The notes beneath the pieces were generated by a model. It saw nothing but the letters and a program-made list of their open reading frames with translations, did not search any database and was not told the DNA's origin. Of a DNA stretch of 43,669 nucleotides, positions 1-43,669 are shown piece by piece. Each line of letters begins with the position of its first letter. The first letter of the stretch is position 1. The stretch spans positions 1-43,669 of the forward strand of contig NZ_AXDW01000023.1 of assembly GCF_000474945.1 (NCBI RefSeq), in the 5' to 3' direction. This stretch comes from Solimonas soli DSM 21787 (GTDB taxonomy: Bacteria; Pseudomonadota; Gammaproteobacteria; Nevskiales; Nevskiaceae). The position numbers and the translations under genes were made by a program.

Positions 1-318
1 CGCCTTCGGTGGCGTCGTCGGCGCCTTGCTCTGCGCGGTGATCGCGTGCGCCGGCGGCGGCGTCGCAATGTTGATCTCCGGCGGCGGCACGAACGGCGGC
101 GGTGGCTCCTCGAGCTTCGGCGGCGGCGGCGGCGGTGGCTCGTCCGGCGGCTTCACTTCTTCGATGATCTTCGTTTCGATGGGCGCCGGCAGAATCTCGA
201 TCGCCTTGCGCGCCAGTCCGGACACCAGCGCCCAGATCAGCAGAGCGTGGAAAATCACCACGCCCGCAAGACCGATCATCCGGCGACTGTTGTCTGGCTG
301 CGCTTGTCCCAGCTGCAT
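1..318 (-). CDS. tonB: Energy transducer TonB, N-terminal part (cut by window edge)
   Basis: The first 106 codons are present and the C-terminal periplasmic domain lies beyond the left edge. The protein starts M-Q-L-G-Q-A-Q-P-D-N, followed by one hydrophobic segment (about residues 14-36, the uncleaved inner-membrane anchor). A proline-rich stretch follows, with E-E-V-K-P-P and P-P-P-P-P-P runs, typical of the periplasm-spanning region of TonB. Known role of the family: transmits proton-motive force from ExbBD to outer-membrane receptors. The ATG lies 15 nt after the OmpA-like stop with a GGAG upstream, so it is probably co-transcribed with the OmpA-like protein and the TonB-dependent receptor upstream. 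That suggests a dedicated transducer for this locus rather than the housekeeping copy (inference). Confidence 0.85.
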   Translation of the reverse strand, partial: MQLGQAQPDNSRRMIGLAGVVIFHALLIWALVSGLARKAIEILPAPIETKIIEEVKPPDEPPPPPPPKLEEPPPPFVPPPEINIATPPPAHAITAQSKAPTTPPKA

Positions 319-333
319 GGCTTGGCTCCGGCC

Positions 334-1632
334 TTACTGCGCAGCAGGGACTTCGGAGGACGGATCAGGAATTTCCGGATCCCTCGCTGCTTCAGGCGCG
401 GAAGCTTCGGGCGCCGCCCCTGCACTCGGCGCAGGCGCCTCGATCGCGCCATCCGCGGTCGGCACCGGCGTCACCGCAGTCGAGCCCGTGGAACCGGTGA
501 TCTTCAGCTCCACTCGGCGATTCAGCTCACGGCCTTCGTCCGTGTCGTTGTCGGCGATCGGTTGCGACTCTCCGTAACCGACGGCGCTCATGCGCGAGGC
601 CTCGACGCCGTGCTCGGCGAGGTACTGCATTACCGCACGCGCACGCTCTTCCGACAACTTCTGGTTATAGCTGTCGCTGCCCTTCGAGTCCGTGTGACCA
701 CCAATCTCGAACTGAATACCAGGAGCCGCCTGCAGCGCCGCGACCACATCGTCGAGGATCGTCTTCGCATTCAGCGTCAGCGTCGCCCTGTCGAAGTCGA
801 AATTCACGCCGCGCAGGACGATGGTGTCGCCCGCCGCGCAGCCCGACAGATCCGCCTTCTGCCCCGGCTCCGGTGTCTTGCACGGCGGCGGCAGCGGACA
901 GCCCACCTCGTTCACCTGCGTGCCCGGCGGCGTGTTCGGACACTGATCTTTATCATCCGTCACGCCATCACCATCACTGTCTGCGGGCGGCGCCAGCGGC
1001 ACGACGGCAACTGGCGCTTTCACCTCGGCCGGCTCAGCCGCCTTGATGCCAAGCGGCAGCTGCAGGCCGACATTGATCAGCGTGTCGTTGAAGCGCCGCG
1101 GAATGTCATAGTCGATGTCGGCGTCTTTTTGATGACGATAGCGCTGGCTGATCCGGTAGCGCGCTTCTGCACGCAGCGCGAAATCGTAAGCACCAATCTT
1201 CAGTGGCAGCAGATAGCCAACTCCCGCGTTACCATTGACTGTATGCGAATGAACGTCGCTGTCCCGTCCGGGATAATTGCTGTATTCGAGGCCGCCCGCG
1301 CCTACCGTGAGGAAAAGTGACGGCAGCGATTTCAGCGGGAACAGCAATCCGTTGACGGTAAAGCCCAGCTGCTTCGTTCCTTCGAGATCGGCGTAAACGC
1401 CGCCGACCTCCATTGCATAAAATTCCTTGCGGAAGCCAAGCATAAGCACGCCGCCGAACCCTGCGGACAACTCGCTCTTGTCCGAAATAACGTAGCTTGC
1501 CATCGGCGACACGTAGCCACCGTGGAGCAGAGGCGAACTCTCCGCACCATCCGTTTCGGCAGCAAAGGACCCGGATGCAGCTGCGGATAGAGAAACGGCG
1601 AGCAGCGTAGAGCGCACAGTTAAACTTTTCAT
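334..1632 (-). CDS. OmpA-family outer-membrane protein with TSP3 calcium-type repeat
   Basis: A 432-residue protein with a signal peptide (basic start, hydrophobic core, A-A-S-G-S-F-A-A around 17-25). Next comes a predicted beta-barrel (about 30-215), then an acidic thrombospondin type-3-like linker (D-S-D-G-D-G-V-T-D-D, about 220-245). The C-terminal OmpA peptidoglycan-binding domain (about 270-378) has G-H-T-D-S-K-G and N-Q-K-L-S-E-E-R-A. It ends in an unusual Ala/Pro/Glu-rich tail of about 55 residues. Role: anchors the outer membrane to peptidoglycan, and the barrel may form a pore. It lies 22 nt downstream of the TonB-dependent receptor and has a strong GGGAGGAG ribosome site, so the two are likely one operon. 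Whether it helps uptake of the island's substrate is inference. Confidence 0.88.
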   Translation of the reverse strand: MKSLTVRSTLLAVSLSAAASGSFAAETDGAESSPLLHGGYVSPMASYVISDKSELSAGFGGVLMLGFRKEFYAMEVGGVYADLEGTKQLGFTVNGLLFPLKSLPSLFLTVGAGGLEYSNYPGRDSDVHSHTVNGNAGVGYLLPLKIGAYDFALRAEARYRISQRYRHQKDADIDYDIPRRFNDTLINVGLQLPLGIKAAEPAEVKAPVAVVPLAPPADSDGDGVTDDKDQCPNTPPGTQVNEVGCPLPPPCKTPEPGQKADLSGCAAGDTIVLRGVNFDFDRATLTLNAKTILDDVVAALQAAPGIQFEIGGHTDSKGSDSYNQKLSEERARAVMQYLAEHGVEASRMSAVGYGESQPIADNDTDEGRELNRRVELKITGSTGSTAVTPVPTADGAIEAPAPSAGAAPEASAPEAARDPEIPDPSSEVPAAQ

Positions 1633-1654
1633 TTTTTCTCCTCCCTACCTAGGC

Positions 1655-4180
1655 CTAAAATTTCCAGTCCAGAACGACGCCCACGACGCGGGGCGGCGCT
1701 ACGGCGTAGTTGGGACCGAAGTCCGTCACCAGCAGGCCATTGGTGTAGAAGGTTTCGCTGAGGTTCTCTCCGAAAACCTTGACGCCCATGTCCCAGGGGT
1801 CGTAGTGAAACGAGATATGCGCGCCGACGGTGTGATAGGCGGGCTGCTCGTAGTCCGGATCGTTCGAGGCCGTGTAAAAGAAGCCGCTGTTGTAGTAGTA
1901 GTTCGCGCCGATCTCCAGGCTGCCCATGTCAAAGCCCCAGGTCTTGGTCAGCGCCAGCGATCCCGACCACTTCGGCGTCCTGACCTGGCGGTTGCCGGTG
2001 TAGTCGTTGTTGGAGCTGAAGATCTTGGTCGTCTTGTTGTAGCCGGAGCCGTGCGGATAGCTGGTGTAGATGGCGTCGATGTAGGCGCCGTTGAGCGTCA
2101 TCGCCACGCCGTTCAGCAACGACGGGAACAGCAGCGAGGTCAGGTCGAAGTCGATGCCCCTGGACCGCGCGTTGCCGGCGTTCTCGAACGATACGGCACC
2201 GCCGTTCAGCAGGGACACAAACTGCGTCTGCAGATCCGAGATGTCATACCAGAACGCCGCCGTGCTCAGGCGCGTGGTCTGGTCGAACAGGGTCGTCTTC
2301 AGGCCGACCTCGTACGCCGTGGTGTTCTCCGGCTTGACGTAGGCCGGCCGCAGGTAGATGGCGAACGCGTTGTAGGCGTGCGCCTTGAGCGCCTTCTGCC
2401 AGCTGGCATAGATCAGCGTGTCGTCATCGAACGGATGGAAGTCGAGCGCGACTTTCGGCTTGAAGCCCTTGGTCGTGCTGGACAGCGGTTCTGGTTGAAC
2501 GCCGTCGCGCCCCTTCTTCCAGTCTATGACCGTCAGCGGCTGCGGCAGGTCGAGCACCTGCACGCGCGTCTTCGATTCCTTGACGCCCCGCTCCTCCGAC
2601 TGATAGCGGCCGCCGAGCGTCAGCGAGACCCAGTCGGTGAGCTTGGCGGTGATCTGCAGGTACTCGGACAGCGATTTCGTTTCGACGAGCGCCACGTTCG
2701 AGATGCTGTAGAACGGCACGCCCGGCGACGGAATGCCGAGGTTATCCAGGAGGCCGCCGAGGAAGCTGCCGGGGCCGAAGGCGTTTTCGAGCGCGTCGGA
2801 CAGCCCCAGCGGAAGATTGATGCCGGCGGCGCTCAGCTTGCGCGGATCGAGATTGGCGACGGTCAACTTGATCGGATCGAAGCCCTGCTGGTTGTGGTAG
2901 AAGAACACGCCGCCGGTCACGGTCAGCCAGTCCGAGCCCGGCGTTCCCTGGTTGGACAACAGCTGCAGCTCCGCTTCCTGGATATTGCCGTAGTGGACCG
3001 GGATGTCGAACGACACCAGCGGGCGTATCGACCCGTCGAAGTCGTAGTTGTACGGCGCCTCGTGATGCTGGTCGCTGCCGATGATCTTGACGTCCAGCCA
3101 GTCGAAGTTCTTGAGAATCTCGCCCGAGTACACCGTGCTGTCGGTGTCCAGGTACAGCCGCTCGTCGACGTGGGTCTCGTACTTGTCGGCCGGCTGCACG
3201 CCGAGCAGGCGCCCGAGCGGGCTCGGGTCCAGGTTGGACGGCATCGCGCCGTTGATCTGGCCGTGCGTGCGCATGAACGCGAACTTCATGTCGAGATCGT
3301 CGAGCGGCGCCCAGCGGACTTTGGCCCTTACGCCAGAACCGATTTCACGAAATAGAGGTTTTCCGGCGCTCGTGCTGCCTTCCAAATACGAATCTCCACT
3401 GTTGTAGAAGGCACTAAGATTGACGGCGAAGTTATCTGTGAGAGGAAGATTCGTGTAAAGACGATTCTTGTATGTATTAAAGCTCTGATATCCAGTTTCT
3501 ATTTGAGTCTCGGAATTGAAGAAATCGGGATCTTTCGTGATCACGTTGATGGCGCCACCTACCGCGTTGCGCCCAAACAGCGTGCCCTGAGGACCTTTCA
3601 AAACCTCCACTCGTTTCACCGCGCCGAATTCCTGGATGACGGAGGGGGTGAATGAGTAGTAGACGCCATCCACATACGCCGCCACGCTGGGGTCGGCTGT
3701 CAGCCATGCGTCGGTGCCGACACCGCGTATGAAGACCGTCGAAAATCCCGCCTGGCTGCCAACATCCATGCCGGGAACGATCTTGGCGAGGCCCATCTGG
3801 TCGCTAACGCCGCGCGCCTCGAGGGCCTCTGGACTAAAGGCCTGGACCGAGATTGGCACGCTCATCAGCGCCTCTTCACGCTTCTGTGCTGTCACGATGA
3901 CCTCCTCCACCATCCGGCTCACCGGCGCGGAACGGCCGGATTTCTCTACCGGCGGCGGCGGCTCATCACCTAATCCGATGGAGGGCAGCTGCTCCGCGGG
4001 AGGTTCCTGTGCGGCGCTATCGGCGTTTTCCGGCAACGACGATTCCTCAGTCGAAAAGGTCGCGGAATCGCCACCCCCCTCTGAAGCCGGCGCGCCGGTT
4101 TGCGTATCAGCCTGTGCCGCTGCACGGTTGGCCAGAAGCGCCAGCATTATCGCTGTGGCAATTCGTAATGTTATGGACAT
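1655..4180 (-). CDS. TonB-dependent receptor (first copy)
   Basis: An 841-residue outer-membrane receptor. A signal peptide (about 1-23) is followed by a low-complexity acidic/Pro stretch, then the TonB box region E-E-V-I-V-T-A-Q-K at 92-100 and a plug domain (F-I-R-G-V-G, G-P-Q-G-T-L-F-G-R-N-A-V-G-G-A-I-N). A long beta-barrel follows and ends in the outer-membrane signature L-D-W-K-F. An earlier in-frame ATG (4198) contains the GGAGGAG ribosome site of the ATG at 4180, so 4180 is preferred. Family role: active uptake of large or poorly permeable compounds. Sequence type resembles the FyuA/IroN-like receptors common in sphingomonads and gammaproteobacterial hydrocarbon and steroid degraders. 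The ligand is unknown; position beside a catabolic cluster argues for the growth substrate rather than iron. Confidence 0.92.
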   Translation of the reverse strand: MSITLRIATAIMLALLANRAAAQADTQTGAPASEGGGDSATFSTEESSLPENADSAAQEPPAEQLPSIGLGDEPPPPVEKSGRSAPVSRMVEEVIVTAQKREEALMSVPISVQAFSPEALEARGVSDQMGLAKIVPGMDVGSQAGFSTVFIRGVGTDAWLTADPSVAAYVDGVYYSFTPSVIQEFGAVKRVEVLKGPQGTLFGRNAVGGAINVITKDPDFFNSETQIETGYQSFNTYKNRLYTNLPLTDNFAVNLSAFYNSGDSYLEGSTSAGKPLFREIGSGVRAKVRWAPLDDLDMKFAFMRTHGQINGAMPSNLDPSPLGRLLGVQPADKYETHVDERLYLDTDSTVYSGEILKNFDWLDVKIIGSDQHHEAPYNYDFDGSIRPLVSFDIPVHYGNIQEAELQLLSNQGTPGSDWLTVTGGVFFYHNQQGFDPIKLTVANLDPRKLSAAGINLPLGLSDALENAFGPGSFLGGLLDNLGIPSPGVPFYSISNVALVETKSLSEYLQITAKLTDWVSLTLGGRYQSEERGVKESKTRVQVLDLPQPLTVIDWKKGRDGVQPEPLSSTTKGFKPKVALDFHPFDDDTLIYASWQKALKAHAYNAFAIYLRPAYVKPENTTAYEVGLKTTLFDQTTRLSTAAFWYDISDLQTQFVSLLNGGAVSFENAGNARSRGIDFDLTSLLFPSLLNGVAMTLNGAYIDAIYTSYPHGSGYNKTTKIFSSNNDYTGNRQVRTPKWSGSLALTKTWGFDMGSLEIGANYYYNSGFFYTASNDPDYEQPAYHTVGAHISFHYDPWDMGVKVFGENLSETFYTNGLLVTDFGPNYAVAPPRVVGVVLDWKF

Positions 4181-4219
4181 GAAACCCGTCTCCTCCATTT
4201 GTATGGATTTACTGTTTGA

Positions 4220-4231
4220 TGAACGTGTTCA
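4220..4231. promoter_or_regulatory. Inverted repeat upstream of the first receptor
   Basis: TGAAC-GT-GTTCA is a perfect 5-bp inverted repeat about 40 nt upstream of the receptor start, in the 145-nt gap before the CoA-transferase. It could be a regulator half-site pair. No convincing -35/-10 pair was found, and such short repeats arise by chance. Confidence 0.25.
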
Positions 4232-4325
4232 ACGCCTCGCACGTCACATCATTCCCCGGACGCATCACTCATTCCTCAACCTGCGCCCCAACTCAACACC
4301 TATGTCTACCTGCGATTCCTCTTCA

Positions 4326-5531
4326 TCAAATGGCGCCAGCCCGACGCAAGCTCTCGATTTGGCCCTGCGACAGATTCAGCAATTCTTGTAAGACCTCCTC
4401 CGTATCGGCACCGAGTTCCGGTGCCGGTTGGATGGGGTATTCGTCGGCATTGCCGAGCCGCGGAAAAACGCCAGGCATCTTCACGTCACCCAGCTTGGGA
4501 TGGTGCATCGTGACAATCGAGCCGCGAGCCTGATAATGCGGATCACGCACGATATCCTCGACGCCGTACACCAAGGCATGCGGAACGCCCGCCTCTGTAA
4601 GCTGTGCGCAGACTGCATCGACCGCCTGTGTCTTAATCCATTCGGCGACGATGCCATTGATCGCTTCGTAATGACGGACACGTTCGGCGTGCGTCGCGTA
4701 GCGGGGGTCGTCCACCAGCTCCGGACGCTTCATCGCCGCGCACAGGCGCGAGAAGACGTTGTTCGCCGCGATCGTCAGCGCGATGTAACGCCCGTCTGCC
4801 GTCAGATAATGATCTCCGGGAGACGCGGCGAAGTGTGAATTGCCTCTGCGCTCTCGCTGAATGCCAAGTTTATCGTAGGCGGTCACCATCACGTCCGTGA
4901 ATCGGAATACGGATTCGTACAGAGAGACGTCGATCTGCCGGCCGCCGGCCTTCCCCACGTCGCGCGCATAAAGCGCGAGCATTACGGCGAATGCTCCCAT
5001 CATGGCGCCCTGGTAGTCGGCGATGGCCGTGCCGGGCCTGACCGGCGGGCGATCCGGGAAGCCCGTCATGTTGAGGAAGCCAGCGAACGCGAGCGCAATT
5101 CGGTCATAAGCGGGCCGCATCGAATAAGGCCCTGTCTGGCCGAAACCTGAAACGCGCAGCATGATGAGGCGTGGATTGATCGCCTTGAGCTGCTCCCAGC
5201 CGACATTCCACTTCTCCATCGTACCGGGGCGGAAATTCTCGATCAGCACGTCGGCATGCGCGACCAGTTCGCGCAGCAGTTCCTGGCCTTCCGGAACGTG
5301 CAAATCCAGGGTTATCGATTTCTTGTTACGCCCCTCCACCACCCAATAAAGGCTTTCGCCCTCGCAGAAGGGCCCCGAATGACGGATGGGATCTCCCTTG
5401 CCGGGCTGCTCGAGCTTGATGACTTCGGCACCGAAGTCGGCGAGCAGGGTGCCGGCCACCGGACCCGCCACCATCGTGCCGACCTCGAGAACTCGAATGC
5501 CCGACAGAGGACGTTTGTCGCCTTCCTTCAC
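4326..5531 (-). CDS. CaiB/BaiF-type (class III) CoA-transferase, copy 1
   Basis: A 401-residue protein beginning near L-S-G-I-R-V-L-E-V-G with the family pattern A-G-P-x-A-G-T-L-L-A-D-F-G-A-E-V-I-K-L-E and E-N-F-R-P-G-T-M. The catalytic aspartate is D172 (A-I-A-D-Y-Q-G). Known function: moves CoA between carboxylic acids through an aspartyl-CoA thioester. The GTG at 5531 sits 6 nt after AGGAGG; a GTG eight codons upstream (5555) is possible but has no such site. The gene is divergent from the thiolase and has its own predicted promoter at 5591-5620. It likely activates an acid intermediate of the pathway using succinyl-CoA or acetyl-CoA (inference). Three such enzymes occur in the window and their substrates cannot be told apart. 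Confidence 0.9.
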   Translation of the reverse strand: MKEGDKRPLSGIRVLEVGTMVAGPVAGTLLADFGAEVIKLEQPGKGDPIRHSGPFCEGESLYWVVEGRNKKSITLDLHVPEGQELLRELVAHADVLIENFRPGTMEKWNVGWEQLKAINPRLIMLRVSGFGQTGPYSMRPAYDRIALAFAGFLNMTGFPDRPPVRPGTAIADYQGAMMGAFAVMLALYARDVGKAGGRQIDVSLYESVFRFTDVMVTAYDKLGIQRERRGNSHFAASPGDHYLTADGRYIALTIAANNVFSRLCAAMKRPELVDDPRYATHAERVRHYEAINGIVAEWIKTQAVDAVCAQLTEAGVPHALVYGVEDIVRDPHYQARGSIVTMHHPKLGDVKMPGVFPRLGNADEYPIQPAPELGADTEEVLQELLNLSQGQIESLRRAGAI

Positions 5532-5590
5532 CCTTGACCTCCTCGCGCGAATCACCGATCTGTCCGGTTCGATTCGTTTTTGTCATTTCT

Positions 5591-5620
5591 GGTATATTAC
5601 TTTACGATCACCGTCGACAA
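5591..5620 (-). promoter_or_regulatory. Predicted sigma-70-like promoter of CoA-transferase 1
   Basis: Read on the minus strand: TTGTCG (5620-5615), 18 nt, TATACC (5596-5591), followed by AGAAATG. It lies about 60 nt before the GTG start. The -10 and its flanks are nearly identical to the element before the amidohydrolase at 39,359-39,379. Confidence 0.45.
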
Positions 5621-5653
5621 CTTACAAGCCCACCGCTTCAAAAAGAAGGGATG

Positions 5654-6859
5654 ATGATCTACGCGTTCATATGCGATGCCGTTCGCACTCCGATCGGCCG
5701 CTACGGCGGCTCACTTTCATCTGTTCGTACAGACGATCTATCTGCAATATCAGTTGCGCATCTTCTTCGGAAGAATCCATCACTGAACATGGCGGCCATC
5801 GACGAGGTGTTCCTCGGCTGCGCCAACCAGGCGGGCGAGGACAATCGCAACGTGGCGCGCATGGCGCTGTTGCTCGCCGGCCTTCCGGAGTCTGTGCCTG
5901 GCGTAACGGTGAATCGCCTGTGCGGTTCCGGCGCAGAAGCGGTTGGCCAGGCCGCCCGCGCGATACAGGCGGGTGAAATCGACATGGCGATCGCGGGCGG
6001 TGTGGAGTCGATGAGCCGCGCACCCTACGTGCTGGGCAAGTCTGCGGCGGCCTTCGATCGATCCCTGCAACTGGAGGACACGACGATGGGATGGCGCTTC
6101 GTCAACCCCGTATTCCGTTCAAGGTTCGGGGTCGATACGATGCCGCAGACCGCCGAGACGCTAGCCCGTGAGCGAGGAATCAGTCGTGCCGATCAGGATG
6201 CGTTTTCCCTGCGCAGTCACCAGCGTGCCGTCCGCGCACAGCAATCTGGCTTTTTTGCGGCGGAAATCGTCCCAGTCAGCGTATCGATAGGCAAGGGCGA
6301 TGCAGGTCTGTTTATGGAAGACGAGCATCCGCGCAAGGATGCGTCCCTGGAACGGCTCGCCGTGCTCAGGTCGCTGTTTCCTCCGGACGGCACGGTCAGC
6401 GCAGGCAACTCGTCCGGGATCAACGATGGCGCCGCGGCCATGATCGTTGCAAGCGAAGCGGCGGCAGCGCGCAACGGTTTGAAGGTACAGGCCCGATGCC
6501 TCGGCATGGCGACGGCCGGCGTGGAGCCTCGCATCATGGGCATCGGGCCGGTGCCCGCCGTCCGCAAGCTCCTGGCCCGGCTCAAGCTGTCGATCGGAGA
6601 TTTCGATACCATCGAGATCAACGAGGCATTCGCCGCGCAAAGCCTTGCCGTACTGCGGGATCTGGGCCTTCCCGACGATGCTCAACATGTGAATCCCAAT
6701 GGCGGAGCGATCGCCCTGGGACATCCGCTCGGCATGAGCGGTGCGCGCCTCGTGCAGACGGCCGTCCATCAGCTCGGCAGAACCTCCGGAAAGCGCGCGC
6801 TTGTCGCGATGTGCATCGGCGTCGGCCAAGGCATCGCTCTGGCGTTCGAGCGTGTCTAA
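5654..6859 (+). CDS. Thiolase, PcaF/PaaJ-like acetyl-CoA acyltransferase
   Basis: A 401-residue thiolase, the usual length. The acyl-accepting cysteine is C90 in N-R-L-C-G-S-G. Other signatures are G-G-V-E-S-M-S-R-A-P-Y-V, I-N-E-A-F-A-A-Q, N-P-N-G-G-A-I-A-L-G-H-P with the catalytic His, and C-I-G-V-G-Q-G with the second Cys. The block L-E-D-T-T-M-G-W-R-F-V-N-P is characteristic of beta-ketoadipyl-CoA thiolases (PcaF/PaaJ). This suggests cleavage of a 3-oxo-dicarboxyl-CoA or similar to acetyl-CoA plus a shortened acyl-CoA. Two ATGs are adjacent (5651, 5654); the second is better spaced from AGAAGGG. The gene is single, divergent from CoA-transferase 1, convergent with the dehydrogenase downstream, and ends just before a large palindrome. 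Confidence 0.92.
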   Translation: MIYAFICDAVRTPIGRYGGSLSSVRTDDLSAISVAHLLRKNPSLNMAAIDEVFLGCANQAGEDNRNVARMALLLAGLPESVPGVTVNRLCGSGAEAVGQAARAIQAGEIDMAIAGGVESMSRAPYVLGKSAAAFDRSLQLEDTTMGWRFVNPVFRSRFGVDTMPQTAETLARERGISRADQDAFSLRSHQRAVRAQQSGFFAAEIVPVSVSIGKGDAGLFMEDEHPRKDASLERLAVLRSLFPPDGTVSAGNSSGINDGAAAMIVASEAAAARNGLKVQARCLGMATAGVEPRIMGIGPVPAVRKLLARLKLSIGDFDTIEINEAFAAQSLAVLRDLGLPDDAQHVNPNGGAIALGHPLGMSGARLVQTAVHQLGRTSGKRALVAMCIGVGQGIALAFERV

Positions 6860-6873
6860 GGCAAGGCGCCGCC

Positions 6874-6901
6874 GCGCCTCCGGGCCGCGGCCCGGAGGCG
6901 C
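6874..6901. terminator. Perfect 28-nt palindrome between convergent genes
   Basis: GCGCCTCCGGGCC is followed by two bases and then its exact reverse complement, so 13 base pairs can form around a CCGCGG centre. It fills the 47-nt gap between the stops of the thiolase (plus) and the dehydrogenase (minus). No T-run follows on either strand, so it would act as a strong hairpin or transcription barrier in both directions rather than a textbook intrinsic terminator. Confidence 0.65.
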
Positions 6902-6906
6902 TCCTG

Positions 6907-8175
6907 TCAGCCGGCGGCCAGCCTGAGTAGCGCTGGCGAAGGTGCGAAGTCGGGACCGAGCTTGCTTTCGAGCCGCTGCAGCGCTTTGACGACGCGGTCG
7001 AGTCCCAGACAGCGCGCATAGTACATCGGCCCACCGCGCCGGCGCGGCCAGCCGTAGCCATTGATCCAGACGACGTCGATATCTTCTTCGCTGCTCGCGA
7101 TGCCTTCGTCGAGGATGCGCGCCGCCTCGTTGATCATCGGAAAGAGGCAGCGCTGCAGGATTTCCTCATCGCTGATCGGCGCGCGGGCGATGCCGTGGCG
7201 CGCCGAGAAATCGAGAATCAGCTGCTCAACCAGCGTTGAGTTCCGCCGCCGCCTGTCGCTGTCGTAATCGTAGTATCCAGCGCCAGCCTTCTGGCCGTGA
7301 CGGCCCATCTCGTTGAGTACCTCACGTACCGTCGCAGAGCGCGAATCCGCCTTCGACCAGCCTAGATCGAGGCCCGCCAGATCAGCCATTGCGAACGGCC
7401 CCATGGGGAATCCGAACGCGGTGAACACGCGATCGACGTCCCAAGGCATCGCGCCTTCCAAGATCAGGCGCTCGGACTCGCGCCGCCGCTGCGCCAGCAT
7501 GCGGTTGCCGACGAATCCGTAGCACACTCCGACGACTACTGGAATCTTGCCGATCGCGCCGGCCAATTCGACGCAGGCGTCGACGACCGCAGTGGCGGTC
7601 CGTTCGGCGCGGACGATCTCCACCAGCTTCATGATGTTGGCCGGCGAAAAGAAATGCAGTCCCAGAACCGACTCCGGTCGGCGTGTTACAGCAGCGATCT
7701 CGTTGATGTCGAGATAGGAAGTGTTGGTCGCCAGCACCGCGCCCGGTTTGGCGATGGCATCGAGCTGCGTGAACACTGCGCGCTTGACCTCCATCGTCTC
7801 GAACACCGCCTCGATGATCAGGTCGCTGTCCGCCAGATCCTGCATCTGCGTCGAAATTCGCAGGCACTGCATGCGCGCCGCTACGCTGGCGTCGGTGAGA
7901 CGTCCTTTCTTGACTGCGCTGTCGTAGTTGCGCCGGATCGCCGTCACGCCGCGATCGAGCGCGGTCTTTGTGGTGTCGACGAGCGTGACTGGCAGGCCGA
8001 TGTTCAGGAAGTTCATCGCGATGCCGCTGCCCATCGTGCCGGCGCCGATCACACCCACTGCGCTGATTGAGGGGCGCTCGGCGAGCAGACTGCCGGCTGT
8101 CCAGGACCGGCACTCGGCACGGTCGATGTAGGCCAGCGCCTCGGCATCTGCCGTCGTCGTTTCATTCATATCCAT
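6907..8175 (-). CDS. 3-hydroxyacyl-CoA dehydrogenase, FadJ/FadB-like without hydratase domain
   Basis: 422 residues. After an N-terminal leader of about 40 residues comes the NAD-binding motif G-A-G-T-M-G-S-G, then I-E-A-V-F-E, the catalytic His in L-H-F-F-S-P-A-N, and two C-terminal 3HCDH helical domains. The leader (L-L-A-E-R-P before the Rossmann fold) resembles the linker that joins hydratase and dehydrogenase halves in FadB/FadJ, and the dehydrogenase also has FadB-type W-I-N-G-Y-G-W-P. So this looks like the C-terminal two thirds of a multifunctional beta-oxidation protein used alone. It oxidises L-3-hydroxyacyl-CoA to 3-oxoacyl-CoA with NAD+. The ATG at 8175 follows a GGAG; ATG 8169 and an upstream start at 8202 are alternatives. 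It is the last gene of the long minus-strand run. Confidence 0.88.
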
Positions 8176-8230
8176 GCTCGAATCTCCGGCGGAGCATTGC
8201 AATGTCTTGCGGTACGCGCCACGCTCCGTA

Positions 8231-9868
8231 TCAGGCCGCCTGCGCTCGCTGGTCTTCGGCGATCAGTTCCGCAGCGCGCCAGGCCACGGCCATGACCGGC
8301 GCATGCGTGTTGCCGGAAACCAGCGTCGGGAAGACCGAAAGATCGACGACGCGCAGTCCGTTGACGCCGCGCACGCGCAGGCGCGCGTCGACGACACTGC
8401 CGGCGTCGCTGCCCATGCGGCAGGTGCCGGCGGCGTGGTAACCCGCGCCCCCCATCATGCTGTACGCTCCGAGAATTTCCTCGTCGGTCTGCAGATGCGC
8501 GCCCGGCAGGGTCTCTCCCTTGACGTATGGCTTGACCGCGGGCTGCTCGAAGATCCGGCGGATGAGGCGCGCCGTGGCGATGGCGACGCGCTTGTCATAG
8601 TCGGCGGCGAGATGGTTGTGAAAAATCTCCGGCGCATCGTTCGGATCGGCCGAGCGGATGCATAGATGACCCTGGCTCTCGGGGCGCAGCACATAGCCGA
8701 GCATCGAGCAGCCGGGCTCCTTCTCCATCGGCACGCCTTTCTCGAAGCCCTCCCACTTGGCGAGGTCCATGGTCATCGGCGCGCAGACGAGCTGGGCATC
8801 GGGCCGGTCCGATGCGGAATCGGCCTTCACAAACGCGGTGATGTCGTAGGGCCCGCTGGCAAGCAGGCCCTTGCGCGTGAGCACGTACTTCACGATCTGC
8901 CGCGCCAGCCCGAGACCGGAATACGCGGCATTCTGGCTGTACGGTCCGTTCAGACGGAACTGCACGGTGTAGATCAAATGCTCTCGCAGGTTGGTGCCGA
9001 CGGCAGGGCTATGCTGTACGACCGGAATGCCGAAGCTCGACAACAGCTTTTCGTCGCCGATTCCGGAGAGCTGCAGGAGCTTGGGCGATTCCAGCGCACC
9101 GGCACTGACGATCACTTCACGCTCGGCCCGGAAGGTCTCGCGCGCGCCTCCGCGCACGCATTCGACGCCCACCGCACGCCGGCCCTCGAAGACCAGCCGC
9201 TGCGCGAGCGTGTTCGTCTTGACGGTGAGATTCGCTCGCGAGCGCGCGGGCTCCAGGAAGGCCTTGGCCGCACTCCAGCGCCGCCCCTTGTGAATGTTGG
9301 CGCAGATGTAGGAAACGCCCTCGTTGTCGGGATGCGAAGGGTCCTCGCGCACCGGAATGCCGAGCTGGCCGGCAGCCTCGATGACCTTGTCCATCAGCAG
9401 GGTCTTGTTGCGAGTCTGCGAGACGTGGACCGGGCCGCCGACATGGCGCCAAGCGTTCGCACCGAGCGCGTGGTCCTCGAGGTCGAGGAAGATCGGCCCG
9501 AGCCGGTCCCATCCCCAGCCGGCAAGACCGAGCGCGTCGCGCCAGTGGTCGTAGTCCTGGCGATGCCCGCGCTGATACTGCAGGCCGTTGACGGAGCTTG
9601 AGCCGCCCAGCACGCGCCCGCGTATCCACGACTCGCCGGTGGTCTTGGCACCGCTGCCGGGCTTCACGTCGTAGTACCACATGTGGCGCCGGTCGCCGAG
9701 GATTTTGCCGAAGCCCTTGGGAATGTGAATCATCGGGTTCCGGTCCTCCGGGCCGGCCTCGATCAGCAGAACCCGGCTGCGCGGGTCCGCGGACAGCTTG
9801 TCGGCGAGCACGCAGCCGGCCGAACCGGCGCCGATGATGACGTAGTCGTATGACTGTGACTGACTCAT
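8231..9868 (-). CDS. GMC-family FAD-dependent alcohol dehydrogenase/oxidase
   Basis: A 545-residue glucose-methanol-choline oxidoreductase. It has the FAD Rossmann motif G-A-G-S-A-G at 13-18, then E-A-G-P, R-G-R-V-L-G-G-S-S-S-V-N-G (GMC signature 1), S-A-G-A-L-E-S-P-K-L-L (signature 2) and the C-terminal catalytic region with Y-H-A-A-G-T-C-R-M-G and S-G-N-T-H-A-P. Relatives include AlkJ-type alcohol dehydrogenases and BetA choline dehydrogenase. No signal peptide is evident, so it is cytoplasmic or inner-membrane associated. It probably oxidises a primary or allylic alcohol made by the monooxygenase or epoxide hydrolase (inference). The ribosome site GAGGAGGGAGGAG is very strong. A 101-nt gap separates it from the upstream gene; no promoter is evident there. 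Confidence 0.92.
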   Translation of the reverse strand: MSQSQSYDYVIIGAGSAGCVLADKLSADPRSRVLLIEAGPEDRNPMIHIPKGFGKILGDRRHMWYYDVKPGSGAKTTGESWIRGRVLGGSSSVNGLQYQRGHRQDYDHWRDALGLAGWGWDRLGPIFLDLEDHALGANAWRHVGGPVHVSQTRNKTLLMDKVIEAAGQLGIPVREDPSHPDNEGVSYICANIHKGRRWSAAKAFLEPARSRANLTVKTNTLAQRLVFEGRRAVGVECVRGGARETFRAEREVIVSAGALESPKLLQLSGIGDEKLLSSFGIPVVQHSPAVGTNLREHLIYTVQFRLNGPYSQNAAYSGLGLARQIVKYVLTRKGLLASGPYDITAFVKADSASDRPDAQLVCAPMTMDLAKWEGFEKGVPMEKEPGCSMLGYVLRPESQGHLCIRSADPNDAPEIFHNHLAADYDKRVAIATARLIRRIFEQPAVKPYVKGETLPGAHLQTDEEILGAYSMMGGAGYHAAGTCRMGSDAGSVVDARLRVRGVNGLRVVDLSVFPTLVSGNTHAPVMAVAWRAAELIAEDQRAQAA

Positions 9869-9969
9869 TTCTCCTCCCTCCTCGTTCTATGAAACCATTG
9901 CGCGCCGCGGCCGCATCGTTCGACCGTAGCCCGTTTCTGCGCCTCGGCGCCATGTCCCGCTCCGGCGCT

Positions 9970-10227
9970 TCACAACTCATGCTCGTCGAGCAGGCGCCCG
10001 GCTTCCGCAGCGTCGGCCAGCGGCTGCAGGCCCGAACGCTGCAGGCAGGGTCGCACGATACGCACCGTCGCCTGCGTGCGCGCCTCGACGCGCTCGAACC
10101 GCAGCTGCCAGCTGCAGCCGCAGCCGCCTTCGATCTCCAGCACCAGCACTGCCGCGTTGTCGCGCGAGCAGCCGAGAACCCGCTGCTGCTCGTAGGTGCA
10201 GAGCGGGCACACGAGCCGCGTCGCCAT
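9970..10227 (-). CDS. Small cysteine-rich protein of unknown function downstream of the DUF35 gene
   Basis: An 85-residue protein. Its N-terminus has C-P-L-C (7-10) with C20, and C36-G-C38 lies in the middle, so it may bind zinc as a half-ribbon. The rest is a mixed beta/alpha sequence ending D-E-H-E-L. I do not recognise a family. It follows the thiolase-like/DUF35 pair in the same direction and may be a third subunit or scaffold of that complex (inference). No strong ribosome site is visible before ATG 10227; ATG 10266 would add 13 residues and lies 12 nt after the DUF35 stop. It could be a non-coding stretch with a chance reading frame, but the composition is protein-like. Confidence 0.55.
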   Translation of the reverse strand: MATRLVCPLCTYEQQRVLGCSRDNAAVLVLEIEGGCGCSWQLRFERVEARTQATVRIVRPCLQRSGLQPLADAAEAGRLLDEHEL

Positions 10228-10280
10228 GTGGTCGGCGCCGTCGCGAAAAGCTGCGCTGGCCAGCATCGCCGCGGCCCGGC

Positions 10281-10715
10281 TCAGCGCAGCATGGCCGCCA
10301 GCAGCGGCCCGTCCCGGAAACGCAGCACGACCAGCCGCACCGGCATGTCCGGCGCGAACTCGCGGCCTGGCACCGCCACCAGCCGCAGCGCAAGCCGCAG
10401 GCCGGCGTCGAGATCGACGATGCCGACTTCGTAGGGCAGCTCGGCCGCGAACATCTCCGGGCCGGCGTGGACGCGCGTCCACGAATACAGCCGGCCCAGC
10501 GGCTGCAGCGGCGTCCAGCGCACCTCGCCGTGCCAGCAATGCGGACAGACCGGCTTCGGCGGGAACGAAAGTGCGCCGCAGGCGGCGCATCGCGTGGTCT
10601 GCAGTCGGCCTGCCGCCAGCGCTTCCCAGAACGGCTGCGTGAATTCGCTGGTACGCGGCGGATAACTGCGCACGCGGTCGACGTCGATCCGCTCCATCTC
10701 CTCGATCCCGCTCAT
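10281..10715 (-). CDS. DUF35 OB-fold zinc-ribbon protein (acyl-CoA-binding partner of thiolase-like protein)
   Basis: 144 residues. The N-terminal helix F-T-Q-P-F-W-E-A-L is followed by a rubredoxin-like zinc ribbon with C43-x2-C46 and C57-x2-C60, then an OB-fold (about 65-144; L-G-R-L-Y-S-W-T, Y-E-V-G-I-V-D-L). Known role of the family: partners of thiolase-like enzymes in which the OB-fold holds the CoA substrate, as in ChsH2-DUF35/Ltp2 of steroid side-chain degradation. The start overlaps the stop of the thiolase-like gene (ATGA), which implies translational coupling and a stoichiometric complex. Length and architecture are normal for stand-alone DUF35 proteins. Confidence 0.88.
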   Translation of the reverse strand: MSGIEEMERIDVDRVRSYPPRTSEFTQPFWEALAAGRLQTTRCAACGALSFPPKPVCPHCWHGEVRWTPLQPLGRLYSWTRVHAGPEMFAAELPYEVGIVDLDAGLRLALRLVAVPGREFAPDMPVRLVVLRFRDGPLLAAMLR

Positions 10716-11902
10716 CGCCGCGCCTCCAGTACGTGAACCAGCGCGGCGTTGTAGTTGCCGAGCTCGTTGCTCGACAAGCCCAGCTCCGCGTCCTCCACCT
10801 GTCTTGCGCCGGCGCGGCCGCGCAGCTGCTCGGCCAGTTCGACCATGCCGTATAGCGGCGTCGCGTAGGAGGGATGGCCGCGCGATGTCAGGCCGCCTGA
10901 CGTCGAGATGGGAATGCGGCCGCCGAGGCGCGTCTCGCCGGCGGCGGCGGCGGCGGCGCCCTGCCCGCGCGGTGCCAGTCCCAGCGCCTCGCCGGCCAGC
11001 ACCTCGACGATCGTGCACGGCGCGTACAGTTCCGCCAGATCGAGATCGCCCGGGCCGATGCCGGCGGCTTCGTAAGCCAGGCGACCGGCCGTCTCGGCGG
11101 CGACGAAGCGGATCATGTCGTTGGGCACTTCGCTGATCTGGTGCGCGCCTTCATGAAAGAAACCGCGGCCGCGCACCAGCACGTAGGGCAAGCCGGAAGC
11201 CTTGGCCCGCGCTTCGGATACGATCACCAGACAGGCCGCACCGTCGCCGCGCGGCGGGACTTCGTAGAGACCCAGCGGCTCGACGATCGGCCGCTGCGCC
11301 AGCACTTCGTCGAGCGTGATCGGCGCTCGGTACTGCGCCAGCGGATTGAGCGCCGCGTGCGCGCGGTTCTTGACGGCGACGCTGGCGAGCTGCGCGCGCG
11401 TGGCGCCGTATTCGTGCATGTAGCGCACCGCGTCCATTGCGTACCAAGAGATCGGAATCAGGCCGCTCGGCGAATGGAAATCGACATCACCCGTCGCGCG
11501 CACGCTGTCCTTCATGTGCTCGGCCGAGGTCACCGACATCTCCATGTTGACGCCGAAGGCCAGCGCGACCTCGGCACGGCCGAGGAGAATCTCGTCGCAG
11601 GCCTTGTCGAAGGCCAGCGCCGCGGTCATGCCGTTGCCCATCGTCTCCATCACCACACCCGAGCATGGTAGGCGCAGGTAGTGCGCCATGAAGGTGCTGA
11701 AGTATTTCTGCTTGGTGTACGGCCGCGGATGCGCGCAGACGATAGCGTTGACCTCGCTTTTTTCGACCTGCGCATCCTGCATCGCCTCCACCACCAGCCG
11801 CGCGATCATCTCGTGCTCGACGGTCTGGATCGGCTCGCTGGCCTTGCGCTGGTATTTGCGGACCGGCACCGCCGCGGTGCCGAGAATGGCGGCTCTGCGC
11901 AT
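10712..11902 (-). CDS. Thiolase-like protein lacking the nucleophilic cysteine (Ltp2/SCP-x-type, possible retro-aldolase)
   Basis: 396 residues with thiolase fold signatures: start A-A-I-L-G-T-A, a C-terminal G-G-L-T-S-R-G-H-P-S-Y-A-T with the catalytic His, and a closing N-Y-N-A-A-L-V-H-V-L. Where ordinary thiolases have N-A-C-A-S-G this protein has E86-T-M88-G-N-G, so the nucleophilic Cys position appears to be Met. Loss of that Cys together with an adjacent DUF35 partner is the known pattern of Ltp2-type aldolases, which cleave beta-hydroxyacyl-CoA thioesters of branched side chains. A carbon-carbon lyase role is therefore more likely than thiolysis (inference). It starts 2 nt after the stop of the MDR gene and overlaps the DUF35 gene. 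The alignment at the Cys position was done by eye. Confidence 0.82.
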   Translation of the reverse strand: MRRAAILGTAAVPVRKYQRKASEPIQTVEHEMIARLVVEAMQDAQVEKSEVNAIVCAHPRPYTKQKYFSTFMAHYLRLPCSGVVMETMGNGMTAALAFDKACDEILLGRAEVALAFGVNMEMSVTSAEHMKDSVRATGDVDFHSPSGLIPISWYAMDAVRYMHEYGATRAQLASVAVKNRAHAALNPLAQYRAPITLDEVLAQRPIVEPLGLYEVPPRGDGAACLVIVSEARAKASGLPYVLVRGRGFFHEGAHQISEVPNDMIRFVAAETAGRLAYEAAGIGPGDLDLAELYAPCTIVEVLAGEALGLAPRGQGAAAAAAGETRLGGRIPISTSGGLTSRGHPSYATPLYGMVELAEQLRGRAGARQVEDAELGLSSNELGNYNAALVHVLEARR

Positions 11903-11904
11903 GT

Positions 11905-12918
11905 TCAGGTTTCCGGTGAAGAAGGGGGGAGCCGCGTATCGAGCACCAGCTTGCCGGTCTTGCGGCCCTCTCGGATGCGCGCCAGCGCCTCGGCGAACTG
12001 CTCCAGCGGCAGCACCGCGTCCACGTGCGGACGCAACTTGCCGGCGCCGTGCAGATCGAACAGATGCTGCTGCACGACGCGCACGCGCTCGGGCTGGCGC
12101 GCGCGGTAATCGGTCCACTGCAGGCCCGCCACCGCGATGTTCTTAACCAGCAGGTAATTGGCCTTGATCTGCGGGATGCGCCCGCCCGCGAAGCCGACGA
12201 CGACGACGCGCCCGCACCAAGCGGCTGCGCGAAGAGAAGCATCGAACACATCGCCGCCAACCGTCTCGATCACCACATCGGCGCCATGGCCCTGCGTGGC
12301 GTCCAGCACCTGCCTGCGCAGGTTCTCGCGCAGACCTTCGGCGGCGAGCACGATCACCTGATCGGCGCCGGCCGCGCGCAGCGCCTCGGCCTGCTCCGGG
12401 CGCGACACGCCGGCGATGACGAGTGCGCCCTGGCTGCGCGCGATCTGCACTGCCGCCAGGCCGACGCCGCCGCCGGCGCCGGTGATCAGCACCGTCTCGC
12501 CCGGCCGCCAGGCAGCGCGCTGCATCAGCGCGAAGTAGGCGGTCTGGTAGACCAGGCCCATCGCCGCCGCGTCGATGAAGCTCATCGTCTCCGGCAGCCG
12601 ATACACCCAGTCCGCCGGCGCGACGGCCTGGCTCGCGTAAGCGCCATGATCGAGATGCGCCAGCACGCGATCTCCGACGCGCAGCCCGCGCACGCCGGCG
12701 CCGATGGCGGCGATCACGCCCGCCGCGTCGGTGCCCGGCACGAACGGCAGCGGCGGCAACTTCTGGTATTCGCCCGCCATCAGCAGCAGGTCCGGGAAAT
12801 TGACGCCGGCCGCGTGCACCTCAATGCGCACCTCGCCGTCGCCGCAGGCCGGCGATTTGCAGTCCTCGACGCCATGCGCCTGCGGCGGCCCGAAGGCATG
12901 GACGCGAACGGCCCTCAT
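11905..12918 (-). CDS. Zinc-independent MDR oxidoreductase (NADPH:quinone oxidoreductase / acryloyl-CoA reductase-like)
   Basis: 337 residues. The N-terminal GroES-like domain (A-A-G-V-N-F-P-D, F-V-P-G-T-D-A-A-G) lacks the zinc ligands of alcohol dehydrogenases. A Rossmann domain follows with G-A-G-G-G-V-G (about 145-152) and the quinone-oxidoreductase type E-T-V-G-G. Family members reduce quinones, enones or enoyl-CoA (AcuI-like) with NADPH. Here it could saturate an unsaturated acyl-CoA or ketone intermediate (inference). The ATG at 12918 overlaps the CoA-transferase stop as ATGA and is preferred over ATG 12927. Confidence 0.87.
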   Translation of the reverse strand: MRAVRVHAFGPPQAHGVEDCKSPACGDGEVRIEVHAAGVNFPDLLLMAGEYQKLPPLPFVPGTDAAGVIAAIGAGVRGLRVGDRVLAHLDHGAYASQAVAPADWVYRLPETMSFIDAAAMGLVYQTAYFALMQRAAWRPGETVLITGAGGGVGLAAVQIARSQGALVIAGVSRPEQAEALRAAGADQVIVLAAEGLRENLRRQVLDATQGHGADVVIETVGGDVFDASLRAAAWCGRVVVVGFAGGRIPQIKANYLLVKNIAVAGLQWTDYRARQPERVRVVQQHLFDLHGAGKLRPHVDAVLPLEQFAEALARIREGRKTGKLVLDTRLPPSSPET

Positions 12919-14054
12919 GGCGCCCATCCCCCGAAGTCCGCGGCGGCTTCGTTCAGCTTCGGAAATCGTTGCGGCTGCGATGCCGGGCGGCGGAACACGC
13001 CGGCCACCGGCACCGGCAGCGCCGGTATCGAGCGCCCAACCTCGTCCTCGACCCGGTGAGCAAACAGCTCGCGGCTGTTGAAATGCTCGTGCTGCACGGC
13101 CTCATCCAGCGTGCGCACGCGGTTGACGCAGACGTCGATGCCGGCCAGCACCCGCTCCCAGTCGGCCGCGTCGCGCGTGCGCAAAATCGCGGCGACGCGC
13201 ATGCGCGTGCCTTGAGGATCGCGCCTGTCGTCCAGCAGTTCCGGCGCGCCGATCGCGGCGACGAATGCCTGCCAGAACTTGTCCTCCAGCGGCGCGACGG
13301 CCAGAAACTGATCATCGCGCGTGCGGTAGATCTGGTAGCGCGGCGAGCCGCCCGTGACCAGGTCGCTGCCCGGCCGCGGCCAGTGGCCCGCGGCGTGGCC
13401 ATTGCCGAGCCCCCAGTACATGGTCGTGAACAGGCTGTCGGCCATCGCGATGTCGAGTCGACATCCGCCACCGCCGGCATCGCGGCGACGCAGCGCCAGC
13501 AGGATGTTGATTGTCGCCGGCATCGCGCCGCCGGCGATGTCGCCGATCAGCGCCTGCGGCAGCTGCGGGGTGCCGTGCGCGTCGGCGGTCTGCGCGAGCA
13601 GGCCGGTTTCGGCGGCAAAGTTCAGATCATGCGCGGCAAGCTGCGACAGCGGGCCGTGCTGGCCGTATCCGGTGATCGAGCAGTAGATCAGCTCCGGCTT
13701 GAGTTCACGCAGCCGCTCATAGCCCAGGCCCAATCTGTCCATCACGCCGGGACGGAACTGCTCGACGACCACATCGGCCTCGCGCACCAGCGCGCGCGCC
13801 TGATCACGCCCCGGCGGCTGGCTGAGATCGAGCACCAGCGAGCGCTTGCCACGGTTGAGCATCGCGAAGTTGACGGCCTCGTCGCCGAAGCGCGGCTCGT
13901 AGGCGCGCATGCTGTCGCCGCCATCCGGTCTCTCAATCTTGACGACCTCGGCGCCGGCCTCCGCCAGCATCAGCGTGCACAGCGGTCCCGGCACCAGCGT
14001 GCTGAAATCGAGCACGCGGATGCCGGCCAGCGGCTGCGGCACCCGGTTCGCCAT
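12915..14054 (-). CDS. CaiB/BaiF-type (class III) CoA-transferase, copy 2
   Basis: 379 residues with L-A-G-I-R-V-L-D-F at 9-17, A-E-A-G-A-E-V-V-K-I-E, E-Q-F-R-P-G-V-M and the catalytic aspartate D172 (L-I-G-D-I-A-G-G). It transfers CoA between acids through an aspartyl thioester. Its ATG overlaps the stop of the 3HCDH C-domain gene (TGATG) and its stop overlaps the start of the MDR gene, so it sits in a tightly coupled operon core. Sequence features such as D-L-N-F-A-A-E-T and A-M-A-D-S-L resemble alpha-methylacyl-CoA racemase-like (AMACR) members of the family. A racemase acting on a 2-methyl-branched acyl-CoA is therefore a real alternative, and one that would suit isoprenoid degradation. 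Confidence 0.86.
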   Translation of the reverse strand: MANRVPQPLAGIRVLDFSTLVPGPLCTLMLAEAGAEVVKIERPDGGDSMRAYEPRFGDEAVNFAMLNRGKRSLVLDLSQPPGRDQARALVREADVVVEQFRPGVMDRLGLGYERLRELKPELIYCSITGYGQHGPLSQLAAHDLNFAAETGLLAQTADAHGTPQLPQALIGDIAGGAMPATINILLALRRRDAGGGGCRLDIAMADSLFTTMYWGLGNGHAAGHWPRPGSDLVTGGSPRYQIYRTRDDQFLAVAPLEDKFWQAFVAAIGAPELLDDRRDPQGTRMRVAAILRTRDAADWERVLAGIDVCVNRVRTLDEAVQHEHFNSRELFAHRVEDEVGRSIPALPVPVAGVFRRPASQPQRFPKLNEAAADFGGWAP

Positions 14055-14707
14055 CAGCCCGCCATCGCCCGTTGATGCGCGATCTGCGCTCGCCGTGCCG
14101 GCGCATAGGCCGCGTCGCCGAGCGACAAGTACAGCGCCTGCGTCACTTCGTAATGCGCCGCGAGCCCGGTACGCTCCAGCAGCGCCAGCGGTCCTTCCGG
14201 GTAGCCGAGACCGAGGCACAGGGTCTTGTCGATTTCCTCTGCGCTCGCCAGTTTCTCGTCGTGGCGGCGCAGCACGGCGTTGTAGTACGGCCGCACCAGA
14301 CGGTCGACGATGCGGCCCGGAAAGTCGTTGCAGACGGCCACGACCAGATCGGCGGCCTCGAACGCGGCCCTGGCGGCGGCCACGGCCTCCTCGCGCGTCC
14401 ACGGCTGGCGCACCAGCTCGACCAGGCGGCTCGGCTCCGCGCTACCCAGACGGAAGCGCGCGAAGCCGACGACATTGTTGCGGCGCTCGTCGGCCGCCTC
14501 GCCCGCATGCACGCCCAGGCACTCCACTCCAAGCTCGATGGCGACGAATGCGGCATCGTCGACTGCCATGAGGGCACCATAGGCCGCGCCAGCCTCCTTG
14601 CCGACCAGCACGATCCCGGCGCCGTCGGTCGTGGCCAGGTCGAGGAAAGGATGCGCGACCGGAAAAGAACGGCTCTCTCCGGCGCGCCGGATGCGATAAG
14701 TACTCAT
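14054..14707 (-). CDS. Orphan 3-hydroxyacyl-CoA dehydrogenase C-terminal-domain protein (no Rossmann domain)
   Basis: 217 residues. The C-terminal part (about 125-200) matches the helical 3HCDH dimerisation/substrate domain: G-R-I-V-D-R-L-V-R-P-Y-Y-N-A-V, then A-E-E-I-D-K-T-L and G-Y-P-E-G-P-L-A-L-L-E. The first 120 residues are not the expected NAD-binding fold: there is no G-x-G-x-x-G and no catalytic His. They form a mixed alpha/beta stretch I cannot assign. It lies 2 nt downstream of a complete hydroxyacyl-CoA dehydrogenase and overlaps CoA-transferase 2. It may be a non-catalytic partner of that dehydrogenase or a diverged duplicate. No frameshift is seen joining it to the neighbour. Confidence 0.75.
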   Translation of the reverse strand: MSTYRIRRAGESRSFPVAHPFLDLATTDGAGIVLVGKEAGAAYGALMAVDDAAFVAIELGVECLGVHAGEAADERRNNVVGFARFRLGSAEPSRLVELVRQPWTREEAVAAARAAFEAADLVVAVCNDFPGRIVDRLVRPYYNAVLRRHDEKLASAEEIDKTLCLGLGYPEGPLALLERTGLAAHYEVTQALYLSLGDAAYAPARRAQIAHQRAMAG

Positions 14708-14709
14708 GC

Positions 14710-15585
14710 TCAGGCTCCGAACATCTTGCTGTCGCCGTAGCGGTGGAAGCCGCGTCCGGTTTTCTTGCCCAGGTGGCCGGCAGCAATCATCCGCTTGACC
14801 AGCGGCGGACAGCTCGCGCGCAACTCGTGGGTGAGGCCGTACATCGCGTCGCAGAGCAGGCGCTGCGTATCCATGCCGACCAGGTCAAGCAGTTCCAGCG
14901 GCCCCATCGGATAGCCGAGCGCGGTCTTGATCGCCTTATCGATCTCGGCGGGCTCGGCAACGCCCTGCTCGACGAGGCGAATCGCGTCATTGTTGTACGG
15001 GATCAGGAAGTAATTGAGGATGAAGCCCGGCGTGTCCTGCGTCCTGACCGGCTGCTGACCCAGCGCCTCGCAAAACGCCCAGGCACGCCGCCAGGTCTCG
15101 TCGCTGGTGTTGAGACCCGGCGACATCTCCACCAGCTTCATCAGCTGCGCCGGCAGGCAGAAGTGCATGCCAACGAAGCGGTCGACGCGGCCGGAGCCAC
15201 CGGCGATCTCCGTGATCGAGATCGTCGAGGTGTTTGATGCGAAGATCGTCTGCGAGGCGCAAATCTTGTCGAGCTGTGCGAACAGCCCATGCTTGACTCC
15301 GAGATCCTCGAACACCGCCTCGATCACGATATCGCAATCGGCTAGATCCTCCAGCCGCGTCGTGCCCTGCCAGTTCGCCATCGCCCGCTCGAACTGCTCG
15401 GCTTTGAGCTTGCCGCGCTCGACCGACTTGCGCAGGAAGCCCTCCGTCTGCGCGCGGGCATTGTCGAGCGCGGCCTGGCGCGTGTCGTAGACGCGCGTGG
15501 CGAAGCCGGCGCGCGCGGCGACGATGGCGATCCCTGCGCCCATCGTGCCGGCGCCGGCGACGCCGACGGTTCTGATGTCTGTCAT
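14710..15585 (-). CDS. 3-hydroxyacyl-CoA (3-hydroxybutyryl-CoA-type) dehydrogenase
   Basis: A 291-residue single-function dehydrogenase of normal length. It has the NAD motif G-A-G-T-M-G-A-G at 11-18, I-E-A-V-F-E, S-N-T-S-T-I-S-I, the catalytic His in G-M-H-F-C-L-P, and a C-terminal 3HCDH domain with G-Y-P-M-G-P-L-E-L-L-D and G-K-K-T-G-R-G-F. It oxidises (S)-3-hydroxyacyl-CoA with NAD+ and relates to Hbd/PaaH. It lies 13 nt downstream of the acyl-CoA dehydrogenase and 2 nt upstream of the orphan C-domain protein in the same operon. With the FadJ-like protein at 6907-8175 it gives two dehydrogenases of different type, suggesting two distinct hydroxyacyl-CoA substrates. Confidence 0.93.
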   Translation of the reverse strand: MTDIRTVGVAGAGTMGAGIAIVAARAGFATRVYDTRQAALDNARAQTEGFLRKSVERGKLKAEQFERAMANWQGTTRLEDLADCDIVIEAVFEDLGVKHGLFAQLDKICASQTIFASNTSTISITEIAGGSGRVDRFVGMHFCLPAQLMKLVEMSPGLNTSDETWRRAWAFCEALGQQPVRTQDTPGFILNYFLIPYNNDAIRLVEQGVAEPAEIDKAIKTALGYPMGPLELLDLVGMDTQRLLCDAMYGLTHELRASCPPLVKRMIAAGHLGKKTGRGFHRYGDSKMFGA

Positions 15586-15598
15586 GGCTTTGGTCCTC

Positions 15599-16768
15599 TC
15601 ATTTCTGCAGGAAACTGCGGCCGATCAGCTGGCGGTGGATCTGGTTGGTGCCTTCCCAGATCTGCGTGATCTTGGCGTCGCGCATCAGCCGCTCGACGCG
15701 ATAGTCCTTGCAGTAGCCGTAGCCGCCGAGCATCTGCACTGCATCGGTTGTCAGCCTCATCGCCAAATCCGTGGCGCGCAGCTTGAGGATCGAGGCTTCG
15801 ACGCCGAAGTCGGTGAGGCCTGCGTCGATCTCGCCGGCCAGCGTCCACAGGAAGGATTCACATAGCAGCAGTTCGGCGGCGAGATCGGCGAGCAGGAACT
15901 GGATGCCCTGGAACTCGATGATCCGGCGGCCGGACTGTCGGCGCTGATTGATGTAATCGGTCGCGTCCTCGAAGGCAGCGCGGGCGATGCCGAGGGCGTG
16001 CGCGGCGATGCTCGGCCGCGACTTGTTCAGCGAGGCGAACAGAATCCCCAGTCCGTCGCCAGGCCGGCCGATCAGGTTGGCGCGCGGCACGCGGCACTGA
16101 TCGAAGGCGATCGTCGCGGTGCTGGAACCGCGCGTGCCGAGCTTGTCCTCGGTGCGCACGACGCTGAGCCCCGGCATACCCTTTTCGAGGATCAAAACCG
16201 AGATGGCCTTCTTGGGATCGTCGATGCCGTCCCACTTGCCGAACAGCAGATACAGATCGGCGACGTCGCCGCTGGTAATGAAAGTCTTGCCGCCGTCGAT
16301 GACGATGTGCTCGCCGTCCGCGGTGAAGCGCGTCTTCATGCCGGTGGCGTCGGAGCCGGCGCCCGGCTCGGTGATCGCCAGCGAGGCCAGTCCGCCCGCG
16401 GCGATGCGCGGCAATAGGCGCGCCTTCTGCTCGGCGCTGCCGAACTCGATCAGCGGCTTGATCGCGTGGAAGTTGGTCGCCCAGATGATGCCGGTCGAGG
16501 CGCAGGCCTTGGATATCTCGCGTACACAGGCCAGGTAGCAGCGGTACGACAGCGGTGAGCCACCATATTCCTCGGGAATGAAGACGCCGTTGAGGCCCAG
16601 CTCATTGAGCGCGCGGATGTTCTCCCAAGGAAATTCGCCGCTGCGGTCGACGTGCTCGGCATTCTTCGCGATCACCTCGCGCGCGATCTGACGGACGTTG
16701 TCGAGCAGCATCTGCTCGGTGTCATCCAGACCGATGCGCGCGTCCAGCCTTTCGAGGACGGTGGCCAT
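15599..16768 (-). CDS. Acyl-CoA dehydrogenase
   Basis: 389 residues with the whole ACAD fold: N-terminal helical domain, middle beta domain with A-I-T-E-P-G-A-G-S-D and K-T-F-I-T-S-G, and a C-terminal helical domain with M-L-G-G-Y-G-Y and I-W-E-G-T-N-Q-I-H-R. The Glu in W-E-G-T is at the catalytic-base position of short/medium-chain types. It forms the 2,3-double bond of an acyl-CoA, passing electrons from FAD to ETF. The start overlaps the stop of the SDR (TGATG). It belongs to the beta-oxidation core of the operon. It might instead act on a phosphorylated hydroxyacyl-CoA, given the APH kinase elsewhere in the island (inference). Confidence 0.94.
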   Translation of the reverse strand: MATVLERLDARIGLDDTEQMLLDNVRQIAREVIAKNAEHVDRSGEFPWENIRALNELGLNGVFIPEEYGGSPLSYRCYLACVREISKACASTGIIWATNFHAIKPLIEFGSAEQKARLLPRIAAGGLASLAITEPGAGSDATGMKTRFTADGEHIVIDGGKTFITSGDVADLYLLFGKWDGIDDPKKAISVLILEKGMPGLSVVRTEDKLGTRGSSTATIAFDQCRVPRANLIGRPGDGLGILFASLNKSRPSIAAHALGIARAAFEDATDYINQRRQSGRRIIEFQGIQFLLADLAAELLLCESFLWTLAGEIDAGLTDFGVEASILKLRATDLAMRLTTDAVQMLGGYGYCKDYRVERLMRDAKITQIWEGTNQIHRQLIGRSFLQK

Positions 16769-17514
16769 CAGTGGGCGATCCCCTGCGCGCCGTCGATGTA
16801 GATCGTCTCGCCGTTGAGAAAGCCGATGTCACTGGCGTAGAGGCTCGCGACCAGCTTGCCGACGTCGTCGGCCGAACCCGGCTCGCGGCCGGGAATGCGC
16901 TTTTCCAGATACGCGCGTAGCGGGCCGGCTTCCATCTGCTCGCGGTTGAGATCGGTAACGATGTAGCCGGGCGCGACGTTCAGCGCGCGGATGCCCTTGC
17001 CGGCCCATTCGACCGCCAGCACGCGCGTCATCGCCGCGACCGCGGCCTTGGACGCGCAGTACGCGAGGTTACGCTTGACGCCGAGCTTGTCGAAGAACGA
17101 GCCGATGTTGACGACGAGCGCGCCATGCGCGGCAAGCAGGTGCGGATACGCGGCCTGGCTGGCGAGCAACACCGATAGCGTGTTGGTGTCCTGCACGAGC
17201 CGCCAGTCGGACACCGACAACGAGTCGGCCGGAGCCTCGATGTGAAGCCCTGCGTTGTTCACTAATCCGCGGACGCGGCCAGCGCGCGCGGCGAAAGTGT
17301 CGAATGCCGCCTTGAGCTGCGCGCCGTCGGTGACGTCCGCCTGCAGGGCATGCCAGCGCGCGCAAACCGCTTCGCTGGCCTGCGGGCGCTTCGGCAGATC
17401 GCCGGAGCGCGAGACGCAACCAACGCTGTATCCGGCGGCGGCTAGATGTTCGGCGATCGCCGCACCGATGCCGCGACTGGCGCCGGTGACGAGGATTCCC
17501 CCCTTGTCGCTCAT
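16768..17514 (-). CDS. Short-chain dehydrogenase/reductase (SDR)
   Basis: 248 residues. Classical SDR motifs are T10-G-A-S-R-G-I-G17 (cofactor), N-N-A-G (about 86-89), S139, and Y152-x3-K156 (Y-C-A-S-K). The C-terminal P-G-Y-I-V-T-D-L is also present. It oxidises or reduces a hydroxyl/keto group with NAD(P)(H). ATG 17514 is preceded by GAGGAAG; ATGs at 17541 and 17535 would give a longer leader. It lies between the enoyl-CoA hydratase (31-nt gap) and the acyl-CoA dehydrogenase (overlap). It may act on a ring alcohol or a 3-hydroxyacyl-CoA of R configuration (inference). Confidence 0.92.
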   Translation of the reverse strand: MSDKGGILVTGASRGIGAAIAEHLAAAGYSVGCVSRSGDLPKRPQASEAVCARWHALQADVTDGAQLKAAFDTFAARAGRVRGLVNNAGLHIEAPADSLSVSDWRLVQDTNTLSVLLASQAAYPHLLAAHGALVVNIGSFFDKLGVKRNLAYCASKAAVAAMTRVLAVEWAGKGIRALNVAPGYIVTDLNREQMEAGPLRAYLEKRIPGREPGSADDVGKLVASLYASDIGFLNGETIYIDGAQGIAH

Positions 17515-17544
17515 GATTCGTGCTTCCTCGGGCATGGGCATGTA

Positions 17545-18312
17545 TCAGCCATCGCGGAACTGCGGCTTGCGCTTCTCGACGAAGGCACGCATGCCTTCCT
17601 CGGCATCGGCAGTGCGATAGGCCAGCGTCGACAGATCGGCCTCGATACGCAGGCCGCTCTCCAGCGTCGCCGCCGCCGCGCGCTGTACCGCCTCGCGCGC
17701 GAACTGCTGCGCGAGGCGGCCGTAGCCACAGAATTCATGGGCGAAGGCGATGGCGGCATCGAGCAGCGGAGGTTCGACAAGGCGATTGACCAGGCCGATG
17801 CGCAGCGCTTCCTCAGCCTTGACAGCGCGGCCGGTGAGAATCATCTCCAACGCGCGCGATTCGCCGATCAGCCGCGGCAGCCGCTGCGTGCCGCCGTAGC
17901 CGGGGATCAAGCCGAGCTTGATCTCCGGCAGCCCCAATGCCGCGTTCGGCGCGGCGAGACGGAAGTTGCAGGCCAGTGCGAGTTCCAAGCCGCCGCCGAA
18001 GGCGTAGCCGTTGAGCAGCGCGATCGAGGCGACCGGCAGGCGATCGAGCTTGGCGAACACGGCCTGCCCCAGCTCGGCGCCGCGCTTCTGCTCGAGCAGC
18101 GGGCGATCCTGCAGTTCCTTGATGTCGGCGCCGGCGCAGAATGCCTTGTCGCCTGCGCCGGTGACGATCAGCGCGCGGGCATCGGAGCCGGCCACCTCGT
18201 CGAGCGCCGCGCCGATCTCGCGGATCAGCGCAAAGCTCAGGGCATTGAGGGCCTGCGGGCGATCCAGCGTCAGCACCGCGCAGCCGTCCTGGTGGCGAAG
18301 GTTCAGGCTCAT
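17545..18312 (-). CDS. Enoyl-CoA hydratase (crotonase family)
   Basis: 255 residues. Crotonase signatures are A-F-C-A-G-A-D-I-K-E-L (oxyanion hole), F-G-G-G-L-E-L-A with E110, and L-P-E-I-K-L-G-L-I-P-G-Y-G-G-T-Q-R-L with E130. Both glutamates needed for water addition are present, so true hydratase activity is expected, unlike the neighbouring family member at 20030-20809. Its ATG overlaps the acyl-CoA ligase stop (ATGA), so it is translationally coupled to the ligase. A longer N-terminal extension upstream is GC-rich shadow sequence inside the ligase gene and was excluded. Confidence 0.93.
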   Translation of the reverse strand: MSLNLRHQDGCAVLTLDRPQALNALSFALIREIGAALDEVAGSDARALIVTGAGDKAFCAGADIKELQDRPLLEQKRGAELGQAVFAKLDRLPVASIALLNGYAFGGGLELALACNFRLAAPNAALGLPEIKLGLIPGYGGTQRLPRLIGESRALEMILTGRAVKAEEALRIGLVNRLVEPPLLDAAIAFAHEFCGYGRLAQQFAREAVQRAAAATLESGLRIEADLSTLAYRTADAEEGMRAFVEKRKPQFRDG

Positions 18313-20009
18313 GCCTGCGCTCCCGCGCCGGCTTTCGCATCGGCCTTCGGCGCGCTCCAGCGTACAGGGGCCGGCGTGATCCGGCCGGCCTTGACCCATT
18401 GCACGAGCTCGCGCTTGAGGATCTTGCCGCTGGCGGTCAGCGGGAAGGCGTCGAGCACGACGAAGTATTCCGGCATATCGAACTTCGACAGGCCCGCCGC
18501 GTGCAGATGCGCCAGCACTTCGCCGGCATCCGGCACGCGTTCGCCGCCGATGATCGCCAGGCAGACCTTTTCGCCGAGCCGCTCGTCCGGCACGCCGAAC
18601 GCGGCGGCCTTGACTATGTGCGCGTGGCGGTGCGCCAGCTCCTCGATGCGAGCCGGGTGAATGTTGTGTCCGCCGCGGATGATCAAATCCTTGAGACGGC
18701 CGACGACCTGCAGATTGCCATTCGTGTCGAAGCGGCCGAGGTCACCGCTCATGAACCAGCCCCCCGCATTGAAGGAGTTCTCGGTCGCCGTCTGGTTGTT
18801 GAAGTAGCCGAGCATCAAACAGCCTCCGCGGCCGCCGATCTCGCCGATCTCGCCCGGCGCCACATCGACGTCGGGATTCTCTCGACTCCACAGTTTGATC
18901 TCGTAGGCACGGCAGGCGCGGCCGCAGGTGCCGGTGATGGTCGCCACGTCGTCGTCCGGCAGCGTGTACTGGTGCGAGCCGTTCTCGGTCATGCCGTAGA
19001 CGTTCTGCGGTGTCGCGCCGAGCGCGAGCAGCTGGCGCGCCACCTCGGTCGGGATCGGCGCGCCGGCCATGTAGAAGGTCCTGACCTTGCCGAGCGACTT
19101 CAGGCCGCGCTGGCGCGCGGCAGACAGCAGGTCGATGGCATGCGTCGGCACGCCCATCACGTAGGTCGCGCCGCTCTGCTCGATCCAATCTAGCGTGGCG
19201 ATGCCGGCCGCCGGATCGTTCATCACCAGTTCGCCCCCGCAGACCAGCGCCTGGTCCATCGCCACGGTGGCGATGTGGTGACTGTAAGGGCTCAGGCTTA
19301 GCAGCACGGTCGATGCGTCGTGGCCCCAGTCCTCGACCATCGCACGGGCGTTGGCCAGCAGGGTGTTGTCGCTGTGCATCACGCCCTTGGGCAGGCCTGT
19401 CGTGCCCGAAGTGAAGGCCAGATAGACCACCTTGTCCGGATCGGTCACGGCCGGCGGCGGTGCGAGCGCGGCCGCGCCCCGCTGCGGGAACGCGGCGCAA
19501 CCCGGCGCTGGCCCGCCGGCCTGCTGCGGATGCCGCAGCGAGTAGACGCGGCGTATGCCGGGCAGCTGCAGTGCGCGTGCGAACACATCCTCGCGGTCGG
19601 CATCGGCGCCGTAGCCGATCTGAGCGAACAGCGCCTTGCACTGAATGCGTTCGAGCAGTACCAGAATCTCCTCGACGGTGTAGTTCTGGTGCAGCGAGGG
19701 ATTGCAGATGTAGCCATTGCGCGCGCAGGCCAGGAGAATGATCACTGCCTCGACGCGATTCGGCAGCCACACCGCGACGCGCTCGCCGCGGCGCAGGCCT
19801 GCCGCATGCAGCGCGGCGGCGACGGCATCGACTTCATCGCGCAGCTCCGCCCAGCTCAGGCGCCGGCGCGGATCGCGCAGCGCCGGCGCGTCACCGCGCT
19901 CACGCGCGTGACGGTCGAGCAGGCCGTAGAGCGTGTCGGTGGTCCACACGCCGGTCTCGTAGTAGTGCAGCGCCGTCTGCGGATCGTGCAGCGTCAGCAG
20001 CTTTGTCAT
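18309..20009 (-). CDS. AMP-dependent acyl-CoA synthetase/ligase
   Basis: 566 residues of the adenylate-forming superfamily. The P-loop is F-T-S-G-T-T-G-L-P-K-G. Other motifs are V-Y-G-M-T-E-N-G, the hinge region G-D-L-G-R-F-D, G-R-L-K-D-L-I-I-R-G-G-H-N-I-H-P-A, and the C-terminal catalytic lysine in T-A-S-G-K-I-L-K-R-E. It activates a carboxylic acid with ATP to acyl-AMP and then acyl-CoA. Substrate motifs resemble medium-chain and cyclohexanecarboxylate-type (AliA-like) ligases, but that is only an impression. The ATG at 20009 follows GGAGGAAAC. It sits between the BadI/MenB-like hydrolase and the enoyl-CoA hydratase; that ligase/ring-hydrolase/hydratase set recalls alicyclic acid degradation. 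Confidence 0.93.
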   Translation of the reverse strand: MTKLLTLHDPQTALHYYETGVWTTDTLYGLLDRHARERGDAPALRDPRRRLSWAELRDEVDAVAAALHAAGLRRGERVAVWLPNRVEAVIILLACARNGYICNPSLHQNYTVEEILVLLERIQCKALFAQIGYGADADREDVFARALQLPGIRRVYSLRHPQQAGGPAPGCAAFPQRGAAALAPPPAVTDPDKVVYLAFTSGTTGLPKGVMHSDNTLLANARAMVEDWGHDASTVLLSLSPYSHHIATVAMDQALVCGGELVMNDPAAGIATLDWIEQSGATYVMGVPTHAIDLLSAARQRGLKSLGKVRTFYMAGAPIPTEVARQLLALGATPQNVYGMTENGSHQYTLPDDDVATITGTCGRACRAYEIKLWSRENPDVDVAPGEIGEIGGRGGCLMLGYFNNQTATENSFNAGGWFMSGDLGRFDTNGNLQVVGRLKDLIIRGGHNIHPARIEELAHRHAHIVKAAAFGVPDERLGEKVCLAIIGGERVPDAGEVLAHLHAAGLSKFDMPEYFVVLDAFPLTASGKILKRELVQWVKAGRITPAPVRWSAPKADAKAGAGAQA

Positions 20010-20029
20010 CGTTTCCTCCGCGTCCGGAT

Positions 20030-20809
20030 TCAATGCCCGAACTTGCTGGCGTCCGGCGCGCGCTTCTCGGCGAAGGACTTCGCCAGTTCGTCATGCTCTT
20101 CGGATTGCAGATAGGTACGCAGCAACAGGTCGTGCGCCATCCGCGACAAGCCGTTGACGCCGCCGTGGCGGGCGTTGAACGCCGACTTCAGCGAAGCCAG
20201 CGCGAACGCGCCGCGATCGGCGACTTCCAGCGCGTACTTGCGGGTCTCCTCGGCCAATTGATCATCCGGCACCACCTTGTTGATCAGGCCGATCTCGAGC
20301 GCGTATTCGGCGCTCATCTTCGAGTTGCGGTACCAGATGTCCTTCGCGCGCTTCTTGCCGACCAAGTCTTCCAGGTACCAGGTGCCGTAACCTGCGTCGA
20401 AGCTGCCGACCATCGGTCCGACCTGACGGAAGATCGCCGACTGCTTGGCGATGGTCAGATCGCAGACCATCTGCAGCACGTTGCCGCCACCGACCGCCAG
20501 GCCATTGACCGAGGCGATCACCGGCTTCTGCAGCTTGTCGATGGCCTCGTACATCTCCAGCGTCGGCAGCACGCCGGCGTAGAGCGTGGTGTCCTCCATG
20601 CCCTCCTTCCGGCCGCCGATGCAGAAAAAGCGCTCGCCCGCGCCGCTCAACACGACGACGCGCGTGCGCGTCTCGCGGCGGATGCCTTCGATGCAGTCGC
20701 GGATCTCATGGCACATCCGCGGCGTGAACATGTTGCCGTCGTGCGGGCGGTTGAGCGTGATGAAGCCGATTGGGCCTTCTTCGCGATACAGGATTTCCTC
20801 GAACGTCAT
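20030..20809 (-). CDS. MenB/BadI-like crotonase (possible ring-cleaving 2-ketocycloalkane-carboxyl-CoA hydrolase)
   Basis: 259 residues. It is a crotonase, but instead of the two hydratase glutamates it has G-G-G-N-V-L-Q-M-V-C-D-L-T-I-A and V-G-S-F-D138-A-G-Y-G, the pattern of 1,4-dihydroxy-2-naphthoyl-CoA synthase (MenB) and its relative BadI. BadI hydrolyses 2-ketocyclohexanecarboxyl-CoA to pimelyl-CoA by a reverse Dieckmann reaction. No menaquinone genes are nearby and the context is catabolic, so ring opening is the better guess (inference). ATG 20809 has GGAGG eight nt upstream; ATG 20830 overlaps the CoA-transferase stop as ATGA and remains possible. F-C-I-G-G-R-K keeps the oxyanion-hole region. 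Substrate ring size is unknown. Confidence 0.85.
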   Translation of the reverse strand: MTFEEILYREEGPIGFITLNRPHDGNMFTPRMCHEIRDCIEGIRRETRTRVVVLSGAGERFFCIGGRKEGMEDTTLYAGVLPTLEMYEAIDKLQKPVIASVNGLAVGGGNVLQMVCDLTIAKQSAIFRQVGPMVGSFDAGYGTWYLEDLVGKKRAKDIWYRNSKMSAEYALEIGLINKVVPDDQLAEETRKYALEVADRGAFALASLKSAFNARHGGVNGLSRMAHDLLLRTYLQSEEHDELAKSFAEKRAPDASKFGH

Positions 20810-20826
20810 GCGACCTGCCTCCTTCT

Positions 20827-22065
20827 TCATATGATCTTGTAGTCCCGAAGCCTCACGATCTCGTCTTGCGACAACCCCAGCCAGTCGCCGTAGATCGTCG
20901 CGTTGTCCTCACCGAGGCGCGGCGGCGGCTTTGCGCAGCCCTCGGTGCGGCCGTCGAAGTGGATTCCGAGGCCGACCTGCGGCACACGACAGCCGTTACG
21001 CTCGAACGCGTACAGGAAACCTCGCGAGTGCAGTTCCACGTCCTGCGCGACTTCATCAACGCGATTGATCGGCCCCGCCGGCACGCGTGCCTTGGCAAAT
21101 ACGTCGAGCCAGTGGGCGCGCGGCCGCGTCTGCAGCACGCGGGCAATCTCGGCGACGATCGCGACGCGATGCGCACGACGCTCGGCGTTGCTGCGATGCG
21201 CCGGATCGGCCGCGCGCTGCGGCTCGCCAACGGCCGTCCAGAAGCGCTCCCAGATGGCGTCGTTGCCGAGGCCCAGCGTCATCGGCAGGTCCGCGGTATC
21301 GAAGACCTGATAGATCGCGATCACGCTGTCTCGGCCGCCGGAGCGGCGCGGCACTTCGCCGGAGCCGAGATACGGCAGGATCCGCGGCGCGAGGAAGCGC
21401 GTCATGCTCTCGACCATCGAGATGTCGATCTGGCAGCCGCGCCCGTCGCGCGCACGGCGAAACAGAGCCGCCGTAACCGCCATAGCCGCATCATGTCCGG
21501 CCAGCATGTCGGCCGCCGGCGTACCTATCTTCTGCGGTGGCGAGTCGGGCTCCCCGGTCAGATCCATCACGCCCGAATAACCCTCGGCGATCAGGTCGTA
21601 GCAAGCCATGTCGGCGCGCGCGCCGTCGAGGCCGAAGCCGGTGATCGAAACGTGGATCAGACCGTCGCGCAACTGACGTAAGTTGGCGTAGTCCAGCTTC
21701 AGCTTGGTCTGCGCCCGCGGCACCAGGTTGCTGATCACCACGTCGCTGTTCGCCACCAGCCTGCCTAGTAGCGCCTGGCCTCGCTCGGTGGCGAAGTCCA
21801 GCGTCACGCTGTGCTTGTTGCGGTTGACGCTGAGGTACCAGAGCGATTCGCCGTCGAGGAACGGCGGTCCCCAGGCGCGACAATCGTCGCCGCTGCCCGG
21901 CCTCTCCACCTTGACGACCGTGGCGCCGAGATCGGCTAGCAATTGCGTCGCATACGGCCCGGCGATCGACGTCGTCAGGTCCAGCACGCGGATGCCGGAC
22001 AGCATGTCGAGCGGCGCCGACGATTTCAGGGGCAGCGAAGCTGCCGGGTAGTTATGGGATGGCAT
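20827..22065 (-). CDS. CaiB/BaiF-type (class III) CoA-transferase, copy 3
   Basis: 412 residues. Class III features are L-S-G-I-R-V-L-D-L-T, A-D-L-G-A-T-V-V-K-V-E, and the catalytic aspartate D186 in T-P-A-A-D-M-L-A-G-H. The usual E-N-F-R-P-G is replaced by S-N-L-V-P-R-A, a small deviation from the family. It is the first gene of the long minus-strand operon, facing the second TonB-dependent receptor across a shared AT-rich promoter region. The start is uncertain: ATG 22065 has only weak GTGAGA upstream, and ATG 22119 would add 18 residues rich in Gly. It likely supplies the CoA thioester that the BadI/MenB-like enzyme or the beta-oxidation enzymes use. Confidence 0.88.
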   Translation of the reverse strand: MPSHNYPAASLPLKSSAPLDMLSGIRVLDLTTSIAGPYATQLLADLGATVVKVERPGSGDDCRAWGPPFLDGESLWYLSVNRNKHSVTLDFATERGQALLGRLVANSDVVISNLVPRAQTKLKLDYANLRQLRDGLIHVSITGFGLDGARADMACYDLIAEGYSGVMDLTGEPDSPPQKIGTPAADMLAGHDAAMAVTAALFRRARDGRGCQIDISMVESMTRFLAPRILPYLGSGEVPRRSGGRDSVIAIYQVFDTADLPMTLGLGNDAIWERFWTAVGEPQRAADPAHRSNAERRAHRVAIVAEIARVLQTRPRAHWLDVFAKARVPAGPINRVDEVAQDVELHSRGFLYAFERNGCRVPQVGLGIHFDGRTEGCAKPPPRLGEDNATIYGDWLGLSQDEIVRLRDYKII

Positions 22066-22122
22066 TTTCTCACGGCCGCCTTGTCCGACATGCCAGGCGG
22101 CACCTCCTCGCACATCCATACT

Positions 22123-22163
22123 AACTTGATATTTGTGTAATGCCAATATTGCATGGTAATAAT
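22123..22163 (+). promoter_or_regulatory. Divergent control region between CoA-transferase 3 and receptor 2
   Basis: An AT-rich island in a GC-rich stretch. It holds A-A-C-TTGATATTT-G-T (22123-22136), which recurs with 12 of 14 bases at 32934-32947. It also holds ATGCCAATATTGCAT (22140-22154), a palindrome around AATATT with one extra C. A weak plus-strand promoter TTGTGT (22133-22138), 18 nt, TAATAA (22157-22162) can be drawn. It probably controls both the long minus operon and the plus receptor-cupin-epoxide hydrolase operon. Confidence 0.4.
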
Positions 22164-22221
22164 GTGCACGACGGCGGCACGACAGATTGCCCCGATACAT
22201 ACACGAGAGGAGAATCCGAAC

Positions 22222-24576
22222 ATGCGCAAGCCATCGCGCGACCTGCCCATAACCTGCGGCGCCCTGCTGCTGAGCTTGGCCACCGTCACTACAGAGGCGC
22301 AGCAAACGGAGGCGCCTGTAGCAGATGCCGAAAGCACAAGTCGCGATGCGTCCATCGCACCAACCGGAAATCCGGCACCGGAAGCCGGCATCGAGGAAGT
22401 CATCGTGACTGCGCAGAAGCGCGCGCAGAACCTGCAGGACGTCCCGCTCGCCGTATCGGCAATCGCCGGCGAGGAGATGCTGAACATGGGCGTGTTCAAG
22501 AGCACGGATCTCGCATCGAAGGTGCCGAACCTGCAGATCAGCTCCTTCTTCGGCGAGTCGCAGCCCAATTTCACGATCCGCGGCATCGGCGTCGCCAACG
22601 AGTTCAGCGCCAACCAGGCCTCGCCGGTCGGCATCTACGTCGACGAGAACTACGTCGGCGCCCGCTTCGCGCACGGCGCGCAGATGCTCGACATGGAGCG
22701 CATCGAGGTCCTGAAGGGTCCGCAGGGCACGCTCTACGGCCGCAACACCACCGGCGGCGCGATCAACTTCATTACCAATAAGCCGACGCTGGCGCCGGTC
22801 TCGAGCGGCTCGCTGAAGGCCGGCCTCGGCAACTTCAACCGGCGCGAGATGCAGGGTGTATTCGACTACAGCCTGGTGCCGGACGAATACGGCCTGCGCG
22901 CAGCGGTGAGCTGGGTCCGCGCCGATGGCGCGATCCCGAACAAGACCCTCGGCCAGCCGGACCTCGCCAGCCAGAACGATTTTTCGAGCCGCCTCAGCTT
23001 CCGCGCGAAGCCGGTCGACGGTGTCGACATCAACTGGAAGAACTACTACTCAAAAATGGAGGATGGGCCGTATGCGCCCTACTTCATCGGCTACCGCGAT
23101 CCGGCCGACCCGAGCAATCCGGACGGCCACGGCAATGCCAACAGCGGCGGCGCGGTGCGCGACGGGCTCGATTTCTATGAGAGCGCGATCGACTATACGC
23201 ATCTGTACAAGACCGAGACCTATGGCAGCCAGCTGAACGCCGCGATACGCCTCGGCGATGCGCTCGACCTGACCTCGATCACGGCCTACGACGGTGGCCG
23301 GGCGTTCTATCCACAGGACGTCGACGGCAGCGCCACAGCGATCATGGCGGTCGACTGGGGCTCCGACTACGACCAGTTCAACCAGGATCTGCGCCTGAGC
23401 TTCGACGGCGACGGGCCGCTGCAGCTGATCGGCGGCCTGTATTTCGGCACCGATACGATCAACATCCACAAGAACGCCAACCTGTTCTCGTTCGGCATCT
23501 TCAGCGATCTGCACACGCAGCAGACGCGGGACTCGTATGCCGGCTATGCCGAAGCGGCCTACAAAATTAACGAGGCGCTCACCTTCACCCTCGGCGGCCG
23601 CTACACGCGCGACGAGCTGAAGTTCCGCTCGCACTCCTGGTTGCTCAGTGGCGTCCACGGCACGCCGGTCTGCAACAGCGTGCCGGATGCCGGATGCCTG
23701 TCCGGTGATCCGGCGCCGTTCGATCCCACGCTGCGCCGCGTCGTCGAGGACAGCACAAGCAAGGTCACCGGCCGCGCGATCCTCGACTACAAGTTCGCCC
23801 GCGACAAGATGGTCTACGGCAGCTTCAGCCGCGGCTATCGCGCGCCGGCGATCAACGGCAACATCGACCTCAGCGACCGCGGCGACAACGACCGCGACCT
23901 GCTCGCCGTCGTCGCCCCGGAGACCATCGATGCCTACGAGATCGGCTTCAAGTCGCGCCTCGCGCATAACCGCGTGCAGTTGAACGCAGCGGCGTTCTAC
24001 TACAAGTACGACAACCAGCAGATCCAGCGCGTTGTGCAAGTCACCAGCGTGCTCGAGAGTAGCGGCCCCGCGAAGGCGTTCGGCGGCGAGCTGGAGCTGA
24101 ACTGGGTGGCGACCGGCACGCTGCGCACCAATCTGACACTCGGCCTGCTCGACACCGAGTTCAAGAACCTGGAGCTGAACGGCGTGGATCTCAGCGGCAA
24201 TCAGTTCTCGAACGCGCCGAAGGTGACGGCTTCCGGTGGCTTCGATTGGGATTTCTTCGAGAACGCGCAAGGCATCGCCACACTGCATCTCGACGCGACT
24301 TATACCAGCCGGCAATACTTCTCGCCGTTCAACAACGACCCGAGCTTCGTCGGCGACACGATCGGCAACGGCAACCAGTCGCAGGATGGCTTCACCTTGC
24401 TCAACGCGCGCGCCAGCTTCCGCGCCGGGGAGATCACGTTTGGCGCCTGGGGTAAGAACCTGACGAATCGCGAGTACCTAGTCCAGGGACTCGACCTGCG
24501 CAGCGGCTTCGGCGAGGACGCGCTGGTGCGCGGCATGCCGCGCACCTTCGGCGCCGACGTCAGCTTCAGCTTCTGA
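22222..24576 (+). CDS. TonB-dependent receptor (second copy)
   Basis: 784 residues. A signal peptide (about 1-26, ending T-E-A-Q) is followed by a spacer, the TonB box region E-E-V-I-V-T-A-Q-K-R (58-67), a plug with F-T-I-R-G-I-G and G-P-Q-G-T-L-Y-G-R-N-T-T-G-G-A-I-N, and a beta-barrel ending D-V-S-F-S-F. ATG 22222 has GAGAGGAG nine nt upstream; the earlier ATG at 22153 lies in the promoter region. It imports a bulky or hydrophobic compound across the outer membrane. It begins an operon with an exported cupin and an epoxide hydrolase, linking it directly to catabolism. It is clearly a different subtype from the receptor at 1655-4180, so the two may take up different compounds or forms. Confidence 0.93.
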   Translation: MRKPSRDLPITCGALLLSLATVTTEAQQTEAPVADAESTSRDASIAPTGNPAPEAGIEEVIVTAQKRAQNLQDVPLAVSAIAGEEMLNMGVFKSTDLASKVPNLQISSFFGESQPNFTIRGIGVANEFSANQASPVGIYVDENYVGARFAHGAQMLDMERIEVLKGPQGTLYGRNTTGGAINFITNKPTLAPVSSGSLKAGLGNFNRREMQGVFDYSLVPDEYGLRAAVSWVRADGAIPNKTLGQPDLASQNDFSSRLSFRAKPVDGVDINWKNYYSKMEDGPYAPYFIGYRDPADPSNPDGHGNANSGGAVRDGLDFYESAIDYTHLYKTETYGSQLNAAIRLGDALDLTSITAYDGGRAFYPQDVDGSATAIMAVDWGSDYDQFNQDLRLSFDGDGPLQLIGGLYFGTDTINIHKNANLFSFGIFSDLHTQQTRDSYAGYAEAAYKINEALTFTLGGRYTRDELKFRSHSWLLSGVHGTPVCNSVPDAGCLSGDPAPFDPTLRRVVEDSTSKVTGRAILDYKFARDKMVYGSFSRGYRAPAINGNIDLSDRGDNDRDLLAVVAPETIDAYEIGFKSRLAHNRVQLNAAAFYYKYDNQQIQRVVQVTSVLESSGPAKAFGGELELNWVATGTLRTNLTLGLLDTEFKNLELNGVDLSGNQFSNAPKVTASGGFDWDFFENAQGIATLHLDATYTSRQYFSPFNNDPSFVGDTIGNGNQSQDGFTLLNARASFRAGEITFGAWGKNLTNREYLVQGLDLRSGFGEDALVRGMPRTFGADVSFSF

Positions 24577-24625
24577 CGCCCGGCGGCATCACGATGCTTT
24601 CAACAGATCCACAAGGAGAACATTC

Positions 24626-25135
24626 ATGAAGAACGCCCACCTGACCGCCGCCGCCATCCTTCTGGCCGCCGGCTGCGCTCTTGACGCGAGCGGCGGCCAT
24701 GCCGCCGAGGCGGCTGGCAAGCCGGTCGTGCTCGAGAATTTCTCGCAGGCCAAATTCGCCGCAGTTCCGTCGCTGCCCGAGTGCACGAAGATGGTCGGAA
24801 TGCGCGGTGACCCGTCAAAGGGCCCATCGAGCCTAATGGTGAAGATGGACGGTGGTTGCGCGGCGACGCTGCACTGGCACACCGCCAACGAGGAAATGCT
24901 GATCCTGCAGGGCGTCGCCCGGGCGCAGGTCGCCGGCCAGCCGGAAGTCGAGTTGAAGGCCGGCGCGTACATGCTGCTGCCGGCGAAATCGCATCACCAG
25001 TTCCGCTGCGTGTCCAAGGAGCCCTGCATCATTTTCGACGTCGCGGACACGATCTTCGACGTTCACAACATCGACGCGAACGGCAAGGAGATCTCCGCCG
25101 AGGAGGCAATCCGCGCCGCCGCGAAATCCCGCTGA
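24626..25135 (+). CDS. Exported cupin-domain protein
   Basis: 169 residues. The N-terminus is a signal peptide with possible cleavage near G-G-H-A-A-E-A; A-A-G-C17 is a weak lipobox, so a lipoprotein is possible. A single cupin domain (about 65-145) has metal-ligand pattern H83-x-H85 with E89/E90 and a distal H123/H124, so it can bind a metal ion. Four further cysteines (C53, C78, C128, C133) suggest disulphides in the periplasm. Function is unknown: binding, isomerisation or oxidation of the substrate at the periplasm are all possible. AAGGAG lies before the ATG; it is 49 nt after the receptor and 27 nt before the epoxide hydrolase. Confidence 0.82.
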   Translation: MKNAHLTAAAILLAAGCALDASGGHAAEAAGKPVVLENFSQAKFAAVPSLPECTKMVGMRGDPSKGPSSLMVKMDGGCAATLHWHTANEEMLILQGVARAQVAGQPEVELKAGAYMLLPAKSHHQFRCVSKEPCIIFDVADTIFDVHNIDANGKEISAEEAIRAAAKSR

Positions 25136-25162
25136 GCGGCACGGTCGACGAGGAGCTGCGCA

Positions 25163-26329
25163 ATGACGGCAATCACGGAATTCAAGATCGACGTGCCGGA
25201 AGCGGTCCTGACCGACCTGAGGGAACGCTTGGCGAAGGCGCGCCTGCCGGAAGACTTCGCCAACGACGGCTGGCAATACGGCACCAACGGCGCTTATCTG
25301 CGCGAACTCGTCGGCTACTGGAAGGACAGCTACGACTGGCGCGCGCAGGAGCGCCAGATCAACCGCTTCCCGCATTTCCGCACCGAGCTGGAAGGCATCC
25401 CGATCCACTTCATCCACGTGCGCGGCAAGGGCGAAAGGCCGATGCCGCTGATTCTCAGCCATGGCTGGCCCTGGACCTTCTGGGACTTCCACAAAATGAT
25501 CGGTCCGCTGACCGATCCGGTCGCGCACGGCGGCAATGCGGCCGATGCCTTCGATGTCGTCGTGCCCTCGCTGCCGGGCTTTGGTTTCTCGACGCCGTTG
25601 ACGGTGCCGGGCATCAACTTCTGGCGCACCGCGGACCTGTGGGTGCAGTTGATGGAGCGGCTCGGTTACTCGCGCTTCTCCGCCTACGGCGCCGACTGGG
25701 GCGCGCTGATCACCTCGCAGCTCGGCCACAAGCACGCCGATAGGCTGTACGGTATCCACACCAACCTACCGCTGCCGCTCGATCTGTTCTTCTGCCCGCT
25801 GCCGGAGGCTGGCGAATTCGCCGACGACGAGAAGGGCTGGGCAGAGCGCAATGCGCATTTCTTCGCAGCGGAGAGCGGCTATTCGGCGATCCAAGCCACC
25901 AAGCCGCAATCACTGGCCTACGGCCTCAACGACTCGCCGGTGGCGCAGTGCGCGTGGATTCTCGAAAAGCGTCGGAGCTGGAGCGATTGCGGCGGCGACG
26001 TCGAGAAGGTCTTTAGCAAGGACGAGCTGCTGACGACAATGATGATCTACTGGGTCACACAGTCCGGCGGCAGCGCAGCGCGCTACTACTACGAATGCGC
26101 CCACCATCCGTGGCAGCCATCCCACAATCGATCGCCGCGCGTCGAAGCTCCAAGCGGCATCGCGATCTTCGAGAACGAAGTGCTGCACTGGCCGCGGCGG
26201 TGGGTCGAGAAGACCTACGACGTGCGCCGCTACCGCCGCTTCCCGCACGGCGGCCATTTCGTCCCGGCGGAGCAGCCAACGCTGCTGGTCGATGAGCTGC
26301 GCGCGTTCTTCCGACCGCTGCGGGCTTGA
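25163..26329 (+). CDS. Epoxide hydrolase, microsomal (EPHX1-like) alpha/beta-hydrolase type
   Basis: 388 residues. An N-terminal EHN domain (F-K-I-D-V-P, L-R-E-R-L, W-x-Y-G) precedes an alpha/beta-hydrolase fold. The oxyanion motif is H100-G-W-P-W, the nucleophile is D178 in G-A-D-W-G, and the catalytic His is H365 in G-G-H-F-V-P. Nucleophilic attack of Asp on an oxirane followed by hydrolysis gives a vicinal diol. A soluble di-iron monooxygenase in the same island is a plausible epoxide source (inference). There is no signal peptide, so it is cytoplasmic. It is the last gene of the plus-strand operon and is followed by an intrinsic terminator. Confidence 0.93.
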   Translation: MTAITEFKIDVPEAVLTDLRERLAKARLPEDFANDGWQYGTNGAYLRELVGYWKDSYDWRAQERQINRFPHFRTELEGIPIHFIHVRGKGERPMPLILSHGWPWTFWDFHKMIGPLTDPVAHGGNAADAFDVVVPSLPGFGFSTPLTVPGINFWRTADLWVQLMERLGYSRFSAYGADWGALITSQLGHKHADRLYGIHTNLPLPLDLFFCPLPEAGEFADDEKGWAERNAHFFAAESGYSAIQATKPQSLAYGLNDSPVAQCAWILEKRRSWSDCGGDVEKVFSKDELLTTMMIYWVTQSGGSAARYYYECAHHPWQPSHNRSPRVEAPSGIAIFENEVLHWPRRWVEKTYDVRRYRRFPHGGHFVPAEQPTLLVDELRAFFRPLRA

Positions 26330-26365
26330 TACAACCCTGTTGACTCAACTCCCTTGCCTCCCCTT

Positions 26366-26404
26366 GGGACGCTTCCGCCATCAGACGGAGCGTCCCTTCT
26401 TTTT
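26366..26404 (+). terminator. Intrinsic terminator after the epoxide hydrolase
   Basis: GGGACGCT pairs with AGCGTCCC (with CCG/CGG continuing the stem after one bulged T), followed by TTCTTTTT. It ends the receptor-cupin-epoxide hydrolase operon and overlaps the last codons of the convergent LysR gene. Confidence 0.88.
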
Positions 26405-27385
26405 CACCGCGACAGACGGCGACATCGTCGACTTGGTCGTCGTCTCGCGGAAGGTCGCGACCACGTCGCGGATCAGTGCCTTGACGAACGGCAGCTCGGC
26501 ACGATCACGCATGCAGGCCACATACAGCGTCCGTGCCAACGGCGGCTTCAGTGGAATGGCGACGAACTGCTGCGGATCCAGATCAGTGTCGCAGTTCATT
26601 TTGGCCAGCAATCCGCAGAAACGCCCCTGCTGAACGACGGCCTTGATCAGCGGAACGCTGTCAATGTGCAACTTCGGAGTGAGTTCGATCCCTCCCTCCT
26701 TGCAGTACTGGTCGATCACGCCACGCAGGCCATGCGGCGACGACGGCAGCACCAGCTCCAGTTCCGCCAGCTTCTCACGCGTGATGAATTCCTGATCGGC
26801 GACGGGATGATTGCGCGCCGCGATCAGCAGTAGCGGTTCGACAGCGATCTTCTGCAGAACCAGCTTCTGCGAATTGGGCGCATGCAGGATGATCGCGACA
26901 TCCACCTGACCGCTGGCCAGATGGTCGTAGACCTCGCCAGTGGATGCCTGTATCGCCGTCAAGCTGATCTCCGGGAATGAGGAGATGAAGCGGCGGATAA
27001 TATCCGGCATGTAGTTGGCCATGATACCGGCTGATGCCGCGACGCTGATCTGTCCCACTGGCCGGCGCCGCGCGTTCTCGATTTCTTCGAGTGTCGCCGA
27101 CATCTCATCGAGGATGACGGTGGCCTTGCGGTACAGCACTTCGCCAAACTGCGTCAGCGAGACGCCGCGGCCGTTACGCTCGAGCAGCTGTACGCCAAGA
27201 TCAGACTCGAGTTGCTGGATCTGGCGGCTAATTGCCGGTTGCGCGATATCCACGATCGCTTCCGCAGCACTGAAGCTGCGCATCCGAGCGACATGGTAGA
27301 AGTAAAAAAGTCTTCTCGAGTCGATGACATTCCTTGTCGCAATGCTGGCCAGCTCGCTGCGACCGCCCTGTCTGCCTTTTCTCAT
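26381..27385 (-). CDS. LysR-family transcriptional regulator
   Basis: 334 residues. The N-terminal winged helix-turn-helix (about 22-80) has the classic F-S-A-A-E, A-Q-P-A-I-S-R-Q-I-Q-Q-L-E and G-V-Q-L-L-E-R pattern. The periplasmic-binding-protein-like effector domain (about 105-310) resembles Cbl/NAC-like and other catabolic regulators. The C-terminus is unusually basic (K-K-K-G-R-S-V). It is divergent from the flavin reductase/IclR fusion, so the 175-nt gap (27386-27560) is its probable binding site, acting on both genes. LysR regulators commonly activate the divergent gene in response to a pathway intermediate; the inducer is unknown. Confidence 0.93.
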   Translation of the reverse strand: MRKGRQGGRSELASIATRNVIDSRRLFYFYHVARMRSFSAAEAIVDIAQPAISRQIQQLESDLGVQLLERNGRGVSLTQFGEVLYRKATVILDEMSATLEEIENARRRPVGQISVAASAGIMANYMPDIIRRFISSFPEISLTAIQASTGEVYDHLASGQVDVAIILHAPNSQKLVLQKIAVEPLLLIAARNHPVADQEFITREKLAELELVLPSSPHGLRGVIDQYCKEGGIELTPKLHIDSVPLIKAVVQQGRFCGLLAKMNCDTDLDPQQFVAIPLKPPLARTLYVACMRDRAELPFVKALIRDVVATFRETTTKSTMSPSVAVKKKGRSV

Positions 27386-27439
27386 TTCCTAGTTTCTCCA
27401 ATCAAACCATCTTGCGACGGATTCTCCATGTAGACTTTA

Positions 27440-27469
27440 TTGACATATCTGATATATCATTGTCTTAAT
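27440..27469 (+). promoter_or_regulatory. Predicted promoter with palindromic operator before the flavin reductase fusion
   Basis: TTGACA (27440-27445), 18 nt, CTTAAT (27464-27469). The spacer holds the perfect 10-bp palindrome TGATATATCA (27450-27459). An operator placed between -35 and -10 would suit repression, or activation by the adjacent LysR or TetR regulator. Confidence 0.5.
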
Positions 27470-27560
27470 TCAAAGCATGCAGTCGCCATGCAATCGTTCG
27501 CTGCAAGATCGTATCGCATCGCTCGATCCGGCATTGACACAAACTCTGAGGAGACAGCAG

Positions 27561-28628
27561 ATGGCATCCTTCGATCAGCGGGAATTGCGCAATGTCTTGG
27601 GCTCCTTCGTCACTGGCGTCACCGTGGTCACGACGCTCGACGCCGAGGGCCGCCCGGTTGGCGTGACAGCGAATTCCTTCAGCTCCGTCTCACTGGAACC
27701 GCCGCTGATCCTCTGGAGCCAGGCATTGACCGCCCGCAGCTTTCCCGCCTTTCGCGATTCCGGACGCTTCATTATCAATATTCTCGCAGAGGATCAGGCG
27801 CACATCTCGCAGCGCTTCGCAAAGGCAGGCGAGGACAAGTTCGCCGGCATCGCCGTGCGGGAGGGAATCGATCGACTGCCGCTGATCGAAGGCTGTACGG
27901 CATATCTGGAATGCCGGAAGGTCGCCACTCATCCGGGTGGCGACCACGCGGTCTTCCTTGGTGAGGTCGAGCGGATCGAGCTGCGCGATCGCAAACCGCT
28001 GGCCTTCGGCGGCGGGCGTTATATGCTGGCTCATGCCTATGATCTAGGAGCGTTCTCGATCGACAAGCCCAGCAGCGGGCTTCAGCACGTCGAAGCGGTG
28101 CGCATCGCCAACGCCGCGCTGCCGGAGCTTGGACAGCGGCTCGATGCGATGCTCGGCCTGTCGGTTTGGGGGAACCGGGGACCCACGGTCATCAACTGGG
28201 AACCTACCCGCAACGCGGTCACGCATGACCTGCATACCGGCTTAGTGGTATCGCCTGTTTTCTCGGCGAGCGGCCTGACGTTCGCCGCGCATTTGCCACG
28301 CGAGATGACCTGTCATCATATCCAGGCGGAGCTGAAAATGCTGCACGAAGCCGGCATGTCCAACGTGCCCAGTCTCGAGCACGTTGAAGCGCGCCTGGCC
28401 GAAGTGCGCGCTCACGGCTTGGCACACTCGGTACCAGAGCGCTTCGGCGCCGACATCGCGGCTATTGGCGCACCGGTCTTCGATCACCGTGGCCGAATCA
28501 TCTTCGCGCTGACCGCCATAGCGCCCTCCTCTCGCATCGGTGAAGGCTACGAAGGGGCACTGCAAACCGCGCTGCGCCAAGAAGCCGCGACGCTGTCGCA
28601 GCGACTCGGGCATAAGGTTATCGTCTGA
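27561..28628 (+). CDS. Flavin reductase-like domain fused to an IclR-type effector domain
   Basis: 355 residues. Residues about 8-165 are a flavin reductase-like FMN/FAD-binding domain (F-V-T-G-V-T-V-V-T-T, G-V-T-A-N-S-F-S-S-V-S-L-E-P-P, F-I-I-N-I-L-A). Residues about 175-355 match the IclR C-terminal ligand-binding domain (L-A-E-V-R-A-H-G, I-A-A-I-G-A-P-V-F-D-H-R-G). There is no DNA-binding domain. The reductase half would supply reduced flavin to a two-component monooxygenase, but no flavin monooxygenase gene is seen in the window. The IclR half may sense an aromatic or organic acid and regulate the reductase (inference). ATG 27561 follows GAGGAG; an upstream ATG at 27477 lies in the promoter. 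Its end overlaps the TetR stop by 11 nt. Confidence 0.88.
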   Translation: MASFDQRELRNVLGSFVTGVTVVTTLDAEGRPVGVTANSFSSVSLEPPLILWSQALTARSFPAFRDSGRFIINILAEDQAHISQRFAKAGEDKFAGIAVREGIDRLPLIEGCTAYLECRKVATHPGGDHAVFLGEVERIELRDRKPLAFGGGRYMLAHAYDLGAFSIDKPSSGLQHVEAVRIANAALPELGQRLDAMLGLSVWGNRGPTVINWEPTRNAVTHDLHTGLVVSPVFSASGLTFAAHLPREMTCHHIQAELKMLHEAGMSNVPSLEHVEARLAEVRAHGLAHSVPERFGADIAAIGAPVFDHRGRIIFALTAIAPSSRIGEGYEGALQTALRQEAATLSQRLGHKVIV

Positions 28629-29310
28629 GGGCAATGGCTCTGGCCGCCGGCGCCTTTGACGGCTTCGGCTTGCGGAGATAACGCTCGACCAGCGAGTGCA
28701 AGGTGCCTGCAATCGTTTCGCTGGGCGTGCCAACGAGCTTCATGTGGGCAATCATGTGCCCGAAGCTGATCAGCACCAGCGCAGTCTCGGCGGTATCGAG
28801 ATCTGCGCGCAGCTCGCCATTGCGCTTGCCGCGCTCAATTGACTGGCGAAAGACGGCGCAGGCCGCTTCGTGGAACGCGAGATAGTGCGGCCAGGCACCA
28901 TCCCGCACCGCCGTGCTCCAGTCCAGCCAGATACGCACGTGATCGGAATGGCTGTCGATAGCTTCGAGAAACGTCATGTAGGTCCGCTCGACAATATCGA
29001 CCACCGACCCTGGCTGCCGGTGCAGGGGCCTGATGACGTCATCGAGCAAGAAGCGCGCGACTTCGTCGAGGACGCAAGCCGCCAGTTCCTCGTGCGTCGG
29101 GAAATAAACAAAGATCGCCGGCAACGAGACGCCGGCCTCCGCCGCAACCTCGGAATGATTGGTGTGGCCGATACCCCGTCGCGCGAGCACGCGAATGGCC
29201 GACTGCAGGATCTGCGCACGCCGCTCCTCAGGAGCGAGGCGCCGGGCGCGCGGACGGGCAGCGGATTTCCGCACCGGAAGTTTTGCCGGACCGCGCGGGG
29301 CTTTTTTCAT
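28618..29310 (-). CDS. TetR-family transcriptional regulator
   Basis: 230 residues. A long basic, Pro/Arg-rich leader (about 1-28) precedes the TetR helix-turn-helix (I-L-Q-S-A-I-R-V-L-A-R-R-G-I-G, then V-A-A-E-A-G-V-S-L-P-A-I-F-V-Y-F). The remainder is an all-helical ligand domain with a K-P-K-P-S-K-A-P basic tail. The HTH resembles the HapR/LuxR-like subgroup, though ligand type cannot be inferred. It is convergent with the flavin reductase fusion and heads away from the kinase trio. The AT-rich TTTATTATAG before its start (29311-29388) is its likely promoter and autoregulatory site. It probably represses part of the island. Confidence 0.92.
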   Translation of the reverse strand: MKKAPRGPAKLPVRKSAARPRARRLAPEERRAQILQSAIRVLARRGIGHTNHSEVAAEAGVSLPAIFVYFPTHEELAACVLDEVARFLLDDVIRPLHRQPGSVVDIVERTYMTFLEAIDSHSDHVRIWLDWSTAVRDGAWPHYLAFHEAACAVFRQSIERGKRNGELRADLDTAETALVLISFGHMIAHMKLVGTPSETIAGTLHSLVERYLRKPKPSKAPAARAIALRR

Positions 29311-29388
29311 GGGCGTTTATTATAGGCAAAACACCCTTCGGCTCCCACGTCTCATCGGAAGCGATTTCGCGGACCGGCGTCTGCCGGT

Positions 29389-29910
29389 TCAGCGCAACAG
29401 GCTGTCGATCGGCGGCAGCATCCGCGGATCCGAATCCCAGCCCTGGTCGACCAGCCAGGCGCGGTCGAGCAGCAGCTGTTCGCCGGACAGGGCGAGGGCC
29501 CAGTCGCGAAGCTCGGCCCGCACGCCCGGCGTTCCATCGGCAAAGGCCGACTGCAGGACATTGCCACCAACGGCACGCAGTTGCCGGATCAATGCCGTCA
29601 GGCGCGCCGGATCGACGCGCCGGGCATGAGCCAGCGCCGCGGACGCCGCTTCGATCGCCGGCTCCAGGCCGGCGCCAGTGTCGTTGCCGACGATCTCGAG
29701 CAGGCGCGTCGCGAAGCGCAGCTGGCGCTCCAGCTCATTGCAATCAAAACGGTATTGCAGCGGCAGCCGCGATTCCAGCAGCTGCAGCATCGCCAAGACC
29801 AGCTGCGCCTGCTCGATGGCGGGCTTGTTGCCGGGATCGACCGCCGGCAGGACAGTGTCGCGCAGCGACTTGATCATACTGCGCAACTGGATGTCGGCAC
29901 GCAGTTGCAT
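29389..29910 (-). CDS. Unknown helical protein coupled to the APH-family kinase
   Basis: 173 residues, Leu- and Arg-rich and predicted all-helical, with no recognisable motif, signal peptide or membrane segment. The ATG overlaps the kinase stop (TGATG), so translation is coupled and an equimolar complex is likely. In the levulinate pathway of Pseudomonas putida a small protein (LvaB) binds and is needed by the APH-family kinase LvaA. This protein could be an analogous accessory subunit, though I see no direct sequence similarity (inference). Confidence 0.7.
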   Translation of the reverse strand: MQLRADIQLRSMIKSLRDTVLPAVDPGNKPAIEQAQLVLAMLQLLESRLPLQYRFDCNELERQLRFATRLLEIVGNDTGAGLEPAIEAASAALAHARRVDPARLTALIRQLRAVGGNVLQSAFADGTPGVRAELRDWALALSGEQLLLDRAWLVDQGWDSDPRMLPPIDSLLR

Positions 29911-31112
29911 CAGGCTTTCTCCAGCAGGCCACGCAGTTCCGCCAGCAGCATCGGTCCGAGGCCGATCAGCCAGGCGACGAGCACGTCCTGGTGCGTCTTG
30001 CCGTTGCGCGCGGCGCGATAGCCGGCAGCCAGGACGATGATGGCGAACCACCAAGCGTTGAAGACCTTGTACCAGTACAGGCTGCGCGGCTCGACACGCA
30101 GGCCGGACGCGCGCTCGTAGGCGTCGAAAAACGCCGCTTCCGGCAGCAGGCCCCCGGCCAGCCAAGTCTTGCCATCCTCGGCGTAATGACTGAAGGCGGG
30201 GCTGGTGGTCCAGGCCAGATCCTGGTGCCGGTCGCCGATGCGACCGAGTTCCCAGTCCAGCCAGGCGGTGATGCGCGCGGAGGTCTCGTCGAACAAGAAG
30301 TTGCCGACGCGGAAATCCGCGTGGACGATCGACAGGCGGTCCGTCGCCGGCAGGTGCGCTCGCAACCAGGCGGCGGCGTAGCGCAGCAGCGGTTCGTCCT
30401 CGTCGCCGTCCTCCTCCCAGACACGCTCCCACCAGTTCACCATCCATTCGGAACCCTGCGTCGGCGTCTGCGGCACGTCGAAGGCCGTGAGACCGGCCTG
30501 CGTATAGTCGCGGGTGTGGACGCGACCGAGGTGTTCAATGAACTGCGGCGCGAGCCGCTCGCGCAGTTCGGCGCCGAGATTGGTGCCGATGCCGGAGACG
30601 CGCGACACCGCCACCGAGGGCTTGGCGACGCCTTCGGCGAAACCGTAGAGAATCGCCGGATACGGCAGGCATTCCCCTTCGGCGTCGACGCAGTGCACCG
30701 GTGGCACCGGGATGACGCCGGCGAACGCGCGGATCAGCTCGAATTCGCGCAATCGGCTCGAGCAGACGATCGATTCGGCGGGGTCCATGCGCAGCACCAC
30801 CGGCTCGCTGCAGCGGCCGCGGCCAGGCTTATCCCAGTGCAGCTCGAAGGCCATCTGCAGCTTCGAGGCGCCTCCCGACAGCCAGCGCGGCTTGCAGATC
30901 TCGAAGCTGCCTTCGACGTGGTGTGCCAGCAGCTTGCGCGTACCCTCGACCAGGACATCCAGCGTCAGCGGCGTATAGGGCGGGCCGGCGCGCCGCTCGA
31001 GCTTGCGCGTCAGGACATGATCGATCTCGCGCTCGACCGGAAAGCGCCTGCGCAGCGACGCGATCCACTCCGGCGACGGCCGGTCCTTGTCAACGATTAT
31101 CGACGCGCTCAT
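29910..31112 (-). CDS. APH-family phosphotransferase (ACAD10/11- or LvaA-like kinase)
   Basis: 400 residues with an aminoglycoside phosphotransferase/choline-kinase fold. The Brenner motif is H264-A-D266-F-R-V-G-N271 and the metal-binding aspartate is D286 in W-L-D-W-E-L-G, so catalytic residues are intact. In known catabolic relatives (LvaA; the kinase domains of ACAD10 and ACAD11) such enzymes phosphorylate a hydroxyacyl-CoA so that an acyl-CoA dehydrogenase-type partner can remove the group. Antibiotic resistance is unlikely in this setting. The start overlaps the stop of the DUF7064-like gene (ATGA) and the stop overlaps the helical protein start. The phosphorylated group could be a hydroxyacyl-CoA or a terpene-like alcohol (inference). 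Confidence 0.88.
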   Translation of the reverse strand: MSASIIVDKDRPSPEWIASLRRRFPVEREIDHVLTRKLERRAGPPYTPLTLDVLVEGTRKLLAHHVEGSFEICKPRWLSGGASKLQMAFELHWDKPGRGRCSEPVVLRMDPAESIVCSSRLREFELIRAFAGVIPVPPVHCVDAEGECLPYPAILYGFAEGVAKPSVAVSRVSGIGTNLGAELRERLAPQFIEHLGRVHTRDYTQAGLTAFDVPQTPTQGSEWMVNWWERVWEEDGDEDEPLLRYAAAWLRAHLPATDRLSIVHADFRVGNFLFDETSARITAWLDWELGRIGDRHQDLAWTTSPAFSHYAEDGKTWLAGGLLPEAAFFDAYERASGLRVEPRSLYWYKVFNAWWFAIIVLAAGYRAARNGKTHQDVLVAWLIGLGPMLLAELRGLLEKA

Positions 31113-32116
31113 GTCGTGAAGAGCCCGACCGGATCGGCCCAGCGGCGGCCCTGTCGGCGCGTCAACGCCTGCAGCGACTGCGTCTCCTGCGCCATGCCGT
31201 AGCCGATGCGACCATCGTCGAGGCGCCATCGCATCATCGCCGCGTAGACCCAGAGGCTGGCGTAGCAGACCCAAGGCGCGCCGACCTGAGCCATACCCTC
31301 CAGCACGAAGCGCCGGCCACGCTTGTCGACGGCCGTCACGTCGATGCAGACAGGCGTACTGTCTACGTGGATGACACTCATCTGCAGATCGGTCAGGCCA
31401 TACACCTCACCCTGCTCCATCACATAGCCGTGCGCCAGACGGTGCTGCGCACCCGGTGGCGCGTCCATGTCCCAGCTATTGATCCAGTGGATCGCCAGAT
31501 CCGGACCGAAGTGCGCGTGCATCCAGCCCATGGCCGGCATGCCGATCTCGACGCGCGGGCCCCAGCTGTGGTCCATGGTCTCGACGCAGTCGACCGCGTA
31601 CTCGCGGCCGCGCAGGCGCAGGCTGCCGGTGACGCGCCCGGTCAGATCGAAGTGACCGCCGTAGGCGGCGCCGAAGCCGGAACCGGCGGCGCGCGCGTAT
31701 TCGCCGCGCGCCGCGCGCGGGCTGTGCTCCGGATCGTGGATGTCGAAGGGCTCCATCAGGCCATGGAAATCGACGTGCAGCTCGGTATCGTCGTAGCCGA
31801 CGTAGTCGATCCGGTAGTCGCGCGGCGGCCGCGTCGCGCGAACCGAAAGGCCGTTGGCCGTCTCGTATGCGGACAGCCGCGCCGGCGCCGGCAGGTGCTG
31901 TCGGCAGTCGATGTACAGGCATTCCGCCCGTCGGCTGGCGAGCGAGCCGTAGATTACGATGTCCGCCGACATCACGCCGAGCACCGGACGCGACACCGTG
32001 TAGACGCAAGCCATCAGCCGTTCCTCGGGCAGCAGGATGCTGAAGATATTGGTTTCCGCCCAGCGATAGTCGGCATCGGCTCCATGGTGGAACTCGACGT
32101 CTTCAGGACCGATCAT
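31109..32116 (-). CDS. DUF7064-like protein, possibly lipocalin/CrtC-type beta protein
   Basis: 335 residues, rich in Trp, Tyr and His and mostly beta by composition, without signal peptide or membrane segment. Landmarks are D-H-S-W-G-P-R (about 187-193), G-W-M-H-A-H-F, and I-H-W-I-N-S-W-D. I recall this type as a conserved unknown found beside APH-family kinases in catabolic clusters, and the D-H-S-W-G pattern faintly resembles hydratase/cyclase-like lipocalin proteins (CrtC, AttH). Both points are memory-based and uncertain. GGGAGTGAAG precedes the ATG. It is the first gene of the coupled trio, whose promoter must lie in 32117-32354, where I see hairpins but no clear promoter boxes. Confidence 0.7.
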   Translation of the reverse strand: MIGPEDVEFHHGADADYRWAETNIFSILLPEERLMACVYTVSRPVLGVMSADIVIYGSLASRRAECLYIDCRQHLPAPARLSAYETANGLSVRATRPPRDYRIDYVGYDDTELHVDFHGLMEPFDIHDPEHSPRAARGEYARAAGSGFGAAYGGHFDLTGRVTGSLRLRGREYAVDCVETMDHSWGPRVEIGMPAMGWMHAHFGPDLAIHWINSWDMDAPPGAQHRLAHGYVMEQGEVYGLTDLQMSVIHVDSTPVCIDVTAVDKRGRRFVLEGMAQVGAPWVCYASLWVYAAMMRWRLDDGRIGYGMAQETQSLQALTRRQGRRWADPVGLFTT

Positions 32117-32167
32117 GCTTCACTCCCGAGGGCGGCAGCGATAGACAGCGACGGATCGTCCGGCGCG

Positions 32168-32262
32168 GCGCGGCGAACGGCACCGCGTTCGCCGCGCGAA
32201 TTCGCTGCACACTTTCCCCACCGATGACGACTCGCCGACAGCGGCGTCCTCGCCGCTGTCGG
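32168..32262. repeat. Two strong hairpins in the gap between the cupin and the DUF7064-like gene
   Basis: Hairpin A has an 11-bp perfect stem, GCGCGGCGAAC (32168-32178) with its complement at 32187-32197 and an 8-nt loop. Hairpin B has a 12-bp perfect stem, CCGACAGCGGCG (32235-32246) with its complement at 32251-32262 and loop TCCT. Neither is followed by a T-run. They occupy most of the 238-nt gap after the cupin stop, so they may end the upstream operon or stabilise mRNA ends. Confidence 0.6.
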
Positions 32263-32354
32263 GCGATCAAGCGCACGACCACCATGCGCGACCGGTTTGC
32301 CAAAACGCTTTTACGAAACGCGCGGCGGCGGACGCCGGCGCAAACGCGCGGTGA

Positions 32355-32879
32355 TCAGCCGTGCGCTTGCCGCGCAACCGGCGGCGGCTCGATATGGTCG
32401 GCTGCTCCGTTGGCCTTGGCCATCTCGTACATCGCGTCGCAGCTCATGCAGCCGTCTACGGTGCCGTCCTCTTTGACGCCGCCGAGGCCGCCGAAGAAGA
32501 TCGTGAAGGTGATCAGATCCGCATCGTCGCCGATGCGCGGCTCGTGGGCGATGCCGCCGCCCTCGACCAGCAGGTCGCCCTCATACGCCAGGCCGTGCTC
32601 GTAGCCGAACGCGCCGCTGAGGACGTAGGCATGCGCCTCGCCGAAGTGGAAGTGCTTTTCCGTCTGCGTGCCCTTCTCGATCTTGATCAGCGCCACCGTC
32701 ATGCCGATCGCGCGATTGACGTACAGCAGCTTGAACGATGAGCCCTTCAAGGCCCATGGCGTCCACGGAATGTGCTCGCAACGGACGATGACCGACTTGT
32801 CGGGAAATCGTACCGACTGCTTGGGATCGTGTCCCATCTCGATCAGCTTCTCGTATGAAATCTCTGCTGCTTGATTCAT
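32355..32879 (-). CDS. Cupin-domain protein (cytoplasmic)
   Basis: 174 residues. A single cupin with H76-F-H78 plus H83 in the first motif and H112 in the second, a complete metal-binding set. There is no signal peptide. The late C-x2-C pair (C-M-S-C) is outside the cupin core. Such proteins include dioxygenases, isomerases and ChrR-like sensors, so activity cannot be assigned. GGAGG lies upstream of the ATG. The 109-nt AT-rich gap before it suggests its own promoter rather than read-through from the EamA gene. It might act on a diketone or enol intermediate (inference). Confidence 0.82.
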   Translation of the reverse strand: MNQAAEISYEKLIEMGHDPKQSVRFPDKSVIVRCEHIPWTPWALKGSSFKLLYVNRAIGMTVALIKIEKGTQTEKHFHFGEAHAYVLSGAFGYEHGLAYEGDLLVEGGGIAHEPRIGDDADLITFTIFFGGLGGVKEDGTVDGCMSCDAMYEMAKANGAADHIEPPPVARQAHG

Positions 32880-32933
32880 TGCTAGGTTCCTCCAGATCTG
32901 GTCTGCACAGCCGTTGAATTCGGTAGTGATGCC

Positions 32934-32959
32934 AATTTGATATTTCTAAAATAGCTATT
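32934..32959. promoter_or_regulatory. AT-rich control element upstream of the cupin
   Basis: Contains A-A-T-TTGATATTT-C-T (32934-32947), a near copy of the element at 22123-22136, directly followed by the perfect palindrome AATAGCTATT (32950-32959). It lies about 55-80 nt before the cupin start, in an otherwise gene-free 109 nt. Probable operator/promoter region. Confidence 0.4.
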
Positions 32960-32988
32960 ACGAATTAAGCTTCTTTGCACTCCACTTG

Positions 32989-33888
32989 TCAAGCGTCCTT
33001 GGACAAAAGACGATTCGGCCACGCGGACGCCGCACCGTCGTCACTGGCGTTGCGTGCGCGCTGCGAGCTGTAGAGGTTGGCGAGCACGATCAGGACGGCG
33101 CCGGCAATCGTCCAGGCGGTGGGCACCTCGAAGAAGAGCAAGTAGCCGAGCGCCGCCGCGAAAACCAACTGCAGATAGTCAAACGGCGCCAGCACGGTCG
33201 CGTCGGCTTCCCGGTAGGCCATGATCATCACGGTCTGACCGGCGCTGCCGAGTGCCCCCGTCATCAATAGCAGCAGCAGCTCCTCTGCCCCAGGCCGCTG
33301 CCAGAAGGCGATGGCCGGCAGCCCGGTGACCACGGTCGTCGACAGGCCGAAATAAAACATCACTGTCACCGGCCGCTCCGAGCGCATCAGGTGTTTAATG
33401 ATGACGATCACGCACGCCGCGAGCAGGGCGCCGAACAGCGCGACGCCTGCAGCCAGCGTCAGTCCGGCCTGCGGCCTGAGCATCAGCAGCACGCCGATGA
33501 AACCGAGCAGCGCGACTGCCGAACGATCACGCCGGATTCGTTCGTGCAGAAATGCCGCCGCGAGCAGCACGATGAAGAGGTTGCGGGTGAAGCCGTAGGC
33601 CGTCGCGTCGGCCAGCGGCAGGTGCATGACACTGTAAAAGATCGAAAGCACGCTGCAGCCGCTGGCCAGGCCGCGCACGACATGAGCGCCTGGGTGGCGG
33701 GTCTTCAGCACCTTCAGGCCACTGAGCATGACGAACGGCCACACCAGCACCCAGCCGAAGGCCGAGCGGAAGAAGGCGATCTCGAAGACATTCAGCCGCG
33801 CGCCCAGATGCTTGGACAGCGCGTTCATCGCGCTGAAGCACAGCCCTGACAGGACGATCAGGAGGATACCGCGCAGTTTTCGTGACAT
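32989..33888 (-). CDS. EamA/DMT-family transporter (RhaT-like), 10 membrane segments
   Basis: 299 residues with about ten hydrophobic segments and two EamA repeats (about 8-140 and 150-285). The start is M-S-R-K-L-R-G-I-L-L with the positive-inside pattern. Family members export or import small metabolites across the inner membrane. It has a GGAGG site and starts 20 nt after the reductase stop, so it is the last gene of the monooxygenase operon. That arrangement suggests uptake of the substrate or export of a toxic alcohol/epoxide product (inference). The C-terminus is a soluble basic tail. Confidence 0.88.
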   Translation of the reverse strand: MSRKLRGILLIVLSGLCFSAMNALSKHLGARLNVFEIAFFRSAFGWVLVWPFVMLSGLKVLKTRHPGAHVVRGLASGCSVLSIFYSVMHLPLADATAYGFTRNLFIVLLAAAFLHERIRRDRSAVALLGFIGVLLMLRPQAGLTLAAGVALFGALLAACVIVIIKHLMRSERPVTVMFYFGLSTTVVTGLPAIAFWQRPGAEELLLLLMTGALGSAGQTVMIMAYREADATVLAPFDYLQLVFAAALGYLLFFEVPTAWTIAGAVLIVLANLYSSQRARNASDDGAASAWPNRLLSKDA

Positions 33889-33908
33889 GCGTTCCTCCGT
33901 CCGGCGCC

Positions 33909-34934
33909 CTAACCGGCCGTGCTGACGAACTTGTCGAACCGGATGCGCGTCGAGAACATACCCTTGGCCTTCAGCACCTCGACCGCGGCATCGATCATCG
34001 GCGTCGGTCCGCAGAGATAGGCTTCCGAGCCACGCAAATTGCCGCTGTGCCGCTGCAGGACTTCGGTGATCAGGCCCGTCTCGCCATCCCAGCGGTCGCC
34101 CGGTTCCGGCGCCGACAGTGCGGGGACGTATCGGAAATCCGGGAGCCGGCGGCCCAGCGCAGCGATCTCCTCGGTCAGGAACAGGTCGCGTAGCGCGCGC
34201 GCGCCGAAGTAGAAGCGGATCGGCCGCGTCGTCCGCTGCTCGGCGAGCTCATTCAGCATCGACAGGATCGGCGCCATGCCAGAGCCGCCGGCGACCATGA
34301 TGATCGGCGCGACGCCCGGCGCGACCGAGAACTGCCCGTAGGGACCGCGCACATTGAGTGGATCACCCGGGCGGGCGCGCTCGCGCAGGTAGCCGGACAC
34401 GGCGCCGCCGGGCAGCAGCTTGATCATCAGTACGACGCGGTCAGGCTCGCTCGGGGGATTCGCCATCGAGAACGCACGCCAGGCATCGGTGCCAGGTACG
34501 TTGATCTCGACGAACTGGCCGGCATTGAAGCGCATGAAATCGGGCTGCTGCAGCTTCAGCTCTAGACGCATGATGTCGTGCGTCAGCGCCTCGACCGCGA
34601 CGACGCGCGCCTTGTAGTCGCCGATCGGCGGCGCCGAGCTGAGTTCCTCCTCGGTGTAGTCATCGGCTAGCTCGATGACGATGTCTTCCTCCGGAACCGC
34701 CGCGCACAGCAGCGCCAAGCCCTGGTTACGCTCGAATTGCATGAGTGCGACTTCTGATGCGTGCGCCTGATCGACCTCCCCCTCCGCGATCTGCGCCTTG
34801 CAGCTGCCGCAGTTGCCGTGCTTGCAGCCGTAGCGCAGCGAAATACCGTTGCGCAGCGCTGCGCTGAGGATGGTTTCCCCTTCGGCGCAGTCGAAGCTGA
34901 CACCGAAAGGCTGCAGGGTGACCGTATGGCTCAA
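33909..34934 (-). CDS. Soluble di-iron monooxygenase reductase (2Fe-2S, FAD, NADH)
   Basis: 341 residues. The N-terminal plant-type ferredoxin domain has C37-x4-C42-x2-C45 and C77. The FAD-binding domain has R-A-F-S-M-A-N-P-P, and the NAD domain has G-G-S-G-M-A-P-I-L-S-M-L and ends with C-G-P-T-P-M-I. It moves electrons from NADH to the di-iron hydroxylase, as in MmoC, DmpP and AmoD. The start codon is TTG (34934): GGAGG is 6 nt upstream and TTGA overlaps the stop of the hydroxylase alpha gene, so translation is coupled. No ATG is available near the domain start; the reading frame extends upstream only into the alpha gene in another frame. Confidence 0.93.
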   Translation of the reverse strand: MSHTVTLQPFGVSFDCAEGETILSAALRNGISLRYGCKHGNCGSCKAQIAEGEVDQAHASEVALMQFERNQGLALLCAAVPEEDIVIELADDYTEEELSSAPPIGDYKARVVAVEALTHDIMRLELKLQQPDFMRFNAGQFVEINVPGTDAWRAFSMANPPSEPDRVVLMIKLLPGGAVSGYLRERARPGDPLNVRGPYGQFSVAPGVAPIIMVAGGSGMAPILSMLNELAEQRTTRPIRFYFGARALRDLFLTEEIAALGRRLPDFRYVPALSAPEPGDRWDGETGLITEVLQRHSGNLRGSEAYLCGPTPMIDAAVEVLKAKGMFSTRIRFDKFVSTAG

Positions 34935-36487
34935 CGGATACCTCCGGGCGCTGCGGCGACCACGGGCTCGTCGACGAACGGTGGCGGCGGCGGGCGCTTG
35001 ACGACGAAATCGCAGCACCTGAGATCCGCGCGCGTCCACATCCGCGCGCCGTCGAGCTCCGGCTGGCCGATCAGCGTCTCGCCGTCGTCGCGAACGTAGC
35101 CCATGTGATCGACGACTTCCGACAGCTCCTTACCGTGATAGAGATCGTAAAAGCCCTTGTCGGTCTGGTAGTGCTGCGGATCCTTGACGTAGATGTCCTG
35201 GCAGCCGGGCGAGCAGACGATGTGCGCCTTGCCGCCGTGCATGAACGATCGTCCACTATGCGCGGCCGGCGTCGGGAAGATCAGCGGACGCTGGCAGACC
35301 TCACAGAAGTTCGGCAGGCCGCCGAGCTGGCCGAGAATGATGGTCTTGTCGGTCGGATCCTTGCACTTGTTGTATGCCTCCCAGAACCAGCCGTAGCGGC
35401 TGTACCAGCCCGGGTACTTCTTCTCGAACCATTCCATGTCTGCCGTCGTCATCGGATCGGCGCGGTGGTAGAAGAATGGCCAGGCGCCGAAGATGTAGAC
35501 GGCGGCGGCGTGCGAGAGATCGTCCATCTCCGCCATCTGCTCGTCGAGCCGCGGCGGCGGCCGAATGCCGTAGCGCTCCAGCTTCTGGTAGAAGCCGCCG
35601 TAGAACTCGTCGTAGACCCACCGCAGCGAGGCCTCCTTCGCGGACTCGGTTCGGTTCTTGGTGAAGTAGTCCTGGAACAGCGCGTTGCCGAGGCCGAAGC
35701 TGACATGCGCGCGCCACGACCACTTGTCGAGCACCTCCTGAACCAGCGGCACGTTGCGGTCGTCCTGCAGCACCGTCACCAGCGTCGCCCAGCCGTTGGC
35801 CATGTGCCGCGCCTCGTCGGACTGGATCGTCAGGAAGGTCGAGGCCATCGTGTGGTCGCCCTGGGCGACGGCCGCCGACGACAGACCTACGAAGAACACG
35901 TTCGAATACGCCGTCTCGAGGAAGACCTGCAGGCTGATCGCGGTCTCGATCGGATCGCAGGTCGTGCAATCCTCCATCATCGCGCGGAACATGCCGGATC
36001 CGACGTTGTTGCCGGCGCCCTTGAGGGCGATGTCGTAGCCGGCGGGGTCATGCCAGGTTCGCATGTTGTGGCGCAGGTTGTTCATCTCGAGCTGCGCATG
36101 CCGCATCTCGTCTATCATCTGCATCATGTAACCTTGGCGCAGTTCCACCGGCGCCACCGAGCGCGCCATGCGCCCCATCTGCCGGCCGGCGGCGTATTCG
36201 ACGAAGGCGAAGTTGGAGAGGCCGAACTTCATGCCTTCCATCCAGCGCGCCTCGGCGTGGCCTTGGTGCAGGCGGGAGGACGCCTCGAGCACCGAGTAGT
36301 GCCGGTTCTCCTTCTCCTGCTCCATCTTGAAGTATTCGCGGATGAAGGTCTTGAAGGGATCGAGCGGCTTGAGATCCTTGACGAAGAAGCGACTCTGTTC
36401 GAGATACTTTTCGTCGGTGCTGATGTAGCTGGGATTCCAGTCGATGGCCTTGACGCGGTCGTAGGCCTTTGTGATTGGCAGTGCCAT
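34931..36487 (-). CDS. Soluble di-iron monooxygenase, hydroxylase alpha subunit
   Basis: 518 residues. All six predicted iron ligands are present: E97, E127-x2-H130 (D-E-M-R-H), E191 (F-L-E-T-A-Y) and E225-x2-H228 (D-E-A-R-H). A C-terminal YHS-like zinc site has C395-x2-C398 and C425-x3-C429, as in DmpN, TmoA and PrmA-type subunits. It activates O2 to hydroxylate or epoxidise a hydrocarbon. Because there is no gamma subunit and the gene order is beta-coupling-alpha-reductase, it best fits alkene monooxygenase-like (group 4, AmoABCD/EtnABCD) systems; substrate class is inference. It follows the coupling protein after 30 nt and overlaps the reductase start. Confidence 0.95.
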   Translation of the reverse strand: MALPITKAYDRVKAIDWNPSYISTDEKYLEQSRFFVKDLKPLDPFKTFIREYFKMEQEKENRHYSVLEASSRLHQGHAEARWMEGMKFGLSNFAFVEYAAGRQMGRMARSVAPVELRQGYMMQMIDEMRHAQLEMNNLRHNMRTWHDPAGYDIALKGAGNNVGSGMFRAMMEDCTTCDPIETAISLQVFLETAYSNVFFVGLSSAAVAQGDHTMASTFLTIQSDEARHMANGWATLVTVLQDDRNVPLVQEVLDKWSWRAHVSFGLGNALFQDYFTKNRTESAKEASLRWVYDEFYGGFYQKLERYGIRPPPRLDEQMAEMDDLSHAAAVYIFGAWPFFYHRADPMTTADMEWFEKKYPGWYSRYGWFWEAYNKCKDPTDKTIILGQLGGLPNFCEVCQRPLIFPTPAAHSGRSFMHGGKAHIVCSPGCQDIYVKDPQHYQTDKGFYDLYHGKELSEVVDHMGYVRDDGETLIGQPELDGARMWTRADLRCCDFVVKRPPPPPFVDEPVVAAAPGGIR

Positions 36488-36517
36488 GCTTCTCTCCGTA
36501 GTCGGTATCCGCCGGGT

Positions 36518-36838
36518 TCAGCCGCTGGCGAATTCGGTGATGGAAACGGCGTCGTCCTGTACATCGACCTGGCCGCTGTAGCTGGCCAGGACGGTGAGGA
36601 AGTCCGGCACCTCAAACTTGCGCCCCAGTTCTTCGCCGATGTCGGCGAGCCGGAACACCAACTCGCGCTCGTTCTCCAGGGCCAGATACGAACCGAAGTC
36701 CTTGACGACCAGATCGGGATTCGCGGCAGTCATCACTGCAACGATCGCCTCGGCGTCCGCGCCATTGATCAGCTTGGCGGTGACCTTGTGCGATTCCTTC
36801 CAGATCGACCGCGTCACGTCGTTCATCGCGTCGCTCAT
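36518..36838 (-). CDS. Monooxygenase coupling/effector protein (MmoB/DmpM family)
   Basis: 106 residues without cofactor motifs. The central I-V-A-V-M-T-A-A-N-P-D-L-V-V-K-D-F-G-S-Y and E-R-E-L-V-F match the conserved core of MmoB/DmpM/AmoB regulatory proteins. It binds the hydroxylase and speeds O2 activation and coupling. Its ATG overlaps the beta subunit stop (ATGA). An internal ATG four codons later is possible. Length is typical for the family. Confidence 0.92.
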   Translation of the reverse strand: MSDAMNDVTRSIWKESHKVTAKLINGADAEAIVAVMTAANPDLVVKDFGSYLALENERELVFRLADIGEELGRKFEVPDFLTVLASYSGQVDVQDDAVSITEFASG

Positions 36839-37893
36839 GCCGGCGCTCCCTCGGCAGCCGGAAGCTGGACCGTCGCCGGAAACTGCAACTGGAGTTCCGC
36901 CAGCAAGGCGGCCCACTGCGCGAGCAGTCGCTCGCGTGCCGCCGCGAAGGCTTGTGGATCGGCGTCCAGCTCGGCAAAGACCGGAGCGAAAGCCGCCACC
37001 GCCTCGACGGCGCGCGGCGCCCAGGTCTCCAGCCAGCGATTGATCGTGTCGCGATTGCCGCCGTCCTGCGTCAGCAGGAAGCTGACCAGCGCCTTGGCGC
37101 TGGCCTGCCGCATTTCGCGATCGGCTTCGACGCCCTGCTCGATGACCGGGGTGACGGAATCGCCGTAGTGCGGGGCATAACGCAGCACCAGCTCGCGGCT
37201 GAGCAGGGTCGATACCAGCGGCTCGACGACGAGATTGATCGCCAGATGAACCTCGCCCCAGTCGCGGCAGGCGAGCAACTGCTCGACGAGGCGTCGCGTC
37301 GGCTGCCAGGCCGGCGATTCCATCCAGCGCGTCATCGCGGTTTCGTCGGAATAGCCCGGCAGCAGCGATTCCAGCTCCATGCAGTACAGCGCGACGTCCT
37401 GCGCGTGGCGGTCTTTTTCCAGGGCCTGGAACACCGTCGGTGCCGAGACGACGTCAGACAAGGCATCGCGCTGCACATGGCATTGGCACATGAACAAACC
37501 GTAATCGGGATAACGGTACAGCGCGTAGTGGTCCGTCAGAAAGCACGACCAAGCCGGCGCGATGTGGCGATACATCGACGCACGCTTGGCGCCGGCAATG
37601 GCCTGCTCAATCGCCAGGCCAATCGCCGCCTGACGGTCGACGAAGGGCCGATACCATTCCTCGCAGGGATCACGGTAGGCCCACCAATCCTGTGCCTTCA
37701 GCGCCGTCGATTCCGGATACCACGACGGATTGTTGTGGACATCCCGATTGAAATATCCCTGCGTCGCGTAGTTCTGCGGCGCCCACTGGATATGCAGGGT
37801 GACTTCTTCATATTGCGTTGCACGACGCTTCGCCGGAGTGAAATAGCGAAACGCGATGTGCTTGCCGGGTGTACGTGCTGATAATGCCGACAT
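36835..37893 (-). CDS. Soluble di-iron monooxygenase, hydroxylase beta subunit
   Basis: 352 residues, mostly helical, related to the alpha fold but without iron ligands. It has W-Y-P-E-S, W-W-A-Y-R-D-P, E-E-W-Y-R-P-F, and A-I-N-L-V-V-E-P-L typical of MmoY/DmpL/AmoA-type subunits. It pairs with alpha to form the (alpha-beta)2 hydroxylase. It is the first gene of the monooxygenase operon. ATG 37893 follows GAGGAGAAAGGA; an earlier ATG at 37929 would add 12 residues upstream of that ribosome site and is unlikely. Confidence 0.93.
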   Translation of the reverse strand: MSALSARTPGKHIAFRYFTPAKRRATQYEEVTLHIQWAPQNYATQGYFNRDVHNNPSWYPESTALKAQDWWAYRDPCEEWYRPFVDRQAAIGLAIEQAIAGAKRASMYRHIAPAWSCFLTDHYALYRYPDYGLFMCQCHVQRDALSDVVSAPTVFQALEKDRHAQDVALYCMELESLLPGYSDETAMTRWMESPAWQPTRRLVEQLLACRDWGEVHLAINLVVEPLVSTLLSRELVLRYAPHYGDSVTPVIEQGVEADREMRQASAKALVSFLLTQDGGNRDTINRWLETWAPRAVEAVAAFAPVFAELDADPQAFAAARERLLAQWAALLAELQLQFPATVQLPAAEGAPA

Positions 37894-38005
37894 TCCTTTC
37901 TCCTCGATGCTCCGGGTCGGCCGCTCCACGGCGGTCCGCCCGCGAACTCTTGTTCCTCACCAATCCATTGACGCGATGCTGGCCATACCCGATCAGCATG
38001 AAGCT

Positions 38006-38035
38006 ATGCTAGACCGTTAATGAAGATAGTGTCAA
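38006..38035 (-). promoter_or_regulatory. Predicted promoter of the monooxygenase operon
   Basis: On the minus strand: TTGACA (38035-38030), 18 nt, TAGCAT (38011-38006). Transcription would begin near 38000, giving a leader of about 105 nt. The consensus -35 is exact. The leader contains the short inverted repeat AGCAT-6 nt-ATGCT over 37995-38010. No sigma-54 -24/-12 element was found. Confidence 0.6.
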
Positions 38036-38058
38036 TATAAATCCGCAGCCCGCGCGCG

Positions 38059-38084
38059 CGTCGTGCCAGCAGAGCGGCACGACG
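38059..38084 (-). terminator. Hairpin after the amidohydrolase
   Basis: CGTCGTGCC (38059-38067) pairs perfectly with GGCACGACG (38076-38084) over a loop of 8 nt. It lies 18 nt past the amidohydrolase stop. No T-run is present, so it is a likely but not textbook terminator separating this gene from the monooxygenase operon. Confidence 0.5.
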
Positions 38085-38101
38085 GCCGCCCCAAGCCCAT
38101 C

Positions 38102-39307
38102 TCAGCGATATCGCTCCGGCACTTCGATGTTGAAAAGACGCGCCGAATTCAGACCGAGGATCTTCTTCAGCTCGTCCCGAGTCAGCTCCGCCGCCCAGCT
38201 TGCGATCGTCTCTTCCGACCGCGGCCAACAACCCTCAATGTGCGGGTAGTCATTGCCCCACAGCAGCGTATCAACGCCCGTCCACTTGCGCGTTTCGATG
38301 CCGATCGGATCAGTTTCGAAACTCGCATGACCATGCATCCGGAAGTATTCACTGGGCTTGTACTTGAGCTTCGGCGAGACCCAGAACGCGTGGGCCTCGG
38401 AACCGAAATCCATCGCCCATAGCGTGTACGGCACCCAGCCGGCGCCCGCCTCGATGGTCGCGAACTTCAGCTTCGGGAAGCGATCAAACACGCCGGATGC
38501 ACAAAGCTGCACGACCGGCTCGACGACGGTGTTCATCGCGTGGACCACGTAGTTGAGAATGGCGCCGCCGTTGCCGCTTGCAGTGCGCGGATCCTTGCCA
38601 GTGCCCGCGTGGAAGCAGAGCGGCAGCCCCGTATCACTGAGCGCGGCCCACAGTGGATCGAACTCCGGCATGTTGTAGCCGGTGCCACGCACCAGCGGTG
38701 GCATCATGACCGAATGGAATCCCAGCCGGGCGACGCGCTCCACTTCCTTGACGGCAGCTGGAATGTCGGCGGGTGCAATGCATGCTGCCGGAAAGCTCCG
38801 CTTGGTGTGGCCGAAAGTCTCGTGTGCCCAGTCGGTCCAGGCGCGACACATCACCACGTTGTGCTCGGGATCAGGCGATTGCCAATTCACCAGCCCTTTG
38901 TTCGGAAAGACGATCTCGGCATCAATGCCGTCGTAGTCCATGTCGTCGTAGCGCTCTAGCCCATAGCCGCCCTGGCGCTGGAACATCGCTCCCCGCGTCT
39001 TGTCCAGCTCGCGACGCTCACCGCTGGCCTCCGCCTCTGCCTTGAAGACGTCGATCGATACCTGTGAATCGCGTGGCGCCTCGCGAATGCGTGACGGCCG
39101 AATCCCTTCCGCGACGAACCACTTGCGTCCCTGGTCGTCGACTTTGATACCTGGCAGGCGATCCTTGAACTTCTCCGGCACGCGCGCTGCCCACAAATCG
39201 TTCGGCTCGTTGACATGACAGTCCGCCGAGACGACGAAGAAATCCTTCAGCCGTTTCTTGTTCGCAACATCCGGCGATCCTGCGGCTTTACTTTCCTGAC
39301 CGCTCAT
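38102..39307 (-). CDS. Amidohydrolase_2-family TIM-barrel metal-dependent hydrolase/decarboxylase
   Basis: 401 residues. An N-terminal metal motif D29-C-H31 (S-A-D-C-H-V-N-E-P) replaces the usual H-x-H/E-x-H. Later ligands are the His of L-C-F-H-A-G-T-G and the Asp of W-G-N-D-Y-P-H. Family relatives include ACMSD, gamma-resorcylate decarboxylase and LigY-like hydrolases, and similar enzymes are common in terpenoid and steroid gene clusters. It probably hydrolyses a C-C or amide/lactone bond or decarboxylates a ring acid. ATG 39307 has GGAGGAG; ATG 39328 lies upstream of this site. Divergent from the thioesterase; has its own promoter. Confidence 0.88.
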   Translation of the reverse strand: MSGQESKAAGSPDVANKKRLKDFFVVSADCHVNEPNDLWAARVPEKFKDRLPGIKVDDQGRKWFVAEGIRPSRIREAPRDSQVSIDVFKAEAEASGERRELDKTRGAMFQRQGGYGLERYDDMDYDGIDAEIVFPNKGLVNWQSPDPEHNVVMCRAWTDWAHETFGHTKRSFPAACIAPADIPAAVKEVERVARLGFHSVMMPPLVRGTGYNMPEFDPLWAALSDTGLPLCFHAGTGKDPRTASGNGGAILNYVVHAMNTVVEPVVQLCASGVFDRFPKLKFATIEAGAGWVPYTLWAMDFGSEAHAFWVSPKLKYKPSEYFRMHGHASFETDPIGIETRKWTGVDTLLWGNDYPHIEGCWPRSEETIASWAAELTRDELKKILGLNSARLFNIEVPERYR

Positions 39308-39365
39308 AAAGCTACTCCTCCACATCAAGTCGGGTTAATGCGATAGATTCCATATTCGCATTTCT

Positions 39366-39395
39366 GTTATATTAATTTAATAGCTCTCAATCCAA
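39366..39395 (-). promoter_or_regulatory. Predicted promoter of the amidohydrolase
   Basis: On the minus strand: TTGGAT (39395-39390), 18 nt, TATAAC (39371-39366), followed by AGAAATG. The distance to the amidohydrolase ATG (about 58 nt) nearly matches that of the twin element before CoA-transferase 1 (about 60 nt). Confidence 0.45.
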
Positions 39396-39396
39396 C

Positions 39397-39942
39397 ATGC
39401 AAGCCGAGTGCAAGACGCTCGTGACAGGGACTGAAGCAGCGCCGCTACGCCGGAAACAGTTTCTCGGCCCTCCGATCCTTCGCATGCCAGCGAGCACACA
39501 GGCCATGAAATACATGTGCAAAACAGACGACGCGCCTTTGACCCTCGACAGCATTAATGAGCAACTGCAGATGAACCCCTTCAACAGTTGGTTGAGGCTC
39601 AGGATGATCGAGGGCAACGGCGCAAAAGCATGGTTCGAGCTGCCGTGGCGTGAGGAGATGGCCGGCGCACCAGGCCGAATGCATGGTGGCGTGCTCGCGG
39701 CAGCCATTGATGCATCCGCTTTCTGGACATTGGCCAGCGCGCGCGGAATCCGTGGCGGCCCAACGCTAGACCTCCGCGTCGACTTCCATCGACCCGCTTC
39801 CGGCACGCTGCTTCTAGCCGGAGAGGTTCTTCATTCCGGCGTTACGGTCAGCACGATAGAGGTGAAAGTCTGGGGCACAACGAACACGTTAATCGCCAGC
39901 GGACGCTGCGTATTCGTCGGCAGGAGAGTGACATCGTCATGA
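39397..39942 (+). CDS. PaaI-type hotdog thioesterase
   Basis: Up to 181 residues. The hotdog domain (about 65-178) contains the signature G-R-M-H-G-G-V-L-A-A-A-I-D-A-S-A, where His-Gly-Gly-x-x-x-x-x-x-Asp supports catalysis. It hydrolyses acyl-CoA, typically to rescue CoA from dead-end thioesters in aromatic or branched-acid pathways. The first 35 residues are not conserved, and no good ribosome site precedes ATG 39397, 39484 or 39505; one of the later two may be the real start. It is divergent from the amidohydrolase and is the last intact gene before the IS remnant. Confidence 0.83.
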   Translation: MQAECKTLVTGTEAAPLRRKQFLGPPILRMPASTQAMKYMCKTDDAPLTLDSINEQLQMNPFNSWLRLRMIEGNGAKAWFELPWREEMAGAPGRMHGGVLAAAIDASAFWTLASARGIRGGPTLDLRVDFHRPASGTLLLAGEVLHSGVTVSTIEVKVWGTTNTLIASGRCVFVGRRVTSS

Positions 39943-39960
39943 CTAGGCGCAACGCGTCGC

Positions 39961-40270
39961 TGAACCGCCCCGGAAACCTCGGAGGCTCCATAACTTGAGA
40001 GAATGGAGTCATGACCAGAGTATCGAAGGATTCCCCCGGAGCTGCAGGAGCGGTCGGTTCGGATGGTGCTGGAGCATCGTTCCGATGCATGAACCGAAAT
40101 GGGCATCGATCGAGTCGGGCTGCGAAGATCGGCTGCACGGCCGAGACATTGGCGCCGGGTCCGGCTGAGCTAACGTGACACCAGCGTGCGGCCCGGCACG
40201 ACGATGACCGAGACCGAGTGCATCAAGGCGCTGGGGCGCGAGAATCGCGAGCTGCGGCAGCGACGTCGCC
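39961..40270 (+). pseudogene. Decayed left end of an IS3-family insertion sequence (OrfA remnant)
   Basis: Begins with TGAACCGCCCCGG, the terminal-repeat style of many IS3-family elements, and ATGACCAGAG at 40011 (a typical OrfA start). Conceptual translation keeps recognisable OrfA pieces only by changing frame: M-T-R-V-S-K, then P-P-E-L-Q-E-R-S-V-R-M-V-L-E-H-R-S-D in another frame, then A-A-K-I-G-C-T-A-E-T-L, then R-P-G-T-T-M-T-E-T-E and R-E-N-R-E-L-R-Q. At least three frame changes and a stop make it inactive. No OrfB and no right terminal repeat were found, so only a truncated end remains. Confidence 0.8.
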
Positions 40271-40287
40271 CGGAATGCGAAAGCTCG

Positions 40288-40671
40288 TTACACGGCGCGG
40301 CGTATCCTTCGCGGAAGGACGTTATAAACACCGTCGACATTGACCAACGCGATGTCTTGCACGCGCAACGCGGCTTCCAAGGCGGGCTGAATGTCAACGT
40401 CGCGCAGCAGTCCCGTGCCCTGCAGCGTCATCGTTCCCCCCATTTCGTCTTCTTCAAAGACGTTCGCCACCGCGGTCGCCTGAATGCTCTCCGGCGGCAG
40501 GCCCGGCTTGAGCAGCACGGCGGCAACGCGGTCGCTCGTCTCGGCGCCGACGCGGCGGACGCGCTCGACGGATTGCGGATTCAAGCGGCCCCTCTCGATC
40601 AGGCAATCGAAGAAGCCGGCCGCCAAGTCTCCGTTGGCTCCGTGGAGCAGTGAGCTGTCGCCGGAATTCAT
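40288..40671 (-). CDS. Short fragment resembling GspE N-terminus joined to GspD N0-like segment (probably vestigial)
   Basis: 127 residues from ATG 40671 (a GTG at 40680 is possible). The first half has L-I-E-R-G-R-L-N-P-Q-S-V-E-R-V-R-R and A-A-V-L-L-K-P-G-L, like the N-terminal domain of type II secretion/pilus ATPases (GspE). The second half has V-A-N-V-F, T-G-L-L-R-D-V-D, and V-Q-D-I-A-L-V-N-V-D-G-V-Y-N-V-L-P-R-R, like the N0/N1 region of a secretin (GspD). No ATPase domain or secretin barrel is present and no ribosome site is visible. It sits between a peptidase and the IS remnant. Probably a leftover of a rearranged secretion locus, though a small adaptor protein cannot be excluded. Confidence 0.5.
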   Translation of the reverse strand: MNSGDSSLLHGANGDLAAGFFDCLIERGRLNPQSVERVRRVGAETSDRVAAVLLKPGLPPESIQATAVANVFEEDEMGGTMTLQGTGLLRDVDIQPALEAALRVQDIALVNVDGVYNVLPRRIRRAV

Positions 40672-40683
40672 CGTCGTCACTGT

Positions 40684-42630
40684 TTATCTCGGCGGATTGT
40701 GCTCCCGCACGAAATCCAGCGACGCCTGCAGCATCGCCAGGCGCGTGTCCTCGCGGGACAGCCAGTGATCCTCGCCCTTCAGCGTGACGAGCGTCACCGG
40801 CTTGCCCGCCCGGCGCAGGGCCGATTCCATCAGCCGGCTCTGCTCGATCGGCACGACGGTATCGTCGAGCCCATGGACCAGCAATACCGGCGCGTCGATC
40901 TGATCGGCATGTTCGAGCGGAGAGATGCTGCGCAACGCAGCCCCGCTGTCGCCGATCGCCCGCCTCCAGTAGCGGGTGCTGCTGCTGTGGTAACCATGGC
41001 GCTTCACTTCCCAGGCAAAGAAGGCTGTCAGATCCGAAGGCCCGGATACGGAGACGGCACAGCGGTAGACGCCTTTCTGCAGGCTCACGCCGGCCAGCGC
41101 CGCATAGCCGCCATAACTTGCGCCCATGATGCATACCCTGCCCGGATCGGCGATGCCGGTCGCCGCCAGGGCACGCACGCCGTCCGACAGATCGCTCTGC
41201 ATCAGCCGTCCCCACTGGCCGTAGCCGGCGTCCCGGAAGGCGCGTCCGTAGCCGGACGAGCCACGGTAGTTCGGCTGCAGCACCGCGTAACCGGCGCCGG
41301 CGAAAGCTTGTGCGATCCAATCGAAGCCGATCTGGTCGCGAACGCCGATGGGACCGCCGTGCGGCATCACGACGAGCGGCAAACGCTCGGGCTTGCGCCC
41401 CGGCGGCAGTGTCAGCACAGCTTCGATCGGCAGACCATCGCCGGCCTTGTACTGGAACAGCGAAGTCGGGCCGACATCGGCCTGCCGGATTTGCGGATAG
41501 GCGCTGGCGATCGGCTCGGCCTGCCCGGTCGCGATGTTCACGCGCCAGTAGGTTCCGGAATCGTCGCCGCCGTCGGTGAACACGATCAGGCGATCGAGGT
41601 TGCGGCTGAACGAGACGAGGCGCATCTGCAGGCCGGGAAACGCCTTGCGCGTGCCGTTGTAGCGCGTCTGTAGGCGAGGGTCGAAAAGGATCGCGCGGGG
41701 CTCGCCGGGCGTCGCCGCGCCGAGCAGTTGCTTGCTGTCAGGATCGAACCAGTATTCGTCGGTGTCCTGATCGACGAACAAGTCTTCGGTCCTGGCATCG
41801 GCGATCGAAACTTCCGTCAGGCGATCGGCGTCGCCGCTATTGTCCGCCACCAGCACCGTACCGGGCCGGCGGCCCAGACCCGCGAGCGCGATGTCGCCCT
41901 GCGGATCCTTGCGCTGTAGCAGCGGGCGCGCCGCGTTGCGCCCCGCATAGAGGCGCCAGGCGCCGCTGCGCTCCTCGTACTCCGAATGCGCCGCCACCTC
42001 GCCCGCCGGCGTCAGCACCCAGTCGTGCCCGAGTTCGCTGCCTTTGTCGATCAGCGCCGCCTTGCCGGTCTCCAGGTCGACACCGAACAAGCTGCGCCAG
42101 GTATGTCCGAGCACGTAGCTGGCCGCGAAGTCGCGCTCGTAATCGATGCCGCCGAAGTAGGCAAAACGCCGGCCGCCGGCCAGCGCGTCGCCGAAATAAC
42201 CGAAGGTCGCCTGCACGAGCCCCTTGTTGCCCGCGAAGATCGTCTTCGAGCGCCGTTTCGTCACGGCCACATCCAGTGTGCCGAACAGCTCGAAGTCGTT
42301 GCGGAACTCGACAGGGCGGCTGAACGTGATGCTGACCGTCGCCAGCAGATGATCGTCGCCCGCCCATTGCAGATCACGGACCTTGGAATTGCCGACCTCG
42401 GTGGCGTAAACCGGCTGATCGTCGGCTCCCAGAACGGCCAGCCGGCGCTTGTCGCCAATCACTGCGATGAAGGCGATGCGCTCGCCAGACGGCGACATGC
42501 GCATGAGCTCCACGCCCGGCAGCCGGCCATAGGCTTCGAGAGCGGGTGCCGCCCATGCGCCGAACGCGCCGCCCAGCAACACCACGCCGAGACCCCACAC
42601 AAGCCATGCGCACATGCAGCACCGTAGCAT
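40684..42630 (-). CDS. Exported S9 (prolyl oligopeptidase-family) peptidase
   Basis: 648 residues. A signal peptide (M-L-R-C-C-M-C-A-W-L-V start, hydrophobic to G-A-W-A-A-P) is followed by an N-terminal beta-propeller (about 40-400) and a C-terminal alpha/beta-hydrolase. The catalytic triad is Ser in G-A-S-Y-G-G-Y-A, Asp in H-G-L-D-D-T-V-V-P, and His in E-D-H-W-L-S. It cleaves short peptides in the periplasm. An ATG at 42708 would add a 26-residue leader and overlap the neighbouring gene, so 42630 is preferred. It has no evident link to the catabolic genes and probably belongs to the flanking chromosome. Confidence 0.9.
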   Translation of the reverse strand: MLRCCMCAWLVWGLGVVLLGGAFGAWAAPALEAYGRLPGVELMRMSPSGERIAFIAVIGDKRRLAVLGADDQPVYATEVGNSKVRDLQWAGDDHLLATVSITFSRPVEFRNDFELFGTLDVAVTKRRSKTIFAGNKGLVQATFGYFGDALAGGRRFAYFGGIDYERDFAASYVLGHTWRSLFGVDLETGKAALIDKGSELGHDWVLTPAGEVAAHSEYEERSGAWRLYAGRNAARPLLQRKDPQGDIALAGLGRRPGTVLVADNSGDADRLTEVSIADARTEDLFVDQDTDEYWFDPDSKQLLGAATPGEPRAILFDPRLQTRYNGTRKAFPGLQMRLVSFSRNLDRLIVFTDGGDDSGTYWRVNIATGQAEPIASAYPQIRQADVGPTSLFQYKAGDGLPIEAVLTLPPGRKPERLPLVVMPHGGPIGVRDQIGFDWIAQAFAGAGYAVLQPNYRGSSGYGRAFRDAGYGQWGRLMQSDLSDGVRALAATGIADPGRVCIMGASYGGYAALAGVSLQKGVYRCAVSVSGPSDLTAFFAWEVKRHGYHSSSTRYWRRAIGDSGAALRSISPLEHADQIDAPVLLVHGLDDTVVPIEQSRLMESALRRAGKPVTLVTLKGEDHWLSREDTRLAMLQASLDFVREHNPPR

Positions 42631-42680
42631 CCGTGTTCCATCGAACGATTTGCGTGGAAAGCATCGCAAATTGGCGCCTG

Positions 42681-43361
42681 CTAAGAGCAGAAGTTCGCTC
42701 TGATCCACTGCAGTTGTTCCCTGCCGAATTGCGTTCTGTAAAGCCCACTGCTCTCGCGACTTGAATCAAGACACCAGCTACATGCAGAAGCCAATCCATT
42801 AACTTCGCTTAACAAGAGAAATTCTAAGAGCGGCCGCCAACTACCAGGTGCATCCTCGTCTAACCCAAGAAATTTAACAGCGGACTCAAAAGAAGACCAC
42901 GCCGCTAGAAAGTCCTCACCGACTTCCTTATGAATGGCCCATATTCGACGAGCTGCATCCGGGATCTGCGATGCCTCACCAACGAAAAGGTCTGGAAACT
43001 GCTTCATTTTACCTGGGTCTATTATTCCTTCGGCTTTCTGCCGCTTGAAAAGCAACGCCGCATAGTGACGAGAAATGCAGGGGGCCCCTCCCCTTTTAGG
43101 CGTTGTGCTCCCGAAGGTGGCGCCTGCCAATACATCCGAAAGAGCCTGGGAGAAACGGTCCCAGAAGATCACTATTCCAGGATCGACGACATAACACCCT
43201 TTGTTTCGACTTACAGTCACCTGAAGCGCACCGAGAAAATTGCCCGAAGTATTGAGAACCAAGACTCCAGGCTTCACATACGCAGGCGTCTTCAATCCGA
43301 AGAACCGTACCAGTTCCCGACATAATTCGTCGCGAACACTTTTCGCATTTATGCTATCCAT
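42681..43361 (-). CDS. Orphan protein of unknown function, lower-GC gene
   Basis: 226 residues. No family recognised; there is no signal peptide and no membrane segment. It is soluble, moderately rich in Ser, Leu and Trp, with C-terminal L-D-S-S-R-E-S-S-G-L-Y-R-T. Codons ending in A/T are clearly more frequent than in all neighbours, and the local sequence is AT-richer. This suggests recent transfer, perhaps from a mobile or defence-type element. No ribosome site is seen before ATG 43361. It is the only gene at this end and is followed on its 5' side by a non-coding stretch with hairpins. Confidence 0.65.
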   Translation of the reverse strand: MDSINAKSVRDELCRELVRFFGLKTPAYVKPGVLVLNTSGNFLGALQVTVSRNKGCYVVDPGIVIFWDRFSQALSDVLAGATFGSTTPKRGGAPCISRHYAALLFKRQKAEGIIDPGKMKQFPDLFVGEASQIPDAARRIWAIHKEVGEDFLAAWSSFESAVKFLGLDEDAPGSWRPLLEFLLLSEVNGLASACSWCLDSSRESSGLYRTQFGREQLQWIRANFCS

Positions 43362-43483
43362 TGGAACTTATGGACCCGGTGTACATGCCCGCTTGTTCCG
43401 CGTTCGCGATCTGATCGTCGTCAAGGACAATCAGATCATCATCCAGAGTCAAGGGATGTGCTTGTCAGCGCGGCGGCGAAAGG

Positions 43484-43517
43484 AAAAGTCAGTCCCGCGG
43501 GAGCGGTTCTGACTTTT
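43484..43517 (+). terminator. Intrinsic-terminator-like hairpin with flanking A and T runs
   Basis: AAAAGTCAG (43484-43492) and CTGACTTTT (43509-43517) are exact complements. The inner loop contains the palindrome TCCCGCGGGA (43493-43502). A-run on one side and T-run on the other make it potentially bidirectional. Confidence 0.65.
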
Positions 43518-43568
43518 GTACCCAAAATGTGGTGCGCCCGGCAGGATGACTCGGCGCGGCGCGCCTCG

Positions 43569-43623
43569 CCCCTTCGGGGTCGCCGCCTCCCGGCGGCGAT
43601 GTCACGCGGCTTCGCCGCGTGAC
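43569..43623. repeat. Row of three GC-rich hairpins in the terminal gene-free stretch
   Basis: CCCC-TTC-GGGG (43569-43579), then TCGCCGCC with its complement over loop TCCC (43580-43599), then GTCACGCGGC with its complement over loop TTC (43601-43623). Together with the 43484-43517 hairpin and an inverted repeat GATCTGAT/ATCAGATC (43408-43437) they fill most of 43362-43669, where I see no convincing gene. They resemble REP/BIME-like intergenic repeats. Confidence 0.5.
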
Positions 43624-43669
43624 CGAACCTCGCCATGGTTTGTCGCAGCTTCGAATGCGCTCGATGAAC

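Follow-up and report, generated by a model that had tools for sequence, protein, structure and literature searches.

A possibly composite catabolic island in Solimonas soli DSM 21787 pairing a soluble di-iron monooxygenase with a putative ring-opening CoA-ester module

The locus examined here raises the question of whether neighboring genes for oxygenation, epoxide opening, CoA activation, ring opening and retro-aldol cleavage constitute one catabolic pathway. The window, which is the whole stretch of DNA analyzed, spans 43,669 nucleotides. The initial annotation had described positions 6907–37893 as a single catabolic island, and each family that it named has an open reading frame whose Pfam match exceeds the cut-off, including the monooxygenase, the epoxide hydrolase, a crotonase of the ring hydrolase type, an Ltp2-like lyase and one CoA ligase. 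The island falls into two units. Unit A runs from 22,065 to 6,907 on the minus strand and comprises 15 genes forming a CoA-ester ring-opening module. Unit B extends from 37,893 to 28,618 and contains a complete soluble di-iron monooxygenase.

Unit A, whose genes were assigned by Pfam unless noted otherwise, begins with a family III CoA-transferase (20827–22065). The core genes that follow encode a BadI/MenB-like crotonase (20030–20809; ECH_1), which is the ring hydrolase candidate, an AMP-dependent acyl-CoA ligase with an AliA-like role (18309–20009; AMP-binding), an enoyl-CoA hydratase with a BadK-like role (17545–18312; ECH_1), an SDR dehydrogenase with a BadH-like role (16768–17541), an acyl-CoA dehydrogenase (15599–16768), a 3-hydroxyacyl-CoA dehydrogenase (14710–15585), a short 3HCDH-family protein matched in its C-terminal domain (14054–14707; 3HCDH), a second family III CoA-transferase (12915–14054), and a zinc-type NADPH:quinone/alcohol dehydrogenase (11905–12927). 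Beyond the Ltp2-like and DUF35 genes (discussed below), the tail of the unit consists of an 85-residue protein supported by codon usage in its frame (9970–10227), a GMC flavoprotein oxidoreductase (8231–9868; GMC_oxred_N/C) and another 3-hydroxyacyl-CoA dehydrogenase (6907–8175; 3HCDH_N and 3HCDH). Three CoA-transferases had been counted initially; two are those of unit A, and the third copy, also of family III (4326–5555, minus strand; CoA_transf_3, E 3.5e-123), lies just outside the interval. A classical 3-oxoacyl-CoA thiolase is likewise located just outside (5651–6859, plus strand; Thiolase_N/C), with 66% identity to a Paraburkholderia gene annotated as pcaF that precedes the copy of unit A there.

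The crotonase had been designated a BadI/MenB-like ring opener. Its family assignment holds, but it scores 209.5 bits against the BadI equivalog TIGR03210, well below the curated cut-off of 467.6 bits, which was passed by 8 of 398 genomes drawn from the phylum. Two MenB models gave 212 and 239.5 bits (cut-offs 342.7 and 380), about equal to the BadI score. The protein is approximately 40% identical to BadI-family proteins and forms a separate clade, whose branch is 2.2 changes per column long. Such subthreshold scores and the long branch would also suit a hydratase, an isomerase or a MenB-type synthase, in which case unit A would be a variant of side-chain beta-oxidation. We regard this as distinctly unlikely: the crotonase holds a GSFDAGYG stretch resembling one in BadI and MenB, and it is packed into one cluster with a ligase, an acyl-CoA dehydrogenase, a hydratase and an SDR, the partner set of BadI. 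A literature search for the ecgonine pathway as a precedent for the crotonase found no paper containing both terms.

The preferred reading of the crotonase as a candidate ring hydrolase does not make the island a classical cyclohexanecarboxylate (bad-ali) cluster. That identification was rejected because the curated cut-offs were failed by wide margins, not only for BadI but also for AliA (TIGR03208; 253.5 bits, cut-off 792.3) and AliB (TIGR03207; 152.1 bits, cut-off 575.35). The bad-ali clusters of Rhodopseudomonas and Aromatoleum sp. CIB, as outlined in the cited account, share five activities with unit A, namely ligase, acyl-CoA dehydrogenase, hydratase, SDR dehydrogenase and ring hydrolase (PMC9795900). 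Unlike them, the window adds two CoA-transferases and a quinone-oxidoreductase-like gene, and the plasmid copies of unit A carry a sigma-54-type promoter. The same account places a MarR-type BadR regulator alongside Gram-negative bad-ali clusters (PMC9795900). No such regulator was present among the scanned genes of the window, where the regulators are of LysR and TetR type, in addition to a flavin reductase that carries a fused IclR-type domain.

The distribution of unit A differs from that of unit B. At E 1e-60, the crotonase was found only in its own genome among 85 genomes of the order, and we therefore rejected the idea of one ancient conserved island. At E 1e-100, it was again confined to its own genome among 398 phylum-drawn and 369 class-drawn genomes. 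On plasmids, in contrast, it occurred at 60% identity or higher in 12 of 78 matching records. In five inspected plasmids from five genera of beta- and alphaproteobacterial hosts, all ten genes of a ten-gene core were found in order in three, nine in one and eight in one. The core proteins are 44–84% identical between the window and the plasmid copies (76–84% for the crotonase, 66–75% for the acyl-CoA dehydrogenase and 61–81% for the 3-hydroxyacyl-CoA dehydrogenase). The ligase, hydratase, SDR, short 3HCDH-family protein and zinc-type dehydrogenase are present in all five modules and the first CoA-transferase in four, whereas the second CoA-transferase is in place in three, elsewhere in one and was not found in one. 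The synteny check that had been proposed thus bore out the core order of unit A, but not its association with the other families: no match to the monooxygenase alpha subunit, the epoxide hydrolase or the Ltp2-like protein was detected within 14–20 kb of the five plasmid copies, in a search confined to the plasmids. Conversely, none of the 15 genomes containing this monooxygenase has a crotonase above 42% identity to that of unit A. Apart from the present locus, units A and B did not co-occur in any of the genomes and plasmids inspected (15 monooxygenase genomes and five plasmid copies of unit A), and they have separate histories. The clustering within each unit exceeds chance, because the core order of unit A is kept across five plasmid genera and the monooxygenase keeps a TetR neighbor, accompanied in some of its relatives by the same type of receptor. 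The functions listed for the proposed single island are all there, but in units of separate distribution. We give about even odds to a composite island whose two units evolved separately and now, most likely, work in a single route. Flanking genes were used to look for the insertion site: the S9 peptidase was unmatched in 12 relatives at E 1e-80, and the OmpA-like gene is one of a large set of paralogues.

The Ltp2-like thiolase-fold protein (10712–11902, minus strand; Thiolase_C_1), a retro-aldolase candidate also recognized by matches to solved structures, begins 2 bases past the core of unit A. Its gene overlaps by 4 bases with that of the DUF35 protein (10281–10715, minus strand; zf-ChsH2 and OB_ChsH2_C), so that a thiolase fold and an adjacent ChsH2-type partner occur side by side. 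The nucleophilic Cys of thiolases is absent from the Ltp2-like protein and from five close homologues aligned with it (59–69% identity), three of which are encoded together with acyl-CoA dehydrogenase and MaoC genes. Against PRK08256, a lipid-transfer-protein subfamily, it scores 186.6 bits, below the cut-off of 436. The retro-aldolases Ltp2/ChsH2 and Sal/Shy, which act in steroid side-chain degradation, as far as the cited account describes them, combine an aldolase with a DUF35 domain and cleave 3-hydroxyacyl-CoA that cannot be further oxidized (PMC11321319). The pair in the window differs in residing within an operon of the ring-opening type instead of a steroid cluster, and no MaoC hydratase or domain occurs among the window genes scanned. 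As a MaoC gene goes with the pair in three relatives, this counts against a joint route of the two units.

Unit B, also on the minus strand, encodes the beta subunit (36835–37893; Phenol_Hydrox), the coupling protein (36518–36838; MmoB_DmpM), the alpha subunit (34931–36487; Phenol_Hydrox) and the reductase with 2Fe-2S, FAD and NAD domains (33909–34934) of the monooxygenase. Residues E97, E127, H130, E191, E225 and H228 of the alpha subunit, which we presume to be the di-iron ligands, are invariant in an alignment of seven sequences. With these carboxylate and His residues, a beta subunit, an MmoB-type effector and a reductase, the set corresponds to a soluble di-iron monooxygenase (SDIMO). In the tree, the alpha subunit forms a clade with ten relatives (61–67% identity; support 100/100), and this clade lies outside a 100/98 branch holding reference groups 3–6, given a midpoint root. 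The gene order (beta, MmoB, alpha, reductase) is that of group 4 (Etn/Amo). However, a tree with the clade joined to group 4 is worse by 14 log units (AU p 0.023, for groups picked after inspection of the tree), and the tree and the AU test together led us to reject a group 4 ethene monooxygenase. Judged from the tree, the lineage is unplaced among the reference groups and appears to lie outside groups 3–6. The Etn systems of Nocardioides JS614 and Mycolicibacterium NBB4, the EtnABCD ethene/vinyl chloride monooxygenase of group 4, have the same gene order and alpha subunits with 40–41% identity. The gene beside Etn is annotated as methionine synthase II family, of the CoM transferase type, and is not an epoxide hydrolase.

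Downstream of the reductase are an EamA-family transporter (32989–33888), a ChrR-type cupin (32355–32879; Cupin_7), a DUF7065/DUF7064 protein (31109–32116) and an APH-family kinase-like protein (29910–31112). The last of these weakly resembles the kinase region of ACAD11, and homologues with 39% identity are encoded next to other members of this monooxygenase family. Single-sequence AlphaFold modeling of the DUF7064 protein reached a mean pLDDT of 36.8, and the model was set aside. The 173-residue partner of the kinase-like protein (29389–29910; 1-base overlap) is weakly similar to a 190-residue protein adjoining another monooxygenase and, like the 85-residue protein of unit A, has no Pfam match. 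The unit ends with a TetR regulator (28618–29310); 11 of 16 relatives have a similar gene close to their monooxygenase.

Two TonB-dependent receptors had been noted. TonB2 (22153–24576, plus strand) is inside the interval, and TonB1 (1655–4198, minus strand; Plug and barrel) is just outside it, past the tail of unit A and away from unit B. The genome-wide best match of TonB1 (49–50% identity) is the monooxygenase-adjacent receptor in four relatives; five of the 15 monooxygenase genomes have any match at E 1e-60, and the comparison is a one-way best match. By sequence, TonB1 is probably the counterpart of the receptor beside the same monooxygenase in these four relatives. TonB2 is followed on the plus strand by a cupin protein (24626–25135; Cupin_2) and the epoxide hydrolase (25163–26329; EHN, E 1.5e-37). 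The latter has the HGWP and GxDWG motifs of EHN epoxide hydrolases and the C-terminal His, and among solved structures it best matches epoxide hydrolases of the bacterial, juvenile-hormone and microsomal types. In 2 of 15 relatives, an EHN epoxide hydrolase is encoded no more than 10 kb from the monooxygenase; a third relative has a 59% identical one on the contig of its monooxygenase, at a distance of approximately 20 kb. The enzyme is a weak link to the monooxygenase, because the EHN family occurs in all 15 monooxygenase genomes, where the closest members are mostly not beside the monooxygenase.

These relatives also bear on the possibility that the monooxygenase acts on an acyclic long-chain or branched alkene (an alpha-olefin or a squalene-like compound), with the ring opening of unit A serving something else. 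In Zhongshania and Spongiibacter, the 57–59% identical epoxide hydrolase is near matches to acyl-CoA ligase, thiolase, hydratase and 3HCDH and near an aldehyde dehydrogenase recognized by eye, and in Aestuariicella a biotin-carboxylase-like gene (by eye) and a thiolase match lie 2–7 kb from the monooxygenase. However, these genomes lack the unit A crotonase and therefore say little about its role here. We consider an acyclic substrate highly improbable.

A more substantial alternative is that the locus holds two independent neighboring pathways, in which unit A would degrade an alicyclic (hydroaromatic or naphthenic) carboxylic acid while unit B, TonB1 and the epoxide hydrolase would handle an unrelated alkene. 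The separate distribution of the units fits this. In the plasmids of Cupriavidus and Celeribacter, the genes flanking unit A encode small-molecule transporters (ABC branched-chain type and TRAP), joined in Cupriavidus by a type II dehydroquinase and SDRs; such neighbors suit ready-made acids. The LysR gene (26381–27385, minus strand) and the TetR gene are separate, so that separate control is possible. The promoter region argues the other way. A −24/−12 sigma-54-type site (TGGCAY-N-TTGC) precedes unit A in all five plasmid copies, with a shuffling expectation of 0.008 or less in each, whereas it occurs nowhere in the window. The intergenic stretch lacking it (22066–22221, if TonB2 starts at 22222) separates unit A from the divergent TonB2–cupin–epoxide hydrolase operon, and a receptor of the monooxygenase-associated type sits past the other end of unit A. 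Two independent pathways are a real possibility, although we lean against them.

Signs of joint work of the two units are the type of TonB1, the absence of the plasmid-type promoter, the facing receptor–cupin–epoxide hydrolase operon, and the coupled Ltp2/DUF35 pair. In a joint route, the TonB receptors would take in a hydrophobic substrate, which the monooxygenase would epoxidize (or hydroxylate). The epoxide hydrolase would convert the epoxide to a diol, and the GMC and zinc dehydrogenases would oxidize the diol towards an acid. The thioester formed by the ligase or a CoA-transferase may then be converted by acyl-CoA dehydrogenase, hydratase and SDR/3HCDH to a cyclic beta-keto-acyl-CoA, whose ring the BadI-like crotonase would open hydrolytically. 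The chain would be shortened by classical beta-oxidation; at branch points that prevent thiolysis, cleavage of the tertiary 3-hydroxyacyl-CoA could fall to the Ltp2/DUF35 lyase. The putative substrate would be a compound that is cyclic, branched and unsaturated; a monoterpenoid would suit, but this is a guess. The most specific form of the proposal is an undescribed SDIMO group for larger, TonB-imported cyclic olefins, wired to a mobile non-BadI ring-opening module and a retro-aldolase as a new aerobic pathway for terpenoid or alicyclic hydrocarbons; we offer it tentatively and think it rather unlikely in full. If right, the reading of the island as one composite pathway would add a further lineage to an environmentally important oxygenase family, with testable hosts including Zhongshania, Spongiibacter and Aestuariicella. 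It would also provide a second, non-orthologous way to open alicyclic rings as CoA esters, carried on plasmids of two bacterial classes, and would indicate that hydrocarbon-oxidizing and ring-opening units can be joined and placed under new control.

The combination had been said to match no single known pathway, and this agrees with our literature search, which was not exhaustive and found no published cluster uniting a monooxygenase, an epoxide hydrolase, CoA activation, a ring opener and a retro-aldolase. The closest known systems are the bad-ali clusters and the monoterpene island of Castellaniella. The ctm-geo-mrc genes of Castellaniella defragrans 65Phen, according to the cited portion of their description, form a genomic island seemingly acquired by transfer. 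The ring opening proposed there for an alicyclic acyl-CoA, like that in the window, employs an SDR, a hydratase and a hydrolase of the BadI type, and the mrc cluster has an acyl-CoA dehydrogenase (PMC4109377). In the same portion, MrcE is 88% identical to a BadI, unlike the crotonase of the window, and activation is oxygen-independent, with no mention of a di-iron monooxygenase or an epoxide hydrolase (PMC4109377). The ibc isobutylene cluster of Mycolicibacterium ELW1, as summarized in the cited source, resembles the window in clustering a di-iron monooxygenase with an epoxide hydrolase, but is predicted to belong to group 2 and has six genes (PMC13188929). The structure of the isobutylene epoxide hydrolase (9c2g) matches the epoxide hydrolase of the window partly and weakly.

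Unit A comprises 15 minus-strand genes (22,065 to 6,907), of which the first twelve overlap or lie at most 20 bases apart and the last three are separated by 53–101 bases. Its ten-gene core encodes, in order, a CoA-transferase, a BadI-like crotonase (20,030–20,809), a ligase, a hydratase, an SDR, an acyl-CoA dehydrogenase, a 3HCDH, a short 3HCDH, a second CoA-transferase and a quinone-oxidoreductase-like protein. Matches to the crotonase were obtained in 78 plasmid records; 12 reach 60% identity or more, and we inspected five of these 12 together with one 52% match (Rhodococcus opacus B4). The core is complete and in the window's order on Cupriavidus basilensis pRK1-1, Aminobacter pANY103b and an Achromobacter denitrificans plasmid, where the second CoA-transferase and 3HCDH were matched only in pieces. 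The Paraburkholderia fungorum copy retains nine of the ten genes in order, with the second CoA-transferase found upstream, and Celeribacter indicus pP73A has eight, with no CoA-transferase matched. Core proteins of the window and the plasmids are 44–84% identical. Three of the five plasmids have another 3HCDH after the core, so the 3HCDH part of the window's five-gene tail is not peculiar to it. No monooxygenase alpha, epoxide hydrolase or Ltp2/DUF35 gene was detected within 20 kb of unit A on three plasmids (E 1e-12) or within 14 kb on two (E 1e-3). Two Achromobacter plasmids carry crotonase and Ltp2-like matches about 77 kb apart, and on Aminobacter aminovorans NZ_CP015007.1 some 150 kb separate the crotonase (78%) from a distantly related monooxygenase alpha (31.5%).

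Each of the five plasmid copies of unit A has a −24/−12 site upstream (shuffles expect at most 0.008 each), and four of the copies neighbour an annotated sigma-54 activator gene. Neither strand of the window contains this pattern anywhere, and unit A is here divergent from the plus-strand receptor 2-cupin-epoxide hydrolase genes (22,153–26,329).

The crotonase had been annotated initially as a BadI/MenB-like ring opener. Its superfamily and gene company are, judged from sequence, right for ring opening, yet it is no BadI by the curated test, scoring 209 bits against a cut-off of 467.6. Its own genome gives no other match at E 1e-60, and in a phylum-wide draw of 398 genomes eight passed the cut-off. 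Among solved structures its best relatives are MenB enzymes. In a 30-sequence tree with 14 BadI-family rows (eight above the cut-off), the window copy and its five plasmid counterparts cluster together (98/97), joined next by R. opacus (99/100). The branch leading to this clade is 2.2 changes per column long, and identity to the BadI-family rows is 39–44%; a tree uniting the crotonase and those rows in one clade was not rejected (AU p 0.24, with a very distant outgroup).

The beta, MmoB, alpha and reductase genes of unit B (37,893–33,909, minus strand) encode all components of a soluble di-iron monooxygenase and are arranged as in the monooxygenases of Nocardioides JS614 and NBB4, which we take to be EtnABCD. 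The six presumed di-iron ligands of alpha (34,931–36,487) are invariant in the alignment. When 84,980 species were scanned by pattern, the best 80 loci listed included 15 at 61–67% identity to alpha, the next best being 41%. The 15 belong to Zhongshania, Spongiibacter, Aestuariicella, Cellvibrionaceae, other proteobacterial MAGs and one Myxococcota MAG; three MAG records with this monooxygenase are titled Klebsiella pneumoniae, by their look probably a labelling artefact. One extra relative (67%) was obtained from 369 genomes of the class, and a match also occurs in Panacagrimonas sp. NZ_JAJFBP010000010.1, listed as Nevskiaceae. In a midpoint-rooted alpha tree with references for groups 3, 4, 5 and 6 (labels presumed, in agreement with gene order; the group 3 reference assigned from an X-Y-B-Z-D-C-like order), the window and ten relatives form a clade (100/100) outside the branch holding groups 3–6 (100/98). 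Under the same root, and with groups picked after the tree was seen, AU tests rejected joining this clade to group 5 (p 0.008) or group 4 (p 0.023; 0.019 with one more neighbour). Soluble di-iron monooxygenases are spoken of as six groups in at least part of one account (PMC9213486), and no description of such a lineage was found in the literature searched. The window's own genome carries two further alpha genes on contigs C10 and C15 (28–31% identical), the latter grouping with DmpN phenol hydroxylase in the tree.

In 10 of the 15 loci (11/16 counting the extra relative) a TetR gene like that of the window is found no more than 10 kb from the monooxygenase. In four of the 15 loci a receptor adjacent to the monooxygenase matches receptor 1 (1,655–4,198), which the window carries beyond unit A; in a one-way search it was the best match genome-wide in those four genomes (49–50%, the next being 38–43%). 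A fifth genome, whose monooxygenase contig ends 2 kb upstream, gave matches of at most 42%, and 10 of the 15 gave none at E 1e-60. All 15 genomes encode an epoxide hydrolase of the same family as the window's, and in two loci one (39–42%) is no more than 10 kb from the monooxygenase. The closest relatives (57–59%) lie on a different contig from the monooxygenase in Zhongshania and Myxococcota genomes and about 20 kb off in Spongiibacter.

Three successive overlapping minus-strand genes (29,389–32,116) lie behind the monooxygenase; their products are a DUF7064 protein, a kinase of the APH family and a protein of 173 aa. The kinase resembles part of the ACAD11 kinase region (E 1.2e-7) and with its partner may form a hydroxyacyl-CoA kinase pair. 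In two genomes of the host's family (loci L031, region 3702–6666, and L032/L067) a different monooxygenase lineage is also trailed by a 39% APH gene, and in L031 additionally by a protein of 190 aa with weak similarity to the 173-aa product (phmmer E 8.7e-5, set size about 20). Five of the 15 close-relative loci (L044, L046, L047, L048 and L050) encode near the monooxygenase a protein of ~245 aa with a signal-like N-terminus, for which L044 and L048, the two tested, gave weak SnoaL-like matches.

The Ltp2-like gene (10,712–11,902) starts 2 bases past the tenth gene of unit A and overlaps the DUF35 gene (10,281–10,715) by 4 bases. Its product has Gly at the position of a Cys in a solved thiolase relative, which we take to be the nucleophile, and five homologues (59–69%) likewise lack Cys there. 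The homologues in Roseomonas, Achromobacter xylosoxidans and Pacificitalea are accompanied by genes for an acyl-CoA dehydrogenase, a MaoC protein and a member of the acetate-CoA ligase family, a set consistent with dehydrogenation, hydration and carbon-carbon cleavage. No MaoC gene was found among the window genes scanned, where a crotonase-type hydratase would take its place. Pairing of Ltp2-type lyases with di-iron oxygenases may recur, since such genes directly adjoin other di-iron monooxygenases in an Acidimicrobiales MAG (L072, Ltp2-like and DUF35) and an uncultured proteobacterium (L065, Ltp2-like). The Myxococcota MAG with the window's monooxygenase lineage holds a five-gene row (L137, 8773–12667) of cupin, epoxide hydrolase (58%), Ltp2-like (32%), DUF35 (34%) and, judged by eye, MaoC-like genes, a layout reminiscent of two pairs in the window, cupin-epoxide hydrolase and Ltp2/DUF35.

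Of the catabolic island proposed in the initial annotation, synteny is conserved for the unit A core, kept in full or nearly so on five plasmids, but the whole combination, with units A and B together, was seen only in this genome. The unit A crotonase is absent from all 15 monooxygenase genomes, nine of which show matches at E 1e-40, all at 36–42%. The links listed between the parts are the TetR gene, receptor 1, the same-family epoxide hydrolase, and the absence of the plasmid-type promoter with the divergent layout. Whether units A and B serve a single pathway is, to us, evenly balanced. From the family membership of these genes, whose presence and coupling are observed, such a pathway would epoxidise its substrate, hydrolyse the epoxide to a diol, oxidise this to an acid and activate the acid with CoA; it would then dehydrogenate and hydrate the ring, oxidise it to a cyclic beta-keto thioester, open it by hydrolysis and shorten the product by beta-oxidation, with retro-aldol cleavage where a branch occurs.

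The nearest described system, as far as the available part of its account goes, is the Castellaniella monoterpene island, which activates limonene without oxygen and in which BadI-type enzymes are proposed to open 4-isopropenyl-2-oxocyclohexane-carboxyl-CoA (PMC4109377). The bad-ali clusters, in the portion of their description considered, carry out the same chemistry on cyclohexanecarboxylate (PMC9795900). If units A and B do serve one pathway, the window would be an aerobic counterpart of these systems, built from different enzyme branches.

Window genes were selected by codon usage and named by Pfam. The plus-strand gene at 27,477–28,628 fuses a flavin reductase domain to an IclR effector domain, and no partner flavin monooxygenase was found among the window genes scanned. 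GC content is 59–63% over the first 6 kb and 60–71% beyond. The genome holding the 43.7-kb window is 4.19 Mb in 34 contigs. Within 1–1,632, the match of an OmpA-like gene starts at base 337 of the window's contig, and a 70% paralogue starts at base 337 of contig C1 of the same genome, which suggests an assembly break at a repeat.
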